Under the pieces are notes generated by a model. That model had not been told where the DNA came from. It ran no database searches and was given only the letters and a program-made list of their open reading frames with translations. The translations under genes and the position numbers were made by a program. From Buttiauxella gaviniae (lineage in GTDB: Bacteria > Pseudomonadota > Gammaproteobacteria > Enterobacterales > Enterobacteriaceae), in NCBI RefSeq assembly GCF_040786275.1, contig NZ_JBFMVT010000002.1, positions 992,001-1,056,000 of the forward strand: DNA of 64,000 nucleotides, in the 5' to 3' direction. Below are positions 1 through 64,000 of this stretch, piece by piece; the first letter of the stretch is position 1, and the number at the start of each line of letters is the position of its first letter.

Positions 1-616
1 GATTTCATTGATGAAACAGATGCCAGGCATGGTAATCATCAACCGAATTCTACCGGGTTATGAGCAACGCTGTGTCGCTCTGGATGACCGCTACGGCGCA
101 TGGCTCGCCACGCGCCATCTCATTCAGCAGGGCCATACTAAAATTGGCTACCTGTGTTCCAACCACCAAATTTCAGACGCCGATGACCGGCTGCAAGGGT
201 ATTTCGACGCATTAACCGAACATGGCATACCGGTGAATGATCGTTTAGTGACTTACGGCGAGCCGGATGAAAGCGGCGGCGAGCAAGCTATGACCGAACT
301 GTTAGGGCGTGGAAAACATTTCAGCGCCGTCGCCTGCTATAACGATTCAATGGCGGCAGGTGCAATGGGTGTACTCAATGATAACGGTATCGATGTGCCA
401 AAAGAGATTTCGCTGATTGGCTTCGATGATGTGTTGATCTCGCGCTACGTTCGCCCACGCCTGACAACAGTGCGTTACCCGATCATCACTATGGCCGAAC
501 AAGCTGCGGAACTGGCATTAGCCCTGGCAGAAAATCGTGAGCTACCGGAAATTACGCATATGTTTAATCCAACGCTTGTACGCCGCCATTCGGTAATATC
601 ACATTCTGAAGAGTGA
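1..616 (+). CDS. galR: GalR, galactose operon repressor (3' part)
   Basis: C-terminal about 204 residues of the LacI-family repressor GalR; the start and the helix-turn-helix lie before the window. The reading frame is open from base 2 to the TGA at 614-616. The visible part is the periplasmic-binding-protein-like effector domain. It is nearly identical in recalled sequence to E. coli GalR, with hallmark stretches ALDDRYGAWLATRHLIQQGH, AVACYNDSMAAGAMGVLNDN and GFDDVLISRYVRPRLTTVRY. GalR represses gal and mgl genes and is released by galactose. Its identity is supported by lysA-lysR-ygeA downstream, the E. coli gene order, although several kilobases of other genes are inserted between galR and lysA here. 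Confidence 0.95.
   Translation, partial: ISLMKQMPGMVIINRILPGYEQRCVALDDRYGAWLATRHLIQQGHTKIGYLCSNHQISDADDRLQGYFDALTEHGIPVNDRLVTYGEPDESGGEQAMTELLGRGKHFSAVACYNDSMAAGAMGVLNDNGIDVPKEISLIGFDDVLISRYVRPRLTTVRYPIITMAEQAAELALALAENRELPEITHMFNPTLVRRHSVISHSEE
593..613 (+). repeat. galR 3'-end direct repeat, left copy
   Basis: This 21-base segment at the end of galR recurs at 3703-3723 with 18 of 21 matches (shared core TCACATTCTGA). The two copies bracket the Hcp/effector island, so this may be a target-site or attachment duplication. Confidence 0.45.
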
Positions 617-625
617 AAATTAAAA

Positions 626-651
626 CCAGTCAGGATTATATTCCTGACTGG
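626..651 (+). terminator. Hairpin after galR, possible terminator
   Basis: Perfect 9-bp inverted repeat CCAGTCAGG / CCTGACTGG around an 8-base loop, 10 bases after the galR stop. The A-run lies on its left side and there is no good T-run on the right, so it would terminate plus-strand transcription only weakly. Confidence 0.5.
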
Positions 652-717
652 AAAGACTCCTACATCCCCCTGCGCCACCCACAACTCTTTTATTACAGCG
701 ACACTCTCCCCATATCT

Positions 718-919
718 AATAAGATAATATTTTTATTCATGTGAAAAGTGTCAAACATAAAAACAATTCGTCGAAATAATAACAAATTAAAATATTCATT
801 CCGGATAAGATAAAACATAGTCATTGCATTTTCATTTAATTAAGAACACTATTTTTCTCTTGAGATTTCTTCAATTCATTGAATCCATAAATTTGGCAAA
901 TGAGAATAAGGGAATAAAT
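718..919 (+). repeat. Leader repeat, copy 1 of 2 (ahead of effector remnant)
   Basis: About 200 bp, AT-rich, clearly homologous to 1618-1820 along its length (for example GTCAAACATAAAAACAATTC, AACAAATTAAAATATT, TTGCATTTTCATTTAAT). In copy 2 it leads directly into hcp; here it leads into a truncated effector gene. It probably carries the promoter of the cassette. The 617-919 gap holds nothing else that I can identify. Confidence 0.8.
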
Positions 920-1129
920 ATGCTTGTTCCAGATAAAAGAAGATGGAGGCCAAACGACTACATTAGGGGGCGTGAGGAATTCAATGTTTACCCAAGTATA
1001 AATCCCGCATTACAAGACATGGCGATGATAGAGGGAGAATTTATAACTGAAAATCATTTCATCATGTTATTGACGCCGGAAGAAGCACGCAACATAACAG
1101 ATGAACTATTATCGAATACTTCGGACTAA
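920..1129 (+). pseudogene. Truncated N-terminus of Hcp-associated effector
   Basis: 69-residue remnant whose first ~64 residues match the N-terminus of the full-length effector at 2338-3210 (shared GREEFNVYPS, LQDMAM, NHFIMLLT, EEARNITDELL). It ends abruptly after the shared NITDELL. The start at 920 is chosen by homology to the full-length copy and by the ribosome site AAGGGA; a longer frame from 824 is unlikely. It follows the leader repeat that precedes hcp in the second unit, so hcp and the rest of the effector have been lost by recombination here. Whether the short protein is still made is unknown. Confidence 0.7.
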
Positions 1130-1131
1130 AT

Positions 1132-1626
1132 ATGAAAATTAACTCTCAATGGCTGGCATTCAAAGGTGCAAATCTATTTTCCATTATACTCAGCGCCGGT
1201 ATTATTTACTTTACAATTTATGGTTATCCGCTAAATTATTTACGGTCATTATTAATGCACGAAGACATTATAAAATATGGAGGCGGAGCAGGTCTGGTTG
1301 TAAGCAGCATCCCTCTATTTATTTATATTTTCTTCCTCTCCTTGCTCTCTCTGCTAAAAAAAGGAAGCGCCCCGCTAAATACAAAGAGTATCATTCATAC
1401 TATATGGATAGCCTTTAGTGTTTTTACTTTCGCCATCGGTTTTATTTCTCTTTATATTATTCCAATTTTTCTTACAGCTTCATCTTACATACCGTGCCGT
1501 GAAGAACACCTGATAAGGTATTATGTTACCGATCCTCGACTATGTGAAACCTTGCCCATCAAACTCGATAAACGGAAATGGATTGGCTTATCTAAGTTTT
1601 CATCATCGCCGCACCCAATGAGATAA
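1132..1626 (+). CDS. Polytopic membrane protein, orphan immunity candidate
   Basis: 164 residues with about three hydrophobic segments (roughly 12-32, 55-75 and 92-118) and a basic, Cys-containing tail (PCREEHLIRYYV...). It is a paralogue of 3212-3706: the first two thirds have diverged while the last ~48 residues are almost identical, also at DNA level. It starts 2 bases after the stop of the effector remnant, implying translational coupling. Position behind an effector fragment and the membrane topology suggest an immunity protein for a membrane-targeting toxin, now without its own intact toxin. No experimentally known homologue is recognised; the role is inferred. Confidence 0.6.
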   Translation: MKINSQWLAFKGANLFSIILSAGIIYFTIYGYPLNYLRSLLMHEDIIKYGGGAGLVVSSIPLFIYIFFLSLLSLLKKGSAPLNTKSIIHTIWIAFSVFTFAIGFISLYIIPIFLTASSYIPCREEHLIRYYVTDPRLCETLPIKLDKRKWIGLSKFSSSPHPMR

Positions 1627-1820
1627 TGTATTTTTAATCCATGTAAAAAATGTCAAACATAAAAACAATTCACCGCGACAATAACAAATTAAAATATTGA
1701 TTCCGGATAAAATAAAACATAGGCATTGCATTTTCATTTAATCAAGAACACTATTTCTCTCTTGAGGATTTATTAATTCGAAGAATCTATAACCCTGGCA
1801 AATATAAACAAGGGAATAAT
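1618..1820 (+). repeat. Leader repeat, copy 2 of 2 (ahead of hcp)
   Basis: About 200-bp homologue of 718-919 starting at the 3' end of the first immunity-like gene and running to the hcp start; likely promoter/leader of the hcp unit. Confidence 0.8.
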
Positions 1821-2300
1821 ATGGCAAACTTAGCTTACCTAACCATTACCGGACAGTTACAAGGAAAAATTTCGGCTGGTTGTTCATCCCTGAGTTCTAT
1901 TGGTAACAAAGCACAACTGGCCCATATTGATCAGATCATGGTGTATTCCGTTCTTCATGCTATGTCACGCGCACAAAATGTTAATCATCAAGGAATGGTT
2001 ATCATCAAACCTATTGATAAATCGTCTCCGTTATTAGCCAAAGCGATAAACGACAATGAAATACTGGTCTGTGATTTGGATTTATATCGAACCAATAAAG
2101 TGGGGATGAACGATCTTTATTACAAGATAAAGTTAACCGGGGCCAGGATTACAAATTGTGAATTTATTTTACCTCATAGCCTTTTAGATAATGGAGCAGA
2201 ACCTCAGGAAAAAATCACGTTCAGTTATGAAACCATCACCTGGGAACATTGTGATGCTGGCACCAGCGCCTATAGCCTGTGGAATGAACGAGTATTTTGA
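1821..2300 (+). CDS. hcp: Hcp family type VI secretion tube/effector carrier
   Basis: 159 residues, full length for an Hcp1-family protein. Recognisable Hcp features are the start MANLAYLTITGQ, the SAGCSS...IGNK segment, HIDQIMV, MSRAQNV, PIDKSSPLL, and the C-terminal TFSYETITWEHC and SLWNERVF. Hcp forms hexameric rings stacked into the inner tube of the type VI secretion system and can carry small effectors in its lumen. The start has a good ribosome site (AAGGGA). No other type VI structural genes occur in the window, so this is an orphan hcp unit depending on a system elsewhere. The effector and immunity candidates follow immediately in the same direction. Confidence 0.93.
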   Translation: MANLAYLTITGQLQGKISAGCSSLSSIGNKAQLAHIDQIMVYSVLHAMSRAQNVNHQGMVIIKPIDKSSPLLAKAINDNEILVCDLDLYRTNKVGMNDLYYKIKLTGARITNCEFILPHSLLDNGAEPQEKITFSYETITWEHCDAGTSAYSLWNERVF

Positions 2301-2337
2301 CCAACTCATTCAGCATCGATAAACCAAGGAAATAAAT

Positions 2338-3210
2338 ATGCCTGTTCGAGATAAGAGAAAATGGAAGCCAAACGACTACCTAAGGGGACGTGAGGAATTC
2401 AACGTTTACCCAAGTATGAATCCGGTATTACAAGACATGGCGATGATGGAGGGGAAATTTATAACTGGAAATCATTTCATCATGTTATTGACTCTGGAAG
2501 AAGCACGGAACATAACAGATGAACTATTGGGAAAAGTGGATGACTTTTTCTCCTATAAACTTGGCCCGGGGAATATAAAAGATGGCCTGGATGGTTTCCG
2601 TACACTGAGTAAGTTGACAACATATCATGATGAAACCGGAAAGCTCCTTGTTAATTTTAATACGCTTAAAATTAAAGCCGTTAAATATATTCACAGAGGG
2701 AAAGTCTATATAAAAATAACAGGGTATCCAGGAGTCCGACGTATCCTTAACGGTACTCGTTACGGTGCCAGTAATCCACAAATCCTCGAAATGGCAATTG
2801 GTATCAGAGGATTAGCCCATTCAATTATGAAAGGTACAAAATTCTGTATCTGCTGCTCACTGGCCTGGCGTACTATCGAATTGATCTTTAAATCTGATTA
2901 CGATCTGGTTGATTTCCTGGTCGATGTAACGATGGATGTAGCAAAAATTATAGTTTCTAGTGTAGTGATTGGTATTTCTGGGGGAGTATTAACTTTACTA
3001 AGCTCACCTATAGTTATCACTACTGTAATTATTTTATTTATTGGTTTCTATTTGAATAAAAAATTAAACTTGGTAGACAATGAAAATAACTTATCTTTCG
3101 ACCTAAAGAAACAGTTGCGCAACGCATTAGCAGAAATTCAAAGACGGCAGGAATGGAACCAACAGCACTTGCCTTTATCTTTATACTTACTAACTAATAA
3201 AATTGATTAA
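2338..3210 (+). CDS. Hcp-linked effector candidate, YafU-like membrane domain
   Basis: 290 residues, 37 bases after hcp, with ribosome site AAGGAA. Residues 1-65 form a module shared with the remnant at 920-1129. The C-terminal part (about 185-290: DLVDFLVDVTMDVAKII, then two adjoining hydrophobic stretches at about 201-218 and 220-240, then a charged tail) resembles E. coli YafU, an uncharacterised membrane protein. A hydrophobic hairpin preceded by a soluble region recalls pore-forming toxins such as colicins. Linkage to hcp and to a membrane immunity-like gene supports a secreted effector acting on the target inner membrane. Toxicity and pore formation are inference; no catalytic motif is visible. 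Confidence 0.65.
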   Translation: MPVRDKRKWKPNDYLRGREEFNVYPSMNPVLQDMAMMEGKFITGNHFIMLLTLEEARNITDELLGKVDDFFSYKLGPGNIKDGLDGFRTLSKLTTYHDETGKLLVNFNTLKIKAVKYIHRGKVYIKITGYPGVRRILNGTRYGASNPQILEMAIGIRGLAHSIMKGTKFCICCSLAWRTIELIFKSDYDLVDFLVDVTMDVAKIIVSSVVIGISGGVLTLLSSPIVITTVIILFIGFYLNKKLNLVDNENNLSFDLKKQLRNALAEIQRRQEWNQQHLPLSLYLLTNKID

Positions 3211-3211
3211 A

Positions 3212-3706
3212 ATGGAAAGAAAAATATTCTCACAGCTTGTGACATTCAAAATTGCAAGTGTGCTAACAATTGCAATGTCTCTTCTTTTTATTTATATAAT
3301 ATTTTTTGACTACCCATTAAATGACCTACGATCTTTGATCGCTAAAGGTTCTGTGATTACTTATAACAGAGGTTCCGGTGTGATTGTCGGAGCATTGCCG
3401 ACATGTATTTATCTTTTCTTTTTTTCGTTATTTTCATTATTAAAAAAAGGATGTAAACCGGTAAAGACGAACAACATTATTAGTAGCATTAGTGGCGTGA
3501 TTATTATTCTTACCTTTTCTCTTGGTCTTATTTCTCTTTTCGTTATTCCCGTTTGGCTTACAGCTTCATCTTACACACCGTGCCGTGAAGAACACCTGAT
3601 AAGGTATTATGTTACCGATCCTCAACTATGTGAAACCTTGCCCATCAAACTCGATAAACGGAAATGGATTGGCTTATCTAAGTTTTCATCATCGTCAAAA
3701 CAGTAA
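3212..3706 (+). CDS. Polytopic membrane protein, cognate immunity candidate
   Basis: 164 residues from the ATG at 3212 (an upstream TTG at 3203 is less likely), one base after the effector stop, so probably coupled to it. It has three strongly hydrophobic segments followed by a basic tail nearly identical to that of the paralogue at 1132-1626 (HLIRYYVTDP, ETLPIKLDKRKWIGLSKFSS). Pairing with a membrane-active effector candidate suggests an inner-membrane immunity protein, comparable in layout to pore-forming colicin immunity proteins. The function is not proven by sequence. Confidence 0.65.
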   Translation: MERKIFSQLVTFKIASVLTIAMSLLFIYIIFFDYPLNDLRSLIAKGSVITYNRGSGVIVGALPTCIYLFFFSLFSLLKKGCKPVKTNNIISSISGVIIILTFSLGLISLFVIPVWLTASSYTPCREEHLIRYYVTDPQLCETLPIKLDKRKWIGLSKFSSSSKQ

Positions 3707-3723
3707 CGTCACATTCTGATGAG
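3703..3723 (+). repeat. galR 3'-end direct repeat, right copy
   Basis: Imperfect copy (18/21) of 593-613, sharing TCACATTCTGA. It overlaps the last codons of the distal immunity-like gene and marks the right edge of the type VI island. Confidence 0.45.
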
Positions 3724-3730
3724 CAATGTT

Positions 3731-4180
3731 TTAAAGAGCAAAGCGATAAAGGTGAACAGGCTTATTCGGGTAATCCAGCCCGTCGCCGATATACTGCCAT
3801 CCAAAACGTTCGTAGTAATCCTTGCAGGCTGAATAGAGATAAAGTTGTGGGTAACCCAATGTACGAGCGTGTTCTATTACATGTTCCTGCAATTTTGCAC
3901 CTAACCCGCGGCCGCGCTGTTTCTCGTCGATATACAACGCGGCCAGCCACGGATGAAGATCCTGGCGGCTGATTAAGTCGCAGCGCCATAATCCTACCGT
4001 GCCGAGTAGTTTTTCACCTTCAACGGCAATAAACGTCAGCGGCATTTCCCCTTCTCGCTGGCTGGTTGCCACTACAGAGGCGAAAAAGTCGCGGCTCTCA
4101 GATGTGCCAAACGCCTGCCATAACCAGTCGGTGACTTGTTCCGCATGATGTGGCACGGCATACAGCGGCAGAATGTTCAC
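3731..4180 (-). CDS. GNAT family N-acetyltransferase
   Basis: 149 residues. It contains the acetyl-CoA binding motif A of the GNAT fold, DEKQRGRGLGAKLQEHVIEHA, around residues 87-107 (Q/R-x-x-G-x-G/A pattern), preceded by LHPWLAALYI, and a typical YYERFGW segment near the C-terminus. GNAT enzymes transfer acetyl from acetyl-CoA to amines; the substrate cannot be told from sequence. Its start overlaps the stop of the GntR regulator gene by four bases (ATGA type), so the two are co-transcribed and translationally coupled. Confidence 0.85.
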   Translation of the reverse strand: MNILPLYAVPHHAEQVTDWLWQAFGTSESRDFFASVVATSQREGEMPLTFIAVEGEKLLGTVGLWRCDLISRQDLHPWLAALYIDEKQRGRGLGAKLQEHVIEHARTLGYPQLYLYSACKDYYERFGWQYIGDGLDYPNKPVHLYRFAL

Positions 4181-4950
4181 ACCAGCTTCCCCTGGAAGAT
4201 GGGTACCGACTCGAAAAGGTAGCCGTCAAAATCAGGCGCGTCAGAATCAGATTGTTCAAGCAGGCTGTTTTTTACGTTTTCCAGATGCTGCCACATTGCC
4301 TGCCATGACCCCATAACATCGCGACGGCGTAGCGCTGCCAGAATGGTTTGCAGATCTCCCAGCCATTTCAAGCGATAGCTGCGCGTATCAATGTGCGCCC
4401 GCAGTTGCTGCCACATTGGGCTGCTATCCATATGACGCCAGATGCTTTCCACCGTCGCCAGCAGCATTTGGTTTTGCGAAGCGCCCGCCAGAACCAGATG
4501 AAACATTTTGCAGTTATCCTGACTCAGGTCGTTTATCGCAATCGCGCGTTGCTCTTGTTCGAGAATGCGTTTTAGATTGTCGATATCCGCTTTGGTCGCC
4601 ATTTTGGCCGCAAACGCCGCGATGTTACTTTCCAGCAACTGCCGCGCCTGGAGCATCTCAAAGGGGCCGATATCGCTGCTAAAGAAGGCTTCTTCTTCCG
4701 CTTCATTTTCTGCCGGAACGCGAGTGACATACACGCCCGAGCCCTGGCGAATATCCACAGTACCTTGCAGCTCAAGCATCAGCAGCGCTTCACGAACAAT
4801 GGTGCGGCTGACACCATAAGTCTCCGCAATATTACGTTCAGGCGGTAAACGCGAGCCGACCGGATAGAGTCCCTGCATAATTTGTGCGCGCAGATCCTCA
4901 CCAATCTCCTGGTACTGTTTTTTTTCTGGCGGAAGTACGACTTTGTCCAC
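4177..4950 (-). CDS. GntR/FadR-family regulator, UxuR/ExuR-like
   Basis: 257 residues, GTG start at 4950. An N-terminal winged helix (LRAQIMQGLYPVGSRLPPER, YGVSRTIVREALLMLELQG) is followed by a FadR C-terminal all-helical ligand domain (GPFEMLQARQLLESNIAAFAA, AMWQHLENVK, and the ending DGYLFESVP). Layout and motifs closely match E. coli UxuR and ExuR, which sense hexuronate metabolites. A strong terminator at 4972-4998 separates it from the GH1 gene. Three UxuR-type palindromes occur upstream of the PTS gene (7869-7977), suggesting that it controls the beta-glucoside operon rather than, or as well as, hexuronate genes. The exact inducer is unknown. Confidence 0.85.
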   Translation of the reverse strand: MDKVVLPPEKKQYQEIGEDLRAQIMQGLYPVGSRLPPERNIAETYGVSRTIVREALLMLELQGTVDIRQGSGVYVTRVPAENEAEEEAFFSSDIGPFEMLQARQLLESNIAAFAAKMATKADIDNLKRILEQEQRAIAINDLSQDNCKMFHLVLAGASQNQMLLATVESIWRHMDSSPMWQQLRAHIDTRSYRLKWLGDLQTILAALRRRDVMGSWQAMWQHLENVKNSLLEQSDSDAPDFDGYLFESVPIFQGKLV

Positions 4951-4971
4951 AGCATTACCTACGTTTTTGCT

Positions 4972-4998
4972 AAAAAAGCGGCAGTCTGTTCTACCGCT
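4972..4998 (-). terminator. Rho-independent terminator after GH1 gene
   Basis: On the minus strand an 8-bp stem AGCGGTAG / CTGCCGCT (one G-T pair) with a 6-base loop is followed by six T residues. It ends the PTS-GH1 operon just before the GntR gene. Confidence 0.85.
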
Positions 4999-5039
4999 AA
5001 TTAATGCGCGTTAGCTTATCAAACTATTCATCTGAAATA

Positions 5040-6467
5040 TTATTTCCATTCATCATCAACGGTAAGCTGCAGGATGCGAGATTCACTCAGCGCCCGATAC
5101 CAGTGTGCAGATTTTTTAGCCCGCCTTTCACGATTGTTTTGCAGGTTAATTTCAATCAATCCGTAGCGGTTTTTAAACGCATTCATGGGTGACACGTTGT
5201 CAGTAAACGCCCAAAGCATATAACCCTGGCAGTTAGCACCCTCTTCGCGAGCGAGCAGAGCCTGGTGCAGATGTTCGCTAATAAATGTAATGCGGTAATC
5301 GTCTTCAATCACCCCATCGGCATTACGGAATTGCGCTTCATTTTCCGTTCCCATTCCGCTTTCTGCGACAAACCACGGAATATTGCGGTACTCGGTTTTT
5401 ATCCGCATCGCCATATCGTAAATAATGCGCGGGTAAATTTCCCAGCCGCGCGACTTATTCATACGCCGCCCAGGGAGTTCGAACGGCTCATAGTAATAAG
5501 CCGGATGGAACGGCGTTTGTGGGTTCCACGCCCGCGACGGCGCTTTCACACGGTGCGGGTAATACAAATTAATACCCAGTTCATCGACGGTGTTTTCACG
5601 AATAATCGCCAACTCTTGCTCCGTGTATTCCCACTGCACCTGATGCTTTTCCAGCAGCGCTATCAACTGCGGCGGGTACTCACCGAGAACTAATGGATCA
5701 AGGAAGACGCGATTGTAGAACAGGTCATAGATCTGGGCGGCCTGCTGGTCGTGAACAGCGCTTGAACGCGCATAGGTCACTTCCGGGTTTAAAATACAAC
5801 CGACGGTTCCGCTGTACCCCTTCTCACGGAAAAGTTTGACGACTTTCGCCGTGGCAAGATTTTTGTGGTGATTCCACTGCATCCACTTATGCGTGTTTTG
5901 CTCATAAGGCCAGCGCAACGCATCAAGATAAACTCGCGTTTGCACAACAATCGGCTCGTTAAAGGTAAACCAGCGATTCACCTTGTGGGCGTAGCGGGCA
6001 AAGACTTTTTCCGCATACAGCACATAGAGTTCAACCACCTTTTTAGATGCCCAACCGCCATACGTTTCAAATAGCGTGGCGGGCAATTCGTAGTGCTCAA
6101 GACAGATCATCGGCTCAATACCGGTCAGGCGCATTTCGTCGATTAAATTATCGTAATACTGGGCATACTCTTCATCGATGACGCCGTTTTCATAATCGGT
6201 GAAAAACCGCGACCAGTTGATTGAAGTGCGATAATGCGTCAGCCCCGCTTGTTTCATCAAGGCCACATCTTCCCGGTAGCGATTAATAAAATCGGTGGCG
6301 ACAGCCGGGCCGTAGCCTTCATGCCAGACGTGACGATCGTTTTTGTACCAGGCGTCCAGCCAGGAGTCCTGGCCCTCTTTTTTACCGCTCCAGCCTTCGG
6401 TTTGCCATGCCGATGCCGCCGCACCCAGAATGAAATCTTTAGGGATAGTGACTTTTACGTTGCTCAT
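5040..6467 (-). CDS. Glycoside hydrolase family 1, probable 6-phospho-beta-glucosidase
   Basis: 475 residues from the ATG at 6467 (ribosome site GAGGAAGG; longer upstream extensions have no support). Family GH1 marks: N-terminal FILGAAASAWQTEG, acid/base WFTFNEP, and nucleophile VAESGMG. The C-terminal RRAKKSAHWY resembles the phosphate-binding loop of 6-phospho-beta-glycosidases, consistent with a cytoplasmic enzyme that hydrolyses phosphorylated beta-glucosides delivered by the PTS. It starts 7 bases after the IIC gene stop, so it is in the same operon. Substrate (cellobiose, aryl-glucoside or other) cannot be resolved. Confidence 0.88.
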   Translation of the reverse strand: MSNVKVTIPKDFILGAAASAWQTEGWSGKKEGQDSWLDAWYKNDRHVWHEGYGPAVATDFINRYREDVALMKQAGLTHYRTSINWSRFFTDYENGVIDEEYAQYYDNLIDEMRLTGIEPMICLEHYELPATLFETYGGWASKKVVELYVLYAEKVFARYAHKVNRWFTFNEPIVVQTRVYLDALRWPYEQNTHKWMQWNHHKNLATAKVVKLFREKGYSGTVGCILNPEVTYARSSAVHDQQAAQIYDLFYNRVFLDPLVLGEYPPQLIALLEKHQVQWEYTEQELAIIRENTVDELGINLYYPHRVKAPSRAWNPQTPFHPAYYYEPFELPGRRMNKSRGWEIYPRIIYDMAMRIKTEYRNIPWFVAESGMGTENEAQFRNADGVIEDDYRITFISEHLHQALLAREEGANCQGYMLWAFTDNVSPMNAFKNRYGLIEINLQNNRERRAKKSAHWYRALSESRILQLTVDDEWK

Positions 6468-6474
6468 GCCTTCC

Positions 6475-7812
6475 TCACGCGTTATTTGCAATATGTTGCT
6501 GTTCAGCCTGCAACTGCGCCTGTTCCGCACGGCGAGAGGCAATTTTCACAAACGGCAGATAAATCAGGATGGAGACGAGAATGCAGCACAGTTGCGTCAC
6601 CACCGCGCCCATAGAACCCGCAGTAGAAAGCCAGGCGTTGATCAATGGCGGCGTGGTCCACGGCACCATCACCACGGCTTTACCCGCAAACCCCATCACG
6701 GTTGCGAAGTAGCCAATCGTGCCGGTAACCAGCGGCGTGATGATGAAGGGAATCGCCAAAATCGGATTGAGCATAATCGGCATACCAAAAATCACCGGCT
6801 CGTTAATATTGAAGATCCCAGGGCCGAAGGAGAGCTTAGCGATCTCTTTCATCTCTTTGCGTTTGGTAGCAATCATGACCGCAATCAGCAAGCCAATGGT
6901 TAAACCTGACCCGCCGATACTCATATACACATCCCAGAAAGGCATGGTGATGATATTGGGGATCTCTTTGCCTTGCTCAAACGCACTCATGTTGACGGTA
7001 ATCGCCCCCAGCAGCAGCGGTTCACGGATAGGTTTAATCATCTGATTACCGTGAATACCAATCACCCAGAAAAGCTGAGCCACAAACATCAGCAGCAGGA
7101 TGCCCGGCAAGCTCTGCACCACTTTTTCCAACGGCTGCTGCACCACTTGATACACCGCGTCATACAGATACATGCCGGTGGTCTGATGGAAAATAAAACC
7201 AAAGGTCGCAATGGCGGAAACGGTAATGATCGAAGGAATCAATGCGGAAAAAGAAGCGGAGACGTTCGGCGGAACGGTGTCGGGCATTTTAATCTTCAAC
7301 CCTTCACGTTTTTCCAGCCAGCAATAAACTTCCACAGATAAGATAGCGATAAACATGCCGAGGAACAGGCTGCGGGTATCAGAGAACTGACGTGCCAGCA
7401 CATCCTTCACCACATGCATTTGCCCGTCGACCATCATTTCGATCGTCGTCGGCGTGACGCAAATAAAGCAGATCACCGCCAGCAATCCGGGGAACAGGCT
7501 CTTAATACCATTAATGCGCCCAAGTTCGATACCAATCAGAAATACCGCCCCGATGTTCAGAAAATTAAGCGTGGCGTAGTTAATGGCGGCGGTAATCGGC
7601 TTTAACTGGGCGAGGAAAGACAATGCAGAAAAACTGGCCAGACCGTTTTTAGGATCCAGCACCATATTTGAGATAAGTACGGAGAACGCCCCGACGATAA
7701 TCACCGGCATCAGGGTAATAAAGGAAGCTTTGATTGCCATAATATAGCGGTAGCTATTGAATTTAGTGGCAAAACTCCCCAGCGAGTCGATTAACTTTTC
7801 CTGCAAAGCCAT
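6475..7812 (-). CDS. PTS lactose/cellobiose-type EIIC permease
   Basis: 445 residues from the ATG at 7812 (MALQEKLIDSLG; ribosome site GAGG). It is a polytopic membrane protein of the Lac family of PTS EIIC proteins (CelB/ChbC type), with the typical GIHGNQMIKP, GPGIFNINEPVIFGMPIMLN and PWTTPPLINAW stretches near the sugar-binding site. EIIC carries the sugar across the membrane while EIIB phosphorylates it. No EIIA or EIIB gene lies beside it, so it must borrow them from elsewhere. It forms an operon with the GH1 gene, and the divergent LacI-type gene is the obvious local repressor. Confidence 0.9.
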   Translation of the reverse strand: MALQEKLIDSLGSFATKFNSYRYIMAIKASFITLMPVIIVGAFSVLISNMVLDPKNGLASFSALSFLAQLKPITAAINYATLNFLNIGAVFLIGIELGRINGIKSLFPGLLAVICFICVTPTTIEMMVDGQMHVVKDVLARQFSDTRSLFLGMFIAILSVEVYCWLEKREGLKIKMPDTVPPNVSASFSALIPSIITVSAIATFGFIFHQTTGMYLYDAVYQVVQQPLEKVVQSLPGILLLMFVAQLFWVIGIHGNQMIKPIREPLLLGAITVNMSAFEQGKEIPNIITMPFWDVYMSIGGSGLTIGLLIAVMIATKRKEMKEIAKLSFGPGIFNINEPVIFGMPIMLNPILAIPFIITPLVTGTIGYFATVMGFAGKAVVMVPWTTPPLINAWLSTAGSMGAVVTQLCCILVSILIYLPFVKIASRRAEQAQLQAEQQHIANNA

Positions 7813-7868
7813 AGGGTATACCTCAGTGTTGTCGTTTTTTATTATTAAAAGCGATGAAGATGTTCGAT

Positions 7869-7880
7869 TTGGCATACCAA
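7869..7880. promoter_or_regulatory. UxuR/ExuR-type operator, site 1
   Basis: TTGGCATACCAA, one base from the perfect palindrome TTGGTATACCAA that forms the core of known UxuR/ExuR operators. It lies 57 bases upstream of the EIIC start. Confidence 0.6.
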
Positions 7881-7932
7881 AAATAGAACTGCCCGCTTAA
7901 CATTTCCGTGACAAATATCCCACATCGGCATG

Positions 7933-7944
7933 TTGGCATTCCAA
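7933..7944. promoter_or_regulatory. UxuR/ExuR-type operator, site 2 (imperfect)
   Basis: TTGGCATTCCAA, two changes from TTGGTATACCAA, 64 bases from site 1 and 32 from site 3. Confidence 0.45.
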
Positions 7945-7963
7945 TACCAACCAATTTTGTAAT

Positions 7964-7977
7964 TTTGGTATACCAAA
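7964..7977. promoter_or_regulatory. UxuR/ExuR-type operator, site 3 (perfect)
   Basis: TTTGGTATACCAAA, a perfect 14-base palindrome matching the UxuR/ExuR operator core. It lies between the EIIC and LacI-type genes, next to the ERIC element; the UxuR-like GntR gene at 4177-4950 is the likely binder. Confidence 0.7.
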
Positions 7978-7980
7978 TAA

Positions 7981-8103
7981 ATACCCTAAATAATTCGAGT
8001 TGCAGGAAGACGGCAAAGGAAGGAGTCACAAGGCGCTTACTCAAGTCAGTGATGCGGGTGACTGAAAGCAGCTAACGCACCTGCAACGTGAACTATGAAG
8101 GCT
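7981..8103 (+). repeat. ERIC element (near full length)
   Basis: About 122 bp matching the enterobacterial repetitive intergenic consensus: start ATACCCTAAATAATTCGAGT, centre GGCGCTTACTCAAGTCAGTGA, then GCAGCTAACGCACCTGCAAC. It sits between the PTS operon and the LacI-type gene and can fold as a long hairpin RNA. Confidence 0.85.
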
Positions 8104-8230
8104 AGAAAAGCGTGATCCGGTACGACAAATGGCATAGCGAAGCCGCAAGCCCGATGTTTCATCTCCCCGGCATGGTAAACTAGCGAAATTATGCGACCAC
8201 GCGGCAAGCGTATTAATCAGGAATGAATTG

Positions 8231-9268
8231 ATGGTAACAATGCTGGATGTCGCGCTACGCGCAGGCGTTTCCAAAGCAACGGTATCACGCGTGCTTAACG
8301 GGATTGGGCAAGTCAAAGAGAGCACCCGCGCACAGGTTTTTAACGCCATGGAAGAGTTGGGCTATCGGCCTAATTTTCTGGCTCGCTCGCTGGCAAATCG
8401 CAGCAGCAACAGCGTGGGCCTGGTGGTGTCGACTTTTGATGGGTTTTACTTTGGCCGCCTGTTACAGCAGGCTTCTCGCCAGAGCGAAGCCTGGGGGAAA
8501 CAACTGATTGTCACCGACGGGCATGACACCCCGCAAAAAGAGCTCGAAGCAGTGCAAATGCTGGCAGACCGTCATTGCGATGCAATCGTGCTCTACACCC
8601 GCTTTATGAATGAACGCACATTACTTTCGCTAATGAATAGTATCAAAGTGCCATTGGTGGTGATTAACCGTGACGTCAGCCAGGCGCGCGATCGCTGCGT
8701 ATTCTTTGAACAACAGGATGCCGCGTTTAAAGCAACCGACTACCTCATTGATCAAGGGCATCGCGATATTGCCTGCATCACAGTACCGATTTCCACACCC
8801 ACCGGCCAGGCGCGCCTGATGGGCTATCGAAAAGCGCTGCAAAAACATGGCATTGCCTTTAACGAAGCCCGAGTGAAGTACGGTGATTCAAGCATGATGT
8901 TGGGGCACAAACTTTGTCAGGAATTGCTGGAAAGCCGCGTGAAGTTTACCGCGCTGTTTGCCTGCAACGATGATATGGCGCTTGGGGCGTCAAAAGCTCT
9001 GCACCAGGCAGGCGTGCGGATCCCGCAAGATATTTCGCTGTTTGGGTTTGATGATGCGCCGAGCGCGCAGTGGCTGGAGCCTGCATTATCCAGCGTTTAT
9101 TTGCCCATCGACAGCATGATAACAACCGCTATCGATCAGGCAATAAAGCTGGCAAACGGTGAGTCACTCAAGGCAATCCCACCGTTTGTTGGCAAGCTGG
9201 TGTTACGTGATTCCGTAGGCCCTGGGCCGTTTTACGTTCAGAACAGCTCTAAGGCCAATAATTCCTGA
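8231..9268 (+). CDS. LacI-family regulator, AscG-like
   Basis: 345 residues from the ATG at 8231. N-terminal LacI helix-turn-helix (MLDVALRAGVSKATVSRVLNG), hinge GYRPNFLARSLA, then the sugar-binding core with LFACNDDMALGASKAL and SLFGFDDAPSAQWLEPALSSV. It resembles E. coli AscG, repressor of an aryl-beta-glucoside PTS operon, and is divergent from a beta-glucoside PTS operon, so local repression by this protein is likely. Its last 31 bases overlap the 3' end of lysA on the opposite strand. Confidence 0.88.
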   Translation: MVTMLDVALRAGVSKATVSRVLNGIGQVKESTRAQVFNAMEELGYRPNFLARSLANRSSNSVGLVVSTFDGFYFGRLLQQASRQSEAWGKQLIVTDGHDTPQKELEAVQMLADRHCDAIVLYTRFMNERTLLSLMNSIKVPLVVINRDVSQARDRCVFFEQQDAAFKATDYLIDQGHRDIACITVPISTPTGQARLMGYRKALQKHGIAFNEARVKYGDSSMMLGHKLCQELLESRVKFTALFACNDDMALGASKALHQAGVRIPQDISLFGFDDAPSAQWLEPALSSVYLPIDSMITTAIDQAIKLANGESLKAIPPFVGKLVLRDSVGPGPFYVQNSSKANNS

Positions 9269-10500
9269 ATCGTCTGACGGCGGCGAATCAAGCGCGCCTG
9301 ACCGTTATCAAACAACACTTCCGGCAACAATGGGCGGCTATTATAGTTGGACGACATAGACGCGCCGTACGCTCCTGTGTCGTGCAGCACCAGATAATCG
9401 CCCACTTGCACCGGGGGCAGCGCGCGCGTTTCCACTTTGCCGCCTTCCTGCTGGGTAAACACGTCACCTGACTCACACAACGGCCCCGCCACCACCGTTT
9501 CGACTAATGGCTGCGCGGTCAGGTCGCGACCGTCGCCCGCCAGGGCTGAAATATGGTGATAACTGCCATACATTGAAGGCCGCATTAAGTCGTTAAAGCC
9601 TGCATCAATCAGCACAAAGTGGCGCGAGCCCATATTTTTGACCGAACGCACCTGCGCCACCAGCACACCGGACTCCGCCACCAGGAAACGACCTGGCTCA
9701 ATTTCCAGCTTCACCGGGTGTCCCAAACGCTGCGCGATTTTTTCGCGTGCGGCATTCCACAGCCCGTAATAGTGACTGGTGTCGATAGTTTCTTCGCCTT
9801 CGCGATAAGGAATGGATAACCCGCCACCTGCGGAAATGGCTTCCAAATCCTGTCCAAAATCAATGACCTGCTGCACCATCGCGCCACAAACCCGTTCCAG
9901 GTGACCATAATCCACACCTGAACCAATATGCATATGAATGCCGACCAGATGGAGTTTGTAACGCTGAATCACCTCCAGCGCCTGCGGTAAATCAGCGTGC
10001 CAGATGCCGTGTTTACTGTTCTCGCCGCCGGTATTGGTTTTCTGGCTGTGACCATGACCAAAACCAGGATTGACGCGCAGCCAAACGCGATGGCCCGGCG
10101 AGACTTCACCCAACTGTTGCAGCATGTCGACAGAACCGGCGTTCACCGGAATTTGCTGCTCCGCCACCAGCGCCAGGGTAGCCTGGTCAATCATATCCGC
10201 GGTGAATACGATATCGTCGTGATTCTCAAGTGGCTTATACCCCGCGGCTAACGCACGCTCAATTTCGCCCTGAGAGACAGAATCCACTTTCACGCCCTGC
10301 TCACGCATCAGGCGCAGAATATGAATATTGGAACAGGCTTTTTGCGCAAAACGAATGACATCAAACTGGCGCAACTGGGCAATTTGCTGGCGAATAATCT
10401 CAGCATCATAAACCCAGACCGGGCAGCCAAATTCAGCAGGCAGCGCCAGTAAATTTTGCGTATTCAAAGCGGTGTCGGTGTTATTCAGGGGGCGTGGCAT
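9238..10500 (-). CDS. lysA: LysA, diaminopimelate decarboxylase
   Basis: 420 residues from the ATG at 10500, the same length as E. coli LysA. It is a fold-type III PLP enzyme that decarboxylates meso-diaminopimelate to L-lysine, the last step of lysine synthesis. Lys54 in RFAQKACSN is the PLP Schiff-base lysine. Other landmarks are HMHIGSGVDY, the glycine-rich AISAGGGLS, EPGRFLVAESG, and the CESGDVF motif supplying the cross-subunit active site. Divergent from lysR, its known activator in E. coli. Its 3' end overlaps the convergent LacI-type gene by 31 bases. Confidence 0.97.
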   Translation of the reverse strand: MPRPLNNTDTALNTQNLLALPAEFGCPVWVYDAEIIRQQIAQLRQFDVIRFAQKACSNIHILRLMREQGVKVDSVSQGEIERALAAGYKPLENHDDIVFTADMIDQATLALVAEQQIPVNAGSVDMLQQLGEVSPGHRVWLRVNPGFGHGHSQKTNTGGENSKHGIWHADLPQALEVIQRYKLHLVGIHMHIGSGVDYGHLERVCGAMVQQVIDFGQDLEAISAGGGLSIPYREGEETIDTSHYYGLWNAAREKIAQRLGHPVKLEIEPGRFLVAESGVLVAQVRSVKNMGSRHFVLIDAGFNDLMRPSMYGSYHHISALAGDGRDLTAQPLVETVVAGPLCESGDVFTQQEGGKVETRALPPVQVGDYLVLHDTGAYGASMSSNYNSRPLLPEVLFDNGQARLIRRRQTIQELLALELF

Positions 10501-10612
10501 GGTTGGCTCCGGCAACAAATCATTTTTTGTATTACGCCATAGAGTGAGATGAAGAAAAAATATCGATTTCTCGCAAGTCTATTCATATATGATATGGATT
10601 AAGGAGATTAAC

Positions 10613-11536
10613 ATGCCCGCAATCACGCTACGCCATATCGAAATCTTTCACGCGGTGATGACCGCCGGAAACCTCACCGAAGCCGCAGGGTTGCTGCACA
10701 CCTCGCAGCCCACCGTCAGCCGTGAACTGGCTAGATTCGAAAAACTGATTGGCCTGCAAGTGTTCGAGCGTAGCCGTGGACGCTTACACCCCACGGTTCA
10801 GGGTTTGCGCCTGTTTGAAGAAGTGCAGCGCTCCTGGTATGGGCTGGACAGAATTTTAAGCGCCGCAGAAAGCCTGCGCGAGTTTCGCCAGGGCGAGCTT
10901 TCCATTGCCTGCCTGCCGGTATTTTCGCAGTCGTTCTTGCCGATGTTGGTGCAGCCTTTTCTGGCGCGCTACCCGGATCTGAGCCTGAATATTGTGCCGC
11001 AGGAATCGCCGTTGTTAGAGGAGTGGTTGTCAGCGCAGCGCCACGATTTAGGGTTTACCGAAAATACCGCAACGCCTGCCGGAACAGAGCGCCAGACATT
11101 GCTGACGCTCAACGAGGTATGCGTATTACCCGCAGGCCACAGCCTCGCAAAGAAAAAGGTGCTTACGCCACAGGATTTTGCCGGGGAAAATTACATTAGC
11201 CTGTCGCGCACCGACAGCTATCGTCAGCTTCTGGACTCGCTCTTTCAGGAGCACGACGTTAAGCGTCGGATGGTGATGGAAACGCACAGCGCAGCCTCGG
11301 TTTGTGCGATGGTGCGCGCGGGAGTGGGCGTATCCGTGGTCAATCCTTTGACCGCTTTAGATTATGCTTCAAGCGGCGTGGTTACCCGCCGTTTTAGCAT
11401 CTCGGTGCCGTTTACCGTGAGCCTGATTCGCCCCCTGCACCGCCCGGCGTCCGCACTTGTCACGGCTTTCAGCGAGCATCTACAAAACAGTATGCAGGTT
11501 TACATTGAGCCGTTAAACGCCCTGCTCGATGCCTGA
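10613..11536 (+). CDS. lysR: LysR, transcriptional activator of lysA
   Basis: 307 residues from the ATG at 10613 (ribosome site AAGGAG). It has the LysR-family helix-turn-helix (LRHIEIFHAVMTAGNLTEAA, TSQPTVSRELARFEK) and a periplasmic-binding-like coinducer domain (GELSIACLPVFSQSFLP, ETHSAASVCAMVRAGVGVSVVNPL). It is very close to E. coli LysR, which activates divergent lysA when diaminopimelate accumulates and lysine is low, and represses itself. The 112-base gap to lysA holds the shared control region. Confidence 0.96.
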   Translation: MPAITLRHIEIFHAVMTAGNLTEAAGLLHTSQPTVSRELARFEKLIGLQVFERSRGRLHPTVQGLRLFEEVQRSWYGLDRILSAAESLREFRQGELSIACLPVFSQSFLPMLVQPFLARYPDLSLNIVPQESPLLEEWLSAQRHDLGFTENTATPAGTERQTLLTLNEVCVLPAGHSLAKKKVLTPQDFAGENYISLSRTDSYRQLLDSLFQEHDVKRRMVMETHSAASVCAMVRAGVGVSVVNPLTALDYASSGVVTRRFSISVPFTVSLIRPLHRPASALVTAFSEHLQNSMQVYIEPLNALLDA

Positions 11537-11537
11537 T

Positions 11538-12704
11538 TTACTGCTCCGCCACCGGCTGGTGGTGACCGGTGCCACTGCTAAAGTTAATCAAACAAATCAC
11601 CAGCCCGATAGCCGCAAGCCCTGCGGCGGCAACCGGAACGGCAGTTAAACCATAACCGTGGGCAATCACTGTCCCACCCACCCAGGCACCTAACGCGTTC
11701 CCGACATTAAACGCGGCAATGTTCAGGGTCGACACCAGATTGGGCGCGTCTTTACCATGCAGAACAACGTTGATTTGCAATGCGGGTACGGTGGCAAAAG
11801 CCGCCATCGCCCAAAGGAACAGCGTAATTTCGGCAAGCCACATGCCGTGGCTGGTCCAGCGGAACAGCAACGAGAAGATAGCGATCAGGCTAAAACTGAG
11901 GATCAAACTAAAAGAGACGCGCCAGTCGGCAAGACGCCCGCCCAGAATATTACCCACCGTTAAGCCTGCACCGATCAGGAACAGCGTCCAGCTCACGCCT
12001 TGATGCGTAACGCCCGTTACCTGCAATAACATTGGTGCGATATAGCTAAATAAAGTAAACATCGCCGCGGCAAAAAAGACCGTCATCGCCAGAGAAAGCC
12101 AGAGCTTACCGTTAGCCAGCGCGCTGACTTCACGCTTCAGGTCAGCAGGCGTTTCCTCTTTTTGTGACGGCAGGCTAACCATCAGCGCAATAAAGGCCAC
12201 AACGCCGATGATGGCCACGCCCCAGAACGTCGAGCGCCATCCGTATAACTGACCAAACCAGGTGCCAATGGGTACGCCGAGCACATTGGCTAACGTCAGG
12301 CCGGTGAACATCAGCGCGACCGCCGAGGCTTTCCGGTTTGGCGCAACCAGGCTGGCGGCGACTACCGCACCGATACCAAAGAATGCACCATGACAAAGTG
12401 CCGTAATAATGCGAGCCAGCATCAGGAAATGGTAATTAAGCGCCAGCGCACACAAAATATTGCCGACGATAAATATCACCATCAGCAGCACAAGTGAAAG
12501 TTTGCGAGGTAATCGGGCGGTCAGTAACGCCATAATCGGTGCGCCAATCGCCACGCCAAGCGCATAGCCGCTAATCAGCCACCCTGCCGTGGGAATCGAA
12601 ATCGACAAATCCCCAGCCACATCGGGCAACAGGCCCATAATAACGAACTCCGTCGTGCCGATGGCAAACGCACTCATCGCCAGCGCGAGTAAGGAAACAG
12701 GCAT
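11538..12704 (-). CDS. MFS transporter, DHA1 family (YdhP/AraJ-like)
   Basis: 388 residues with twelve predicted membrane segments. The start MPVSLLALAMSAFAIGTTEFVIMGLLP and the downstream GWLISGYALGVAIGAPIMALLTARLPRK are typical of DHA1 drug/sugar efflux proteins such as YdhP and AraJ. Further conserved pieces are GAFFGIGAVVAA, FTGLTLANVLGVPIGTW and FNVGNALGAWVGG. These are proton-driven exporters of the inner membrane; the substrate is unknown. It stands where E. coli has other genes between lysR and ygeA, converges on lysR with one base between stops, and has no obvious partner. Confidence 0.85.
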   Translation of the reverse strand: MPVSLLALAMSAFAIGTTEFVIMGLLPDVAGDLSISIPTAGWLISGYALGVAIGAPIMALLTARLPRKLSLVLLMVIFIVGNILCALALNYHFLMLARIITALCHGAFFGIGAVVAASLVAPNRKASAVALMFTGLTLANVLGVPIGTWFGQLYGWRSTFWGVAIIGVVAFIALMVSLPSQKEETPADLKREVSALANGKLWLSLAMTVFFAAAMFTLFSYIAPMLLQVTGVTHQGVSWTLFLIGAGLTVGNILGGRLADWRVSFSLILSFSLIAIFSLLFRWTSHGMWLAEITLFLWAMAAFATVPALQINVVLHGKDAPNLVSTLNIAAFNVGNALGAWVGGTVIAHGYGLTAVPVAAAGLAAIGLVICLINFSSGTGHHQPVAEQ

Positions 12705-12829
12705 GGAATGACTCCAGGTTATAGAAATAACAAAAGGCGGGAGCTCATAGCTATGCCGCCAGATTGCGAGGATCTCAGAGGTGCAGCTTGTTTGAATGAC
12801 CGCCTGCTGCTTAACAAATTAATAACACA

Positions 12830-12853
12830 AAAAACGCCGAGTGTGACCCGGCG
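12830..12853 (-). terminator. Rho-independent terminator after ygeA
   Basis: On the minus strand a CGCCG / CGGCG stem with a 9-base loop is followed by six T residues, about 60 bases past the ygeA stop. Confidence 0.75.
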
Positions 12854-12910
12854 CACATTAAGGATACTCTTTTCCAGCGATTAACCTTCTGAAAATAAGT
12901 AATAAAAAAA

Positions 12911-13606
12911 CTATTCCGTTAGCATAAATTTCACCGCATCTTCAGCGTGAATAGCCGCAGTATCAAACACCGGTAGCGGGCAGTCCTGCTGGTTTAATAG
13001 CAGGCCGATTTCGGTACAGCCAAAAATCACACCCTGCGCCCCTTGCGCCTGTAACTCTTCAATCACCTGTTGATAATAACGCTTCGATTCTTCTGTGATT
13101 TTGCCGAGGCAAAGTTCTTCAAAAATGATCTGGTTGATTCGCAAACGCGCTTCCTGGTCTGGAATCAATGACTCAATGCCAAACTCAGCGTTTAGACGGC
13201 CGCTATAGAAATCCTGCTCCATAGTGTAACGCGTGCCGAGCAGTGCAACTCGTTGCACGTTTTGCGCCGTGATTGCGCGGCCCGTCGCATCCGCGATATG
13301 TAAGAACGGCAGCGAGCAGCGCGATTCAATATGATGGGCCACCTTGTGCATGGTGTTAGTGCACAGCACAATCCCTTCCGCACCCGCTTTCTGTAAACCC
13401 AGAGCCGCCTGCGCCAGCATATCTCCCGCCAGATCCCACTCGCCCTGCGACTGACAAGCCTCAATTTCATGAAAATCAACGCTATGAAGCAAAATCTTTG
13501 CTGAGTGCAAGCCGCCCAAACGCTGCTTAACCCCTTCGTTGATCAAACGATAATAAGGAATCGTCGATTCCCAGCTCATTCCGCCCAGCAAACCTATTGT
13601 TTTCAT
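12911..13606 (-). CDS. ygeA: YgeA, broad-specificity amino-acid racemase
   Basis: 231 residues, the length of E. coli YgeA. Asp/Glu racemase superfamily, PLP-independent, using two cysteines as acid/base. These are visible as Cys82 in [11 protein letters not shown] and Cys197 in [11 protein letters not shown], each in its conserved motif. The N-terminus [19 protein letters not shown] is typical. YgeA interconverts several L- and D-amino acids, including homoserine. Its position downstream of lysA-lysR matches E. coli synteny. Confidence 0.95.
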
Positions 13607-13734
13607 TTTTATTTACCCCTTCGCCTTTATTACTTCGGTTATATCAGAGAGTGCATCGGGCTGGAAAGCGTGATCCGCCTTACAAAACGTGGGGGAAAAC
13701 TGTCGCAAGTTCTTTTTTCAGGATACGATTATTT

Positions 13735-13755
13735 AAATGAAACAACGTTTCACAT
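13735..13755 (+). promoter_or_regulatory. KdgR box before kdgF
   Basis: Core TGAAACAACGTTTCA, a perfect match to the TGAAAC-N3-GTTTCA pattern of KdgR operators. It lies directly ahead of the kdgF ribosome site, so KdgR should block this gene until 2-keto-3-deoxygluconate accumulates. Confidence 0.85.
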
Positions 13756-13771
13756 AAAAAAGGATCCGTAC

Positions 13772-14095
13772 ATGTTTACGTTTATTAAAGATACCCAACT
13801 GGAAGATTTAGGTGCAGGTGTAAGCCGCCGCATTCTGGCGCACGATGGAAAAATGATGGGGGTACAGGTTAACTTTGAAAAGGGCGCCGTTGGCCCGATG
13901 CATAACCATCCGCATGAGCAGTTAACCTATGTGCTTTCCGGAGAATTTGAGTTCACCATCGGCGAAGAAACGCATCGCGTAACCGCAGGCGATACCCTTT
14001 ATAAAGAACCCCACGTCATGCACGGGTGTGTCTGCCTGGCCGCCGGTACGCTGCTGGACACCTTCACCCCCATGCGTGAAGACTTCCTGAAGTAA
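13772..14095 (+). CDS. kdgF: KdgF, cupin protein of uronate metabolism
   Basis: 107 residues from the ATG at 13772 (ribosome site AAAAAGG). It is a single cupin barrel; metal-ligand candidates are in GPMHNHPHEQLTYVLSG (His44, His46, His48, Gln50) and His84 in PHVMHG. KdgF catalyses ring opening of 4,5-unsaturated galacturonate/uronate to the linear keto form, feeding KduI/KduD in pectin and alginate breakdown. A KdgR box sits just upstream and the rest of the oligogalacturonide genes follow within 10 kb. An upstream in-frame extension to 13505 is not credible because the operator lies inside it. Confidence 0.92.
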   Translation: MFTFIKDTQLEDLGAGVSRRILAHDGKMMGVQVNFEKGAVGPMHNHPHEQLTYVLSGEFEFTIGEETHRVTAGDTLYKEPHVMHGCVCLAAGTLLDTFTPMREDFLK

Positions 14096-14100
14096 GAATA

Positions 14101-14137
14101 AAAAAACGGCTCCTTTATTCCACATAAAGGAGCCGTT
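14101..14137 (-). terminator. Terminator between kdgF and fepE
   Basis: Perfect 14-bp stem AACGGCTCCTTTAT / ATAAAGGAGCCGTT with a 5-base loop. On the minus strand it is followed by a T-run, so it ends fepE; it may also stop kdgF transcripts. Confidence 0.85.
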
Positions 14138-14152
14138 GATGCAAAAGCAAAT

Positions 14153-15268
14153 TTAAATTTCTTCGATATTTATGCGAGAGGCCATTGCCCGGCGAGCCAG
14201 AACCGACCCCGCTGCGACGATCAAGCCAATCATTGCAGCCAGCACAATAATCAGGGATTTTCCTGGGCCGTCTTTTTTCACAGGGAATGAAGGCTGCATT
14301 TGGTATTTGTAAGGAGTGAAATCGATCTCACCCAGGTTCACCACCTCCAAAGCGCTAAGTACATGCTCGCGGTTTTGTACCGAGACATTTAATTGCGCCA
14401 CATCTTTGATCGACTGTTCAATTTTCAGCTTTTCGGCTAACCCATTCGCCCCAAGAGCAACCGAGTAATCCGGATCGTCTTTCACTGCCTGACCGTTGCT
14501 ATAAACCGGATTTTTCAGTCCTGCCGCATTTGCCACCTGCAATGAGTAGCCTAAACGTTCAACATTAATATTGTGTTGGTTTTGAAGACTATTACGCTCA
14601 AGCGCCAGCTGATCTTTTTCAAAGGCCACTTTCAGCTCAACGGCACTTTTCACGCTGTTGATGACATCTTTATTGACTTCAGCCGTAATAAACTGAATGT
14701 AATTTTGCAGTACTTGCTGGGCATCATTCGAGTCAGGCGCGGTAAAACTCAGCGTCCAGGAGGTGTAAGGCACATCGTCAGGTTTTTTAGGATCGGCATT
14801 GTTAACGGCGGTGAATTTTTGCGAGACGCTGACAATCGCTTTGTACAACTCGCTCTTATCAACATCAGCGTTCTTCACCAAAGCCTGGACATAAGGTGAC
14901 TCCGCCAGGAATTTCTCACGAAGTTCTTGTGAGTCAAATTTCTTCAGAAATGAATTATAGAGGCTGCCGGAATCAAGGTTCGTCTCAACGCCAAGAACCG
15001 TCATTTTCACCATCGCCCGCTGTAACCCGTTAATCTCCTCGGTTTCAGGGGGGGTGACAATCGCCTGGCTGGTCCATTTTTGCGGCAACAAGAAACTGGC
15101 GGCCAGTCCACACAGTGCAAACAGTAGCGTGATAATGATTATCTGTTTTCTTGCAGCAAAGAGCGTAGACAATAAGTCTAGTAAATCGATCTCCTCATGG
15201 CGCGGAGCCATCACGGGATAGGGAGAAACGTTTTCTAAACGATTGGTTTTCATTTCTATAGAAGACAT
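14153..15268 (-). CDS. fepE: FepE, Wzz-type O-antigen chain-length regulator
   Basis: 371 residues. It has the co-polymerase layout of Wzz proteins: a short cytoplasmic N-terminus, TM1 at about 38-60 (QIIIITLLFALCGLAASFLLPQKW), a long periplasmic helical region, and TM2 near 335-355 preceded by the Pro-rich FPVKKDGPGKS. Similarity to E. coli/Salmonella FepE is high (LLPQKWTS, YTSWTLSFTAP, NAAGLKNPVYSNGQAVKDDPD). FepE sets very long O-antigen chain lengths with the Wzy polymerase. It is away from its usual fep neighbourhood and lies inside the pectin regulon without functional link. Confidence 0.92.
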   Translation of the reverse strand: MSSIEMKTNRLENVSPYPVMAPRHEEIDLLDLLSTLFAARKQIIIITLLFALCGLAASFLLPQKWTSQAIVTPPETEEINGLQRAMVKMTVLGVETNLDSGSLYNSFLKKFDSQELREKFLAESPYVQALVKNADVDKSELYKAIVSVSQKFTAVNNADPKKPDDVPYTSWTLSFTAPDSNDAQQVLQNYIQFITAEVNKDVINSVKSAVELKVAFEKDQLALERNSLQNQHNINVERLGYSLQVANAAGLKNPVYSNGQAVKDDPDYSVALGANGLAEKLKIEQSIKDVAQLNVSVQNREHVLSALEVVNLGEIDFTPYKYQMQPSFPVKKDGPGKSLIIVLAAMIGLIVAAGSVLARRAMASRINIEEI

Positions 15269-15357
15269 AGCCAGCTTTTATTTTATTGAGAAAAAGACCT
15301 GCTCCACTCCCGCGTAACGAGTAAGTGGTCGCAAAGTTTGCATCACAGAATGGAGAC

Positions 15358-15429
15358 TATACCCAAAATAATTCGAGTTGCCGGAAGGCGGCAAGCGAGC
15401 GCACCTGCAGCTTGAAGTATGCCGGTATA
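15358..15429 (+). repeat. ERIC element, internally deleted (72 bp)
   Basis: Begins TATACCCAAAATAATTCGAG and ends ACCTGCAGCTTGAAGTATG plus CCGGTATA; the central ERIC segment of about 55 bases is missing compared with the copy at 7981-8103. Both ends are intact, so it is a clean internal deletion. Confidence 0.8.
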
Positions 15430-15696
15430 TCAGAAACTAAATTGGATGAATGACGACATATCAATATCTTGCAAAGATCAAAGTCGATGACAAGACGTTC
15501 AAATAACATCCATTTACCATTCCGAAACACACCCATAACAAAGCCATAGCTTTGTAATTACACGAAATATTCCTGATGGGTCGGTATTATTCCCAAGATT
15601 TGTCCTAAAAACAACCACCAACTATTGCAGTTTCAAAAACTTTAAAAATCTTTTCCACTCCCTCTTCACCTTAAAACCTCGCCCGATTCACATAAT

Positions 15697-15723
15697 CGAA
15701 ACAGCGTTTCGACTTCGATCACA
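15697..15723 (+). promoter_or_regulatory. KdgR box and CRP half-site upstream of togMNAB
   Basis: CGAAACAGCGTTTCG (15697-15711) fits the KdgR pattern with symmetric end changes. It is followed by TCGATCACATTT, whose TCACATTT matches one arm of a CRP site; the left arm is poor. A second KdgR box follows at 15773. Confidence 0.6.
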
Positions 15724-15772
15724 TTTCCACCATGAATAGAATGACTCAGTTACAAATCGTAATAACATTAAT

Positions 15773-15787
15773 TAAAACATCGTTTCA
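15773..15787 (+). promoter_or_regulatory. KdgR box 2 upstream of togMNAB
   Basis: TAAAACATCGTTTCA, one change from the KdgR pattern TGAAAC-N3-GTTTCA. The 750-base gap 15269-16021 otherwise holds the short ERIC element and two tiny ORFs, with no larger gene. Confidence 0.65.
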
Positions 15788-15901
15788 GTAAACAGAAACC
15801 ACGGTTCGTATGTTTATGAAATCCGTACACCGAAACGGAAATCAAAAACGGTAAATGAAACTTTAACTATCTAATTATCAATCAATTATCAGGGAATGAA
15901 T

Positions 15902-15961
15902 ATGACGTGTACGCCCAGAGCTTTCCGACCCATCCGCTGTTATTCACGGGTAAGGCAATGA
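15902..15961 (+). CDS. Possible 19-codon leader peptide before togM
   Basis: ATG preceded by AGGGA at good spacing; it encodes MTCTPRAFRPIRCYSRVRQ. Its stop overlaps (ATGA) a second 12-codon ORF, 15958-15996 (MSFKNDFVKKHF). Neither has known homologues that I recognise. They could be leader peptides or chance ORFs in the tog 5' untranslated region. Confidence 0.25.
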   Translation: MTCTPRAFRPIRCYSRVRQ

Positions 15962-16021
15962 GTTTCAAGAACGATTTTGTCAAAAAACATTTTTAAACCA
16001 TTGATCGCCAGGTAGGTATGT

Positions 16022-16912
16022 ATGAATGAAAACAAAATGCTGGGATTGGCATGGATATCGCCCTACATAATAGGGTTGATAGTCTTTACTGCCTTCCCGT
16101 TTGTTTCATCTTTCTTCCTCAGTTTTACTGAGTACGATTTGATGAATCCCCCGGTCTTCACCGGGATTGAAAACTATCGCTACATGTTGACCGAAGATTC
16201 CCTCTTCTGGAAATCCATGGGCGTGACGTTCGCGTATGTATTTTTAACCATCCCGTTAAAACTCGCATTCGCACTCGGCATCGCATTTGTTCTGAACTTT
16301 AAACTGCGCGGCATCGGTTTCTTCCGTACGGCGTACTACATCCCTTCTATTCTGGGTAGCTCCGTTGCTATCGCCGTTTTATGGCGTGCGCTGTTTGCTA
16401 TCGACGGCCTGCTGAACAGCTTTATCGGCGTATTTGGTTTGGATCCGGTGAACTGGCTGGGTGAACCGTCTCTGGCGCTGATGTCCGTTACGCTGCTGCG
16501 CGTATGGCAGTTCGGCTCTGCCATGGTCATCTTCCTTGCGGCCCTACAAAACGTTCCGCAATCCCAGTATGAAGCGGCAATGATCGACGGCGCGTCCAAA
16601 TGGCAGATGTTCATGAAAGTGACCGTGCCTTTGATTACGCCGGTTATTTTCTTCAACTTCATTATGCAGACCACGCAGGCGTTCCAGGAGTTTACCGCGC
16701 CGTACATCATTACCGGCGGCGGCCCGACTCACTACACCTACTTGTTCTCGCTCTATATCTACGACACCGCGTTCAAATACTTCGAAATGGGTTATGGCGC
16801 AGCGCTGGCGTGGGTTCTGTTCCTGGTCGTGGCGGTCTTTGCCTCCATCGCCTTTAAATCATCGAAATACTGGGTGTTCTACTCCGCAGATAAGGGAGGC
16901 AAAAATGGCTGA
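16022..16912 (+). CDS. togM: TogM, oligogalacturonide ABC transporter permease
   Basis: 296 residues, six membrane segments, MalF-type permease. The EAA cytoplasmic loop is visible as QYEAAMIDGASKWQMFMKVTVPLITP, which docks on the ATPase. Gene order permease-permease-ATPase-binding protein, flanking ogl, kdgF and KdgR boxes, and sequence similarity to the Dickeya TogMNAB system identify it. TogMNAB imports pectin-derived oligogalacturonides across the inner membrane. Its end overlaps the start of togN by 8 bases. Confidence 0.92.
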   Translation: MNENKMLGLAWISPYIIGLIVFTAFPFVSSFFLSFTEYDLMNPPVFTGIENYRYMLTEDSLFWKSMGVTFAYVFLTIPLKLAFALGIAFVLNFKLRGIGFFRTAYYIPSILGSSVAIAVLWRALFAIDGLLNSFIGVFGLDPVNWLGEPSLALMSVTLLRVWQFGSAMVIFLAALQNVPQSQYEAAMIDGASKWQMFMKVTVPLITPVIFFNFIMQTTQAFQEFTAPYIITGGGPTHYTYLFSLYIYDTAFKYFEMGYGAALAWVLFLVVAVFASIAFKSSKYWVFYSADKGGKNG

Positions 16913-17819
16913 TATCCCAACAAACCAGCTCGGGTCAACCAACCAGACGGATCTGGCTGAACAAGAGATCGCACGTACGCTACGCCGCGAAAAAATCAGC
17001 CGCAATATTCGCTATGTGGTTCTGGTGATTGTCGGTCTGTTAATGCTCTACCCGCTGGTGTGGATGTTCTCTGCGGCGTTTAAACCGAACCATGAGATCT
17101 TCACGACCCTCGGCCTGTGGCCGTCAAACCCAACCAGCGACGGCTTCGTCAACGGCTGGAAAACCGGTACTGAGTACACCTTTGGTCACTACATGCTGAA
17201 CACCATGCAGTATGTGATTCCAAAAGTATTGCTGACCATTATCTCTTCAACGATTGTCGCTTACGGCTTCGCCCGTTTCGAAATCCCGTTCAAGAAGTTT
17301 TGGTTCGCGACATTGATTACCACCATGCTGCTGCCAAGCACCGTGCTGTTAATTCCGCAATACCTGATGTTCCGTGAAATGGGCATGTTGAATAGCTATC
17401 TGCCGCTGTGGCTGCCAATGGCGTTCGCAACCCAAGGGTTCTTTGTCTTCATGTTGATCCAGTTCCTGCGTGGTGTGCCACGCGATATGGAAGAAGCCGC
17501 GCAAATTGATGGCTGCAACTCCTTCCAGGTGCTGTGGTATGTGGTAGTGCCGATTCTGAAACCGGCCATTATCTCTGTCGCCCTGTTCCAGTTCATGTGG
17601 TCAATGAACGACTTTATCGGGCCGCTGATTTATGTGTACAGCGTAGACAAATACCCAATTGCACTGGCGCTCAAAATGTCTATCGACGTGACTGAAGGCG
17701 CTCCATGGAACGAAATTCTGGCAATGGCGAGCATCTCCATTCTGCCATCGATCATCATCTTCTTCCTGGCTCAACGCTACTTCGTACAAGGCGTGACCAG
17801 CAGCGGAATTAAAGGTTAA
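16905..17819 (+). CDS. togN: TogN, oligogalacturonide ABC transporter permease
   Basis: 304 residues from the ATG at 16905 (MADIPTNQLG; ribosome site GGGAGG inside togM). MalG-type permease with a long N-terminal cytoplasmic segment, TM1 around 34-55 (YVVLVIVGLLMLYPLVWMF) and the EAA motif EEAAQIDGCNSFQVLWYVVVPILKP. It pairs with TogM to form the channel. The product ends SSGIKG, typical of MalG-like permeases. Same operon; togA follows after 13 bases. Confidence 0.92.
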   Translation: MADIPTNQLGSTNQTDLAEQEIARTLRREKISRNIRYVVLVIVGLLMLYPLVWMFSAAFKPNHEIFTTLGLWPSNPTSDGFVNGWKTGTEYTFGHYMLNTMQYVIPKVLLTIISSTIVAYGFARFEIPFKKFWFATLITTMLLPSTVLLIPQYLMFREMGMLNSYLPLWLPMAFATQGFFVFMLIQFLRGVPRDMEEAAQIDGCNSFQVLWYVVVPILKPAIISVALFQFMWSMNDFIGPLIYVYSVDKYPIALALKMSIDVTEGAPWNEILAMASISILPSIIIFFLAQRYFVQGVTSSGIKG

Positions 17820-17832
17820 GTGAGGGAATATC

Positions 17833-18960
17833 ATGGCTGAAGTTATTTTCAACAAATTGCAAAAAGTTTACTCCAACGGCTTCCAGGCGGTTCATGGTAT
17901 CGACCTGAAGATTGCCGATGGCGAATTTATGGTTATCGTCGGCCCATCTGGCTGCGCGAAATCGACCACACTGCGTATGCTGGCGGGTCTGGAGACTATC
18001 AGCGGCGGCGAAATCAGAATCGGCGAACGCGTCGTGAATAACCTGGCACCTAAATCTCGCGGTATCGCGATGGTGTTCCAGAACTACGCGCTGTATCCGC
18101 ATATGACGGTGCGTGAAAACCTGGCATTTGGCCTGAAGTTGAGCAAGCTGCCAAAAGATCAGATCGAATCCCAGGTTAATGAAGCGGCAAAAATCCTTGA
18201 ACTCGATGAGCTGATGGACCGCCTGCCGCGTCAACTCTCCGGTGGCCAGGCACAACGTGTGGCCGTTGGCCGTGCGATTGTGAAAAAACCGGACGTGTTC
18301 TTGTTCGATGAACCCCTGTCGAACTTGGATGCCAAGCTACGTGCGTCAATGCGTATCCGTATCTCCGACCTGCATAAGCAGCTTAAAAAGAGCGGCAAAC
18401 CCGCCACTACCGTTTATGTAACCCACGATCAGACCGAAGCGATGACCATGGGCGACCGTATCTGCGTAATGAAACTGGGCCACATCATGCAGGTTGATAC
18501 CCCAGATAACCTGTACCACTTCCCGAAAAACATGTTCGTGGCGGGCTTTATCGGCGCGCCGGAAATGAACATCAAGCCAAGCAAACTGCTGGAACATAAT
18601 GGCCGCCTGCACATTTCTGTCGGTAATGATTCGCTGGCGCTGAACGAGCGCCAGCAGGCACGCTGCGCAGAATATAAAGACAAGGATGTGTTCTTCGGCA
18701 TCCGCCCTGAGTTTATTTCAATCTCTGATGAACCGTTCGCTGAAAGCCACTCCAGCGGTGAAATGGTACGCGTCGAGAATATGGGTCATGAATTCTTCGT
18801 CTATCTGAAAGTCGCAGATTTTGAAATGACCTGCCGCATCCCTTCCGATGAAGCTAAGCCGATGATTGAAAAAGGCCTTCACCGTAAGGTGTATTTCAAG
18901 TTTGACATGGAAAAATGTCATATTTTCGACGCTAAAACTGAACAGAACATCTCTCTCTAA
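17833..18960 (+). CDS. togA: TogA, oligogalacturonide transporter ATPase
   Basis: 375 residues, MalK/UgpC-type ABC ATPase. Walker A is GPSGCAKST at residues 37-45, with Ala42 where most relatives have Gly (GCGKST). The Q-loop is VFQNYALYPH, the signature LSGGQ at 135-139, Walker B VFLFDEP with Glu160, and the H-loop VTHDQ. A C-terminal OB-type regulatory region follows (FFGIRPEFI). It energises import by TogMN with TogB. The Ala substitution may be a feature of this subfamily rather than a defect, because all other motifs are intact. Confidence 0.92.
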   Translation: MAEVIFNKLQKVYSNGFQAVHGIDLKIADGEFMVIVGPSGCAKSTTLRMLAGLETISGGEIRIGERVVNNLAPKSRGIAMVFQNYALYPHMTVRENLAFGLKLSKLPKDQIESQVNEAAKILELDELMDRLPRQLSGGQAQRVAVGRAIVKKPDVFLFDEPLSNLDAKLRASMRIRISDLHKQLKKSGKPATTVYVTHDQTEAMTMGDRICVMKLGHIMQVDTPDNLYHFPKNMFVAGFIGAPEMNIKPSKLLEHNGRLHISVGNDSLALNERQQARCAEYKDKDVFFGIRPEFISISDEPFAESHSSGEMVRVENMGHEFFVYLKVADFEMTCRIPSDEAKPMIEKGLHRKVYFKFDMEKCHIFDAKTEQNISL

Positions 18961-18974
18961 CAGGATCTAACATA

Positions 18975-20264
18975 ATGAAAAAAGTGCTGTTAAGTACCCT
19001 GATTGCTTCTACTTTAGGCATGGCTGCCGGCTCGGCATTTGCGGCGGATGAGGTTGATTTACGTATGTCCTGGTGGGGCGGCAATGGACGCCACCAGGTC
19101 ACACTGAAAGCGGTGGAAGAGTTCCAGAAACAACACCCGAATATTAAAGTGAAGTCTGAATACACCGGTTGGGACGGTCATCTGTCTCGTCTGACAACGC
19201 AGATTGCAGGCGGTACAGAGCCGGATGTAATGCAGACCAACTGGAACTGGCTGCCTATTTTCTCGAAAACCGGCACCGGCTTCTACGATCTGAATACCGT
19301 GAAAGGCGAGTTGGATCTGGCGCAGTTCGATCCGAAAGAGCTGCAATCAACCACCGTCGACGGCAAGCTGAACGGCATTCCAATTTCCGTGACCGCACGC
19401 GTGTTCTATTTCAACGACGAAACCTGGAAAAAAGCGGGCGTTGAATACCCGAAAACCTGGGATGAGTTGATGGCGGCGGGCAAAACCTTTGAAACCAAAC
19501 TGGGCAAGCAATACTTCCCGGTGGTGTTAGAGCACCAGGATACGCTCTCTCTGCTGCGCTCTTACATGGTGCAGAAATACAATATTCCTGAAATCGACAC
19601 CACGAAAAAGCAGTTCGGCTACACCAAAGAGCAGTGGGTTGAGTTCTTCGGCATGTATAAGAAACTCATCGACAGCCACGTAATGCCTGACACCAAATAC
19701 TATGCGTCATTTGGTAAGAGCAATATGTATGAGATGAAGCCGTGGATTGAGGGCGAATGGGCCGGGACTTATATGTGGAACTCCACCATTAAGAAATACT
19801 CCGACAACCTGAAGCCACCAGCGAAACTGGAACTGGGTTCTTACCCGATGCTGCCAGGTGCAACGGATGCCGGTCTGTTCTTCAAACCCGCGCAAATGTT
19901 CTCTATTAGCAAAACCACCAAGCATCCAAAAGAAGCAGCAATGCTGATTAACTTCCTGCTGAACGAAAAAGCAGGCGTGGAAGCGCTGGGTCTGGAACGC
20001 GGCGTTCCATTGAGCAAAGCGGCGGTGACACAGTTGACGGCCGATGGCGTTATCAAAGATAACGACCCGGCGGTTGCAGGGCTGAAACTGGCGCAATCTT
20101 TGCCAAATAAACTGCCAACTTCGCCATACTTCGACGATCCGCAAATTGTGTCCCTGTTCGGCACCTCTTTGCAGTACATCGATTATGGTCAGAAATCGGT
20201 TGAAGAAACGGCTGCTGAGTTCGAGCGTCAGGGTAACCGTATCCTGAAACGTGCAATGCGCTAA
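18975..20264 (+). CDS. togB: TogB, oligogalacturonide-binding periplasmic protein
   Basis: 429 residues. A Sec signal peptide (MKKVLLSTLIASTLGMAAGSAFA, cleavage likely after Ala23) is followed by a family 1 extracellular solute-binding fold (DLRMSWWGGNGRHQVTLKAV, GGTEPDVMQTNWNWLP). It captures oligogalacturonides in the periplasm for TogMNA. Last gene of togMNAB; a terminator at 20287-20326 then reduces read-through into ogl. Confidence 0.93.
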   Translation: MKKVLLSTLIASTLGMAAGSAFAADEVDLRMSWWGGNGRHQVTLKAVEEFQKQHPNIKVKSEYTGWDGHLSRLTTQIAGGTEPDVMQTNWNWLPIFSKTGTGFYDLNTVKGELDLAQFDPKELQSTTVDGKLNGIPISVTARVFYFNDETWKKAGVEYPKTWDELMAAGKTFETKLGKQYFPVVLEHQDTLSLLRSYMVQKYNIPEIDTTKKQFGYTKEQWVEFFGMYKKLIDSHVMPDTKYYASFGKSNMYEMKPWIEGEWAGTYMWNSTIKKYSDNLKPPAKLELGSYPMLPGATDAGLFFKPAQMFSISKTTKHPKEAAMLINFLLNEKAGVEALGLERGVPLSKAAVTQLTADGVIKDNDPAVAGLKLAQSLPNKLPTSPYFDDPQIVSLFGTSLQYIDYGQKSVEETAAEFERQGNRILKRAMR

Positions 20265-20286
20265 TTAGCTGAGTGTTTTAGTCCTG

Positions 20287-20326
20287 TGCCCTGCCCTACC
20301 ATTTTGGTGAGGCGGGGCATTTTTTT
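20287..20326 (+). terminator. Rho-independent terminator between togB and ogl
   Basis: Stem TGCCCTGCC / GGCGGGGCA (one G-T pair) with inner complementarity ACC/GGT, then seven T residues. It lies only 20 bases before the ogl start, so ogl depends on read-through or its own promoter. Confidence 0.85.
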
Positions 20327-20346
20327 AACACATAAGGAACTTCGTT

Positions 20347-21477
20347 ATGGCTAAAGGTAAGAAAATCCCGCTTTCCTTCCGCGCCCGACGCGACAAGGAA
20401 ACCGGGGCAGAAGTACTCCGTTTGACCCCGCCACACGTCATCTGCCATCGCAACTATTTCTATCAAAAGTGTTTTAGCAATGATGGGCAGCGCCTGATTT
20501 TCGGCGGAGCCTTTGAAGGGCACTGGAACTATTACTCGCTAGATTTAGATAAGCAGATCGCCACACAGTTAACGGAAGGCAGCGGAGATAACACCTTCGG
20601 CGGCTTTTTATCGGCAGACGATCAATCGCTTTGGTATGTGAAAAATACGCGTGAACTGCGGCGCGTCGACCTTGAATCCCTTGAAGAATATGTAGTTTAT
20701 CAGGTCGATGATGAATGGGTGGCTTACGGTACCTGGGTTGCTAATTCAGACTGTACAAAACTGGTCGGCATCGAAATTAAAAAGAGCGACTGGTCACCGC
20801 TCACGGACTGGCAAAAATTCCGCGATTTCTACTTCACCCATCCTGAATGCCGCCTGATTCGTATTGATTTGCTCACCGGCGAGCAGCAGGTCATTTTGCA
20901 AGAAAAACGCTGGCTCGGGCATCCGATTTACCGCCCGTTCGACGACGAAACCGTGGCGTTCTGCCATGAAGGCCCGCGCGATGCTATCGACGCGCGCATG
21001 TGGCTGATTAATCAGGACGGCAGCAATCTGCGCAAAGTTCGCCAGCATGGAGAAGGTGAAAGTTTTACCCATGAATTTTGGGTGCCGGACGGTTCAGCGC
21101 TCTATTACGTTGCCCATAAAGAGGGCGATGCACATCGTTATTTATGGAGCGCCTGCCCGCAAACCCTGGAAAATCGCCAGCTACGCGCGATTCCACCGTG
21201 CTCACATTTAATGAGCAATCACGACGGCTCGTTAGTCGTTGGGGATGGAGCGCCGCACAAAACCGGCAATATCGATCTTAACGATCCCTTTATTTGGGTG
21301 TTCGATCTCAAGAAAGGCACGCAAAAAGCGGTGTGTCAGCACAATACGTCCTGGAAAGTTTTGGATGGCGACCGTCAGGTGACGCATCCGCATCCGTCTT
21401 TTAGTCCGGATAACCAGTGGGTGTTGTATACGTCGGATGAAGAGGGGATGCCAGCGTTGTATCTGGCGAAGATCTAG
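20347..21477 (+). CDS. ogl: Ogl, oligogalacturonate lyase (copy 1)
   Basis: 376 residues, polysaccharide lyase family 22, seven-bladed propeller. Metal-binding and catalytic landmarks include CHRNYFYQKCF near the N-terminus, WLGHPIYRPFDD, VAFCHEGPRDAIDARMW, FTHEFWVPDG, CSHLMSNHDGSLVVGD and HPHPSFSPD near the end. It cleaves short oligogalacturonides in the cytoplasm into unsaturated monomers. About 60-65% similar by eye to the second copy at 22717, and 15 residues shorter. It follows togMNAB in the same direction. Confidence 0.92.
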   Translation: MAKGKKIPLSFRARRDKETGAEVLRLTPPHVICHRNYFYQKCFSNDGQRLIFGGAFEGHWNYYSLDLDKQIATQLTEGSGDNTFGGFLSADDQSLWYVKNTRELRRVDLESLEEYVVYQVDDEWVAYGTWVANSDCTKLVGIEIKKSDWSPLTDWQKFRDFYFTHPECRLIRIDLLTGEQQVILQEKRWLGHPIYRPFDDETVAFCHEGPRDAIDARMWLINQDGSNLRKVRQHGEGESFTHEFWVPDGSALYYVAHKEGDAHRYLWSACPQTLENRQLRAIPPCSHLMSNHDGSLVVGDGAPHKTGNIDLNDPFIWVFDLKKGTQKAVCQHNTSWKVLDGDRQVTHPHPSFSPDNQWVLYTSDEEGMPALYLAKI

Positions 21478-21480
21478 ATA

Positions 21481-21510
21481 AAAAAACATCCTGATTTCAG
21501 GATGTTTTTT
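21481..21510. terminator. Bidirectional terminator between ogl-1 and kduD
   Basis: Perfect inverted repeat with arms AAAAAACATCCTGA and TCAGGATGTTTTTT; the T-run is on both strands. It serves ogl (plus) and probably kduD (minus). Confidence 0.9.
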
Positions 21511-21520
21511 AGTAATGCAG

Positions 21521-21547
21521 GTCGGGTAAGCGCTAGCGCCACCCGAC
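21521..21547. repeat. REP-type palindrome, copy 1
   Basis: GTCGGGTAAGCGCTAGCGCC followed by ACCCGAC: a REP-like palindrome, repeated nearly exactly at 25236-25262. Located between convergent ogl and kduD. Confidence 0.75.
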
Positions 21548-21562
21548 ACTAAACAATTCGAA

Positions 21563-22324
21563 TTAACGCGCCAACCAACCGCCATCAACCGCAACGGTGT
21601 AACCGTTGATGTAATCAGATGCCGGAGAAGCCAGGAACACGATTGGCCCTTTCAGGTCGTCTGGCAGGCCCCAACGGCCAGCAGGGATACGCTCCAGAAT
21701 CGCAGCGCTACGCTCTTCGTCAGCACGCAGTTGCTGGGTGTTGTTGGTCGCCATGTAGCCCGGCGCGATAGCATTCACGTTGATACCGTGCTGTGCCCAC
21801 TCGTTTGCCAGCAGACGGGTCACGCCCATCACTGCGCTCTTAGACGCGGTGTAAGACGGTACGCGGATGCCGCCCTGGTAAGAAAGCATAGACGCGATGT
21901 TAATGATTTTGCCGCCTTTGCCTTGAGCAATGAACTGGCGCGCAACCGCCTGAGACATAAAGAACACGCTCTTAATGTTCAGGTTCATTACGTCATCCCA
22001 ATCTTTTTCGCTGAAGTTGATTGCATCTTCGCGACGAATCAGACCGGCGTTGTTAACCAGAATGTCGATTTGGCCGAACTCAGCAACCGCACGTTCCAGC
22101 AGAGAAGGAATGCCGTCGATCTGACGCAGGTCAGCGGTCAGGCTCAGGAAGCGACGACCCATCGCGGTCACACGCTCGATAGTTTCCGCAGGTTCAACAA
22201 TGTTGATCCCAACGATGTCACAGCCCGCTTCTGCAAGCCCGATAGCCATACCCTGGCCAAGACCTGTATCACAACCAGTAACAACTGCAACTTTACCTTG
22301 TAGGGAGAACGAATCCAGAATCAT
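21563..22324 (-). CDS. kduD: KduD, 2-dehydro-3-deoxy-D-gluconate 5-dehydrogenase
   Basis: 253 residues, as in E. coli. Short-chain dehydrogenase: NAD-binding TGCDTGLGQG (from Thr16), NNAG at 91-94, catalytic Ser145, Tyr158 and Lys162 (SYTASK). It reduces 2,5-diketo-3-deoxygluconate to 2-keto-3-deoxygluconate in pectin breakdown. In E. coli it is next to kduI; kduI is absent from this window. Divergent from the second ogl, with KdgR boxes in the shared control region. Confidence 0.95.
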   Translation of the reverse strand: MILDSFSLQGKVAVVTGCDTGLGQGMAIGLAEAGCDIVGINIVEPAETIERVTAMGRRFLSLTADLRQIDGIPSLLERAVAEFGQIDILVNNAGLIRREDAINFSEKDWDDVMNLNIKSVFFMSQAVARQFIAQGKGGKIINIASMLSYQGGIRVPSYTASKSAVMGVTRLLANEWAQHGINVNAIAPGYMATNNTQQLRADEERSAAILERIPAGRWGLPDDLKGPIVFLASPASDYINGYTVAVDGGWLAR

Positions 22325-22465
22325 GTAGGTTTCCTTTTTTTATTCGGGGCTTGCTATTGGCGCAAGCATCACGGGGAAAATGTTGTTCGCACGATGGCGT
22401 AATTCATAAATTACTTACGGTGAAAACACGTTCCGTAATCTTTGATGGGTTTATAGTAATCTTGT

Positions 22466-22503
22466 TGAAACTGCTTTTCAATTATAAATGAAACGATGTT
22501 TCA
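22466..22503 (-). promoter_or_regulatory. Tandem KdgR boxes in the kduD control region
   Basis: TGAAACGATGTTTCA (22489-22503) is a perfect KdgR-type palindrome; TGAAACTGCTTTTCA (22466-22480) matches with one change, 23 bases away. They lie about 140 bases upstream of kduD. The 22325-22716 gap contains only control elements. Confidence 0.8.
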
Positions 22504-22611
22504 ACTTTTTGGTGGTAGTTCTCAAAATTGATATTGCGATCACGCTTACTCGCCCTTTCTTCCCTTTAAATCATATGTTCTCTGGATGGATAACTCATAC
22601 TTTCACCGTTT

Positions 22612-22627
22612 AGTGAATGCAATCACA
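22612..22627 (+). promoter_or_regulatory. CRP-like site upstream of ogl-2
   Basis: AGTGA-N6-TCACA, one mismatch from the CRP consensus TGTGA-N6-TCACA, flanked by AT-rich bases. It ends six bases before a KdgR box, fitting glucose-sensitive, KdgR-controlled expression. Confidence 0.65.
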
Positions 22628-22632
22628 TATAT

Positions 22633-22647
22633 TGAAACAATGTTTTG
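22633..22647 (+). promoter_or_regulatory. KdgR box upstream of ogl-2
   Basis: TGAAACAATGTTTTG, one change from TGAAAC-N3-GTTTCA at the outer arm. It lies 70 bases upstream of the ogl-2 start. Confidence 0.65.
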
Positions 22648-22716
22648 ATAAATTAACACCCATTGTTCAAACATTAATTTTCGACAGATGCGAATTGTCA
22701 TTCAAAGGAGAGCATT

Positions 22717-23892
22717 ATGGCTAAAGGTATGCGGGTAAAACTGGTTTATGAAGTGAGTCAGGATCCTGACACAGGCGTTGAGGTTACCCGCTTAACGCCG
22801 CCGGAAGTAACGTGCCATCGCAATTACTTCTATCAAAAATGCTTCTTCAATGACGGAAGCAAACTTCTGTTTGCCGGAGAATTTGACGGCAACTGGAACT
22901 ACTATCTGTTGGATATCGCCGCAGCCGAAGCGGTGCAGTTAACCGAAGGCACCGGCGATAATACCTTTGGCGGCTTCCTCTCTCCGGATGACAAATCCCT
23001 CTATTATGTGAAGAACGAACGCACCCTGTTGGAAGTAAACCTGGAAACGTTGGCCGAGCGCGAAGTGTATCGCGTGCCAGAAGATTGGGTCGGTTATGGC
23101 ACCTGGGTTGCGAATAGCGACTGCACTAAATTAGTGGGTATCGAAATCGCCAAAGAGGATTGGGTACCGCTAAACGACTGGAAAATCTTCCACGAATTCT
23201 TCCATAAAGGGCCGAATTGCCGCCTGCTGCGCGTTGATTTGCAAACCGGTGAAAGCGCGGTTATTCACCAGGAAAAAAACTGGCTCGGCCACCCGATTTA
23301 CCGTCCGTTTGATGACCACACCGTTGCGTTCTGCCATGAAGGCCCGCATGACCTGGTGGACGCGCGCATGTGGATGGTTAACGAAGACGGCAGCAACGTG
23401 CGTAAAGTTAAAGAGCATGCGCAAGGCGAAAGCTGCACGCATGAATTCTGGGTGCCAAACGGCTCCTCTCTGATGTACGTTTCCTACCTGAAAGGTCAGC
23501 AAGGCCGCACCATTTATAGCTACAACCCGGACACCGGCATAAACGCTGAAGTGATGCAAATGCCAGCCTGTTCGCACCTGATGAGTAATTTTGATGGCAC
23601 TTTACTGGTCGGCGATGGTTCCGGTACCCCGGTCGATGTGAAAGACACCAGCGGTTATACCATCGATAACGATCCCTATTTGTATGCCTTCGACGTAGCG
23701 GAAAAAAGTTATTTCCGCGTCGCACGCCACGACACCTCCTGGGCTACTTTTGCAAATAGCCGCCAGGTAACTCACCCTCATCCATCCTTTACGCCGGATG
23801 ACAGCGCCATTCTTTTCAGTTCAGATAAAGACGGAAAACCCGCGCTGTATATTGCAAAAATGCCTGTTAACCCTGAAATGATTCCTGCGTAA
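22717..23892 (+). CDS. ogl: Ogl, oligogalacturonate lyase (copy 2)
   Basis: 391 residues, family 22 lyase, nearest in length to characterised Ogl proteins (about 388). Carries the same motifs as copy 1 (CHRNYFYQKCF, WLGHPIYRPFDD, VAFCHEGPHDLVDARMW, CTHEFWVPNG, CSHLMSNFDGTLLVGDG, HPHPSFTPDD). It is divergent from kduD and has its own CRP-like and KdgR sites and terminator, so it is a separate transcription unit. Two ogl copies in one regulon may differ in oligomer length or uronate preference; the sequence does not decide this. Confidence 0.94.
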   Translation: MAKGMRVKLVYEVSQDPDTGVEVTRLTPPEVTCHRNYFYQKCFFNDGSKLLFAGEFDGNWNYYLLDIAAAEAVQLTEGTGDNTFGGFLSPDDKSLYYVKNERTLLEVNLETLAEREVYRVPEDWVGYGTWVANSDCTKLVGIEIAKEDWVPLNDWKIFHEFFHKGPNCRLLRVDLQTGESAVIHQEKNWLGHPIYRPFDDHTVAFCHEGPHDLVDARMWMVNEDGSNVRKVKEHAQGESCTHEFWVPNGSSLMYVSYLKGQQGRTIYSYNPDTGINAEVMQMPACSHLMSNFDGTLLVGDGSGTPVDVKDTSGYTIDNDPYLYAFDVAEKSYFRVARHDTSWATFANSRQVTHPHPSFTPDDSAILFSSDKDGKPALYIAKMPVNPEMIPA

Positions 23893-23932
23893 CGCCGTAA
23901 TCCCCAATGTTAGTGTGCCCTGTGTAGGCTTT

Positions 23933-23966
23933 GCCCTTTCATAAAATAATGAGAGGGCTTTTTTTT
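23933..23966 (+). terminator. Rho-independent terminator after ogl-2
   Basis: Stem GCCCTTTCAT / ATGAGAGGGC (one wobble pair) followed by eight T residues, 40 bases past the stop. Confidence 0.9.
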
Positions 23967-24000
23967 GCCCTTAATATTTAAAACTATTCACGTGAATTCC

Positions 24001-24023
24001 CGCAACTCGAATTATTTGGGTAT
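24001..24023 (-). repeat. ERIC end fragment
   Basis: On the minus strand ATACCCAAATAATTCGAGTT plus GCG, the terminal 23 bases of an ERIC element only. It sits between the ogl-2 and kdgM terminators. Confidence 0.55.
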
Positions 24024-24028
24024 GAATA

Positions 24029-24057
24029 TAAAAAAGCCTCCGCTAATTGCGGAGGCC
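24029..24057 (-). terminator. Rho-independent terminator after kdgM
   Basis: On the minus strand stem GCCTCCGC / GCGGAGGC with a 5-base loop and a T6 run, 45 bases past the porin stop. Confidence 0.88.
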
Positions 24058-24100
24058 TGGAGAGGGTTTTATTTTAGATACAGTACAGTGGTGTAAATTA

Positions 24101-24787
24101 TTAGAAGGAGTAAGCCACGCCTACACGGTAACGAGTCTGACGTTCATCGGTAGATTTGCTCCCGGCAACGTTACCCACTTCGGCATAAGGGGCCCAGTTT
24201 TTATCCCATTTGTAGGCCAGCTTCACGTTGTACTCATCAGAGTCTTTGTCATTATTAGAACGAATTTGATGATCGCTTTTCGCGTAAACGTAGTTCAACT
24301 CGGTACGCCAGTCACCCAATGCATAACCAATCCACGCATCGCCACGGTTAACTTTATCATCGGCGTTTTTGGTATTGTCATTTGGATAGCGGGTATATTC
24401 AAAACGATAACGGGCGGCAACATAAAAACCATTATCGAAGCTATATTGCGCGTGCAAGTAAGGCTTCCAGGTTGTTTTGCTGTCGTTACTGTCAATATTT
24501 AAACCAGGCGTAAGAGAAATATTATCTGTCGCCTTCCAACGCCAGTTAATAGATTCTTCATGACCGCTACCGACGAGGTCGCTAAATGGCTGATCTTTAT
24601 CAGTACCGCCTGATTTCCATTTCGCTTCAACCCCGAATCCCAGGCCATTCGCGAAACGGTGAGATACCGCAACACGGTCGCCGTTGGAACCAGAGTCAAC
24701 ATATTCGTGACGTAAATCTACAGTTACCGCTTGCGCCGCGACACTCACACCGCAGAGAACAACTACACCCAGAGCCTTCTTAAACAT
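24101..24787 (-). CDS. kdgM: KdgM-family oligogalacturonate outer-membrane porin
   Basis: 228 residues from the ATG at 24787. Signal peptide MFKKALGVVVLCGVSVAAQA, then alternating amphipathic strands of a small 12-strand barrel, ending in the outer-membrane signature GVAYSF with C-terminal Phe. VTVDLRHEYVDSGSNGDRVAVSHRFANG is typical of KdgM/NanC proteins. KdgM lets acidic oligosaccharides from pectin through the outer membrane. KdgR boxes and a CRP-like site lie upstream, linking it to the tog/ogl genes. Confidence 0.9.
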   Translation of the reverse strand: MFKKALGVVVLCGVSVAAQAVTVDLRHEYVDSGSNGDRVAVSHRFANGLGFGVEAKWKSGGTDKDQPFSDLVGSGHEESINWRWKATDNISLTPGLNIDSNDSKTTWKPYLHAQYSFDNGFYVAARYRFEYTRYPNDNTKNADDKVNRGDAWIGYALGDWRTELNYVYAKSDHQIRSNNDKDSDEYNVKLAYKWDKNWAPYAEVGNVAGSKSTDERQTRYRVGVAYSF

Positions 24788-24804
24788 AATCTCAGTCCCT
24801 TCAT

Positions 24805-24819
24805 TGAAATGACGTTTCA
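24805..24819 (-). promoter_or_regulatory. KdgR box proximal to kdgM
   Basis: TGAAATGACGTTTCA, one change from the KdgR palindrome, 18 bases upstream of the kdgM start and next to its ribosome site. Confidence 0.7.
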
Positions 24820-24953
24820 TTATTATGAAACTGAATTTTATTTTTAAATGAACGTTATTTTAGTGATCGAGATCGTAAATATTTATGTCAAAAAAAACAC
24901 AAAACCACCGCCGTGATAGGCATCAAAAAAAATGAAGCAAAGTCTCATTAATT

Positions 24954-25006
24954 AGCGATTACCATCACATAAAACCAACCAATTTCACAAATGAAACAAT
25001 ATTTCA
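24954..25006 (-). promoter_or_regulatory. Distal KdgR box and CRP-like site of kdgM
   Basis: TGAAACAATATTTCA (24992-25006) matches the KdgR pattern with one change. AGCGA-N6-TCACA (24954-24969) is a two-mismatch CRP-like site. The 24788-25273 gap otherwise holds a terminator and a REP element near its yqeF end and no gene. Confidence 0.55.
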
Positions 25007-25189
25007 ATAGCCATTTAAATAAACACCTTGCGATTTATCTCGTAAGCTAAATTACTCCACCTATTTTAATTTATTAGGTATCGAATAATCATGATCGGTA
25101 TTATGTGCATTCGCTGAAAACAGCGGTGTTTTTCGAGGGAAATAGATGGGATAATTTAATGAATGAAGTTGAATATGTGCCGGTATAAA

Positions 25190-25220
25190 AACAAAAAGGC
25201 ACCTTTATGATAAAGATGCC
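25190..25220 (-). terminator. Rho-independent terminator after yqeF
   Basis: On the minus strand stem GGCATCTTTA / TAAAGGTGCC (one mismatch) followed by TTTTTGTTTTT. Confidence 0.8.
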
Positions 25221-25235
25221 CTTGAGGTTTTGTTG

Positions 25236-25262
25236 GTTGGGTAAGCGCTAGCGCCACCCGAC
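25236..25262. repeat. REP-type palindrome, copy 2
   Basis: Nearly identical to 21521-21547 (core GGGTAAGCGCTAGCGCCACC). Located between yqeF and its terminator. Confidence 0.75.
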
Positions 25263-25273
25263 ATCATCGCTAA

Positions 25274-26455
25274 CTAGTCACGTTCAATGGCCAATGCCAC
25301 GCCCTGCCCACCACCAATACATAACGTTGCCAGCCCTTTCTTGGCATCGCGCTTAATCATTTCATGCACCAGTGAAACGAGGATTCGGCAGCCGGATGCG
25401 CCAATCGGATGCCCGAGCGCCAGCGCCCCACCGTTAACATTCACTTTGCGTTCATCCCATTCAAGCATTTTACCCACCGACAGCGCCTGGGCCGCAAAAG
25501 CCTCATTCGCTTCGATAAGATCCAGCTCTTCAAGCGACCAGCCCGCACGCTCCAGGCAACGCTGCGTGGCGGTGACGGGCGCAATCCCCATATACGCGGG
25601 ATCAACGCCTACGCTTGCAAAAGCTCTTATCCGCGCCAGAACCGGCAAATTCAGCTCTTCCGCTTTACTCGCGCTCATCATCAGCACCGCGGCGGCGCCG
25701 TCATTAATAGACGACGCGTTACCGGCGGTTACGCTGCCCTGGCTATCAAACGTTGGGTGGAGTTGCGCCAGAGCTTCCGCGCTCGCATCGGTTCGTGGCT
25801 GTTCATCGGTATCAACAATCACGGATTTACCGGCATTAATCTCAACGGTTACCGGGACGATTTCATCTTTAAAGCGCCCGGCATCAATGGCCGCCCGCGC
25901 TTTATGTTGAGACGCCAACGCATAGGCATCCTGGCTTTCACGGCTAATACCGTATTCACGCGCCAGGTTCTCGGCAGTAACACCCATATGGTAATCATTA
26001 AACGCATCCCACAACCCGTCATGAACCAGGCTGTCAATAAGCTGACTATTGCCCAGACCCGCCCCGCTGCGGCTGTCCGCCAACATATGCGGCGCACGGC
26101 TCATATTTTCCTGGCCTCCCGCAATCACCACATCGGCTTCGCCACATTGAATGGCCTGGGTCGCAAGATGCAGCGCTTTTAAACCTGAGCCGCAAACGTC
26201 ATTGATCGTTATCGCCGAAACAGACCAGGGCAAACCGCTGTTAAGCGCCGTTTGCCGCGCCGGGTTTTGCCCCGCTCCCGCTGTTAACACCTGGCCCAAT
26301 ATCACTTCATCCACTTCTTGTTCGCTTACGCCGCTGCGCTCAAGCAGGGCTTTCACAACCGCACTTCCCAGCTCCGAGGCGCTGCGAGGGGAAAGCGCAC
26401 CCTGAAAGCAGCCAATAGGTGTTCGGGCAGCCCCTACGATCACGACATCTTTCAT
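25274..26455 (-). CDS. yqeF: YqeF, acetyl-CoA acetyltransferase (thiolase)
   Basis: 393 residues, thiolase II family. Nucleophile Cys88 in INDVCGSGLKA; His349 in GHPIGASG; second catalytic Cys379 in TLCIGGGQG; NEAFAAQ also present. It condenses two acetyl-CoA to acetoacetyl-CoA or does the reverse. In E. coli yqeF follows kduI, so this is conserved synteny. Upstream (39 bases away, same strand) is a diguanylate cyclase gene, possibly co-transcribed although functionally unrelated. Confidence 0.92.
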   Translation of the reverse strand: MKDVVIVGAARTPIGCFQGALSPRSASELGSAVVKALLERSGVSEQEVDEVILGQVLTAGAGQNPARQTALNSGLPWSVSAITINDVCGSGLKALHLATQAIQCGEADVVIAGGQENMSRAPHMLADSRSGAGLGNSQLIDSLVHDGLWDAFNDYHMGVTAENLAREYGISRESQDAYALASQHKARAAIDAGRFKDEIVPVTVEINAGKSVIVDTDEQPRTDASAEALAQLHPTFDSQGSVTAGNASSINDGAAAVLMMSASKAEELNLPVLARIRAFASVGVDPAYMGIAPVTATQRCLERAGWSLEELDLIEANEAFAAQALSVGKMLEWDERKVNVNGGALALGHPIGASGCRILVSLVHEMIKRDAKKGLATLCIGGGQGVALAIERD

Positions 26456-26493
26456 TATTATCTCCGCAACGTTTTGACCGCATTTCAGGAAGT

Positions 26494-27504
26494 TTACAGG
26501 GCTCGGCGGCGATCCTTTTCGAGATACATCGCCGCATCGGCCTCGCGCAAGGCCAAATCATGGTCGGTCAGCGCCGGATTCACCGCCACCACGCCAATAC
26601 TTGGGCCCGCATAATTAATCACACTGGAATGTAGTTGATACTCGCCAGTCAGCAAGTTCGACAGACGGATTTTGAGCGCCTGCGCTGCTTGCAACGCCAG
26701 GTCATGCTCTTCAGGCCCGACACCCGCCACCACAAACTCATCGCCGCCGACCCGGCCGATAATCTCGTCAGAACGTGCGCCATTTTGTAAACGCTGCCCG
26801 ACAGCACACAGGAAATCGTCCCCTGCCTCATGGCCGTAGACATCATTAATCTCTTTAAAATCATCCAGATCGGCAAAGGCCAGCAGCACAAAACGCGCGT
26901 CATCACGCGCCTGAGAAAAGAGTTTCGGCAACTGTTCGAAGACCGCACGGCGGTTGGGTAAGCCGGTCAGCTCATCAGTATAGCTGGCGGTGGTCAGCGC
27001 GGCATTTGCCTGCTGTAACTGCTGTAAAAGCTGCTCATTCTGGATTTGCTGCGCAATCAACTGGGCAAAAAGTTGCAGCACCTGCTCGCTGCGTTCGCTC
27101 AACACGCGGTGCTCAGAGCTTGCCGCGCACAACGTGCCGTATAAAGACCCATCCGCAAGCGTAACAGGCGTACTCACATATGTGGTGACACCCAGTTCCC
27201 GCGCGGCCTGCGAATCCCCCCACACACCGGCGACATCGCTGGTATAGCGTTTGCCTTCATCCAGCGCACGTTTGCAAAGCGTGTCGCCCCACGGCACCGA
27301 AAGACCTTCTGGGATCTGCATCTGGCGGGAATTACGCGAAAAGAGAATATGCTGGAAACTGCCGTCAGGTTCGATGCGAGTCAGGTACGTTGACTCCATA
27401 TTGGTTACCAGTTCGAGCATTTCAAGCAGTTGTCGGACAAGTCCCTCAAGTGTGTATTCAGATTCTAATGCGGTGGAAATACGCTCGATAAGATTGTCAG
27501 ACAT
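26494..27504 (-). CDS. dgcP: GAF-GGDEF diguanylate cyclase, DgcP-like
   Basis: 336 residues. N-terminal GAF domain (about 5-150) containing LVRQLLEMLELVTNMESTYLT, TLCAASSEHRVLSERSEQVLQLFAQLIAQQ; short helix; GGDEF domain (about 175-336) with DELTGLPNRRAVFE, active-site RVGGDEFVV and ADAAMYLEK. Strong similarity to E. coli DgcP (YeaP), a polar-localised cyclase. The active site is intact. The inhibitory I-site position reads RSDE instead of RxxD, so feedback inhibition by c-di-GMP may be weak. It lies just beyond the Wsp-like operon and before yqeF, in the same direction. Confidence 0.85.
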   Translation of the reverse strand: MSDNLIERISTALESEYTLEGLVRQLLEMLELVTNMESTYLTRIEPDGSFQHILFSRNSRQMQIPEGLSVPWGDTLCKRALDEGKRYTSDVAGVWGDSQAARELGVTTYVSTPVTLADGSLYGTLCAASSEHRVLSERSEQVLQLFAQLIAQQIQNEQLLQQLQQANAALTTASYTDELTGLPNRRAVFEQLPKLFSQARDDARFVLLAFADLDDFKEINDVYGHEAGDDFLCAVGQRLQNGARSDEIIGRVGGDEFVVAGVGPEEHDLALQAAQALKIRLSNLLTGEYQLHSSVINYAGPSIGVVAVNPALTDHDLALREADAAMYLEKDRRRAL

Positions 27505-27586
27505 AAAATCGCTACTACCTTTTAATTAAACGCAAAATGGATGCTCAAGTTGCGCACGGTTTTAGCATATTTTGCAGGTCAGTTCC

Positions 27587-27611
27587 CCTCCCAAATTTAA
27601 CCATTGGGAGG
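27587..27611 (-). terminator. Hairpin after CheW-like gene, possible terminator
   Basis: 8-bp inverted repeat CCTCCCAA / TTGGGAGG with a 9-base loop between the last gene of the chemosensory operon and dgcP. No T-run follows, so termination is uncertain. Confidence 0.4.
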
Positions 27612-27646
27612 CTGATTGAGGGAGTGTGGGGAAGAAAAAGTGAGGG

Positions 27647-28003
27647 CTACCAGCTTAATAAAGGGCTTATCCCTTCATCCTGCACGAGTGCTCGTATGGC
27701 AGGTAATTGATTGCATTGCTGTAATAACGCAGGCAGCGGGAAAATATCGTGCTGGCGCAGCACCACATTCTCAAGCTCGCCCCATAAATACCATCCCTGC
27801 GCGATATTGCTTGCCGGAACGAACAGATGCAAATGCATGCCGCACTCCGGCTCATCGGGCAGACCCAGCCACTGGCTAAATCGCGGGATGTCAGGGGCTT
27901 CGTAATCCACCAGCACGCAGCTTTGCACCTGGGTCGCCGGAATATAAAAATGCTGGTTCCCGAGCGTGATACGCACCGCCGCAAGATTAAGCCCGTGAGT
28001 CAT
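27647..28003 (-). CDS. Small CheW-like protein ending the chemosensory operon
   Basis: 118 residues from the ATG at 28003, which has a GGAAAG ribosome site and overlaps the 3' end of the CheW gene. The N-terminal LNLAAVRITLGNQHFYIPATQVQSCVLV recalls the first strands of a CheW fold, but the remainder (LFVPASNIAQGWYLWGELENVVLRQHDIF) is not a standard CheW core. Family is not firmly recognised. In Wsp operons two CheW-type couplers (WspB and WspD) occur, so a second divergent coupler is a reasonable guess. Confidence 0.5.
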   Translation of the reverse strand: MTHGLNLAAVRITLGNQHFYIPATQVQSCVLVDYEAPDIPRFSQWLGLPDEPECGMHLHLFVPASNIAQGWYLWGELENVVLRQHDIFPLPALLQQCNQLPAIRALVQDEGISPLLSW

Positions 28004-28511
28004 AGCCGTTGCTTTCCAGGTAGCAATCAAAGACTAAATTCAAATCCAGCAGCGCAAAATACTCCTGCCCGACCGGAACAATCCCCACCACCACTTTCTG
28101 CATGGCGGCAGAGAGGTTTTCAGCGGCGGGATGAATCTGGCTTTCCGCAACATCCAGTACATCAATTAACCTGTCGATCTGAATCCCGCTTTGCATTTTC
28201 TTGCCGCGTCCAATCAAGATCATCCGTTTGCCGGGGATCTCCTGCAAAGGTGCGTCGATCAGCCGATTAATGTTAATCACCGATTCAAGGCGACCACGGT
28301 GATTGATCACCCCCACCAGCGACGGCGGGCAGCCCGGCACCCAGGAAATTGGGCGCTCGGCCAGAATCTCTTTGATGTCCGATCCGTAAAACGCAAAGTT
28401 TTTGTCGCCCAGCTTGAATAACACCAGGCTGCACTGCGGCTCGTCGACGTTGGCAATTTCGCGGTTTTCGTCGTGATAGTGACTTAAAATTTGCTCTAAT
28501 TGCTCGCTCAT
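27987..28511 (-). CDS. CheW-type coupling protein
   Basis: 174 residues. Residues about 25-165 form a CheW domain (SLVLFKLGDKNFAFYGSDIKEIL, WVPGCPPSLVGVINHRGRLESVINI, GIVPVGQEYFALLDLNLVF). It links the receptor to the CheA kinase at the membrane. Its ATG overlaps the stop of the GGDEF response-regulator gene by 4 bases. An N-terminal 24-residue acidic extension is present. Part of the eight-gene Wsp-like operon transcribed from 37330 downward. Confidence 0.9.
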   Translation of the reverse strand: MSEQLEQILSHYHDENREIANVDEPQCSLVLFKLGDKNFAFYGSDIKEILAERPISWVPGCPPSLVGVINHRGRLESVININRLIDAPLQEIPGKRMILIGRGKKMQSGIQIDRLIDVLDVAESQIHPAAENLSAAMQKVVVGIVPVGQEYFALLDLNLVFDCYLESNGYDSRA

Positions 28512-30196
28512 GCCACGTCCTTATCATTGGCGAGGCAATAGCGGTTGCGGCCATGCTGTTTTGCCGAGTACAACGCCTGGTCAGCACGCTCGCGAATCGT
28601 TTCGATTTTGTCGCCTTCTTGCCAGGACGCGATCCCGGCGCTGAAAGTGTTGCTGAACTGCGTCTGGTTGACCGAGAAATAGATCTTTTCGAATCCCTGA
28701 CGCAATCTTTCGACCACCGCCGCCGCCTGCTCTTTGGTGGTGCCCGGCATGATTATCGCGAACTCTTCCCCACCGTAGCGGCCAACAATATCGGTACTGC
28801 GCAGGCGGTGCGAGAAGAGCTGAGAGATCCCCAGAATCACCTGGTCACCCGCCACGTGGCCGTAAGTATCATTGATACTTTTGAAGTGATCCAAATCGAC
28901 CATCACCAGGCTGAATGGAATACCGCTGTAATTGGATTCGGTAATCGCGCTTTCCAGGTAGTGCGTGGTGGTTGAGTGGTTGTAAAGCCCGGTCAGACTG
29001 TCCTGCGACATGCGGGCACGCAGGGTACGCATTCTTTCCGCGCGAATCGAAACCGCGTTAATCAGCTCCTGCGGGTCAGCCTGCTTGATAATAAAATCTT
29101 CCGCGCCGGTGCTCATCGCCCCAAACTGCGTGGTTTTATTGGTTTCGCTCGACAGATAAGCAATAGGCAAACCGATATGCTGCGGGATCTGGCGAATCAG
29201 TTTGGTCAGCTCTTCGCCGCTGTAATCCGGCATGTGGAAGTCCATCAGCACAATATCGATGGGATGCGTATTCAGAACGTTCAGCAGGTGAGGAATATGC
29301 GTCAGAATATGCACTTCCATTCCCGCCATGCGCAGCATTTCCGCATTGTATTGCGCCACTTCCGGCTCATCATCAATCAGCAAAACCTGATACGGCTTTT
29401 TCAGCGAAGGCTGCGTTAAACGATGCAGCTCCTGGACTAAATCCGTGGTCGCCGCCGGTTTCACGTAGTAACCGTCGCACCCAGCTTTAATCGCGTTAAT
29501 GCGGGCGTGGAAATGGCTGTGGCAGGAAAGATAAAGCACCGGGAACGGCGTGCCGACTTTCTTTTTCAGATCCGACATCGCCAGCGGGCCGCCGTAGGCG
29601 TGCTCCGGGAAGCTGACATCCATAATCACCACTGACGGAGGCTGCGAAATCACCGCCTTGGTAAAATCAGCCGTATTGGTGAATACATAACAAATAAAGC
29701 CAAAGCAGCGCAGTTGCGTCGCCAGCAGTTCAGCCTGATCGCTTTCATCGTCACAAAGATAGACAGGCTTAATGGTGCGGTTAATCGCCACCTCTTCCTG
29801 AGTGGAGGCGGTTATCGGGAATTTAACTAACGAATCCCCGCCACGGCGCGCGCTTTCAGCCTGCTCTTCGGTCAGGGAGTAGAGCTGTTTTACGACCAGC
29901 TTCAGCTTTTGGTAAAGCGTTTCCGGGCGAGAATTACTCACTAACAGATGCTCACCTTCAGCGGCCTGGCTGGCAATTTTTGTAAAGCCAAACGAGGCGC
30001 TGGTGCCATGAATACTGTGCAACAGAAGATGCAGTTGTTTGCTATCCGCTTCATTTTCTTCAGCGATTAATCGGGCGAGCAGACCGTCTGCCTGTTTGAG
30101 CATATCGGGTATGCGTTGCAGAAAGCGCTCACGTAAACGAGCGATTTTATCCTGAGCAGTAGTCATTGTTTTTTGCGTTAATTCTTGTGTCATCAT
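28508..30196 (-). CDS. Hpt-REC-REC-GGDEF diguanylate cyclase, output of Wsp-like pathway
   Basis: 562 residues. Order: Hpt domain (about 1-115; HSIHGTSASFG with phosphate-accepting His60), receiver 1 (about 143-260; Asp193 in VVIMDVSFP), receiver 2 (about 268-390; acidic IDDE, Asp319 in VLMDFHMP, Lys371), GGDEF (about 398-558; GRYGGEEF active site at 475-479, I-site RSTD at 466-469). Both the active and inhibitory sites are intact, so it should make c-di-GMP with product inhibition. In Pseudomonas the counterpart WspR has only one receiver and no Hpt; extra Hpt and receiver imply a longer phosphorelay with the CheA and stand-alone receiver encoded upstream. Confidence 0.9.
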   Translation of the reverse strand: MMTQELTQKTMTTAQDKIARLRERFLQRIPDMLKQADGLLARLIAEENEADSKQLHLLLHSIHGTSASFGFTKIASQAAEGEHLLVSNSRPETLYQKLKLVVKQLYSLTEEQAESARRGGDSLVKFPITASTQEEVAINRTIKPVYLCDDESDQAELLATQLRCFGFICYVFTNTADFTKAVISQPPSVVIMDVSFPEHAYGGPLAMSDLKKKVGTPFPVLYLSCHSHFHARINAIKAGCDGYYVKPAATTDLVQELHRLTQPSLKKPYQVLLIDDEPEVAQYNAEMLRMAGMEVHILTHIPHLLNVLNTHPIDIVLMDFHMPDYSGEELTKLIRQIPQHIGLPIAYLSSETNKTTQFGAMSTGAEDFIIKQADPQELINAVSIRAERMRTLRARMSQDSLTGLYNHSTTTHYLESAITESNYSGIPFSLVMVDLDHFKSINDTYGHVAGDQVILGISQLFSHRLRSTDIVGRYGGEEFAIIMPGTTKEQAAAVVERLRQGFEKIYFSVNQTQFSNTFSAGIASWQEGDKIETIRERADQALYSAKQHGRNRYCLANDKDVA

Positions 30197-30221
30197 GATT
30201 TTGTCATTTCTTCAGCCGCGA

Positions 30222-30581
30222 TTAAGCCGCATCGCCTGGCTTGAGTATTTCGTTCACGACAGCCACCAGCCTTTCTGCCATATTTTCGTCTTTCTTTACC
30301 CAGCAATCAGGAATAACGGTGATATCCGTCATCTCGCTTGCGCTGAGTAAAATAAACGGTTTGTTCCAGCCGTTGGCGCGTAAAACTTCCAGCAGATCCA
30401 GGCCGGTAATTTCCGGCATATGGAAATCACTGATGACCAGTGCGATGTCGCTATCCGAATCCAGGTTGGCTAATGCGGTCATTGCGCTTTCGGCAATAAC
30501 GACTTCGTAGCCACTCATTTCCAGAAAGACCGAAGCCAGCTCTGCCGCAAACAGGTCATCATCAACTAATAATAAACGCAT
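30222..30581 (-). CDS. Stand-alone response-regulator receiver
   Basis: 119 residues, a single CheY-like receiver domain. Acidic pocket Asp7-Asp9 (LLLVDDD), phospho-acceptor Asp52 (LVISDFHMP), Ser at the switch (LLSAS) and Lys in VKKD. There is no output domain. It sits between cheA and the Hpt-REC-REC-GGDEF gene, so it may shuttle phosphate between them or act as a phosphate sink. Spacing to both neighbours is about 20-25 bases. Confidence 0.9.
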   Translation of the reverse strand: MRLLLVDDDLFAAELASVFLEMSGYEVVIAESAMTALANLDSDSDIALVISDFHMPEITGLDLLEVLRANGWNKPFILLSASEMTDITVIPDCWVKKDENMAERLVAVVNEILKPGDAA

Positions 30582-30602
30582 CTTTTTTCACCTATAAAGC
30601 CG

Positions 30603-32747
30603 TTAGCATAAAAGCATTTTTAATGTTTCTATGAGGCTATCCTGTTCGAAATCACCCTTGGCAATATAAGCATCCGCGCCCACCTGAATCCCTCTGCGGC
30701 GATCTTCTTCTTTAGCCCGTGACGTCACGATAATGATCGGAATATGTTGGTAATTTTCTTCCGCACGTAGCGCTTTGGTGAGAGAGAATCCATCCATCAC
30801 CGGCATTTCTACGTCCGTTAATACCGCGTCAAACTGCGTCAGACGCGCTTTTTGTAGCCCTGAGAAGCCATCTTCGGCGAGCGTCACCTGGTAGCCGTGC
30901 GCTTCGAGCACGTTTTTCTCAATTTCACGCGTGTTCAGGGAGTCATCGACGATCAGCACATGCCAGGTGTTCTGGCGAACTTCCGGCTTAGGTACGCTTG
31001 TGCGCGTCTGCCCCTGCTTTTGCGCCATCTCCATCAAGACGGGAACCTGCAAAATACTCACCAGTTGATTATTCTGGCTCAGCACCATGCCGGAGACTAA
31101 CGCCTGCTGCTGCATATGTTTCGGCAGCGGCTTAATCATCATGTTGCGCTCATCAAGCAGGTTATCCACCAGCATCGCCATCTTGCCAAACTGATTCTGA
31201 ATCACGATAAGCAGCAGGCTGTTCGCGGCAGATGCCTGGGAATTTTGGCTCCCCGGCCTTTCATTAATACGCAGTAATTCTGCGGCTGAAATCACCGGGA
31301 TAAATTCGTTGTGGCGAATAATCGCCGGGCGACCGGCAATATCACGAATGTCATCCCGCGAGTATTTCAGCACTTCAACCACATACTGCGCCGCCAGGCC
31401 GAAAAGATGGTTTTGCTGTTCAAACTGCAAAATACGCATCATCGCCAGCGAAATCGGCAGGCGGATAATAAAGGTCGTGCCCTGAGTTGGGCGACTGTGT
31501 ACCTGCAACGTGCCCTGGAGATCGGTGACAATCGTTTTGCGAACAATGTCTAACCCTACGCCACGGCCCGATAACTCCGTCACAATTTTGCTGGTTGAAA
31601 AGCCCGGGTGGAAAATCAGCTCGTTACATTCCAGCTCCGAAAGCTGATCCACCACGTCGGCGTCAACCAGGCCACGCGCCACCGCTTTGGCACGAATCGC
31701 CGGGTAATCCAGGCCACGCCCGTCATCTTCCACGCGCAGCAAAATACCGCGCCCGTCCTGTTGCGTCGTAAGCGTGATCGTCCCTCGGGCAGATTTCCCG
31801 CAGGCGGCACGTTCCGCAGCGGTACCGATACCGTGATCGATAGCATTGCGCAGCAGGTGAGTAAGCGGCTCAGACAGACGGTCGATGAGTTGGCGGTCGA
31901 TTTCTACTTCGCCCCCCAGAATGCGGCAGTCCACCTGTTTATTCAGGGAAGCGGCAAGCTCGCGCACCTGCATGGAGACGGGTTCAAACAGCATGGAAAC
32001 CGGCAGCATACGAATCGTGGTAGCCACGTCATACAGCTCATACATCTGGAGATTCTGCGCCTGAAAATCCTCTTTTAGCTTGCGGCTAAACTGTTGGATT
32101 TGCTGGCGAAGCTGGTCGGCATTCATCTGATCCAGGCGAGGCACCAGGTTCACTAAGTTTTGTACCTGCTGCTCAAGGCGATCGTGGCTGGCGACCACTT
32201 CCCCGAGAATGTTGATCAGGTCATCGAGCTTTTCGAGTTTTACCCGCACAGAGCTTGCCTGGTTCACCGCGCTGTCTGCGGCTTCGAGCTTCATCGTCAG
32301 CGCAGGGTTTTCTACCGGAGCCGGAGCAAGTTCCGTGGAAGGTGCGTCCATTTCGCCACGGCTGGCGCGAGCCAGACGTTCGCATAACGCGACATCGGCT
32401 GGAGGCAACTGGTTGTTCCCTTCGCTCGCCGAAAGCTGCGCCAGTTGGTCGGAAATATAATCCGTGGCTTGCAGGATCAGCGTGCCGAGTGCCTGGTCTG
32501 GGGCGAGCTTTTTGTCGCGAAGCTCGCTCAGTATCTCTTCAAGCTGATGGGTGACATCGGCAATGCTTTGCAATTTCAGCATGCGCGCGCCCCCTTTCAG
32601 GGTGTGGGCAGCACGAAACATCTCGCCGATTTGCGCGTCGGTATTTTCCCCTGATGAGAGTAAAAACGCCCCTTCCTTGACGATATGCAGATGGCCATTT
32701 GCTTCATCAATAAAGCGCAGCACAAATTTTTTAAGATCGATAGCCAT
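30603..32747 (-). CDS. CheA-REC hybrid histidine kinase, WspE-like
   Basis: 714 residues. N-terminal Hpt (about 1-110; His48 in FRAAHTLKGGARML), no P2 domain, dimerisation/HATPase region (about 165-430; LTHLLRNAIDHGIG, VEDDGRGLD, GRGVGLDIV), CheW-like P5 domain (about 435-570) and a C-terminal receiver (about 590-714; LIVDDSLNTRE, AVLTDVEMPVMDG, IIIVTSR, IAKGDF). The Hpt-HATPase-CheW-REC order is that of WspE and other alternative-function CheAs, not of flagellar CheA. It phosphorylates its own receiver and probably the downstream receivers. Confidence 0.92.
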   Translation of the reverse strand: MAIDLKKFVLRFIDEANGHLHIVKEGAFLLSSGENTDAQIGEMFRAAHTLKGGARMLKLQSIADVTHQLEEILSELRDKKLAPDQALGTLILQATDYISDQLAQLSASEGNNQLPPADVALCERLARASRGEMDAPSTELAPAPVENPALTMKLEAADSAVNQASSVRVKLEKLDDLINILGEVVASHDRLEQQVQNLVNLVPRLDQMNADQLRQQIQQFSRKLKEDFQAQNLQMYELYDVATTIRMLPVSMLFEPVSMQVRELAASLNKQVDCRILGGEVEIDRQLIDRLSEPLTHLLRNAIDHGIGTAAERAACGKSARGTITLTTQQDGRGILLRVEDDGRGLDYPAIRAKAVARGLVDADVVDQLSELECNELIFHPGFSTSKIVTELSGRGVGLDIVRKTIVTDLQGTLQVHSRPTQGTTFIIRLPISLAMMRILQFEQQNHLFGLAAQYVVEVLKYSRDDIRDIAGRPAIIRHNEFIPVISAAELLRINERPGSQNSQASAANSLLLIVIQNQFGKMAMLVDNLLDERNMMIKPLPKHMQQQALVSGMVLSQNNQLVSILQVPVLMEMAQKQGQTRTSVPKPEVRQNTWHVLIVDDSLNTREIEKNVLEAHGYQVTLAEDGFSGLQKARLTQFDAVLTDVEMPVMDGFSLTKALRAEENYQHIPIIIVTSRAKEEDRRRGIQVGADAYIAKGDFEQDSLIETLKMLLC

Positions 32748-32755
32748 ACGGTTCT

Positions 32756-34180
32756 CTATTGCCCATCCTGACTGGTGAACTGCGCCAACTGATGTTCACA
32801 AAGAAAACGAAACGAATTAGTCGGAAATGAGAGCGGCAGCCGCAGAGCGCAGGCGCTCGCCGTGTTGTTCATTTCCGCATTGAGTAATTGCAATGTAATG
32901 CGATAGGTTCGCGCAGCCGGGCGCGGGAGCTCGCTCTGGCGGTACATTTCTGCCAGATAATAGTGCGCAGGCCAGTAGCCAGGCTGTTGATAAACCACCT
33001 GTTTAAACCACGCAATGGCCTGCTGGGTGTGGTGCTGCCACATCATGGCAAGGCCGAGCAGCATTTTTGCTTCCGCCGACCACTCATCAAGCTCCAGAAC
33101 CTGCTGTGCGCTCTGAGCCGTTTGCTCAAATTCACATTTTTCCAGCGCAATGGCCGCTTTAATCACCAGCGCTTCCTGGTGCTGCGCATCGCTATTTAAC
33201 ACCTGATTTATCAACGTTTCGGCTTCGGCAAAGCGCTTGTCTGCCACACAGGTGAGCGCTTTTTTGATCCAGATATCGCACTGCTGCGAGGTCGGCATCG
33301 GAGCTGCCACAAACGGCGCTTGCGCAGGCGCAACCGGGGTGACGATTCGAGGCGGTACGCTGGCCGTCGGCGTCGGAGCACGTGCGGTTTTCGGCTGGCA
33401 GAAATAAAAATGCCCGTGCTCTTGCTTGAGCTTCAGAATGCCAAAGTTATTGGCGAGCGTTTCCGCATTGCCGAAGAACAGCGCCCCTTCGGGTTGCAGC
33501 ATGTTTAACAAGTTAAAATGCAGCAGGCGGCGCGTTTCGACATCAAAGTAAATTGAGACGTTTCGCAGCAAAATAATATCGAACTGAGGCTGGAGCTGTT
33601 CTTTGACGATATTTGAACGGTGGAATTTCACCTTATTGCGAATCAGGTCATGCAACTGAAACTGGTTCCCGTTGCGCGTGAAATAGTTTTGCTGCAATAA
33701 AGGATCGACGCCGCGAAACGAGTAGCTGGAATAGTTTGCCGCCCGGGCTTTTTCCAGAATTTTGGTATCGATGTCGCAGCCATGAATGTCCACCCGATCC
33801 GCAAAGGCCTCGTGGTATTTCTGGTGAAGTTTAATCGCCAGCGAGTAGGCTTCTTCCCCGGATGAACAGCCCGCGCTTAAAATACGCACCGGCCCTTCGC
33901 GCTGATTCAGAATACGCGGCACCAGTTTTTCGCAGACGATGTCCAACACTTCCGGTTCGCGGAAGAAATAGGTTTCGTTGATGGTCAGCAGGCTCAGGAG
34001 CTTATCGAACTCAATCGTCGATACGCAGAGCACCTCGTAATATTGCTCGCAGCTCTCCTTTCCCCGCTCGGTCATCCGCTGGTGCAGTGCCGCATTTAAC
34101 AATCCTTCCATGCCGTTAAAAAAATGCAGACCCACCCTTTCTTTAATCAGTGTTTTAAAGGCCGCAATATTTGGGATCAT
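32756..34180 (-). CDS. CheR methyltransferase with C-terminal TPR, WspC-like
   Basis: 474 residues. CheR N-terminal helical domain (about 1-75), SAM-dependent methyltransferase domain (about 85-270; VRILSAGCSSGEEAYSLAI, GCDIDTKILEKAR, IILLRNVSIYFD, LFFGNAETLAN), Pro/Ala-rich linker (about 275-305), then tetratricopeptide-like helices (about 310-440; AEAETLINQVLNSDAQHQEA, YYLAEMYRQSELPR). CheR fused to TPR is typical of WspC. It methylates glutamates of the receptor. Its ATG overlaps the cheB stop by four bases. Confidence 0.9.
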   Translation of the reverse strand: MIPNIAAFKTLIKERVGLHFFNGMEGLLNAALHQRMTERGKESCEQYYEVLCVSTIEFDKLLSLLTINETYFFREPEVLDIVCEKLVPRILNQREGPVRILSAGCSSGEEAYSLAIKLHQKYHEAFADRVDIHGCDIDTKILEKARAANYSSYSFRGVDPLLQQNYFTRNGNQFQLHDLIRNKVKFHRSNIVKEQLQPQFDIILLRNVSIYFDVETRRLLHFNLLNMLQPEGALFFGNAETLANNFGILKLKQEHGHFYFCQPKTARAPTPTASVPPRIVTPVAPAQAPFVAAPMPTSQQCDIWIKKALTCVADKRFAEAETLINQVLNSDAQHQEALVIKAAIALEKCEFEQTAQSAQQVLELDEWSAEAKMLLGLAMMWQHHTQQAIAWFKQVVYQQPGYWPAHYYLAEMYRQSELPRPAARTYRITLQLLNAEMNNTASACALRLPLSFPTNSFRFLCEHQLAQFTSQDGQ

Positions 34181-35247
34181 GGCAGTTTGCCCTCAGCTTG
34201 CCCGTGACGCGCCATCGCTATTAAAGCCCCTGCGAGCTTTTCCAGCGGAAGAATTTTGTGGATAACGTTTTTATCGATGGCAAATTTATTCATGCCAAAC
34301 ACCACGGAAGTGACTTCATCCTGCGCCAGGGTTTTACCGCCTTGCTGATAAATAGCCTCTATGCCACGGCAGCCATCGCTCCCCATGCCGGTCATGATGA
34401 GCCCGACCGCTTTGTCACGGTAAACTTCCGCCACGGACTCCAGCAGCAAATTACAGCTCGGGTGATAAACATCGCTCGCCTTACGCGCAATGGCGGCTAA
34501 GCGGTGATGTTTTTTGACCACCAGATGATGCTCCGGCGGCAGGATATAAACGCTGCCCGCGCGCAGCAGATCGTTCTCCAGGGCGAGCTGCACGTTAAGT
34601 TCGGTGACGCTATCGAGCCACTCCACCATGCTTTTCGCAAACCCATCGGCGATGTGCTGCGCGATGATAATTGGGCAGGGAAAAGCCGCAGGCAGCGCCT
34701 GGAGTAATTTGCTCAGAGCCTGCGGCCCACCGGTTGAGCAGGCAATCGCCAGCACGTACGGCCACGGTTGATGCAGATCGTTGGCGGCGATGTCTACCGG
34801 AGCGCTCTTCACCGGGGCATCCGCATGGTTACGCAAGCCCTGGATATGGCGAATCACCTTCACGCCCACCAGCATTTCGACCTGGCGATGCAACGCTTTG
34901 GTTGCCTGCGCCGACTCCCCAGGGTTGCTGACGACCGCCAATGCGCCACGGGTAATGTATTCCGCATCCCACTGCGCATCTGCGTAGTAGCGCATCACCA
35001 TGATCGGAATAGCGCAGGTCGCCATAATCGTTTCGATGGTTTCGACGTTTTCGCGGTCGGGCGCGCCTAACGTCAGCACCAGCAGTTGCGGCGCCATTTT
35101 TTTCACCAGGCTCGCCGCTTGCTCGCGGTGTACCGCCTGGCCCACCACCAAAATGTTCTTATTTATCTCGAGCTGTCGGATCAGATCATTGCGTAACTCT
35201 CCGCCATGATCGACGATCAGCACGCGGATATTAGGCGCGCTCATCAA
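34177..35247 (-). CDS. cheB: CheB methylesterase with degenerate receiver
   Basis: 356 residues. The methylesterase domain (about 160-350) is intact: Ser171 in ACSTGGPQAL, His198 in IIAQHIADGF, Asp291 in GMGSDGCRG. The N-terminal domain has the receiver outline (IRVLIVDHGGELRNDLIRQL) but the acidic pair is Asp-His, the phospho-acceptor position reads Thr59 (LLVLTLGAP where active CheBs have LDVEMP), and the switch Ser/Thr is lost (IMVMRYY). It therefore cannot be activated by Asp phosphorylation. It overlaps the receptor gene end by 17 bases. Confidence 0.9.
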   Translation of the reverse strand: MMSAPNIRVLIVDHGGELRNDLIRQLEINKNILVVGQAVHREQAASLVKKMAPQLLVLTLGAPDRENVETIETIMATCAIPIMVMRYYADAQWDAEYITRGALAVVSNPGESAQATKALHRQVEMLVGVKVIRHIQGLRNHADAPVKSAPVDIAANDLHQPWPYVLAIACSTGGPQALSKLLQALPAAFPCPIIIAQHIADGFAKSMVEWLDSVTELNVQLALENDLLRAGSVYILPPEHHLVVKKHHRLAAIARKASDVYHPSCNLLLESVAEVYRDKAVGLIMTGMGSDGCRGIEAIYQQGGKTLAQDEVTSVVFGMNKFAIDKNVIHKILPLEKLAGALIAMARHGQAEGKLP

Positions 35248-37330
35248 GGTTATCCGTTAATTTGAAAGACCTTGACGCCTTGTTTAAATCATTGGAAAGC
35301 TCAGTCATATCCTGGCTGATAGCCAAAATATCTTTGATCGACTGCGAGGTGTAGTTACTGGCAACGACAATTTCACGAAGCGCCATAACCACCTGATTAC
35401 TTGCGGTTTTCTGCTGCTGGGTGGAGAGTGAAATCTGCATTGCCGCCGTAGACGTTTGCTCGGCAGTCGCCACAATATCGTGCAGGCGTTCGGCGCTGAC
35501 TTTACAGGCTTTGGTGCCCGCTTTAATGCTGTTGCTGCCTTTCTCTGCGTTGAGCACCAGTCGGTTAATCGAGTTTTGGATTTCGCTAATCTTGTTCTCA
35601 ATTTCAAACGTGGACTCAGTCACTGAGTCGGCCAGGCGGCGAATTTCTGCGGCAACCACCGAGAAACGCTTGCCGGACTCGCCCGCACTTGAGGCTTCTA
35701 ACGCGGCGTTAAACGCGATCAGCTTGGTTTGATCCGCAACGTTATTGATGATCACCATCACGCGGCTGATCTCTTTAGACTTGTTTCCCAACATCATGAT
35801 TTCACGCATGCTTTGCTGGTTGTCACTGTCGATATCAGACATGCGGTTAAGCAACTCGCCCATTGAGTCAGAGCCTTTGTTGCAGTCTTGCAGCGTGACG
35901 TTCGCAATATCGACTACCGCACGCGAGTGCTCGGCAATCTGCGTAGAAGAGGCGGACAGCTCTTCCATCGTGGAGGTGATTTCCGCCACTGAAGAAGAGG
36001 TTTCGACGCTGGTCGATGCCTGGCCGTCCACCGCTTCGGTAATGTTTAACGCCGCTTCATGCACATGCTGAGCGTGAGAAACCATATCTCCCACCAGCGA
36101 ATGCAGCGAGGCACGCATCATTTCATTGGCGGTAAGCAGCTCGCCGATTTCATCGTTGTGATCGACGTGAATATCTACCGTGAGATCGCCCTTGGCAATC
36201 GAGCGTGAAATAGCCAGCACGTTATTCAGGCGTCTTGAAATCAGGAAGCGGCTGGTCACCGCAATCACCAGCAAAATAATCGGCATCAGCAGCAGGCTGA
36301 AGGTCAGCAGGCTGTTACGCACCAGATTGCTGCTGCGGGCGACATCATCAACATAGCTGGTGGTCGCGACTATCCAGTTAATGCCGTCGATATATTCAAA
36401 TACGGAGACCTTTTTGCGCGGTGCCGCACCGTATCCGCTGACGGTATCGTAATAAATCGTTCCGTTTTTGCGGGCCAGCATATCCGCAAAGCGCTTATAG
36501 CCATTGGCATCGGTAATATTTTCAACTTGCTGATTAACTAATGTTGGGTGAGCCACCATCGTGCCTGGCGCAAACCCGGCATCCAGCACATAGGCGTAGC
36601 CGCCATCGCCAATATGCACGCCCAGTAGCTCTTTAATCACCGGTTGCAGGGCAAGTTTCACGTCAAAACCGACAGCCACGGCGCCAACAACCTGGCCGTA
36701 TTTATCCGCAATAGGCTCGTAATGGCTAATGAACTGCTTGCCGTACAGCACAACGACGCCGGAATAGGACTTATCTTTTAACAATGACGCAAGCGCCGGG
36801 TTGTCGTGGCTTAATACCGTCGCCGTAGCGATTTTGCCCTCTTTCCCCTGCAATGAGGTGGAAACGCGAACAAACTGGTCGCCTTCACGCACGAACGTGG
36901 AGGCAAAAACGCTGGTTAGCTCGGTAAAGTGTGAATTGATATGGGTATCGCTTAACAGCGCTTTTAACTCTTCTGCGTCCATGGTACGCAGAGGCTTAGA
37001 AGCCACATTCTGATAGTTGTTGATATACACATTGCTGTAGCGCTCGGCATCTCTCATCACGCGCTTAAATTCGGTGCTGATATTGTTATGGAAGATGCGA
37101 GTATTCGAGCTAAGCACTTCCAGCGAGGTGCTTTCTAGCTGTTTAGACAGATAGGACGAGAGCAGGAAAGAGGCGCCGATCAGCAGTATCGCGATAAACA
37201 ATACCAGCATGATCCCCAGTTTTATGGCGACACCCACGCGCAACTTATGCAGCCATGATGTCAGAAAAGTATCCGTGCCTTTTGAATTTTCAGCTTCTCC
37301 ATGACGCTGGAATTTAAAAAAGTTACTCAT
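35231..37330 (-). CDS. Methyl-accepting receptor with periplasmic Cache domain, WspA-like
   Basis: 699 residues. TM1 about 38-60, large periplasmic sensor (about 61-335, Cache type; IGDGGYAYVLDAGFAPGTMVAHP, IDGINWIVATTSYVDD), TM2 about 338-362, HAMP (LNNVLAISRSIAKGDLTVDI), then a cytoplasmic signalling helix bundle with hairpin tip AFNAALEASSAGESGKRFSVVAAE. The C-terminus has no NWETF-type CheR/CheB docking peptide. The tip departs from the usual LNAAIEAARAGE by having SS for AR. As first gene of the operon it is the likely input; Cache domains bind small metabolites, but the ligand is unknown. Confidence 0.92.
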   Translation of the reverse strand: MSNFFKFQRHGEAENSKGTDTFLTSWLHKLRVGVAIKLGIMLVLFIAILLIGASFLLSSYLSKQLESTSLEVLSSNTRIFHNNISTEFKRVMRDAERYSNVYINNYQNVASKPLRTMDAEELKALLSDTHINSHFTELTSVFASTFVREGDQFVRVSTSLQGKEGKIATATVLSHDNPALASLLKDKSYSGVVVLYGKQFISHYEPIADKYGQVVGAVAVGFDVKLALQPVIKELLGVHIGDGGYAYVLDAGFAPGTMVAHPTLVNQQVENITDANGYKRFADMLARKNGTIYYDTVSGYGAAPRKKVSVFEYIDGINWIVATTSYVDDVARSSNLVRNSLLTFSLLLMPIILLVIAVTSRFLISRRLNNVLAISRSIAKGDLTVDIHVDHNDEIGELLTANEMMRASLHSLVGDMVSHAQHVHEAALNITEAVDGQASTSVETSSSVAEITSTMEELSASSTQIAEHSRAVVDIANVTLQDCNKGSDSMGELLNRMSDIDSDNQQSMREIMMLGNKSKEISRVMVIINNVADQTKLIAFNAALEASSAGESGKRFSVVAAEIRRLADSVTESTFEIENKISEIQNSINRLVLNAEKGSNSIKAGTKACKVSAERLHDIVATAEQTSTAAMQISLSTQQQKTASNQVVMALREIVVASNYTSQSIKDILAISQDMTELSNDLNKASRSFKLTDNLDERA

Positions 37331-37423
37331 GGGTATCCAATTTTATAATGAAGTAAAATAAGGGCTGATTGATTACTTTGTATACCCTAAGTCATTGGAT
37401 GACGGGTATTTTTCTCAGCGATG

Positions 37424-39616
37424 TCATACCAACGTCAGTAATGGCACCGGCTTCCCGGTGTGATAACCCTGAAGCCAGTCCACGTTCATTCTTTCCAGAC
37501 AGCGTTGAATTTTTTCGTTTTCAACATACTCGGCGACCACCTGCATATTTTTCATTTTTGCAACATGGCAGAACGATTCAACGATGTAATGACTGACTTC
37601 GTTCTCGGTAATTTCCCGAATAAACGAGCCGTCTATTTTGAGAATATCCGCGCTCACGTCTCTTAACCGGGCATGGCTTGAAAAGCCGGTGCCAAAGTCA
37701 TCGATCGCCACACGGCATCCCAGGCTTTTCAGGGCGCGCACCGTATTCTGAGATTGTTCGGTATCTGACAGCGCATCCGCTTCGGTAATTTCAAAGATGA
37801 TGCGATGCGGATCGACGCCAAACTGGGTAAGCAGTAACTGAACGTTGTGAACAAAACTGGCACGGCAAACCGTAACCGGCGCCAGGTTGATAGAGAAACT
37901 GCGCTCCGGATATTCCTGCATATTTTTTAAGGTGTTTTTAATCACCCAAAGATCGATATCAGGTGCAAGCCCCGCATCGGTTGCCACCGGCAGGAAGCGG
38001 TCAGGGGGAATAAAGCGCCCCTCTTCATCGAGCATACGGAGCAGTATTTCGTGATAACGCTCTTCGCCACGGGTGCTGACGATGGGCTGCGCCATTAAGA
38101 CAAAGGCGTCGTTATCAAGCGTTTTTTGCAATACCGTACGAATGTCTGTCCGGCCAACGATATGGCTCTCGAGCATGCGGCTGGACTGTGCTTCGAGGTT
38201 TTCAGGCTTGCCGTTCACCAGCGAAAGCCCGGAAACGATCCCCAGTTTGCCGGTCAGGCTATAAACGTCATTGCAAAATTGAGTGGCGCGGCAGTATCCG
38301 AGGCCGCTGCGAAACCCGAGCTGCTGATTGTTATGGGTATAGCGAAACGTATTGGCCGCTTTATAGAGAATGCTCAGTCGCCCCCACGTCGGCTGTTCAA
38401 GTTTTAACAACAGCCCGAAGCCCGCATGGTAGTAAACCTTCTCGTCGCTATTGAGTTTTTCGCGCAGGTTTTCGGCCAGCTTCTTCTGGTATCTGGCGCG
38501 AAAATGCAGGCCGTAACGGCGGGAAAACAGTTCCATCTCAGGCACCTGAATCAGGCACACCGTGGAGTCAGGGGAGGCTTTAATATCCGCCTTCAGCGCC
38601 CGCAGATTGGGCATATTGGTCATCGGGTCGGTCAGGCCCATATTCAGAAGCTGTTCAAAACGCAGGGTGTTGAACCTGGCGAGCACGCCCATGATGACAA
38701 TGGTCAGCGTGAAGATAAATATGGCCGTGGATACCAGCATCTGGTGGAGCAGAAAATCATCGGTTAATGCGATGTAATTGGCGTTGTTCTTCGCCAGCAC
38801 GATCATCATTATCGTCCAGACCGGGCAGGTAAACACATAGCCAATGCGCACCGCACTCCACAGCATGAGCGGGAAAATCAGCATCAGGCTATAGAAGGTG
38901 AAGAAGATATTGCTCTGGTCAGGAATGTTCAGGCACACCATCAGCGTCAGCAGCAGCAGTGACCAGACGATAAAGCCGAGTAAGCCCACGTTTCCTGAAA
39001 ACTGGGATCTCATCGTCCTGAAACAGGTTAAAGCATATTTAGGGCGGGAGATGATGCGCAACACGGTATAAAAGAGAGGAATACCGGTGACGCAGCCGTT
39101 CATTACCCCTTGAATTCTCAACAAAGTATCGGCGCAGAAAATGTCCGGTAAAATCTTGCCCGGCTGGAAATTAATTTCAGTAAACCAGTAAACCATTTCC
39201 TTAAAAGCGATGCTTAACAGCGTATTACAGACGCACAGCCAAAGGATTCTTTTGGTGGTGAGCTGGATGCGCCCAAAACTTGCGGCACTGCGCCATCCGG
39301 TGTAACGGAAATAAAGAGAGTGGCTGATTAGCGCCGCAGTCAGGTAGCAAAACAGCTCATACGCTTCGGCTTCCGGGCGCAATAACAGCGTGAAGATGGC
39401 GAGAAGAAAAAAGCCGGAAACCGCTCTGTAGCCAAACAACACCAGCAATGCAGAGAGCGCCGCTAATCGCAGGTCATAAACCACAAGGATTTGGTCATCG
39501 AAAACGCGATGACTGCTGAGCAACTGCGCCAGCATGTACAGCAGGCACGGGAGAATCAGCGGTAAACCCCACTTTTTATTGGTATACGCTGCGCTGGTGC
39601 TCGCTGAAGAGTTCAA
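37424..39616 (-). CDS. MASE1-like membrane EAL phosphodiesterase, PdeF-like
   Basis: 730 residues from a TTG at 39616 with AGG upstream; no good ATG is near. N-terminal membrane region with about eight to ten segments (1-320), a degenerate GGDEF domain (about 325-460; signature replaced by AGFGLLLKL) and a C-terminal EAL domain (about 475-730). EAL residues are mostly present: E in HEILLRM, INLAPVTV, EITEADAL, IDDFGTG, LKIDGSFI, AEYVEN and LQGYHTGKP. The architecture and many motifs match E. coli PdeF (YfgF), which hydrolyses c-di-GMP under low oxygen. It lies 93 bases upstream of the receptor gene in the same direction, so it may lead the operon. Confidence 0.85.
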   Translation of the reverse strand: MNSSASTSAAYTNKKWGLPLILPCLLYMLAQLLSSHRVFDDQILVVYDLRLAALSALLVLFGYRAVSGFFLLAIFTLLLRPEAEAYELFCYLTAALISHSLYFRYTGWRSAASFGRIQLTTKRILWLCVCNTLLSIAFKEMVYWFTEINFQPGKILPDIFCADTLLRIQGVMNGCVTGIPLFYTVLRIISRPKYALTCFRTMRSQFSGNVGLLGFIVWSLLLLTLMVCLNIPDQSNIFFTFYSLMLIFPLMLWSAVRIGYVFTCPVWTIMMIVLAKNNANYIALTDDFLLHQMLVSTAIFIFTLTIVIMGVLARFNTLRFEQLLNMGLTDPMTNMPNLRALKADIKASPDSTVCLIQVPEMELFSRRYGLHFRARYQKKLAENLREKLNSDEKVYYHAGFGLLLKLEQPTWGRLSILYKAANTFRYTHNNQQLGFRSGLGYCRATQFCNDVYSLTGKLGIVSGLSLVNGKPENLEAQSSRMLESHIVGRTDIRTVLQKTLDNDAFVLMAQPIVSTRGEERYHEILLRMLDEEGRFIPPDRFLPVATDAGLAPDIDLWVIKNTLKNMQEYPERSFSINLAPVTVCRASFVHNVQLLLTQFGVDPHRIIFEITEADALSDTEQSQNTVRALKSLGCRVAIDDFGTGFSSHARLRDVSADILKIDGSFIREITENEVSHYIVESFCHVAKMKNMQVVAEYVENEKIQRCLERMNVDWLQGYHTGKPVPLLTLV

Positions 39617-40331
39617 GTATTTAACCTGTTAAGTATGCTGTGTGCTATTTAAGTGGCTGGGTGAGTGTCTGAGTAAAGGGGCAGCATCATGCCGCAGAGA
39701 TTAATAAATAAAACAAATAGCGTAATTAATTAACATTTATACCTACCGTAAAAAATAACGCACCTTTTTTTTGTAGGGGTATAAACACAAACAATTAATT
39801 AACAAATACCATTGATTGTTTTTAATAAATTTAATGACAAATAAACGACAAATTCATAAGCATTCTCAAATCATTTTTAATTGTATTCATTTTTCGAGCA
39901 AAAAAGAACTGCCATTTATAGGTAAAAATGGACAGTTTAATGACCTATGAAATAGCTTTTAATGAATCAAAATAAAATCACAACCACATGTTTTTGATGG
40001 AAATAACCAAAACAAACAGTGACTCTAACAAATTCCACACTGTAGATTGAAGGACAATATTCATCAGCATTAAACGTCTTTATTTAACTGGAACGTTAAA
40101 GAGAATCAATCATTCAATTAATTAGCGTTTAGTGTGCATTTTTTATCGTTGACTTGCCCCCCAGGGTTATCTATAGTCCCGCCGCGTATTTTCGCCTTTA
40201 TTTATTTTAGCATCAACAATGTTACACAATCGTTTATCATTGTTGACACAACGTCTGACACTCTTCATAAAAAAACTCACATAAACGCAACAGCCAGACA
40301 ATATATCGCATTGAGTTAATTTTTTTAATTC
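39617..40331. other. 715-base intergenic region between divergent c-di-GMP genes
   Basis: AT-rich control region between the PdeF-like gene (minus) and the GGDEF-EAL operon (plus). I find no convincing gene, RNA or known operator here. A 61-codon frame at 40134-40319 has no ribosome site or recognisable product. Promoters for both operons should lie here. Confidence 0.5.
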
Positions 40332-42563
40332 ATGAATCATTCGTATTCTTCAGGAAACCAACAATCTGTGGCTAAAAGTTTTTTCTCGCTTAAAAGCGTA
40401 AAAGGTTGGCACCATTCTATTGCAGGGAAAATCACCCAGTTTTTACTGGCGGGTATTCTTGTTGCATTTGGTGCAGGTGCGTGTGCCGGTTGGGGCCTAA
40501 TAGACAGCTTCTCGTATCAACAATGGGTGCACCAGGCTGAAGCGAATGCTCAGATCATGACGTATATCGTCCGTAACGTTTACACCAACGTTGCCGTAGG
40601 AACCAGCCCAACCGGGCAGATCACCCGTATCGTCTCAGAACATAAATTGGGCGATCCGGATTCCGTTATTCAAACGGGCTATAACCCCGTCGACGTTTTG
40701 GCTCTGACCTCGGTTCAAACCCGTAACCCAACGTGGCTTTTCCTCTATACCCCGGAAAAAGGTTTCCAGGGCATCAGCAATAATTCCGAAGCGCCCGAAG
40801 CCAAAATTCACTTCAAAGGTGAAAAAGCGACCGATGTCCTGGTGAATTATTACATTGGCTTCGCAGCGATAAACGGCAAAGAGTGTTTCATTAGCGCCGT
40901 TCCTATCCTTTCTCCATCAGGTGAAATCTTAGGAAGTTTAATCAGCAGTATCGGTGACAAGAGCCAGCTCTACGCCGCGTATGACGCGATGCTCAAGAAA
41001 ACCCTGGTGATTCTGACGTTGATTTTGCTCGGCACACTCGCGCTGGTGACGCTGTTTATGCGCCGCCTGTTCCGCCCGGTTCCGCTGCTGATTAACTCTT
41101 TGACGCGCATTGCGCATGAACAAACTGACTTGATTACCCCGTATTTAGATCAGGATGATGAAATCGGCAAGCTTGCCGCCGCCATTGAAAAACTCCGTGT
41201 CGCGATGGTGGAGCGTGATTACCTGCAACGTATGCAGGATATGTCGCAAAAAATGGAATACATGGCGCACCATGACTCCCTCACCGGTTTCCCGAACCGC
41301 GCCTCGTTTAGCCAGGCGCTGGATAAGTGCATCCGCGAAGTGAATCAGAACGGGCAGCTATTCAACCTGCTGCTTATCGATCTCGATAACTTTAAGCCGG
41401 TGAATGATACCTTCGGCCACACGGCGGGGGATGAGGTGCTGATCGGCGTCGCCCAGCGTCTTTCACTCCTGTTAGGCCCGATGGATTTTGCAGCACGTTT
41501 AGGCGGGGACGAATTTGCGATTTTGCAAAGCGTGAAGTCTGACAACTGCCAGGAAGCGGCTGCGCTGTCGCAGAAAATTGTGCGGGCGTTAAGTATTCCC
41601 TTCACCTACGGCACACATTCATTCGCCATCAGCTGTAGCGTGGGGATTGTTACCGCCCCTTCACAGGGCAATAGCGCCACCACGCTGATGATTAATGCCG
41701 ACCTGGCACTGTATGCTTCAAAACACAGCGGACGCGGCTGCTACCACTTCTTTGAAGATGGCATGATGATGAAGCACACCAACAGCGTGTTCGTTAACCA
41801 GGAAATCATCAACGGCATTGATAACAACGAGTTTGTGCTGCACTACCAGCCAATTATCGACCTGGAAAATGAAACGGTTTGCGGCTACGAATCCCTTATT
41901 CGCTGGAATCATCCGAGCAAGGGTCTGATCTACCCTGACTACTTTATTAATATTGCCGAAGAGTCCGGGCTGATTATTCGTTTGGGTGAGTGGATTATTC
42001 GTGAGTCTTGTATGGCTGCCGCCAAATGGCCGGAATCAATCAAAGTCGCGGTTAACGTTTCGGCTTATCAATTACATGGCCCAGGCCTGATTGATATTAT
42101 TGTTGATGCCCTAAAACAGAGCGGGCTTGCGGCAAATCGTCTGGAAATTGAAGTGACTGAATCGGAAAAACTGGATCAGTCGATAGCGCTGCCGGTCTTT
42201 AATAAAATTCGTGAAATGGGCATCTCTATTGCAATGGATGACCTGGGCACCGGTTACGCCGCGCTGGATTACCTGCTGATTTACCCGTTCACGCGAATTA
42301 AAATCGCGCGCACGCTGATTATGAAACTGGAGCAAGAAAGTGCCAGCCAATATCTGGTGGTGATGCTTATTCAGTTTGCGCAAAAATATGGCATGAGCGT
42401 TACCGCCGAAGGGGTTGAAACCGATCAACAGCGCACGATTTTGCGTCGTATCTCTTGTCAAAATGTACAGGGCTACTACTACAGCCGACCGTTGCCAGAA
42501 AAAGATCTGGAGCCAACATTTGGCAATAAAGTCAAAGACGGGGAAGTCTGTGATGTTACGTAA
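40332..42563 (+). CDS. Membrane GGDEF-EAL dual-domain protein
   Basis: 743 residues. TM1 about 33-57, periplasmic sensor about 58-225 (with NPTWLFLYTPEKGFQG; Cache/CHASE-like), TM2 about 226-248, HAMP-like linker, coiled segment, GGDEF (about 320-485; ARLGGDEFAIL intact, I-site Arg lost, GPMD) and EAL (about 495-735; ESLIRWNHP, VAVNVSAYQL, EIEVTESE, MDDLGTGYA, EGVE, NVQGYYYSRP). The motif after strand 6 is IKIARTL where active enzymes usually have KID, so phosphodiesterase activity is uncertain. First gene of an operon with two solute-binding proteins, LapG and LapD. No clear ribosome site. Confidence 0.88.
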   Translation: MNHSYSSGNQQSVAKSFFSLKSVKGWHHSIAGKITQFLLAGILVAFGAGACAGWGLIDSFSYQQWVHQAEANAQIMTYIVRNVYTNVAVGTSPTGQITRIVSEHKLGDPDSVIQTGYNPVDVLALTSVQTRNPTWLFLYTPEKGFQGISNNSEAPEAKIHFKGEKATDVLVNYYIGFAAINGKECFISAVPILSPSGEILGSLISSIGDKSQLYAAYDAMLKKTLVILTLILLGTLALVTLFMRRLFRPVPLLINSLTRIAHEQTDLITPYLDQDDEIGKLAAAIEKLRVAMVERDYLQRMQDMSQKMEYMAHHDSLTGFPNRASFSQALDKCIREVNQNGQLFNLLLIDLDNFKPVNDTFGHTAGDEVLIGVAQRLSLLLGPMDFAARLGGDEFAILQSVKSDNCQEAAALSQKIVRALSIPFTYGTHSFAISCSVGIVTAPSQGNSATTLMINADLALYASKHSGRGCYHFFEDGMMMKHTNSVFVNQEIINGIDNNEFVLHYQPIIDLENETVCGYESLIRWNHPSKGLIYPDYFINIAEESGLIIRLGEWIIRESCMAAAKWPESIKVAVNVSAYQLHGPGLIDIIVDALKQSGLAANRLEIEVTESEKLDQSIALPVFNKIREMGISIAMDDLGTGYAALDYLLIYPFTRIKIARTLIMKLEQESASQYLVVMLIQFAQKYGMSVTAEGVETDQQRTILRRISCQNVQGYYYSRPLPEKDLEPTFGNKVKDGEVCDVT

Positions 42564-43467
42564 CGCTTTGGTTAGCAAAATCTCATGCGTGGCTTTTCTG
42601 CTGATGTTTTTGGCAAGTACGCCGTGCCTGGCGCACGGTACACACAGCAAAAAAACCCTTGAGAAAATAGCCGAAACCAAGACCATTACCCTCGGCTACC
42701 AGGATGATGCTTTCCCGTTTTCCTATGTAGAAGCCCAACAACCGGCCGGTTATTCCATCGATATTTGCAAGAAAGTCGTGGATGCGATTAAAACTAAACT
42801 GAAGGTCAAAGACCTTAAAGTTCGCTGGATCAAAAGCAGCACTGCCTCTCAGTTTGTTTTAATCAAAAATCATGTCGCCGATATGATGTGCATTCCTGCA
42901 TTTTATTCAGACCTGCGCCATCAAAAAGCCGAGTTCTCCCTGCCCTACTTCTTCTCCAGTACACGTTTTATCACGCGCAAAAATAACAATATCGACACCA
43001 TCGAAGATTTGGCCGGGCACAGTGTATTAGTCAAAAGCGGTACGCTTTATGTTGAGCAAGTCCATAACATTAATAAAAAGGACGATCTCAATTTAAATAT
43101 CGAGCTCGATAACAATAACAAATCGGCATTCGAAGAAGTCCAGGCCGGTGAATTACCCGCGTTGATTTCCAGCGCAGCTATTCTGCGAGGCATGGCGGTA
43201 CTTTCACCCAAGCCCGATGAACTGGAAATTTCTAAAGATGCGTTAAGCCCGCCGATTCCGGCAGGTTTTTTACTCCCGCTTGAAGACAGCGAATTTAAAA
43301 GTTTCCTTGATGTGACGATGCAGGCGATTCTCACCAGCAAAGATTTCGTGGCGCTTTACCAGCGGTGGTTCCAGTCTCCGATCCCGCCGAAAGCCGTTAA
43401 TCTTAATCTTCCTATGTCGGCGAGTCTCAAAGCACTGATTACATCTACATCGAATTATGCGTACTAA
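42553..43467 (+). CDS. Orphan periplasmic solute-binding protein 1 (amino-acid type)
   Basis: 304 residues from the ATG at 42553, overlapping the GGDEF-EAL gene by 11 bases. Signal peptide (KISCVAFLLMFLASTPCLA) then a family 3 solute-binding fold (TITLGYQDDAFPFSYVEAQQPAGYSIDICKKVVDAI, VADMMCIPAFYSDLRHQKAEFSLPYF, IEDLAGHSVLVKSGTLYVEQV). Such proteins bind amino acids for ABC importers, but no permease or ATPase is nearby. In this operon it is more likely a sensory binding protein that reports a ligand to a membrane partner. A Cys pair (about 70 and 117) may form a disulphide. Confidence 0.82.
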   Translation: MLRNALVSKISCVAFLLMFLASTPCLAHGTHSKKTLEKIAETKTITLGYQDDAFPFSYVEAQQPAGYSIDICKKVVDAIKTKLKVKDLKVRWIKSSTASQFVLIKNHVADMMCIPAFYSDLRHQKAEFSLPYFFSSTRFITRKNNNIDTIEDLAGHSVLVKSGTLYVEQVHNINKKDDLNLNIELDNNNKSAFEEVQAGELPALISSAAILRGMAVLSPKPDELEISKDALSPPIPAGFLLPLEDSEFKSFLDVTMQAILTSKDFVALYQRWFQSPIPPKAVNLNLPMSASLKALITSTSNYAY

Positions 43468-44329
43468 GATGAAAAAGTCATTTAACTGCAAAATCATGCT
43501 TTTATTCAGGTCGTTGGCGCTGTTATCCCTGATTATGATGTCGTACTCGCTGCGCGCCACGCCGGTTTCGCCGACGTTTGAACACATTAAATCAAGCGGT
43601 ACCTTAAACATTGGTTATCGCCAGCTCGATCCCTTTTCCTATAAAGATCAGGATGGCAAAATCACCGGTTACACCATCACCGTGTGTAACATGATTGCTG
43701 AAGAGCTACGCCTGACGCTCGGCTTAAAAAAACTGGCGATTCATTATATTCCGGTTATTTTTTCCCAGCGGATCAATGCGCTAAACAGCAATAAAATCGA
43801 TATGGACTGTAGCGTTAATACCGATGCGCCCGAAAGAAAAAACAGCGTCTCTTTCTCAATCGACTATTATGTCGCCAATATGCGCGTCATTTCTCTGCGT
43901 AAAAATAATATTCAAACGCTTAATGATTTAAAGGGCCATGCCGTGAGCGTGCCGCGCGGTTCTAAAGATTTGTTAGAGGTGAATAAAGTTAATCGTGAGA
44001 AACATCTCAACCTTTCGATTGTGACTTCAGATACAGTGCAGGATGCCTTTGATATGATGGTTCAGCACCGTACCGCCGCCATTTTGTTAGATGATATTCT
44101 GGCTTACCCCATGATAAACCGCAGTCCTCATCCTGAAGGTTTCACCGTTTCCAAAGAAGTGGTGGGTGAGAAAATGAAATATGCGATTATGATGAGAAAA
44201 CAGGACCCGCTATTTGTCGCTTTTATCAACAAAACGCTTGAGAATATCTTTGAGTCGCCAGTAAATACTCAAATGACAAACAAGTGGTTGGGACAGAAGA
44301 TCGCGGTAAAAAAGATGCATAACAACTAA
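43457..44329 (+). CDS. Orphan periplasmic solute-binding protein 2 (amino-acid type)
   Basis: 290 residues; ATG at 43457 overlapping the previous gene by 11 bases (an in-frame ATG at 43469 is possible). Signal peptide about 1-34 (IMLLFRSLALLSLIMMSYSLRA), then family 3 solute-binding domain (TLNIGYRQLDPFSYKDQDGKITGYTITVCNMIAEEL, IDMDCSVNTDAPERKNSVSFSIDYY, LNDLKGHAVSVPRGSKDLL, AAILLDDILAYPM). Paralogue of the preceding protein, diverged. No transport genes occur in the operon, pointing to a signalling role next to LapG/LapD. Confidence 0.82.
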   Translation: MRTKMKKSFNCKIMLLFRSLALLSLIMMSYSLRATPVSPTFEHIKSSGTLNIGYRQLDPFSYKDQDGKITGYTITVCNMIAEELRLTLGLKKLAIHYIPVIFSQRINALNSNKIDMDCSVNTDAPERKNSVSFSIDYYVANMRVISLRKNNIQTLNDLKGHAVSVPRGSKDLLEVNKVNREKHLNLSIVTSDTVQDAFDMMVQHRTAAILLDDILAYPMINRSPHPEGFTVSKEVVGEKMKYAIMMRKQDPLFVAFINKTLENIFESPVNTQMTNKWLGQKIAVKKMHNN

Positions 44330-44352
44330 ATAACGCTTCTTATCAATCGGAC

Positions 44353-45057
44353 GTGTCATTGAACCCTGTAAGCAAATTTTTGCAAACCCGATTATCCCGG
44401 TGCCTCATTGTTTCTGGCGTGCTGATATTACTCCTGGCGGGGAGTTCATTACGTGCGGCCTGGGACTTCACCACCATTCAACAACGGGCCGATGCGCTTT
44501 ATGGCCCTGCAAGTCGCGACGGCGAAAACCGGATCAATGACTGGCAGCAACTGTTACTCCAACAGCGCAATCAAAGTGAAAACGCACAATTAAACGCGGT
44601 AAACCGCTTTTTTAACCAAAAGCTGCACTATCGCGAAGATATTGATATCTGGAATGCGGTTGATTACTGGGCAACACCGATAGAGTCGCTGCGAAAAGGG
44701 GAGGCAGATTGTGAAGATTACGCAATCGCCAAATATTTCACACTACGTCAATTAGGTGTTTCAGGAGAAAAGCTGCGTATTACCTACGTTAAAGCCTTAC
44801 GCCTTAACCGGGCGCATATGGTATTAACCTGGTATGCAACACCCGACGCCATTCCTATTGTACTGGACAGTTTGACAGACAGTCTCTCGCCTGCAACGCA
44901 GCGCTCTGACTTAATGCCTGTTTACTCCTTTAACGATAGCGGTCTGTGGTTGCCAGGAAGTCAGAATAATAAACGTGTCGGGGATAGTAAGCGCCTTTCT
45001 CGCTGGCAGGATGTATTGAAAAAAATGCGGGAAGAAGGTTTCCCGATTGATGAATAG
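44353..45057 (+). CDS. lapG: LapG-type periplasmic cysteine protease
   Basis: 234 residues, GTG start at 44353. N-terminal signal/anchor (about 17-36) and a bacterial transglutaminase-like cysteine protease domain. Catalytic triad Cys120 (GEADCEDYAIAKY), His155 (NRAHMVLTW) and Asp172 (IVLDSLTD). The His-Asp spacing (17) equals that of P. fluorescens LapG (172/189), and the Cys-flanking DCED carries the acidic calcium-ligand residues. LapG cuts the N-terminal retention module of LapA-type adhesins, releasing them. LapD follows 9 bases later; the likely substrate is the giant adhesin at 58392-64000, whose N-terminal cleavage site is outside the window. Confidence 0.93.
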   Translation: MSLNPVSKFLQTRLSRCLIVSGVLILLLAGSSLRAAWDFTTIQQRADALYGPASRDGENRINDWQQLLLQQRNQSENAQLNAVNRFFNQKLHYREDIDIWNAVDYWATPIESLRKGEADCEDYAIAKYFTLRQLGVSGEKLRITYVKALRLNRAHMVLTWYATPDAIPIVLDSLTDSLSPATQRSDLMPVYSFNDSGLWLPGSQNNKRVGDSKRLSRWQDVLKKMREEGFPIDE

Positions 45058-45066
45058 GATAAGCCT

Positions 45067-47004
45067 GTGTCTCTTTTCAAACAGCTTCTTATAGCTATCT
45101 TTCTTTTTATGCTGATCATTTTCAGCGGTAGTTTTATTGTTAATCTCGAAAGTTCTCGCGAGCAATACAATAACCAGCTTCTTTCTCATGCGCAGGATGC
45201 GGCAACCGCATTGGGCTTGTCGTTAACGCCGCATGTTGACGATCCGGCGATGATTGAGCTGATGGTCAGCTCTATTTTTGATAGCGGTTATTACGACGCG
45301 ATTCGCGTGATCGATCAGTCCAACGGCAAAACGATTCTTGAGCGCACCGCCGCCTCCGCTATTCCTGAAGTGCCTCACTGGTTTGTAAAACTGGTGAATG
45401 TCTCCCCGCAGGCCGGTGAAGCGACGATTATGCGTGGCTGGCAGCAGGCGGCGCGGGTTGAAGTCGTCAGTAATCCGGTCTTTGCGATTAAGCGCTTATG
45501 GGAAAGCACCCTGGCAAATCTGCTATGGATGATGGCCTGTGGGGTAATCTGTATTCTGGCAGGTGCCTTACTGTTACGCCGTCAGCTTCGTCCGCTCAAT
45601 TATATGGTGAAGCAGTCCCAGGCCATTACGCGCCGTGAATATCTGACCCAAATGGACTTGCCGAAAACCCCTGAGCTGCGCCGCGTGGTTGAAGCCATGA
45701 ACCTGATGGTCACCAAGCTGAAATCGCTGTTTGAAGACCAGGCCGAGCACAGTGAACGCCTCCACAACGAAGCTTATCTCGACAGCCAGACCGGGATTGC
45801 TAACCGCCGCGCCTTCGATTTGCAGATGCAGACTCGCCTGAGCGATGAAGAAACCGCGCCGGGCTATTTGCTGTTGCTACGTATTCAGGATTTGGGTGGT
45901 TTGAACCAACGCTTTGGCGGCCCGCATACCGATAACCTGTTAAAACACGTCGCCGACATGATGACCGTGGCGAAAAATCAGTATGCCAGCGCCGACAGCA
46001 TCGTGGCCCGTATTCGCGGGGGCGAGTTCGCCCTGCTCTGCCCGGGTGTGACGCACAACGAAATGTTGAATCTGCAACACTCCCTGACCCAGCAGCTTTC
46101 CGCGTTTTACGCCACCGGCATGTCCGACATTAACCCTGTCGCACACACCGGCATGGTTCCGTTTAGCTCCGGCGATGCTCCGCACGCGCTTATCGTTCAG
46201 GCGGACCGCGCCTTGATGGAAGCAGAAACGCGTACCACACACCAAACTAACGATGTGCCCGTGCCTGACAGCGCTGCGGCAGAAGACCAGCATCTGTGGT
46301 TTAACCGTCTTGAGAACGCGCTGAATAAAGAGCTGTTCCAGCTATTCTTCCAGCCGGTCGTGGACTGTAAAAATCCGCAAAAAATCATTCATTACAAAGT
46401 ACTGTCGCGCATCGTTGATGAAGACGGGAACAGCATTACGGCGGGCCGTTTCTTGCCGTGGATTCACCGATTTGGCTGGAGCCATCGCCTCGATCAGGTG
46501 ATGTTGAGCCTGACGCTGAAACAGTTGAAAACCTATTCAGGTTCGTTGGCGCTCAGTTTGTCTGGTCATTCGCTTGCCAATGAAGTGACCATTAAGCAGT
46601 TGCTTACTCCATTGAAAATGCACCCGCAGCTCGCCAGCCGGTTAATTCTGGAGCTGGATGAGAATCAACTGCCAGAGCCAGAACAGATGGAAGTGTTTGT
46701 TAAATCGCTCAATCAGTATGGCTGTCGCCTGGGTCTGCAACACTTCGGTAGCCGCTTCGATATGATCGGCCACTTCTCGCAGTGGGGTCTGGCTTACCTG
46801 AAAATCGACTCCAGCTATATCCGCCATATTGATGTCGAAAATGATAAGCGTCTATTTATCGATGTGCTGCATAACGCCACCAACAACATTGATTTGCCGT
46901 TGATCGCCGAACGCGTTGAAACCGAAGGTGAATTGCGCGTTCTGCAGGAAGTGGGAATTTATGGGGCGATGGGTCAGTTGTTGGGTGAACCTGCGCCGTT
47001 TTGA
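45067..47004 (+). CDS. lapD: LapD-type c-di-GMP receptor controlling LapG
   Basis: 645 residues, GTG start. TM1 about 5-26; periplasmic output domain with Trp125 in MRGWQQAARV, at the position of the LapG-capturing Trp125 of P. fluorescens LapD; TM2 about 150-170; HAMP; degenerate GGDEF (RIRGGEFALL) and degenerate EAL (KVLSRI in place of EAL, LQHFGSRFD in place of DDFGTG). Loss of both catalytic motifs is as expected for a receptor. When c-di-GMP binds the EAL pocket, the periplasmic domain holds LapG and the adhesin stays on the surface. Last gene of the operon. Confidence 0.94.
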   Translation: MSLFKQLLIAIFLFMLIIFSGSFIVNLESSREQYNNQLLSHAQDAATALGLSLTPHVDDPAMIELMVSSIFDSGYYDAIRVIDQSNGKTILERTAASAIPEVPHWFVKLVNVSPQAGEATIMRGWQQAARVEVVSNPVFAIKRLWESTLANLLWMMACGVICILAGALLLRRQLRPLNYMVKQSQAITRREYLTQMDLPKTPELRRVVEAMNLMVTKLKSLFEDQAEHSERLHNEAYLDSQTGIANRRAFDLQMQTRLSDEETAPGYLLLLRIQDLGGLNQRFGGPHTDNLLKHVADMMTVAKNQYASADSIVARIRGGEFALLCPGVTHNEMLNLQHSLTQQLSAFYATGMSDINPVAHTGMVPFSSGDAPHALIVQADRALMEAETRTTHQTNDVPVPDSAAAEDQHLWFNRLENALNKELFQLFFQPVVDCKNPQKIIHYKVLSRIVDEDGNSITAGRFLPWIHRFGWSHRLDQVMLSLTLKQLKTYSGSLALSLSGHSLANEVTIKQLLTPLKMHPQLASRLILELDENQLPEPEQMEVFVKSLNQYGCRLGLQHFGSRFDMIGHFSQWGLAYLKIDSSYIRHIDVENDKRLFIDVLHNATNNIDLPLIAERVETEGELRVLQEVGIYGAMGQLLGEPAPF

Positions 47005-47030
47005 TGTGAGAAGTTTTGATTCAACTGAAA

Positions 47031-47116
47031 TGACCCCCTCCCAGCCTCCCCCTTTCCAGGGGGAGGAGTAGAACCAAGCTCCCTCCCCTTGTCAGGGGAG
47101 GGCTGGAGTGGGGTCA
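47031..47116. repeat. Complex inverted repeat after lapD
   Basis: About 86 bases with outer arms TGACCCCCTCCCAGCC / GGGCTGGAGTGGGGTCA and inner arms CCTCCCC / GGGGAGG (further CTCCCTCCCC / GGGGAGGG). GC-rich, unlike its AT-rich surroundings; resembles dispersed C-rich intergenic repeats of enterobacteria. It may fold into a large structure and end the lapD transcript. The rest of 47005-47432 shows no gene. Confidence 0.7.
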
Positions 47117-47432
47117 ATTTCTTACCACAGCACCACCCGACACATACCCTCAGGAATAATTTTTCCGCAAAAATCATTTATATTTATGACGCTAATATAT
47201 AAACTCTCTCGATATTATTATTTGTATGATTCCATACAAACATGGGTTTTCCTCATTTAGCTGAAAGTAAAAATGACTTCCTGCCAGACAAAAATGACAT
47301 GTAATTTTTATGACTGAGTCACAGAGTCTATAATTAGAAAGTCAATGCGCCATATTTTTATAGTAAAAAAAACCACTTAATATAATCTTGATATTCAGAC
47401 AACCCCTATTAATGGATCTGGATATAAATACT

Positions 47433-47867
47433 ATGGCTATTTTTCGCATTGATAATAAATACGTGTTTAATGATTCGACCAAAGAAATAAAGAAACTGTA
47501 TAGCAATAAAAAGTTAAAGCTCACCTTTATGCGCGCGCAATGCCTGTCTTATATACTTTCGCATGCGGAAGATGAAATCATTTCTAAGCATAGTGTATCG
47601 CAGGTGCTTTGGGGTGAAAAAAGCCCTTTCACCAGTGATGCCAGCCTGACACAGGCCTTATATTTAATCAGGCGGGATCTTAAAACAATTGGCATCGATG
47701 ACTTATTTCTGACCGTTCCAAAGTTGGGGGTTGCAGTCAATAAAGAGTCCTTAATTGAAGTTCTCTGCGACAAGCCAGGTAAAACCCGGTTCAAAAAAAC
47801 CCTATCTTATATTATTTTTATTGCTGTTTTTATGCTGATGACCGCAGGACTTGCTGTGTTTACTTAG
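47433..47867 (+). CDS. CadC-like winged-helix regulator with C-terminal membrane anchor
   Basis: 144 residues from the ATG at 47433 (MAIFRIDNKYVF). Longer in-frame starts at 47388 (TTG) and 47412 exist. Residues about 15-105 form an OmpR/PhoB-type winged helix (LTFMRAQCLSYILSHAEDEIISKHSVSQVLWG, SLTQALYLIRRDLKTIG, TVPKLGVAV); a single membrane helix (about 122-142: SYIIFIAVFMLMTAGLAVFT) ends the protein. It is ToxR/CadC-like but without a periplasmic sensor, so a partner may supply sensing. It precedes the Rhs region and may regulate it; this is inferred from position only. Confidence 0.75.
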   Translation: MAIFRIDNKYVFNDSTKEIKKLYSNKKLKLTFMRAQCLSYILSHAEDEIISKHSVSQVLWGEKSPFTSDASLTQALYLIRRDLKTIGIDDLFLTVPKLGVAVNKESLIEVLCDKPGKTRFKKTLSYIIFIAVFMLMTAGLAVFT

Positions 47868-48134
47868 ATACCGCCTCATATTGATAGCATTTCAGGCAAC
47901 GAATTGGAAAAAATGTTTTTTGTGATGCTCAATAGCACACGGGGTAATCGTCATTAAGAATTAGCAAAAGCGAAGCTTTTGTTTATGGCTGATTAAATAT
48001 ACATGCCAATATATCAAACTCATTAGCATTACCGATTCCCATTGGGAGTTATAACAGAAGTTGAATGTCTTATTGGTTTTCATAACCCATTTTTTCTAAT
48101 TATACTGCTATTATTTTGTATAATGAGGTAAGAA

Positions 48135-49040
48135 ATGACTGGCAGCAAAACAAAAGAGTTTGATTATAATTTGATCAAAACAATGAACGAAGTCATCGTC
48201 TCAGGAAACTTGTCCAGGGCCGCGACTAATCTCAATATTTCCGTTTCTGCCGTGAGCTCATCGCTTAAAAAATTAAGGCAACATTTTGGTGGCGATCTGT
48301 TCTACCGCACGGTAAATGGCCTTAAACCCACCAGTGCAGCACTTGAGATCCATCATTCCTTTTCAAAGGCAATTTTCATTATTGAGAATGTGGTCAGAAA
48401 TAAAGAAGTGATGCACCCGGGAAATTCAACGCTGAAGGTAATATGTCCGGATATTCTGGAACCTTACTTTATTATTGAAAAAAATGAAAATATTGAATTC
48501 TCAAGTTATGGTAACAGCGACCATGATGACGTGATTCAACGTTTTTTGCATAAGAATATTGATATCCTCGTCAGTAATACGTTTTTGCATCATGAAAAGG
48601 TGGTGACTAAAAAATTGACCGTGCTGGATGATTTTGTGGTGGTTTGTAGCGCACACAGTATGCTGACCACTCAACAGGCATTTACGTTAACGCACTATTT
48701 CACCTATCCTCACGCCTGCTATTGCCATCCGCTTCTAGGGCCTGCGAAAACGCCTTTCGGCGGCCAGATTTATATCGACACTCCTTTCCCTGGCAAAATC
48801 AGAACGGCCTATATTTCATCAACCATTAACGGGCTGATTAATGCACTGGAGCACAGTGATATGCTGGCGATCTTACCGCGGAAAATCGCACATTATTTTA
48901 TTCATCATCGCCAGTATCATCTTGCTGAATTTGAGTTACCTGCCGAAATAAAGATTATTTGTCCTCCGCTATATGTTAACTATCTACTCGACGAGACGAG
49001 AGATAAACCGATTAGCGAAATCATCAAGTGGAATATCTAG
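48135..49040 (+). CDS. LysR-family transcriptional regulator (unassigned)
   Basis: 301 residues, ribosome site GAGGTAAGAA. N-terminal LysR helix-turn-helix (IKTMNEVIVSGNLSRAATNLNISVSAVSSSLKKLRQHFGGDLFYRTVNGLKPT) and a diverged effector domain (about 95-295). AT-rich codon use, unlike the flanking core genes. Sits between the CadC-like regulator and the Rhs cluster; target and effector unknown. The gap 47868-48134 contains nothing recognisable. Confidence 0.85.
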   Translation: MTGSKTKEFDYNLIKTMNEVIVSGNLSRAATNLNISVSAVSSSLKKLRQHFGGDLFYRTVNGLKPTSAALEIHHSFSKAIFIIENVVRNKEVMHPGNSTLKVICPDILEPYFIIEKNENIEFSSYGNSDHDDVIQRFLHKNIDILVSNTFLHHEKVVTKKLTVLDDFVVVCSAHSMLTTQQAFTLTHYFTYPHACYCHPLLGPAKTPFGGQIYIDTPFPGKIRTAYISSTINGLINALEHSDMLAILPRKIAHYFIHHRQYHLAEFELPAEIKIICPPLYVNYLLDETRDKPISEIIKWNI

Positions 49041-49122
49041 CCTCATAAACCTATATTTAATAATTAATCTCTTCATTCATGTTAATCAAGAAAACTGACT
49101 AACATTTAAACTCGCCATTTTA

Positions 49123-49167
49123 ATATGACATACCAGCAGCGTATTTCACGCTTCAGGTATGTCATAT
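49123..49167. terminator. 12-bp perfect hairpin between LysR and holin-like genes
   Basis: Arms ATATGACATACC and GGTATGTCATAT are perfectly complementary; the 21-base loop itself contains AGCG/CGCT. It lies between convergent genes, so a bidirectional terminator is likely, although T-runs are interrupted. Confidence 0.55.
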
Positions 49168-49215
49168 CTTATTTAGAAATAATGATATTTCAGGATCGTC
49201 AATATTGTAGGGGAA

Positions 49216-49551
49216 CTATCTATTTCTTGGCGGAGTGTTTTCAACCCAGTCAGCAAGTTTCTTTCCTAAAACATTCAGAATGGGTCCAGAAAAAACGCCT
49301 CCTAACCCGGCAAGAATCAATACTCTATTATCATTGATACTTCTGTTGATAAGAATAATACTCAGCATCGCTCCGCAGAAGCAGGAAACGATTATCTGCA
49401 TAATACAGTTAATAATATCCTGCATGAAACTGTAGTTTACTCTCAGCATGATGTACCGAACAATGCCCCCCCAGGCTGACATCAGTAAAATGGAAAATAT
49501 TATTTCATGATTCATCAACAATATATTATTGGCACCTTCTGTTACGCTCAT
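49216..49551 (-). CDS. Small holin-like membrane protein
   Basis: 111 residues with ribosome site AAGGAA. Three hydrophobic segments (about 17-37, 45-66 and 76-95) and a charged tail; MSAWGGIVRYIM followed by a membrane pair resembles phage HP1/lambda-type holins. It ends the minus-strand Rhs gene cluster, 75 bases after the second Rhs-core gene. Holins near Tc/Rhs toxins can aid release, but an immunity role is an equally possible reading. No endolysin is nearby. Confidence 0.5.
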   Translation of the reverse strand: MSVTEGANNILLMNHEIIFSILLMSAWGGIVRYIMLRVNYSFMQDIINCIMQIIVSCFCGAMLSIILINRSINDNRVLILAGLGGVFSGPILNVLGKKLADWVENTPPRNR

Positions 49552-49626
49552 TCTGTATTTCCTTATGAGTGATTAAAGTGCGGGGAAAGAGAGTTCGGCT
49601 TTCAATAGTGAAAGCCGATGTGAAAA

Positions 49627-50646
49627 TTACTGAATGAAATCCATAGCATCATAAAGGGCGCGTTGCCAAATTGGGAATTTTGCCCGGTCAAAAAGAGGTA
49701 AGAACAGAGTGCCCCCGGCCAGATTAATTGCAGAACCGGCAGCGGTCACGCCAGCATTCTTGTATTCACCGGCCCTGAGCGACGTCAGTGCATCCCGCGC
49801 AAATACCCTAAATTCACGAAGTGAGGCAGCAGATTCCGTTCGTCCACCGGTATTAACGAGTCGGATATTTTCAGAAATGCTCTCAAAAGCAGATTCACTC
49901 AATCCGATTTTAGCGTTTTTCAATATCTGATTAACGGTGCTGACGCCCTGAATATAAATTGAATCACCATGGTAATTATCCGGTATACAGGCGGCTAAAA
50001 TATCTCTGCGTGCAAGATCTGGATTATCTACAGCCACGATACTGCGTTTCGGCACAATATCCTGAGAAGTGGACGCAGCTTCCATTTTAGGCAACGCCAG
50101 GTTATCTGCGGCACTCGTTTCCGATGCCACCTCATCGACATGACGAAGTGCAGAAACTTTATTCCTTTTAAGCATTTCTTCTGGAGCCTGGACTGCATCG
50201 GCGGTAGCCGATTGCGCTTCCATTGCGCCGATATTTCGTCCTTTACCGTGAGTAACTTTTGGTGTGCTGCCAATTTCCTGAACGGTATCAAAAACCGTAT
50301 CAATCGCAGTGAGTACTTTCTTAAACAATGCGTGGCCGCTCGGGTCAACATTATTTACAGGGTCGCCTTCACAATAGACATAAGCATTGATGCCCCCTTC
50401 TCCAAAAGGGCTAAAGCTATCGGGACAGGTAAAGCGCATTAATACCGGACTGTAAGCACGATAACCATTACCTAAATGCGTCGTTCCGGTTGTTGGATCG
50501 CGGCGTTCGCCGTTAAAACCCAGCAGATTAGCTTGCAGATTATTGGTCCCACCACAGGCACCGTAACTGAAAGTTTGTGATACTTTTCCATTTAAATTTA
50601 GCAGAGTGCTACCGGTTGAGCCGGAGCCAATAAGTTGTAATGACAT
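49627..50646 (-). CDS. Short Rhs-core protein with variable C-terminal domain (tip 2)
   Basis: 339 residues, ribosome site AAAGGAA. Residues about 30-108 are the Rhs-associated core (LLGFNGERRDPTTGTTHLGNGYRAY, MRFTCPDSFSPFGEGGINAYVYCEGDPVNNVDPSGH), ending with the DPxG motif where Rhs tips are self-cleaved. The remaining ~230 residues form an unknown domain, presumably the toxic or effector part (KKVLTAIDTVFDTVQ, ALTSLRAGEYKNAGVTAAGSAINLAGGTLFLPLFDRAKF). It lacks the large Rhs repeat shell, which is a separate gene at 52014-55805. No toxin family is recognised. Confidence 0.8.
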   Translation of the reverse strand: MSLQLIGSGSTGSTLLNLNGKVSQTFSYGACGGTNNLQANLLGFNGERRDPTTGTTHLGNGYRAYSPVLMRFTCPDSFSPFGEGGINAYVYCEGDPVNNVDPSGHALFKKVLTAIDTVFDTVQEIGSTPKVTHGKGRNIGAMEAQSATADAVQAPEEMLKRNKVSALRHVDEVASETSAADNLALPKMEAASTSQDIVPKRSIVAVDNPDLARRDILAACIPDNYHGDSIYIQGVSTVNQILKNAKIGLSESAFESISENIRLVNTGGRTESAASLREFRVFARDALTSLRAGEYKNAGVTAAGSAINLAGGTLFLPLFDRAKFPIWQRALYDAMDFIQ

Positions 50647-50722
50647 TTTGATATTCCTTTAAAAATGAACGATTAAATATTACGCGGGTTAAACCGACGT
50701 AATGCCCTCTCTGGGAAACAGG

Positions 50723-51924
50723 TTATTGTTCAGCCTGCGGGGTCTTTTTAAAGTAAGCCGATTTATAGGATTGTTGATGCAGAGTGCGATTATTCATGCC
50801 AAAAATGCTCGCTCCCATAATCATCCCGTTATTACTCTCTTTTTCAGCTGACTTATCCGATGACGCGGCCTGATTTAACCCTTGCACGTCTGTATTGGCC
50901 TGCAATCTGGAAGGGTGGTACCCCATCGATTGAAGGAAGGTTCGTCGCGCAGGTGTGCCTTGCACGCCTGCTGAATTTCCAGTGTCAGGCTTCTGTACGG
51001 AAGTTAGCGTCCGGTTGCTGTTTAGCAAGCTGCCTGAATTAGCGTAGTTAATGCCTGTCGAATAAAGCGTGGTACTTTCCACCGGCCCATAGGCAGCCTG
51101 AGCGGACAAAAGCTGCTCAAGGGAATAGTTATCGGAGACGGCCATTTCGGCTGCGGCAATGGCGTTATTTTCCGCCACTTTTCTGCCTAGTTTGGTGTAG
51201 AAAGAGGCAGCCAGACCGCCATACTCCACTCCAAGCCCAATGGCCATTTGCCCCACGGTCATACTCGAGACCTGAATAGCCGTACCGATGGCGGCGTTAA
51301 CAACGCCTAACGTAGCACTAGCGGAAGCCGGGATGACCGACATTTCCGCAGCGGTCCCTGCCACAACTGCCGCCGCAGTGGCACCGGTGCTGAGGGCGGT
51401 TCCCACGCCGCCAAAGGCCGCCGATGTGCTGGCGACAGAAGAGGCAGCGGCAACTTCTGTCGCCGCGACCGCTGCGCCGGCTTCCGCACCGGTCGCCACA
51501 CCCGCCGCAACGCCTGTTTCCACGCCGATAGCCGCCACGGCCGTCCCCACTGCATCAATCGCGGCGGTAGCCAGTGAACTAAACAATGAGGCAAAAAAGG
51601 CAATCAGGAAAAAATGGCCTGTCGGATCGGTGTGATTGATCGGGTCTGACTCACAATAAACGTAAGGGTTGATCCCCCCTTTACCGAAGGGGCTAAAGCT
51701 GTCGGGACAGGTGAAGCGCATCAGAACCGGCTGTAAGCACGATAGCCATTACCCAGATGATTCACTCCAGTTAAAGGATCATGGCGCTGGCCGTTAAACC
51801 CCAGCAGGCCGCTATTTTTCTGGTCGGTGCTACCCCACGGTGAATAGTTAAAACGGGTGGTATTCCCCTCATGCAAGGCGCACAGGGGGGTACCACTGAG
51901 GAGATTGCCTGTTAATTTCAACAT
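50723..51924 (-). pseudogene. Short Rhs-core protein, frameshifted (tip 1)
   Basis: Originally about 400 residues from the ATG at 51924 (MLKLTGNLLSG; strong ribosome site AAGGAAGAAG). The frame breaks between 51730 and 51731. Compared with the intact paralogue (CCGGACTGTAAGCACG on the plus strand at 50446-50461) one base is missing here (CCGGCTGTAAGCACG). The first part holds LLGFNGQRHDPLTGVNHLGNGYRAY; after the shift comes MRFTCPDSFSPFGKGGINPYVYC and the DPTGH cleavage motif. The 300-residue tail is Ala/Gly-rich and hydrophobic over about 150 residues (possible membrane-inserting domain). Could be a real mutation, programmed shift or sequencing error. Confidence 0.8.
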
Positions 51925-52013
51925 TATCTTCTTCCTTAAAAATTGTAAGTTACGCATCCGCTTTACAACGAATGCGTAATTAACTTAATGAAATAAATGA
52001 CTTTACCTGGCCT

Positions 52014-55000
52014 TTATCCCTGAGTGACGAAGCTGTCTTCGCTGACCGCTGCGCTACCGCTATTTCCCGGAATAAATCGAGTGATTTTCTGAGTTTTACT
52101 GCACGCTTCATTCACCAGCCGTGTGCCGGTGTAGAACAGTTGACGGTCATCATCGACCAGCGATTGCATCACCAATGTGTTGAGTGCGTCGTAGTGATAG
52201 GTACTGAGCGGTTTGTTGCTGGTGTCCCGGACACTGGTCAGTCGCCCAAGCGAGTCATAGCTGAGCATTCGCCCTGCTTCGTCGCGCGTCATGCGGCCAT
52301 TGCTGTCATATTCGAGGACAATATGGGCTGGATAGCAGGAGGTGAGAGTGTGTTTCACTTCGCTGAGCTGGGTCGGATCCTGTGGATTGGTAAACAGATA
52401 CGTTGCGGTATCGGTACCTCCGCCAGCAATAACGGTGACGCACTGGGTGATGTTACTCAAGGCATCAAGGATAAAGGTCTGCGATTTCACCGGTTGGCCG
52501 TAACCGTCTACTGTCGGCTCACTGCCGCTGCATTCGTACTTTGTCAGTCGGTTACGAATATCATAGGTAAACGTCTCCGATCGGATGACAGTGCTGCCAT
52601 CAGAAAGCTGGCGTGTGGCCACAAGATCGTCGGCCGTAAATGTTTGAACGATGGTCAACGCTTTACCGCCGGAAGGGGAAATGACCCGTTTAATTTCCCG
52701 ATTAAAATCATCCCAGGTCAGCGTGGTCAGCAAGCTGCTCCCGTCTTTCGCCACGGCATTTTGCGAGCTCACTCGCCCGGCTGCATCATAGGATAAATGT
52801 ACCGTCACCTGCGGATCGCTGATGGTGATAACCCGCCCAAAGCCGTCGTAATCCAGGGTTTGCACGTTGCCCGCCACATCAATGTATTTCAACGGCTGGC
52901 CCTGTAGCGTCCATGCATAGCTTGCTGTGTGCGTCTTTTTACCTGGCATGATGAACGTTTCTTGCTCAAGTTCTCCGGTTGGCCACCAGCTCATGGTTTT
53001 GCTCTGGCCTTTTGCCTGATGCGCCTCAAGCATTTTTCCCGTTTGCGTGGCGTAAACAAAACGTTGATCGATATCACCGCCGCTACTTTTCACCGAAGCA
53101 ACAGCATCATCAAGCTCGGCAATATACGAATAAGTGAGCTGATTTTTCATGTTGTCACGGACGGTTGCAGGGGAAGTGCATGAGCCGGTGTAGGTATAAG
53201 TTTGGGTTCGCCCGCCGCTGGTGCTGGAGGTCAAGCGGCCCAGACCATCGAAGGTTTGGGTTCCCATCACAATGGCTTTCCCGCCCTTAGGGGTGACGGA
53301 AATAGAGGTGATCAGTTTATCGGTTGAGTTTGCGTCGTAGGTTTTTGTCACCACGGTGCCGTCAGGCAGTGTCTGGGTGAGCACGCGGCCAAAAGCGTCC
53401 CAGGTGTAATGCGTGACATTATTTTTAGTATCCACATGTTCACGCACACGCCCAAGGCCATCGTGACGCAGTTGCTGCATCGCAGCCTGTACGCCACTGG
53501 CTGTAGCTTTGGTGATTTTTTCAGGCAGATTGAGTTTGTTATAAAGCGTGTTTTGTCGAGCCAGCTTGAGCATATTGCCGCTGGTCACCTGCAACTGTTC
53601 CGTTTTTTCACGGGTAATTGGATCGAATTGCTGCTGATGCTGCTGGCCGGAACTCAGGACGTTCATGTAGTTCTGCCCCCAACTGTCAAATAGCGCATTC
53701 TGCGCCATCGTCATTCTGGAACTGACGTCGCCTGGTTTTTTGTAATCAATATCCTGCGTTTTGATCAGACGACTTGCCGCATCATAAAGGTGCTCTTTAA
53801 TCTGATAGAACGCGCTGGCGCTATTCTCTTTGTCATTGATCCATTCCGTGAGCACACGCCCCATGCGGTCAAAGTTTTTACGGTGCGCATTCCCTTCGCT
53901 GTCGGTGTAGGTGGTCGTGATTTCACTTGCCATACCGCCGCTGGTTTTAATCGCATAAGCGATAGCCAGTTCGTTTCTGAAACTGTTATCCGGGTTGATG
54001 ACACGGCGAATAAGACGCCCCAGTGAATCGTAGGTCAGGGCTGTTTTCACTCCCTGCGTATTGATAAATGAGCGCAATTTATTGGTGAAGCGGGAATGCT
54101 CTCTGATGGTGGTTTGCTTTGTGGCATCGTGGCCTGAGAAGGTGCGGGTATGAATCAGCGAATCACCGGATTTAACGTAGGTAAACGCATTTTCAGAGGT
54201 GGTTTGCTGGGTGCTGCCTACACGAATTTGCGCGTTTTTAATCCGGCCATAGCTCACTTTGTCTGAAGAGGTGACGTGATACGTTATCTCACGAACCAGA
54301 TGGCTAACGCCGTCATGCAGACGGGTCATTTTCACCGGCACAATATGGTAGGGCGAACTGGTGCGGTCGAGGGTCGCTACCTGGTCGAATTTACTGTAAG
54401 TCAGCGTGACGGGAGTGGCGAAACTGGTAAGTGCGGGAGTGATTTTGCGGCTTTTCTCAAAACGCACAAAACCGTGTGGATCTGCAGGGCAGCCGACTTC
54501 CGCCGTTGCCTGAGTTTCGCCGGCTGCCGGGTAATAAATTATCTCGGTCATTGCGCCGCTGGGATCGACTTGCTTTGTCAAATTGCCGTGGGTGTCATAT
54601 TCCGTAGTGGTCGTTTCAGAATATTTTTTTGACCCGCTATTAATCCAGGTAATCACCTGTTTTTTCAGGCATTGCAGCTGCGCTGGCTGCATGTCGAACC
54701 CTTTACCTGAATCTTCGTAATAGGTCATTGCGGTCTGTTTATTTTCACCACCCTGCTTTTCTTCCGACAGCGTCATTAAATGGTAATGGTTATAAACACG
54801 GCGTGTGGAAAGGGAGACCGATGAAGTGGTATCCACCACTTTTTCAGTACTTTCATAGGTATAAGTGACCGGCAGCGAATAGGTGAAATCGCTGTCTGCG
54901 CTCCAGACCGCGCTGCCACCATATCCCAGATAGTTATTGCTACTGTAGGAATACGTACGCACCAGATCAGGTTGCCCCATACCCGGTTGAATAGAGTAAG

Positions 55001-55805
55001 TGACCACCGCAGGAAGTGCTTTCTGGCCTGATGATGCCGGGAATTTCATCAAGTCCTTCTGATATGACACAGACTTTTTAAGCCCCATTGGCGTGGTCAT
55101 CCCCGTCAGGATCGGGTTGCTCATCAAGCCGGAGGTATACGTCAGGTTCCAGGTTAAGGTGATGTCTGCGCTGGAATGGGTGAGCGCGGTCAGGAAGTTA
55201 TTCTGCGTTGTCAGCGTAACGTTATACTTTTCGCTATTATTCGGCGTGAAATGGAAAATGGTATTTGCCAGATATTCCACGGAACAATGCACTTCATTGT
55301 CCATATCGACAATTTTCATTAAGCGCGGGGTGCCGTGACTACCATCCCATGTGAGTGTCAGATAATGGCCAAATGTACCGATGATTTTTACTGGTAAATA
55401 GAGATTCTGGCACACCAGCCCGAGAATTTCGGTCACACCACTTTTATGGACCACCTGATAACCTGAAGACGTTTTCGTCATGACAAAAGTTTTCAGTTTC
55501 ATCTGCTTAATATTGATCGTATTGCCATTTTCGTTAACGACATAATGTTCACCAGTATTAAGCGTCACGCGTTTATTCTGGCTATCGTACATTGTCATCC
55601 CGGTAGTAAAACCGATACCAAAACCAATATTCGTTTCTGAAGTTGGAGAATAACTAATAGTAAAAGGGATTTCAGGCCCATTACCATTATTAGCGATAAT
55701 ACTTCCCAGGCTCAGGCTCGCACTATAAAGACCGGTACGCGGATCGACTTCATCGTTTACTGCGCTCATAAAATTATTGGTTTGCGTATAGTAATTCTTA
55801 CTCAT
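52014..55805 (-). CDS. Large Rhs/YD-repeat protein lacking core and toxin tip
   Basis: 1263 residues from the ATG at 55805 (MSKNYYTQTNNF; ribosome site AAGGAA). No signal peptide. N-terminal ~300 residues resemble the start of TccC/Rhs proteins (VDPRTGLYSASLSLGSIIANNGNGPEIPFTISYSP); from about 330 on there are many YD repeats (YDTHGNLTKQVDPSGAM, YDSLGRLIRRV, WDAFGRVLTQTLPDGT, YDGFGRVITIS, YDSLGRLTSVRD). It ends at TGTRLVNEA...FVTQG before the place where the Rhs core would begin. The protein should form a hollow shell, with core and toxin supplied by the two short downstream genes. Closest in style to insecticidal TccC-like and pseudomonad Rhs proteins. Confidence 0.88.
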   Translation of the reverse strand: MSKNYYTQTNNFMSAVNDEVDPRTGLYSASLSLGSIIANNGNGPEIPFTISYSPTSETNIGFGIGFTTGMTMYDSQNKRVTLNTGEHYVVNENGNTINIKQMKLKTFVMTKTSSGYQVVHKSGVTEILGLVCQNLYLPVKIIGTFGHYLTLTWDGSHGTPRLMKIVDMDNEVHCSVEYLANTIFHFTPNNSEKYNVTLTTQNNFLTALTHSSADITLTWNLTYTSGLMSNPILTGMTTPMGLKKSVSYQKDLMKFPASSGQKALPAVVTYSIQPGMGQPDLVRTYSYSSNNYLGYGGSAVWSADSDFTYSLPVTYTYESTEKVVDTTSSVSLSTRRVYNHYHLMTLSEEKQGGENKQTAMTYYEDSGKGFDMQPAQLQCLKKQVITWINSGSKKYSETTTTEYDTHGNLTKQVDPSGAMTEIIYYPAAGETQATAEVGCPADPHGFVRFEKSRKITPALTSFATPVTLTYSKFDQVATLDRTSSPYHIVPVKMTRLHDGVSHLVREITYHVTSSDKVSYGRIKNAQIRVGSTQQTTSENAFTYVKSGDSLIHTRTFSGHDATKQTTIREHSRFTNKLRSFINTQGVKTALTYDSLGRLIRRVINPDNSFRNELAIAYAIKTSGGMASEITTTYTDSEGNAHRKNFDRMGRVLTEWINDKENSASAFYQIKEHLYDAASRLIKTQDIDYKKPGDVSSRMTMAQNALFDSWGQNYMNVLSSGQQHQQQFDPITREKTEQLQVTSGNMLKLARQNTLYNKLNLPEKITKATASGVQAAMQQLRHDGLGRVREHVDTKNNVTHYTWDAFGRVLTQTLPDGTVVTKTYDANSTDKLITSISVTPKGGKAIVMGTQTFDGLGRLTSSTSGGRTQTYTYTGSCTSPATVRDNMKNQLTYSYIAELDDAVASVKSSGGDIDQRFVYATQTGKMLEAHQAKGQSKTMSWWPTGELEQETFIMPGKKTHTASYAWTLQGQPLKYIDVAGNVQTLDYDGFGRVITISDPQVTVHLSYDAAGRVSSQNAVAKDGSSLLTTLTWDDFNREIKRVISPSGGKALTIVQTFTADDLVATRQLSDGSTVIRSETFTYDIRNRLTKYECSGSEPTVDGYGQPVKSQTFILDALSNITQCVTVIAGGGTDTATYLFTNPQDPTQLSEVKHTLTSCYPAHIVLEYDSNGRMTRDEAGRMLSYDSLGRLTSVRDTSNKPLSTYHYDALNTLVMQSLVDDDRQLFYTGTRLVNEACSKTQKITRFIPGNSGSAAVSEDSFVTQG

Positions 55806-56121
55806 GATTAATTCCTTCATCTTTAATAACGTCATTGTAATAACCGCTATCCATTAAGGATTGTCGGTCTGCTTTTGATAATCATAACTATCGTTACAAA
55901 GATGAATAATAAAGGCATCATGAAATTAATCACGTCATCCTGCATCATGTTATCAATTTCTATTTTTAATAATCACAAAAACAACTGGTGATGATATAAA
56001 ACAATAACAACCTGAGTATATTTGATGCGCAATGAGTTGCTTGAGTTTCCTGACCCTTTATTATCCACACCGTTGTCACCAATTTCGGTGGCGCGAAACT
56101 CAATCGAAAAGGATTATGATT

Positions 56122-57855
56122 ATGGCTAATATATGGGCTAACTTTGACCACTTTGAAAAGCTGGATATTTTCTTTAAATATAATGATGCACAAACTGCCT
56201 TTGCGAATTATTCCAGTTCAAAAGTCACACAATTGACCGTAAAGGTCAGAGCCAGGGCGGTGGATAAAACTGGCAAAATATTGCCAATAACATCAGCTGA
56301 TTTAAAAGCTATCGCCAGGCTTTGTGTCTATGAAAGTAACGGCACGTTCTATCAGGACAATAGTTCATGGACGTTGTATCAGCAGGCTGATATGCATGAT
56401 TACCGGTCAGTATTGACAGAGAAAGTATCGGCTCCAAATATTTATAATATCTTTGGCACAGCTAAAGAAACGGGTGATGTAGAATGTGAGGTTTATATCG
56501 CACCAAATGGAACCCCATTTGATTTAATTAACATTGCAGTACAGGTTGACGTTCCTGGCCACGGGCAATCGAGCACAGCTAAAGATCGCGCTAAAGGCGT
56601 GTATCCGGAGTGTTATCTTTCCGTCACAGGGATTTCAAACGTCTGGGATGTCTGTAAAAACATCTCGAGCCTCGCTATTTCATTTGCTGACAGCTCAGGG
56701 GCAAAATCGACGATTTATGCAAACGGCCGTAATCAAGTACCTGTTATCATTTCGGTAGCTGCTGCCGATGCACAAGGTCACTATCTAAATCTGTTTGCCA
56801 GTGATTTTTATATTGAGAAAAATAAACATTACCCGACGCCGAGAATAGAACTTGTCAATGCACATAATAATGATGATGTGCTTTCTTTTGACGGAACAAA
56901 AGGCGTTTGCTATTCGTTTTCGGCCAGTGAATGGGGAAACCCGATCAGTTATACCTACGCGAAACGTATAATGTCTTCAGTGGACAACGGTATTTGCAAT
57001 ATTCCTGCTTATATTTCCAGTTACACGGCGAGTCCTGGCAAAGAGGTTGCAGTGCGTCTGAATATCCCTGGCTTTGCCTGTATTACTACAGCGATTACCT
57101 CTACTGGACAATGGGAGTCCTATACGACGTCTAAAGTTTCTTTAACTTTCCTGGAGAAAATAGATTACTCCGATGCTTCAAATTTGCAGATTGTTGATAA
57201 AGGGTGGACCACGCTCGATAGTAGTGTTCACTATACCTATCACCCGAATAGCTGGAAAGGGAAAAGCAAAGTACAGGATAATGGGACTGTCAGAAATAAA
57301 CAGGTATTAATAAAACCCAACGTGGGTAATTCTGAGGTGAAATTCCTGAGCGAAAAAACCGTCGTAGACGATCGAGCTCATTACGCACCTTATAATACCA
57401 GCGATAAAATTGGGATGTTTGGTTATCCTGATAAACATTCCACGCAGACCTATGTTCAGTCTCTTCTTGATTATACTCCAGACCACGGCGGGCATATTGT
57501 CGCCTGGGGTGTTGAAGTTCCTGAAGATATGAAACAGTTCGGTTTTGCTCATACCTCTGGTCATGATTGTCAGAAAGAAACCAATTATGAACCGAATGGC
57601 TGGCATTATATGCTGGATATTAAAGAAGGTTGCGGGAGAATAACGTGGATCGCTTCCCCGAAAAAAGTCGCTGGTGCAGTCACGCTTTATGCCATGGAAG
57701 CGGCACATAGCGTCGATAACTCCGTTCACCACACCACTTCATGGCCACAAAAGACGCAGCCTGCTCGTGTTACCGTCTATGATAATTTCGGCAATAGCGG
57801 AACGTTCAGAATCTCCTGGGATCAGCGAACTTATAGCCCGTCTCTTTCCAGTTAA
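56122..57855 (+). CDS. 577-residue protein of unknown function, divergent from Rhs
   Basis: 577 residues from the ATG at 56122 (MANIWANFDHFEKLDIF; AGGA ribosome site 9 bases ahead). No signal peptide or membrane segment. Beta-rich, with Ig-like looking segments (VTQLTVKVRARAVDKTGKILPITSADL; NQVPVIISVAAADAQGHYLNLFASDFYI; PARVTVYDNFGNSGTFRISWDQ). No catalytic motif seen and family not recognised. Divergent position to the large Rhs gene with a 316-base shared control region suggests it belongs to the Rhs system, perhaps as a carrier or delivery partner; this is a guess from context. A strong terminator follows. Confidence 0.7.
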   Translation: MANIWANFDHFEKLDIFFKYNDAQTAFANYSSSKVTQLTVKVRARAVDKTGKILPITSADLKAIARLCVYESNGTFYQDNSSWTLYQQADMHDYRSVLTEKVSAPNIYNIFGTAKETGDVECEVYIAPNGTPFDLINIAVQVDVPGHGQSSTAKDRAKGVYPECYLSVTGISNVWDVCKNISSLAISFADSSGAKSTIYANGRNQVPVIISVAAADAQGHYLNLFASDFYIEKNKHYPTPRIELVNAHNNDDVLSFDGTKGVCYSFSASEWGNPISYTYAKRIMSSVDNGICNIPAYISSYTASPGKEVAVRLNIPGFACITTAITSTGQWESYTTSKVSLTFLEKIDYSDASNLQIVDKGWTTLDSSVHYTYHPNSWKGKSKVQDNGTVRNKQVLIKPNVGNSEVKFLSEKTVVDDRAHYAPYNTSDKIGMFGYPDKHSTQTYVQSLLDYTPDHGGHIVAWGVEVPEDMKQFGFAHTSGHDCQKETNYEPNGWHYMLDIKEGCGRITWIASPKKVAGAVTLYAMEAAHSVDNSVHHTTSWPQKTQPARVTVYDNFGNSGTFRISWDQRTYSPSLSS

Positions 57856-57881
57856 TTCTGCCGATATTATTCTTTAATCAC

Positions 57882-57910
57882 GCCCTGGCATTTTGTGTCA
57901 GGGCTTTTTT
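57882..57910 (+). terminator. Rho-independent terminator after the 577-residue gene
   Basis: Stem GCCCTGGCA / TGTCAGGGC (one G-T pair) with a 5-base loop and T6. Confidence 0.88.
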
Positions 57911-57973
57911 ATTTTCATAATACCGTTGATAAATAAATCACTCCGCCCACTTTAGAGGTAAACACGACGGTAT

Positions 57974-58324
57974 TTAAAAAATCCCCTGATCGTCGCTATT
58001 CAACAAATCCTCTAACCCGCCCAATCCCTGGCGCGCATGCGCACGATTCATCAACTTAACCTGCGCCATTGGCGGCAGATCGGTAATCGTAATCACCCCT
58101 TTTTGAATCAGTAAGAAGATCAGGTCGTCCAGCACGCGGACCATTTCAAGGTCGCTTCGTTGCAGTAGCTCTTTATGATGCAGGCTTTCATCAACCACGT
58201 TGCGGGCATTATTCCAGGCAGTGATCTCTGGCGTATCGGAAAAAATCTCGCCCGTCATGCCGGTAAACGGTGTTTTTTCGACGCGTATTAACTGGCCGTC
58301 GTCATTACGTTGAATGTAATACAT
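57974..58324 (-). CDS. Small conserved protein downstream of adhesin
   Basis: 116 residues from the ATG at 58324 (MYYIQRNDDGQLIRVE; ribosome site AAGGTAG). Acidic, no membrane segment. QRSDLEMVRVLDDLIFLLIQKGVITITDLP and the LGGLEDLL near the end resemble a short family in pseudomonads and other gamma-proteobacteria that databases often label 'tryptophan synthase subunit beta-like', a name with no enzymatic support. Same direction as the adhesin, 67 bases after it. Role unknown; location suggests a function connected with adhesin production or export. Confidence 0.7.
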   Translation of the reverse strand: MYYIQRNDDGQLIRVEKTPFTGMTGEIFSDTPEITAWNNARNVVDESLHHKELLQRSDLEMVRVLDDLIFLLIQKGVITITDLPPMAQVKLMNRAHARQGLGGLEDLLNSDDQGIF

Positions 58325-58361
58325 TTTTCTACCTTTTATGGCATTGAATGGCATTTGAAAC

Positions 58362-58383
58362 CACCGCCCGGTTAAGGGCGGTG
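58362..58383 (-). terminator. Hairpin between adhesin and small downstream gene
   Basis: 8-bp stem CACCGCCC / GGGCGGTG with a 6-base loop, 9 bases after the adhesin stop. Lacks a strong T-run; may reduce transcription into the small gene. Confidence 0.5.
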
Positions 58384-58391
58384 TCGCTCAA

Positions 58392-61300
58392 TTATGAATG
58401 GTAATGCTCAGGCTTTGGGATTAAGTGATCCAGTGAATGGGTTGAAGAGCCATACGAGTCCGCAATCTGCGGCACCGCCGATGCATCACCATGATGAGCA
58501 GGTGTTGCAGCCGTTGCCGCAGAACCCACTTTGTCATGATGTGAATCCGCGCCCTTAATCAACTGCGTAATATCGTCGCTATGATGCAGCTCATGCGCCA
58601 AATCGCTGAGATCAACTTTCCCATGATCGTTGCCCTCTTTACCGGTAAAGACCTTATGATCTTCCTCGCCAGACTTAACCTTCCCATCTTGATGAAGATT
58701 AAAGGAGAGCGAATCATCGCTGTCATCAAACAGGTTGCTTAAACCCTGATCGTGAGAAGCTGAAGTTGCCGCATGGTGTGATTTATCACTGCTATCCACG
58801 TCATGCTTTCCACGATGAGCAGGATCATCCATCGTGAAATCACTTTTTTGATGGATAACATCTGAGTTGCCATGGTTATCGTGAGCGATAACGGAAACAT
58901 CCACGCTATTCTTGCCGATATTAAGATCGTGAGTATCAACCGGAATGTCATAGGTTAAGTGCCCATTATCGTCGTGCAGTACCGCGTCATAATGTTTGCC
59001 ATTGATCGTGGCATTGATATGTTCGTTGGCCTGCACATCAGCGCTGTCGATATGGCCGGTAATATGAGTCACATGATGACGCGCTTCTTGCGAGTCCAGG
59101 TGGTCATCGCCGGTTACTTTATCGATAGTGATAGTGGCATCGGCGTGGGTATCCAGCTCGACTTTTTGCGTGTGCGAAGCCGTTGTAGTGTTGCCCGCGT
59201 CATCTGACACATGCAGGGTCACTTTCACATCGTTGGAGCCTTCATTAAACCACGCCTTGTCGACCGGCGTGGTGTACGTCAGATGTCCTGGCGTTCCCTG
59301 AACGTGTACCGTGATTTTGTGGCCGTTCAGCTCCAGATCCACGTCATCACCCGGCTTCGCATCCAGCCCTACCGTGCCGCTGATGGTGATGTGATCGGAC
59401 TCTTTCGCGTTGATCACATTGTCGCCAGTCACCTTATCAATATCGATTGTGCCTGCAATCTGCGTATCCAGCGTGATGGTCTGAGAATGCTCAACGGCAC
59501 TGACGTTACCCGCATCGTCTGAGACGTGCAGAGTCACTTTCACATCGTTGGAGCCTTCGTTAAACCACGCTTTGTCGACCGGCGTGGTGTACGTCAGATG
59601 TCCTGGCGTTCCCTGAACCTGTACGGTGATCTTATGGCCGTTCAGCTCCAGATCCACGTCATCACCCGGCTTCGCATCCAGCCCTACCGTGCCGCTGACG
59701 GTGATGTGATCGGACTCTTTCGCGTTGATTACATTGTCGCCAGCCACCTTATCGATATCGATTCTGCCTGCAATCTGCGTATCCAGCGTGATGGTCTGAG
59801 AATGCTCAACGGCACTAACGTTACCCGCATCGTCTGAGACATGCAGGGTCACTTTCACATTGTTGGAGCCTTCGTTAAACCACGCTTTGTCGACCGGCGT
59901 GGTGTACGTCAGATTTCCTGGCGTTCCCTGAACCTGTACGGTGATCTTATGGCCGTTAAGCTCCAGATCCACGTCATCACCCGGCTTCGCATCCAGCCCT
60001 ACCGTGCCGCTGACGGTGATGTGATCGGACTCTTTCGCGTTGATTACATTGTCGCCGGCCACCTTGTCGATATCGATTCTGCCTGCAATCTGCGTATCGA
60101 CGAAGATCTGATGGCTTTCCTGCGGGGTGGTGTAGTGGTTCCCAGCCGCGTCATTTACCGACACGCTGACCTTGATCTCGTTATTACCTTCACTGAGCCA
60201 CGTTTGTTTCACCGGAACTTCATAGCCCAGGTGATCGCCCACTTTTATCACGTCAGTGGTGATGGTATGGCCGTTTATCTCCAGCGTCACCTTATCACCT
60301 TCGACGGCGTCTCCATCAACCGCGCCGCTCACCGTCAGGTGCTTCGCTTCTCGCGCGTTAACCACATCATCTGACGCGACAGTGTTAACGGTGATGGTTG
60401 CATCCGCATGGGTATCGAGCGTCACGACCTGGTTGTAGGCAGGGTTGAGGTGGTTACCGGCATCGTCAACAATCTGCACGTTGACGGTGACGTTATTCTC
60501 GCCTTCGTTCAGCCAGGTTTTATCCAGTTGAACGTCATAGCCCAGGTGACCATCAACGGTGACCACTTTCGTATGCGTAACGTGGCCGTTAACGTTCAGC
60601 GTTACCAAATCACCTTCCCGCGCATCGCCATCAACGGTGCCGGTCACGTGGATGTGCTGGGACTCTTTGGCGTTGATTACGTTGTCAGTGGCAATCGGAG
60701 CAATGTTAATCGAGCCAGTAATTGTCGTATCCAGCGTGATGGTGTGAGTATCGGTCGATGTCGCCGGGTTGCCCGCTTCATCTTGCCCGCTAACCGTCAC
60801 CACTACGGTGTTGTCGCCTTCTTTTAACACGCTGTTGGCAACCGGAATTTCGAAGGTTCTGTTACCATGGCTGTCTTCAAGAACGACCCCACCCGTGACC
60901 GACTGGCCGTTGACCGTAAGTGTGATTGGGTCTCCGCCGTGGGCATCACCTGTGACCACACCGCGAAGCATCGTGGTGGTCGCGTGAGATTCTTCGATAT
61001 TGACGCGGTTATCACCGGCAATCACTTTATCGAAGTGAATCTCGTTTTGCGCATCCTGATCGATACGGATATCCACGAAGCCGACGCCCGGCTGGGTGTT
61101 ACCCACATCATCAACGGCGAGCACTTTATAGGTGATGTGCTGATCTTGCAGAAGCTCTGAGGTATTCACTTCACGTGTAAAGGTAAACCCACCTTTGCCA
61201 TCGCTATGAAGTGTCGCAGTCAGATCATTACCATTTACGGTAATCACCATCGTGTCACCCTCTTTCACATCGCCTGTGACCGAGCCACTAATCGTTGTGG

Positions 61301-64000
61301 TTGGGTTATGGCTTTCGGCGAGGTTGAGCACGTTATCCCCTGACACATTATTCAGGGTTAAATTCACATCAGCATGGTCATCGATGGTGATCGTTTGATC
61401 TTCACTGTTGCTGAAGGCATTGCCCGCCTCGTCAGTGCCGGTGACCGTCACGGTGATATGTGGCTTGGCTGTTGATTGCGAGTCTAACTCGGCTTTTAAA
61501 TCGGCCGTGTTGACCTTCATGGTGTAGCCAAGATCCCCGTTCATATAAGGAAGCTCGATTACTGTCGTGTGGACCGGGGTGCCGTTGAGTACGACCGTCA
61601 CTTCATCGCCCACCCGAGCGTCTTTGCCCACGGTTCCGCTGATCTCGGTTTGATCTGCGGCAAGATCTTTCGCGCTCAGGATATTGTCGCCGGAGACCGT
61701 GTTGACGGTGATCGAAGCCTCGGCGGTAAAATCGGTAGTGTAATGCTGAGTCGCACCTTTATCGATGGTATTACCCGCAGCGTCATAGCCGTGAACGCTG
61801 GCGGTGATGGTGTCCCCCTTCAGCAGATCGCTGGTAAAGACATCTACGCTGTAATGCAGATTTTGATCAACAGTAACGTCTGGATAATCCACCCCGTTAA
61901 CGTGAATAGTGACTTTGTCGCCAGGATGAACATCCCCGCCGACTTGCCCCGTGATAGTGGTCTTCGGATCATGGGATTCATTAAGGTTAATAACGTTATC
62001 TGGCGTCACTTTGTCGATAGTGACTGACGCATCAATATCGGTATCAACTTTCACGGTGGTATCGGCGGATTTAGTCGCTATGTTCCCGTGGTCATCGTGC
62101 CCGGTCACACTCACGGTGACATGCGGATCCTGACGCAGATCGTTAATGCTGACGTCTTTGCTGAATCTCATCACGCCGTTAGCATCAGTAAATACCTGAG
62201 TGGTGATCGCGTGGCCGTTAACCATGATGGTGACGTTGCTGCCGTCATGGACGTCTTTACCCGTCACGATGCCGCTCACCGGCGTTTTGCCCGTTTGTGA
62301 TTCCACAATATTGATGGTGTCGTCACCGGCAATCTTATCCAGTTGGATATCGATGCTCACATCGGTATCCACGGTGACGGTGGTTTGCGGAGCATTATCC
62401 GTAAAGCCAGGCATTTTTACCGTGATATCAGGGTGCTGCATCAGGGTCTGCGTATCGACAGGGATTGCATAGCTGAACTCACCCGGCAGATTTGGGCGCT
62501 CAATGACGATGCCAGGATATTTAACCCCGCCAAGATAGACATCAATCGCCTCGCCACCATGAACGTCACCCACGACAGTGCCGCGTATCACCGTGGTTGT
62601 TGAGTGAGATTCGGCCTCATTAATCGTGTTGTCACCCGCCACCGGACTGATGGTAATAGTGGCATGAGGGTCGGTATGCGTTGGGGTGGTGGTTCCACCG
62701 TCGTGATGGCCAGTACCACCCGTTCCCGTGCCAGAAGATTGTGGATGAATCACCGCAGTCGCCGTTGCAGCATTACCGTATTGATCGTGACTGGTTACCT
62801 GAATGACAACATCAGTATTAGCATCGATTGCTCCGCGATTCAGTCCAGTATCACCGGTATCAGGAAGCCCCGTTTTCGGGTCGATTAAGTGGTCGGTGTT
62901 ATACCCCAGTTTACCATCTGGCAATTTCTGGACTGTCGTATAGTATTTATCTCCACCGACGGTGATGGTCACCAAGTCACCGACTTTTGCATCACCATCA
63001 ACATACCCGGCGACACGATAAAAATCCATATTGCCAGTAAGTCCTAGCTGGTTGTCATGGAAATTGACATCGGCACGCGTATCAATATTCACCACTCGGT
63101 CAAACTCGGCCAGGTGTGTATTACCCGCCGCGTCGTAACCCGTCACCTCTGCGTGAATCACCGGTTTATTACCAGCTGAAATCAAATCGTCGGTGCTAAC
63201 GTCAATGCTGTAGCGTCCCTTATCATTAACGCTGCCGTAGTAGTGTTGCCCGTTAACGGTGAGATCGACTACATCGCCAAGATGGACATCCCCGGTCACA
63301 TGACCCGTAATGGTTGTTTTTCCCTGATGAGCTTCTTCATTATTAATTGTGTTGTCGTCAGTAACCGGATCAATCGTGATCGTCGCAGTCGCACTATCAT
63401 CCCTGGAAACATCGTGGTCGGCATGGGCCGTAACGGTGTTCCCTGCGTCATCTTTCGCATCAACAGTTGCAACAATATGCCCGTTGGCGAGCAGGTCAGA
63501 TGTCTTCGCCTCGAATGAATAACCCAGTTTATTCCCCAGATAAGCCTGAGGTTCAACCTTCACATCGTACGTCACACCGTTAATCGTCAGATGGACGAAG
63601 TCACCAGCTTTCACATCCCCGGTTACCACACCGTTGATGACGGTGGTTGGATGTTTTTGATCTAATCCATTAAGAACGTCGTCCCCTGAGACTACGTTGA
63701 TGGTGACCGTCGCGTCAGCGTGAGAGTCAATATCCACATGGTGATCGGCTGTGACAACTTTATGGTTAAGCGCTTTATCAGTCACATCAATGCTGGCGTG
63801 AATATTCGGATCCTGATGAAGATCCGTCGTTTCCACCATAATGTTATAGCCTTTGCTGCCATCAGACTGAAGCTGCACCGTTCCATGGTATTCGTGGCCG
63901 TTAATTTTCAACGTCAGCTCTTTGCCCACCTCGACTTCACCCGTCACTGTGCCGCTGACCAACGTGTAATGATGGTTCAGCTCTTCGTCATTCAAGGTGT
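58392..64000 (-). CDS. Giant Ig-like-repeat surface adhesin (C-terminal part, BapA/LapA type)
   Basis: At least 1868 residues; the frame stays open at the window edge, so the start and N-terminal retention module lie beyond 64000. About 16 tandem Ig-like domains of 95-150 residues are visible, each with a pattern TVxGDxxxGDxVxLxVNGxxY ... VxxxDAAGN and an ending DxVTGDNxINxxES. Three copies at 59.2-60.1 kb are nearly identical. The final ~150 residues are His/Asp/Ser-rich (SNLFDDSDDSLSFNLHQDG, VDLSDLAHELHHSDDITQLI) and resemble BapA/SiiE-type type I secretion ends, but no classical GGxGxD RTX array is seen. The likely role is calcium-dependent cell-surface attachment, retained or released by LapD/LapG. 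Confidence 0.88.
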   Translation of the reverse strand, partial: TLNDEELNHHYTLVSGTVTGEVEVGKELTLKINGHEYHGTVQLQSDGSKGYNIMVETTDLHQDPNIHASIDVTDKALNHKVVTADHHVDIDSHADATVTINVVSGDDVLNGLDQKHPTTVINGVVTGDVKAGDFVHLTINGVTYDVKVEPQAYLGNKLGYSFEAKTSDLLANGHIVATVDAKDDAGNTVTAHADHDVSRDDSATATITIDPVTDDNTINNEEAHQGKTTITGHVTGDVHLGDVVDLTVNGQHYYGSVNDKGRYSIDVSTDDLISAGNKPVIHAEVTGYDAAGNTHLAEFDRVVNIDTRADVNFHDNQLGLTGNMDFYRVAGYVDGDAKVGDLVTITVGGDKYYTTVQKLPDGKLGYNTDHLIDPKTGLPDTGDTGLNRGAIDANTDVVIQVTSHDQYGNAATATAVIHPQSSGTGTGGTGHHDGGTTTPTHTDPHATITISPVAGDNTINEAESHSTTTVIRGTVVGDVHGGEAIDVYLGGVKYPGIVIERPNLPGEFSYAIPVDTQTLMQHPDITVKMPGFTDNAPQTTVTVDTDVSIDIQLDKIAGDDTINIVESQTGKTPVSGIVTGKDVHDGSNVTIMVNGHAITTQVFTDANGVMRFSKDVSINDLRQDPHVTVSVTGHDDHGNIATKSADTTVKVDTDIDASVTIDKVTPDNVINLNESHDPKTTITGQVGGDVHPGDKVTIHVNGVDYPDVTVDQNLHYSVDVFTSDLLKGDTITASVHGYDAAGNTIDKGATQHYTTDFTAEASITVNTVSGDNILSAKDLAADQTEISGTVGKDARVGDEVTVVLNGTPVHTTVIELPYMNGDLGYTMKVNTADLKAELDSQSTAKPHITVTVTGTDEAGNAFSNSEDQTITIDDHADVNLTLNNVSGDNVLNLAESHNPTTTISGSVTGDVKEGDTMVITVNGNDLTATLHSDGKGGFTFTREVNTSELLQDQHITYKVLAVDDVGNTQPGVGFVDIRIDQDAQNEIHFDKVIAGDNRVNIEESHATTTMLRGVVTGDAHGGDPITLTVNGQSVTGGVVLEDSHGNRTFEIPVANSVLKEGDNTVVVTVSGQDEAGNPATSTDTHTITLDTTITGSINIAPIATDNVINAKESQHIHVTGTVDGDAREGDLVTLNVNGHVTHTKVVTVDGHLGYDVQLDKTWLNEGENNVTVNVQIVDDAGNHLNPAYNQVVTLDTHADATITVNTVASDDVVNAREAKHLTVSGAVDGDAVEGDKVTLEINGHTITTDVIKVGDHLGYEVPVKQTWLSEGNNEIKVSVSVNDAAGNHYTTPQESHQIFVDTQIAGRIDIDKVAGDNVINAKESDHITVSGTVGLDAKPGDDVDLELNGHKITVQVQGTPGNLTYTTPVDKAWFNEGSNNVKVTLHVSDDAGNVSAVEHSQTITLDTQIAGRIDIDKVAGDNVINAKESDHITVSGTVGLDAKPGDDVDLELNGHKITVQVQGTPGHLTYTTPVDKAWFNEGSNDVKVTLHVSDDAGNVSAVEHSQTITLDTQIAGTIDIDKVTGDNVINAKESDHITISGTVGLDAKPGDDVDLELNGHKITVHVQGTPGHLTYTTPVDKAWFNEGSNDVKVTLHVSDDAGNTTTASHTQKVELDTHADATITIDKVTGDDHLDSQEARHHVTHITGHIDSADVQANEHINATINGKHYDAVLHDDNGHLTYDIPVDTHDLNIGKNSVDVSVIAHDNHGNSDVIHQKSDFTMDDPAHRGKHDVDSSDKSHHAATSASHDQGLSNLFDDSDDSLSFNLHQDGKVKSGEEDHKVFTGKEGNDHGKVDLSDLAHELHHSDDITQLIKGADSHHDKVGSAATAATPAHHGDASAVPQIADSYGSSTHSLDHLIPKPEHYHS
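59150..60095 (-). repeat. Three near-identical 315-bp adhesin repeats
   Basis: Tandem array with 315-base period; successive copies differ at only a few positions. Each encodes a 105-residue Ig-like domain ending GDNVINAKESDH. The homogeneity points to recent expansion or gene conversion. Confidence 0.88.

Follow-up and report, generated by a model that had tools for sequence, protein, structure and literature searches.

A chemosensory operon with a diguanylate cyclase output is conserved beside lapG-lapD in Buttiauxella and many Citrobacter

The window analysed here is the whole stretch of 64,000 nucleotides from Buttiauxella gaviniae (GCF_040786275.1) at positions 992,001 to 1,056,000 of NZ_JBFMVT010000002.1. 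It contains an alternative-function chemosensory operon with a diguanylate cyclase at its end, conserved beside lapG-lapD. The first gene on the minus strand (37424..39616) encodes an EAL phosphodiesterase (Pfam EAL 2.7e-63) with an N-terminal membrane region and a degenerate GGDEF region, in which Pfam finds no GGDEF match. Next are a chemoreceptor (35231..37330), with a Cache_3-Cache_2 sensor and HAMP by Pfam and a long signalling hairpin of 40H length, a CheB methylesterase with a dead receiver (34177..35247; CheB_methylest 2.1e-56), and a CheR methyltransferase with C-terminal TPR matches (32756..34180; CheR 1.7e-47). These are followed by a CheA histidine kinase with a C-terminal receiver (30603..32747; Pfam Hpt, H-kinase_dim, HATPase, CheW and Response_reg), a stand-alone CheY2-like receiver (30222..30581; Response_reg 3.2e-13), and the output of the operon, an Hpt-REC-REC-GGDEF diguanylate cyclase (28508..30196; Pfam, with PleD as best PDB match). 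CheW (27987..28511; CheW 6.1e-21) and a small aberrant CheW, CheW3 (27647..28003), whose ATG overlaps the end of cheW, complete the minus-strand run.

All genes listed in the original prediction were found at their given coordinates, and the gene content bears out the alternative-function chemosensory pathway that it described, with a diguanylate cyclase as the final component. The eight minus-strand genes that it counted are all there, but the EAL gene at the operon head had been overlooked. This gene lies upstream of the receptor gene and in the same direction in all 17 named relatives, and because the spacing between the two is short (93 bp in the window, 45-140 bp in the 17 relatives), the operon probably has nine genes. 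Since the relatives were collected by receptor search alone, the recurrence of the whole gene set in 17/17 of them means that it is not a chance assembly. Gene order is constant across the relatives at 56-77% protein identity.

Functional residues were compared in the window and the 17 named relatives, giving 18 sequences per protein. The EAL active site retains its E, D, D and E residues in 18/18, and the phosphorylation sites of CheA-REC, REC and Hpt-REC-REC are likewise kept in 18/18. The cyclase keeps its Hpt His, both REC Asp residues, the GGEEF motif and the RxxD site in every case, and the stand-alone receiver keeps its Asp and Lys (18/18). The CheB receiver has lost its acceptor Asp in all 18 (T in 17, A in 1), together with the Lys (18/18), and has Val at the T/S position (18/18); the S/H/D residues of the esterase are intact throughout (18/18).

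The signalling part of the receptor, when aligned with PDB entries to gauge its length, is 27-28 residues longer than the Tsr entries 3zx6 and 1qu7, as expected of a 40H receptor. Because this is a longer class than that of Tsr, mixing of the receptor with a canonical array appears unlikely; the available text of PMC5907407 makes the same argument for 40H and 36H receptors. A separate CheA/CheW pair is encoded elsewhere in the window genome. No receptor was found in the canonical che region L163. For the last gene, the original prediction had proposed a CheW-like protein. CheW3 is conserved in 17/17 relatives, and its AlphaFold model (mean pLDDT 60.7, a middling value) gave 17 best PDB matches that are all CheW or CheA (best E 1.1e-3). 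This fold search suggests a CheW/CheA-type protein, while Pfam gave no match and comparing its profile with that of the adjacent CheW returned nothing (hhalign probability 0.2).

Divergent from the operon, on the plus strand, is a second run of genes that overlap or are closely spaced. It encodes a membrane GGDEF-EAL protein (40332..42563; Pfam) with an intact GGDEF motif and no RxxD site, two orphan periplasmic binding proteins of the SBP_bac_3 family (42550..43467 and 43457..44329; nearest solved structure 2ia4/2vha for both, 6.6e-40 and 2.5e-30), the periplasmic cysteine protease LapG (44353..45057) and the c-di-GMP receptor LapD (45067..47004). LapG (NF045674, 365.8 vs 320 bits; PDB 4u65, 1.8e-86) and LapD (NF045673, 1066.3 vs 1020 bits; PDB 3pjw, 1.3e-134, and also 3pjv) both pass their NCBIfam equivalog cut-offs. 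The C/H/D residues of LapG are kept in 18/18, and LapD carries degenerate RGGEF and KVL motifs, as expected of a receptor with degenerate GGDEF and EAL domains. LapD binds c-di-GMP and restrains LapG. The region between the two runs (39617..40331) holds a promoter-like TTGACT-17-TATAGT on the plus strand (40149-40177) and an inverted repeat (39909-39936). A promoter and terminator scan did no better than shuffles, promoter-like sites being no commoner than in shuffled sequence. No c-di-GMP riboswitch was found in the window, L007 or L008, where one tRNA is the sole Rfam match at the gathering threshold.

The C-terminal part of a LapA-type adhesin occupies 58392..64000 on the minus strand (NF033682, 128.3 vs 50 bits). 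The original prediction had a giant adhesin starting 11 kb beyond the lapD region, but 58392 is its 3' end; the gene continues to its start at genome position C2:1067302 (L007:393-17303:-), outside the window. Most of the 5,636-residue protein is therefore encoded beyond the window. It has a LapA-type retention module (retention_LapA) and a single [TPA]AAG motif, TAAG at residues 103-106, and type I secretion genes lie divergent from its start, also outside the window. The window genome thus has the retention module, cleavage motif and type I secretion genes of a LapADG-type adhesin system. Further EAL and GGDEF genes are found beyond the secretion genes in Buttiauxella.

The original prediction had likened the operon to the layout of Pseudomonas Wsp, a system that makes c-di-GMP upon surface contact. 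A true Wsp orthologue sensing surface contact would account for the shared part types (CheR-TPR, CheA-REC, two CheW-type proteins, a longer receptor class and a GGDEF output). However, the genes stand in another order, the cyclase has the architecture Hpt-REC-REC-GGDEF instead of the REC-GGDEF of WspR, and there is an extra REC. The CheA is 31% identical to that of a Wsp-type genome (G990) and 43-45% identical to those of three Halomonas cluster 2-type operons. In the CheA tree it forms a clade with Halomonas cluster 2 (support 100/100), with all 31 other rows opposite, in a reconstruction for which the program warned of long branches. The Wsp comparator is this one genome, recognised by its WspR match (3bre, 4.1e-102) on a contig that begins after the receptor gene; relative to it, the operon has neither the Wsp CheA affiliation nor the Wsp gene order. 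We ruled out Wsp orthology on gene order, cyclase architecture and the CheA tree; as far as sequence can tell it is already contradicted, and surface sensing by a Wsp orthologue is very improbable.

'Wsp-like' would thus be only loosely right, and order, content and CheA phylogeny place the operon with chemosensory cluster 2 of Halomonas titanicae. The available text of PMC5907407 (2018) describes cluster 2 of strain KHS3 as receptor, CheB, CheR-TPR, CheA-REC, CheY, Hpt-REC-REC-GGDEF, CheW and CheW3. The window has this same order, with CheW3 recognised by fold only, and the order from receptor to CheW also occurs in Halomonas sp. PA16-9 (L161/L175) and in a second Halomonas genome (G1036). 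Gene order, the Hpt-REC-REC-GGDEF architecture, CheW3 and the CheA tree agree in assigning the operon to the cluster 2 kind.

We then surveyed the linkage of operon and lapG. The co-occurrence in enterobacterial genomes that had been proposed as a check was borne out: the two are linked in 22/22 genomes (12 Buttiauxella, 10 Citrobacter), at a distance of 13.9-14.4 kb. Among 17 Citrobacter genomes, ten have both operon and lapG and seven have neither, without exception. Co-occurrence values of 5e-5 (Citrobacter) and 4e-6 (family) ignore kinship and were not used as tests. The chromosomal neighbours of the block differ between the two genera, and their LapGs form one clade (100/100) apart from 14 other LapGs of the family. 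The operon kind itself was already known; its linkage to lapG-lapD is a new observation. The adhesin start is on the lapG contig in five of 12 Buttiauxella genomes and on another contig in seven, so that this linkage is readable in five. Two Citrobacter genomes retain the array and lapGD with no adhesin at the locus; one (G671) has a retention module 1.8 Mb away, and in the other (G1050) the sole retention module in the stretches read, which are part of the genome, sits at a second Lap locus.

Outside these loci, 34 of 40 lapG-bearing genomes of the family have no match to this cyclase, and Lap systems can therefore do without it. The operon also exists in other settings, since lapG is about 1 Mb from it in Halomonas G1036 and a search for lapG in another genome with the operon (G905) found none. 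In the order, 43/394 genomes match the Hpt-REC-REC-GGDEF query at E 1e-20 or better; among the matches listed outside Buttiauxella, identity to the cyclase is 21-39%. A generic linkage of such proteins was considered and rejected: of 11 regions fetched, three (L101-L103) adjoin a different che cluster, and in the other eight tblastn detected no che cluster (L111 gave short partial CheA matches only). The genomes behind those three have a LapG-family protein elsewhere in two cases (G528, G656) and none in the third (G464). Megablast gave no match in 20,395 E. coli records, and of 72,556 plasmid records three match at E 1e-60, none of them enterobacterial.

The linkage might be that of passengers in an island of c-di-GMP genes, with the array regulating motility, cellulose or another matrix and LapD drawing its c-di-GMP from the global pool or from the neighbouring GGDEF-EAL protein with its binding proteins. 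The GGDEF-EAL to LapD genes do form a separate run, and the additional EAL and GGDEF genes in Buttiauxella, the operons without a nearby lapG in Halomonas G1036 and in G905, and the two Citrobacter loci without the adhesin fit this explanation. It is less easily reconciled with co-presence throughout 17 Citrobacter genomes and with a gene order that is kept at such divergence while flanking genes differ, and we consider it rather unlikely.

We favour instead, with a probability of roughly 0.6, a single sensory-effector module, in which the cyclase of the array would feed LapD and thereby control adhesin retention. That array genes and the adhesin protease switch share one conserved block suggests direct control of sticking by sensing. 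A periplasmic signal would be received by the Cache domain of an array with its own cluster 2-type CheA-REC kinase. Phosphate would presumably travel via REC and Hpt until it reached the receivers of the Hpt-REC-REC-GGDEF cyclase, and this enzyme would then produce c-di-GMP. By the biology of the family, LapD with c-di-GMP would hold LapG, so that the adhesin would keep its N-terminal plug and remain on the cell. With the array silent, or c-di-GMP removed by the EAL enzyme of the operon, LapG would cut at TAAG and the adhesin would be shed. The GGDEF-EAL protein and the two amino-acid-type binding proteins of the lapG-lapD operon could provide a second input. We infer the direction of the signal and its ligand, and also that LapD is supplied by this cyclase and not by one of the many others in the genome. 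What is observed is the gene content, the intact catalytic and phosphorylation sites, a retention module accompanied by a single cleavage motif, and the conserved linkage.

Counted for the module were the 22/22 linkage, the 17/17 agreement in Citrobacter, the differing neighbours, the LapG clade, the intact sites and the sole TAAG, along with the longer receptor class, the separate CheA/CheW pair and precedents in P. aeruginosa and P. fluorescens. Counted against it were the other GGDEF proteins (the cyclase query gave 44 matches in the window genome), the adhesin's absence at two Citrobacter loci, Lap systems lacking the cyclase, and the Halomonas settings.

The module could also work in the opposite sense, as a dispersal sensor in which the ligand turns the kinase off, the EAL enzyme is the decisive output and the adhesin is released on cue. 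The position of the EAL gene at the operon head, its intact active site and its absence from the cluster 2 gene list in the available text of PMC5907407 are consistent with this. However, the cyclase is the only enzyme with receiver domains and hence the one that the kinase can address, and we judge dispersal sensing to be improbable. For the retention module favoured above, a more specific version, which we put forward tentatively, has the array output dedicated to one adhesin by local handover of c-di-GMP to LapD. In it, because CheB is no longer phosphorylatable, feedback from kinase to methylesterase would be cut, and the array might report signal level or keep a lasting state in place of adapting.

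At this genetically compact locus, the neighbouring genes allow a prediction of what the alternative-function chemosensory system controls, namely adhesin retention. In Buttiauxella and Citrobacter, the conserved LapD-LapG linkage gives cluster 2-type operons a testable output, and, given the dead CheB receiver, one may ask by what means the array adapts. The original prediction was aware of no enterobacterial locus on record that combines the two parts, and the literature agrees as far as searched: no paper on the operon-lapG-lapD linkage was among the open-literature matches listed, where the halves appear separately. PMC5907407, in the text available, names Order Enterobacteriales for cluster 2 and regards its function as speculative pending experiments; its main text contains neither LapD nor LapG nor the word adhesin. 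The LapD of Citrobacter ATCC 29220 was included in an alignment in a 2011 paper, according to its available part. A word search of a 2021 survey of how Wsp evolved (PMC8552884) finds neither Enterobacter nor Citrobacter in its main text.

Compared with known systems, the operon shares with Halomonas titanicae KHS3 cluster 2 its genes and their order, the aberrant small CheW3 and the 40H receptor, as described in the available text of PMC5907407. It differs in the EAL gene at its head, in a Cache_3-Cache_2 receptor sensor, in a dead CheB receiver (the acceptor Asp is intact in the two Halomonas CheB proteins read), and in being joined to lapG-lapD and mostly also to adhesin and secretion genes. 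With the LapA-LapD-LapG system of Pseudomonas fluorescens it has in common equivalog-level LapG and LapD, a retention-module adhesin with TAAG and type I secretion genes, whereas here these are linked to a chemosensory operon and two orphan binding proteins. In that species, a Cache-domain cyclase acts on LapD through physical contact (PMC6050961, available text). A functional parallel is Wsp-dependent control of CdrA by LapG in P. aeruginosa, where the accessible part of PMC4694147 shows lapG phenotypes against a wspF background of high c-di-GMP and a loss of aggregation upon transposon insertion in wspA, wspD and wspR. There, too, one phenotype involves both a chemosensory pathway for c-di-GMP and an adhesin that LapG cleaves; in that case a wspF mutant raised c-di-GMP, whereas here both gene sets lie in one conserved block.

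The chemosensory genes named in the original prediction were all found by ORF lists and Pfam on the minus strand of the window (C2 bases 992001–1056000 within the 4.76 Mb genome), with an EAL gene in addition at the 39616 end. Among named organisms, Buttiauxella species are the closest to this genome. From 39616 down to 27647 the order was EAL, receptor, CheB, CheR-TPR, CheA-REC, REC, Hpt-REC-REC-GGDEF (the cyclase), CheW and a small protein, for which there was no Pfam match. The receptor had Cache_3-Cache_2, HAMP and MCPsignal domains in Pfam, and its hairpin exceeded that of the Tsr entries by 27–28 residues, which fits the expectation for the 40H class. Elsewhere in the genome, CheA and CheW are encoded as another, separate pair, and a 324-aa frame that contains a CheW domain was read as a putative CheV-like protein.

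The predicted divergent genes were likewise all present. On the plus strand from 40332, Pfam identified GGDEF-EAL, two family-3 binding proteins, LapG and LapD, in that order, and both LapG and LapD scored above NCBIfam equivalog cut-offs. Among solved structures, LapG was closest to 4u65 and LapD to 3pjw and 3pjv, all of which we take to be from P. fluorescens; both binding proteins were closest to 2ia4/2vha, presumably a glutamate/aspartate binding protein. In the divergent region, an inverted repeat at 39909–39936, CTGCCATTT...AAATGGACAG, has one arm within a stretch that is better conserved across 18 aligned regions, and is a possible candidate operator.

The observation is real and the block is conserved. 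Cyclase and LapG were both found in 12/12 Buttiauxella genomes, and among 17 Citrobacter genomes 10 had both on the same contig and seven had neither. The proposed check, linkage of the chemosensory operon to lapG-lapD in relatives, returned a cyclase–lapG gap of 13,937–14,410 bases across these 12 Buttiauxella and 10 Citrobacter genomes. In the family sample, the cyclase occurred in 6/295 genomes (2/154 genera) and LapG in 40/295 (19/154 genera), and all six cyclase-bearing genomes also carried LapG. The full gene set, EAL to CheW3 and GGDEF-EAL to LapD, was present in all 17 named loci, 10 Buttiauxella records and seven from Citrobacter, picked by receptor. The LapG tree places Buttiauxella and Citrobacter in a single clade (100/100) that excludes the 14 rows from elsewhere in the family.

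The surroundings of the block were compared next to its content. In all three Citrobacter genomes examined (G260, G671 and G1050; loci L173, L165/L166 of G1050, and L169/L168), the block end adjoined mutS, rpoS, nlpD, pcm, surE, truD and ispD, and in G260, the sole genome read on the far side, frames read as sitABCD, fhlA and hypE; names on both sides were assigned by reading of translations. In the window and the surrounding Buttiauxella stretches (L007, L008, L009), we found none of the seven mutS-side genes. Flank frames of at least 200 aa were compared, 36 from Buttiauxella and 28 from Citrobacter; those common to both genera belong to the island (the secretion genes, a 200-aa gene and a regulator), and other matches were only paralogue-level (28–36%). 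With shared island content and unlike flanks, the block has therefore kept its content between different neighbours in the two genera. PMC7232297 describes the fhlA–mutS interval as a known island hot spot, which holds SPI-1 in Salmonella.

The predicted giant adhesin is present, but only its C-terminal part falls inside the window, so its start is not there. The gene (L007:393-17303, minus) encodes 5,636 residues; its N-terminus matched the LapA retention module (128.3 against a cut-off of 50 bits), and its sole [TPA]AAG motif is TAAG at residues 103–106. In this genome, an RHS-repeat protein is encoded at 52014–55835, in the interval that separates lapD from the adhesin gene. Divergent from the adhesin are outer-membrane, ABC and membrane-fusion genes, followed at L008:6210-12138 by a PTS-EIIC-like protein with an EAL domain, MHYT-GGDEF and MASE1-EAL in series. 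A second retention-module protein of the same genome (C2:3099662-3100087) has 87% identity over the module, about 2 Mb off. A retention-module protein was found in 29/30 genome entries searched, two of which repeat the same genomes; the only entry without one, G033, also had neither cyclase nor LapG. The adhesin start was on lapG's contig in 5/12 Buttiauxella (G000, the window's genome, G003, G006, G008 and G009), at 11.9–30.9 kb, and on a different contig, where distance is not readable, in the remaining seven. In Citrobacter, the distance was 14.4 kb in G260 and 13.2 kb in G177. In G671 (L174) it was 1.8 Mb, with lapD still adjoining the secretion genes. In G1050 (L165) there was no adhesin between lapD and the secretion genes; in the stretches read, its adhesin was seen only at a second Lap locus.

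Functional sites were tallied in the window and the 17 named relatives (L072–L088), giving 18 proteins each. The CheA P1 His and REC Asp, the stand-alone REC phospho-site, the Hpt His, both REC Asp and the tallied GGEEF and RxxD positions of the cyclase, the LapG C/H/D and the CheB (34177–35247) esterase S/H/D were unchanged in 18/18. In the CheB receiver, the acceptor Asp was replaced in 18/18 (Thr in 17, Ala in one), the Lys was lost in 18/18 and the T/S position was Val in 18/18; both Halomonas CheB proteins compared kept all three. Because these sites are lost, we infer that the kinase cannot switch on CheB of the Buttiauxella/Citrobacter block.

The working scheme, from Cache signal to adhesin retention, is as a whole probable. 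A signal reaching the receptor Cache domain would pass to CheA and, through REC and Hpt, to the receivers of the cyclase, which would make c-di-GMP; LapD would then hold LapG, and the adhesin would stay on the cell. The operon's EAL enzyme would counteract the cyclase pathway. The GGDEF-EAL protein and two binding proteins would form a second input, perhaps similar to the NspS-MbaA system of Vibrio cholerae. The supply of LapD by this cyclase is a proposal, which the linkage and two precedents (PMC4694147 and PMC6050961) make more likely.

The layout had been called Wsp-like. A chemosensory operon with a diguanylate cyclase was indeed found, but its CheA groups with chemosensory cluster 2 of Halomonas titanicae rather than with Wsp. 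In a CheA search of 369 class genomes, whose matches included no other Buttiauxella or Citrobacter, only genomes G1036 and G905 exceeded 40% identity besides the window's own. Both CheA genes sit in cluster 2-like neighbourhoods, although CheB was not found in that of G905. We read G1036 as a Halomonas, since its CheB is nearly identical to that of Halomonas sp. PA16-9 and their CheA branches are adjacent. In the maximum-likelihood CheA tree, for which the program warns of long branches, the Buttiauxella and Citrobacter clade (100/100) grouped with the G1036, G905 and PA16-9 rows (100/100); the remaining 31 rows, among them the Wsp-type CheA of genome G990, fell outside. G990 has the expected Wsp order (CheW, CheR-TPR, CheW, CheA-REC, CheB, REC-GGDEF; the contig begins there), and its cyclase matched WspR 3bre at 4.1e-102. 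Loci from other families of the order (L101–L103) have a different che cluster, with a convergent Hpt-REC-REC-GGDEF gene adjoining cheB.

In the main text of the 2018 Halomonas paper (PMC5907407), the gene order is as in the window, with an aberrant CheW3, and the cluster 2 order is reported from Enterobacteriales; a word search of that text found none of Citrobacter, Enterobacter or Buttiauxella. Our literature searches found no paper on a joint chemosensory-Lap block, in agreement with the earlier statement that no described enterobacterial locus with both parts was known. The chemosensory half and the Lap half are each of a known type; the joint block with a dead CheB receiver is a new variation on these types. 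Halomonas cluster 2 is like the window in gene order and CheW3; the CheB receiver is intact in the two Halomonas proteins compared and dead in the window.
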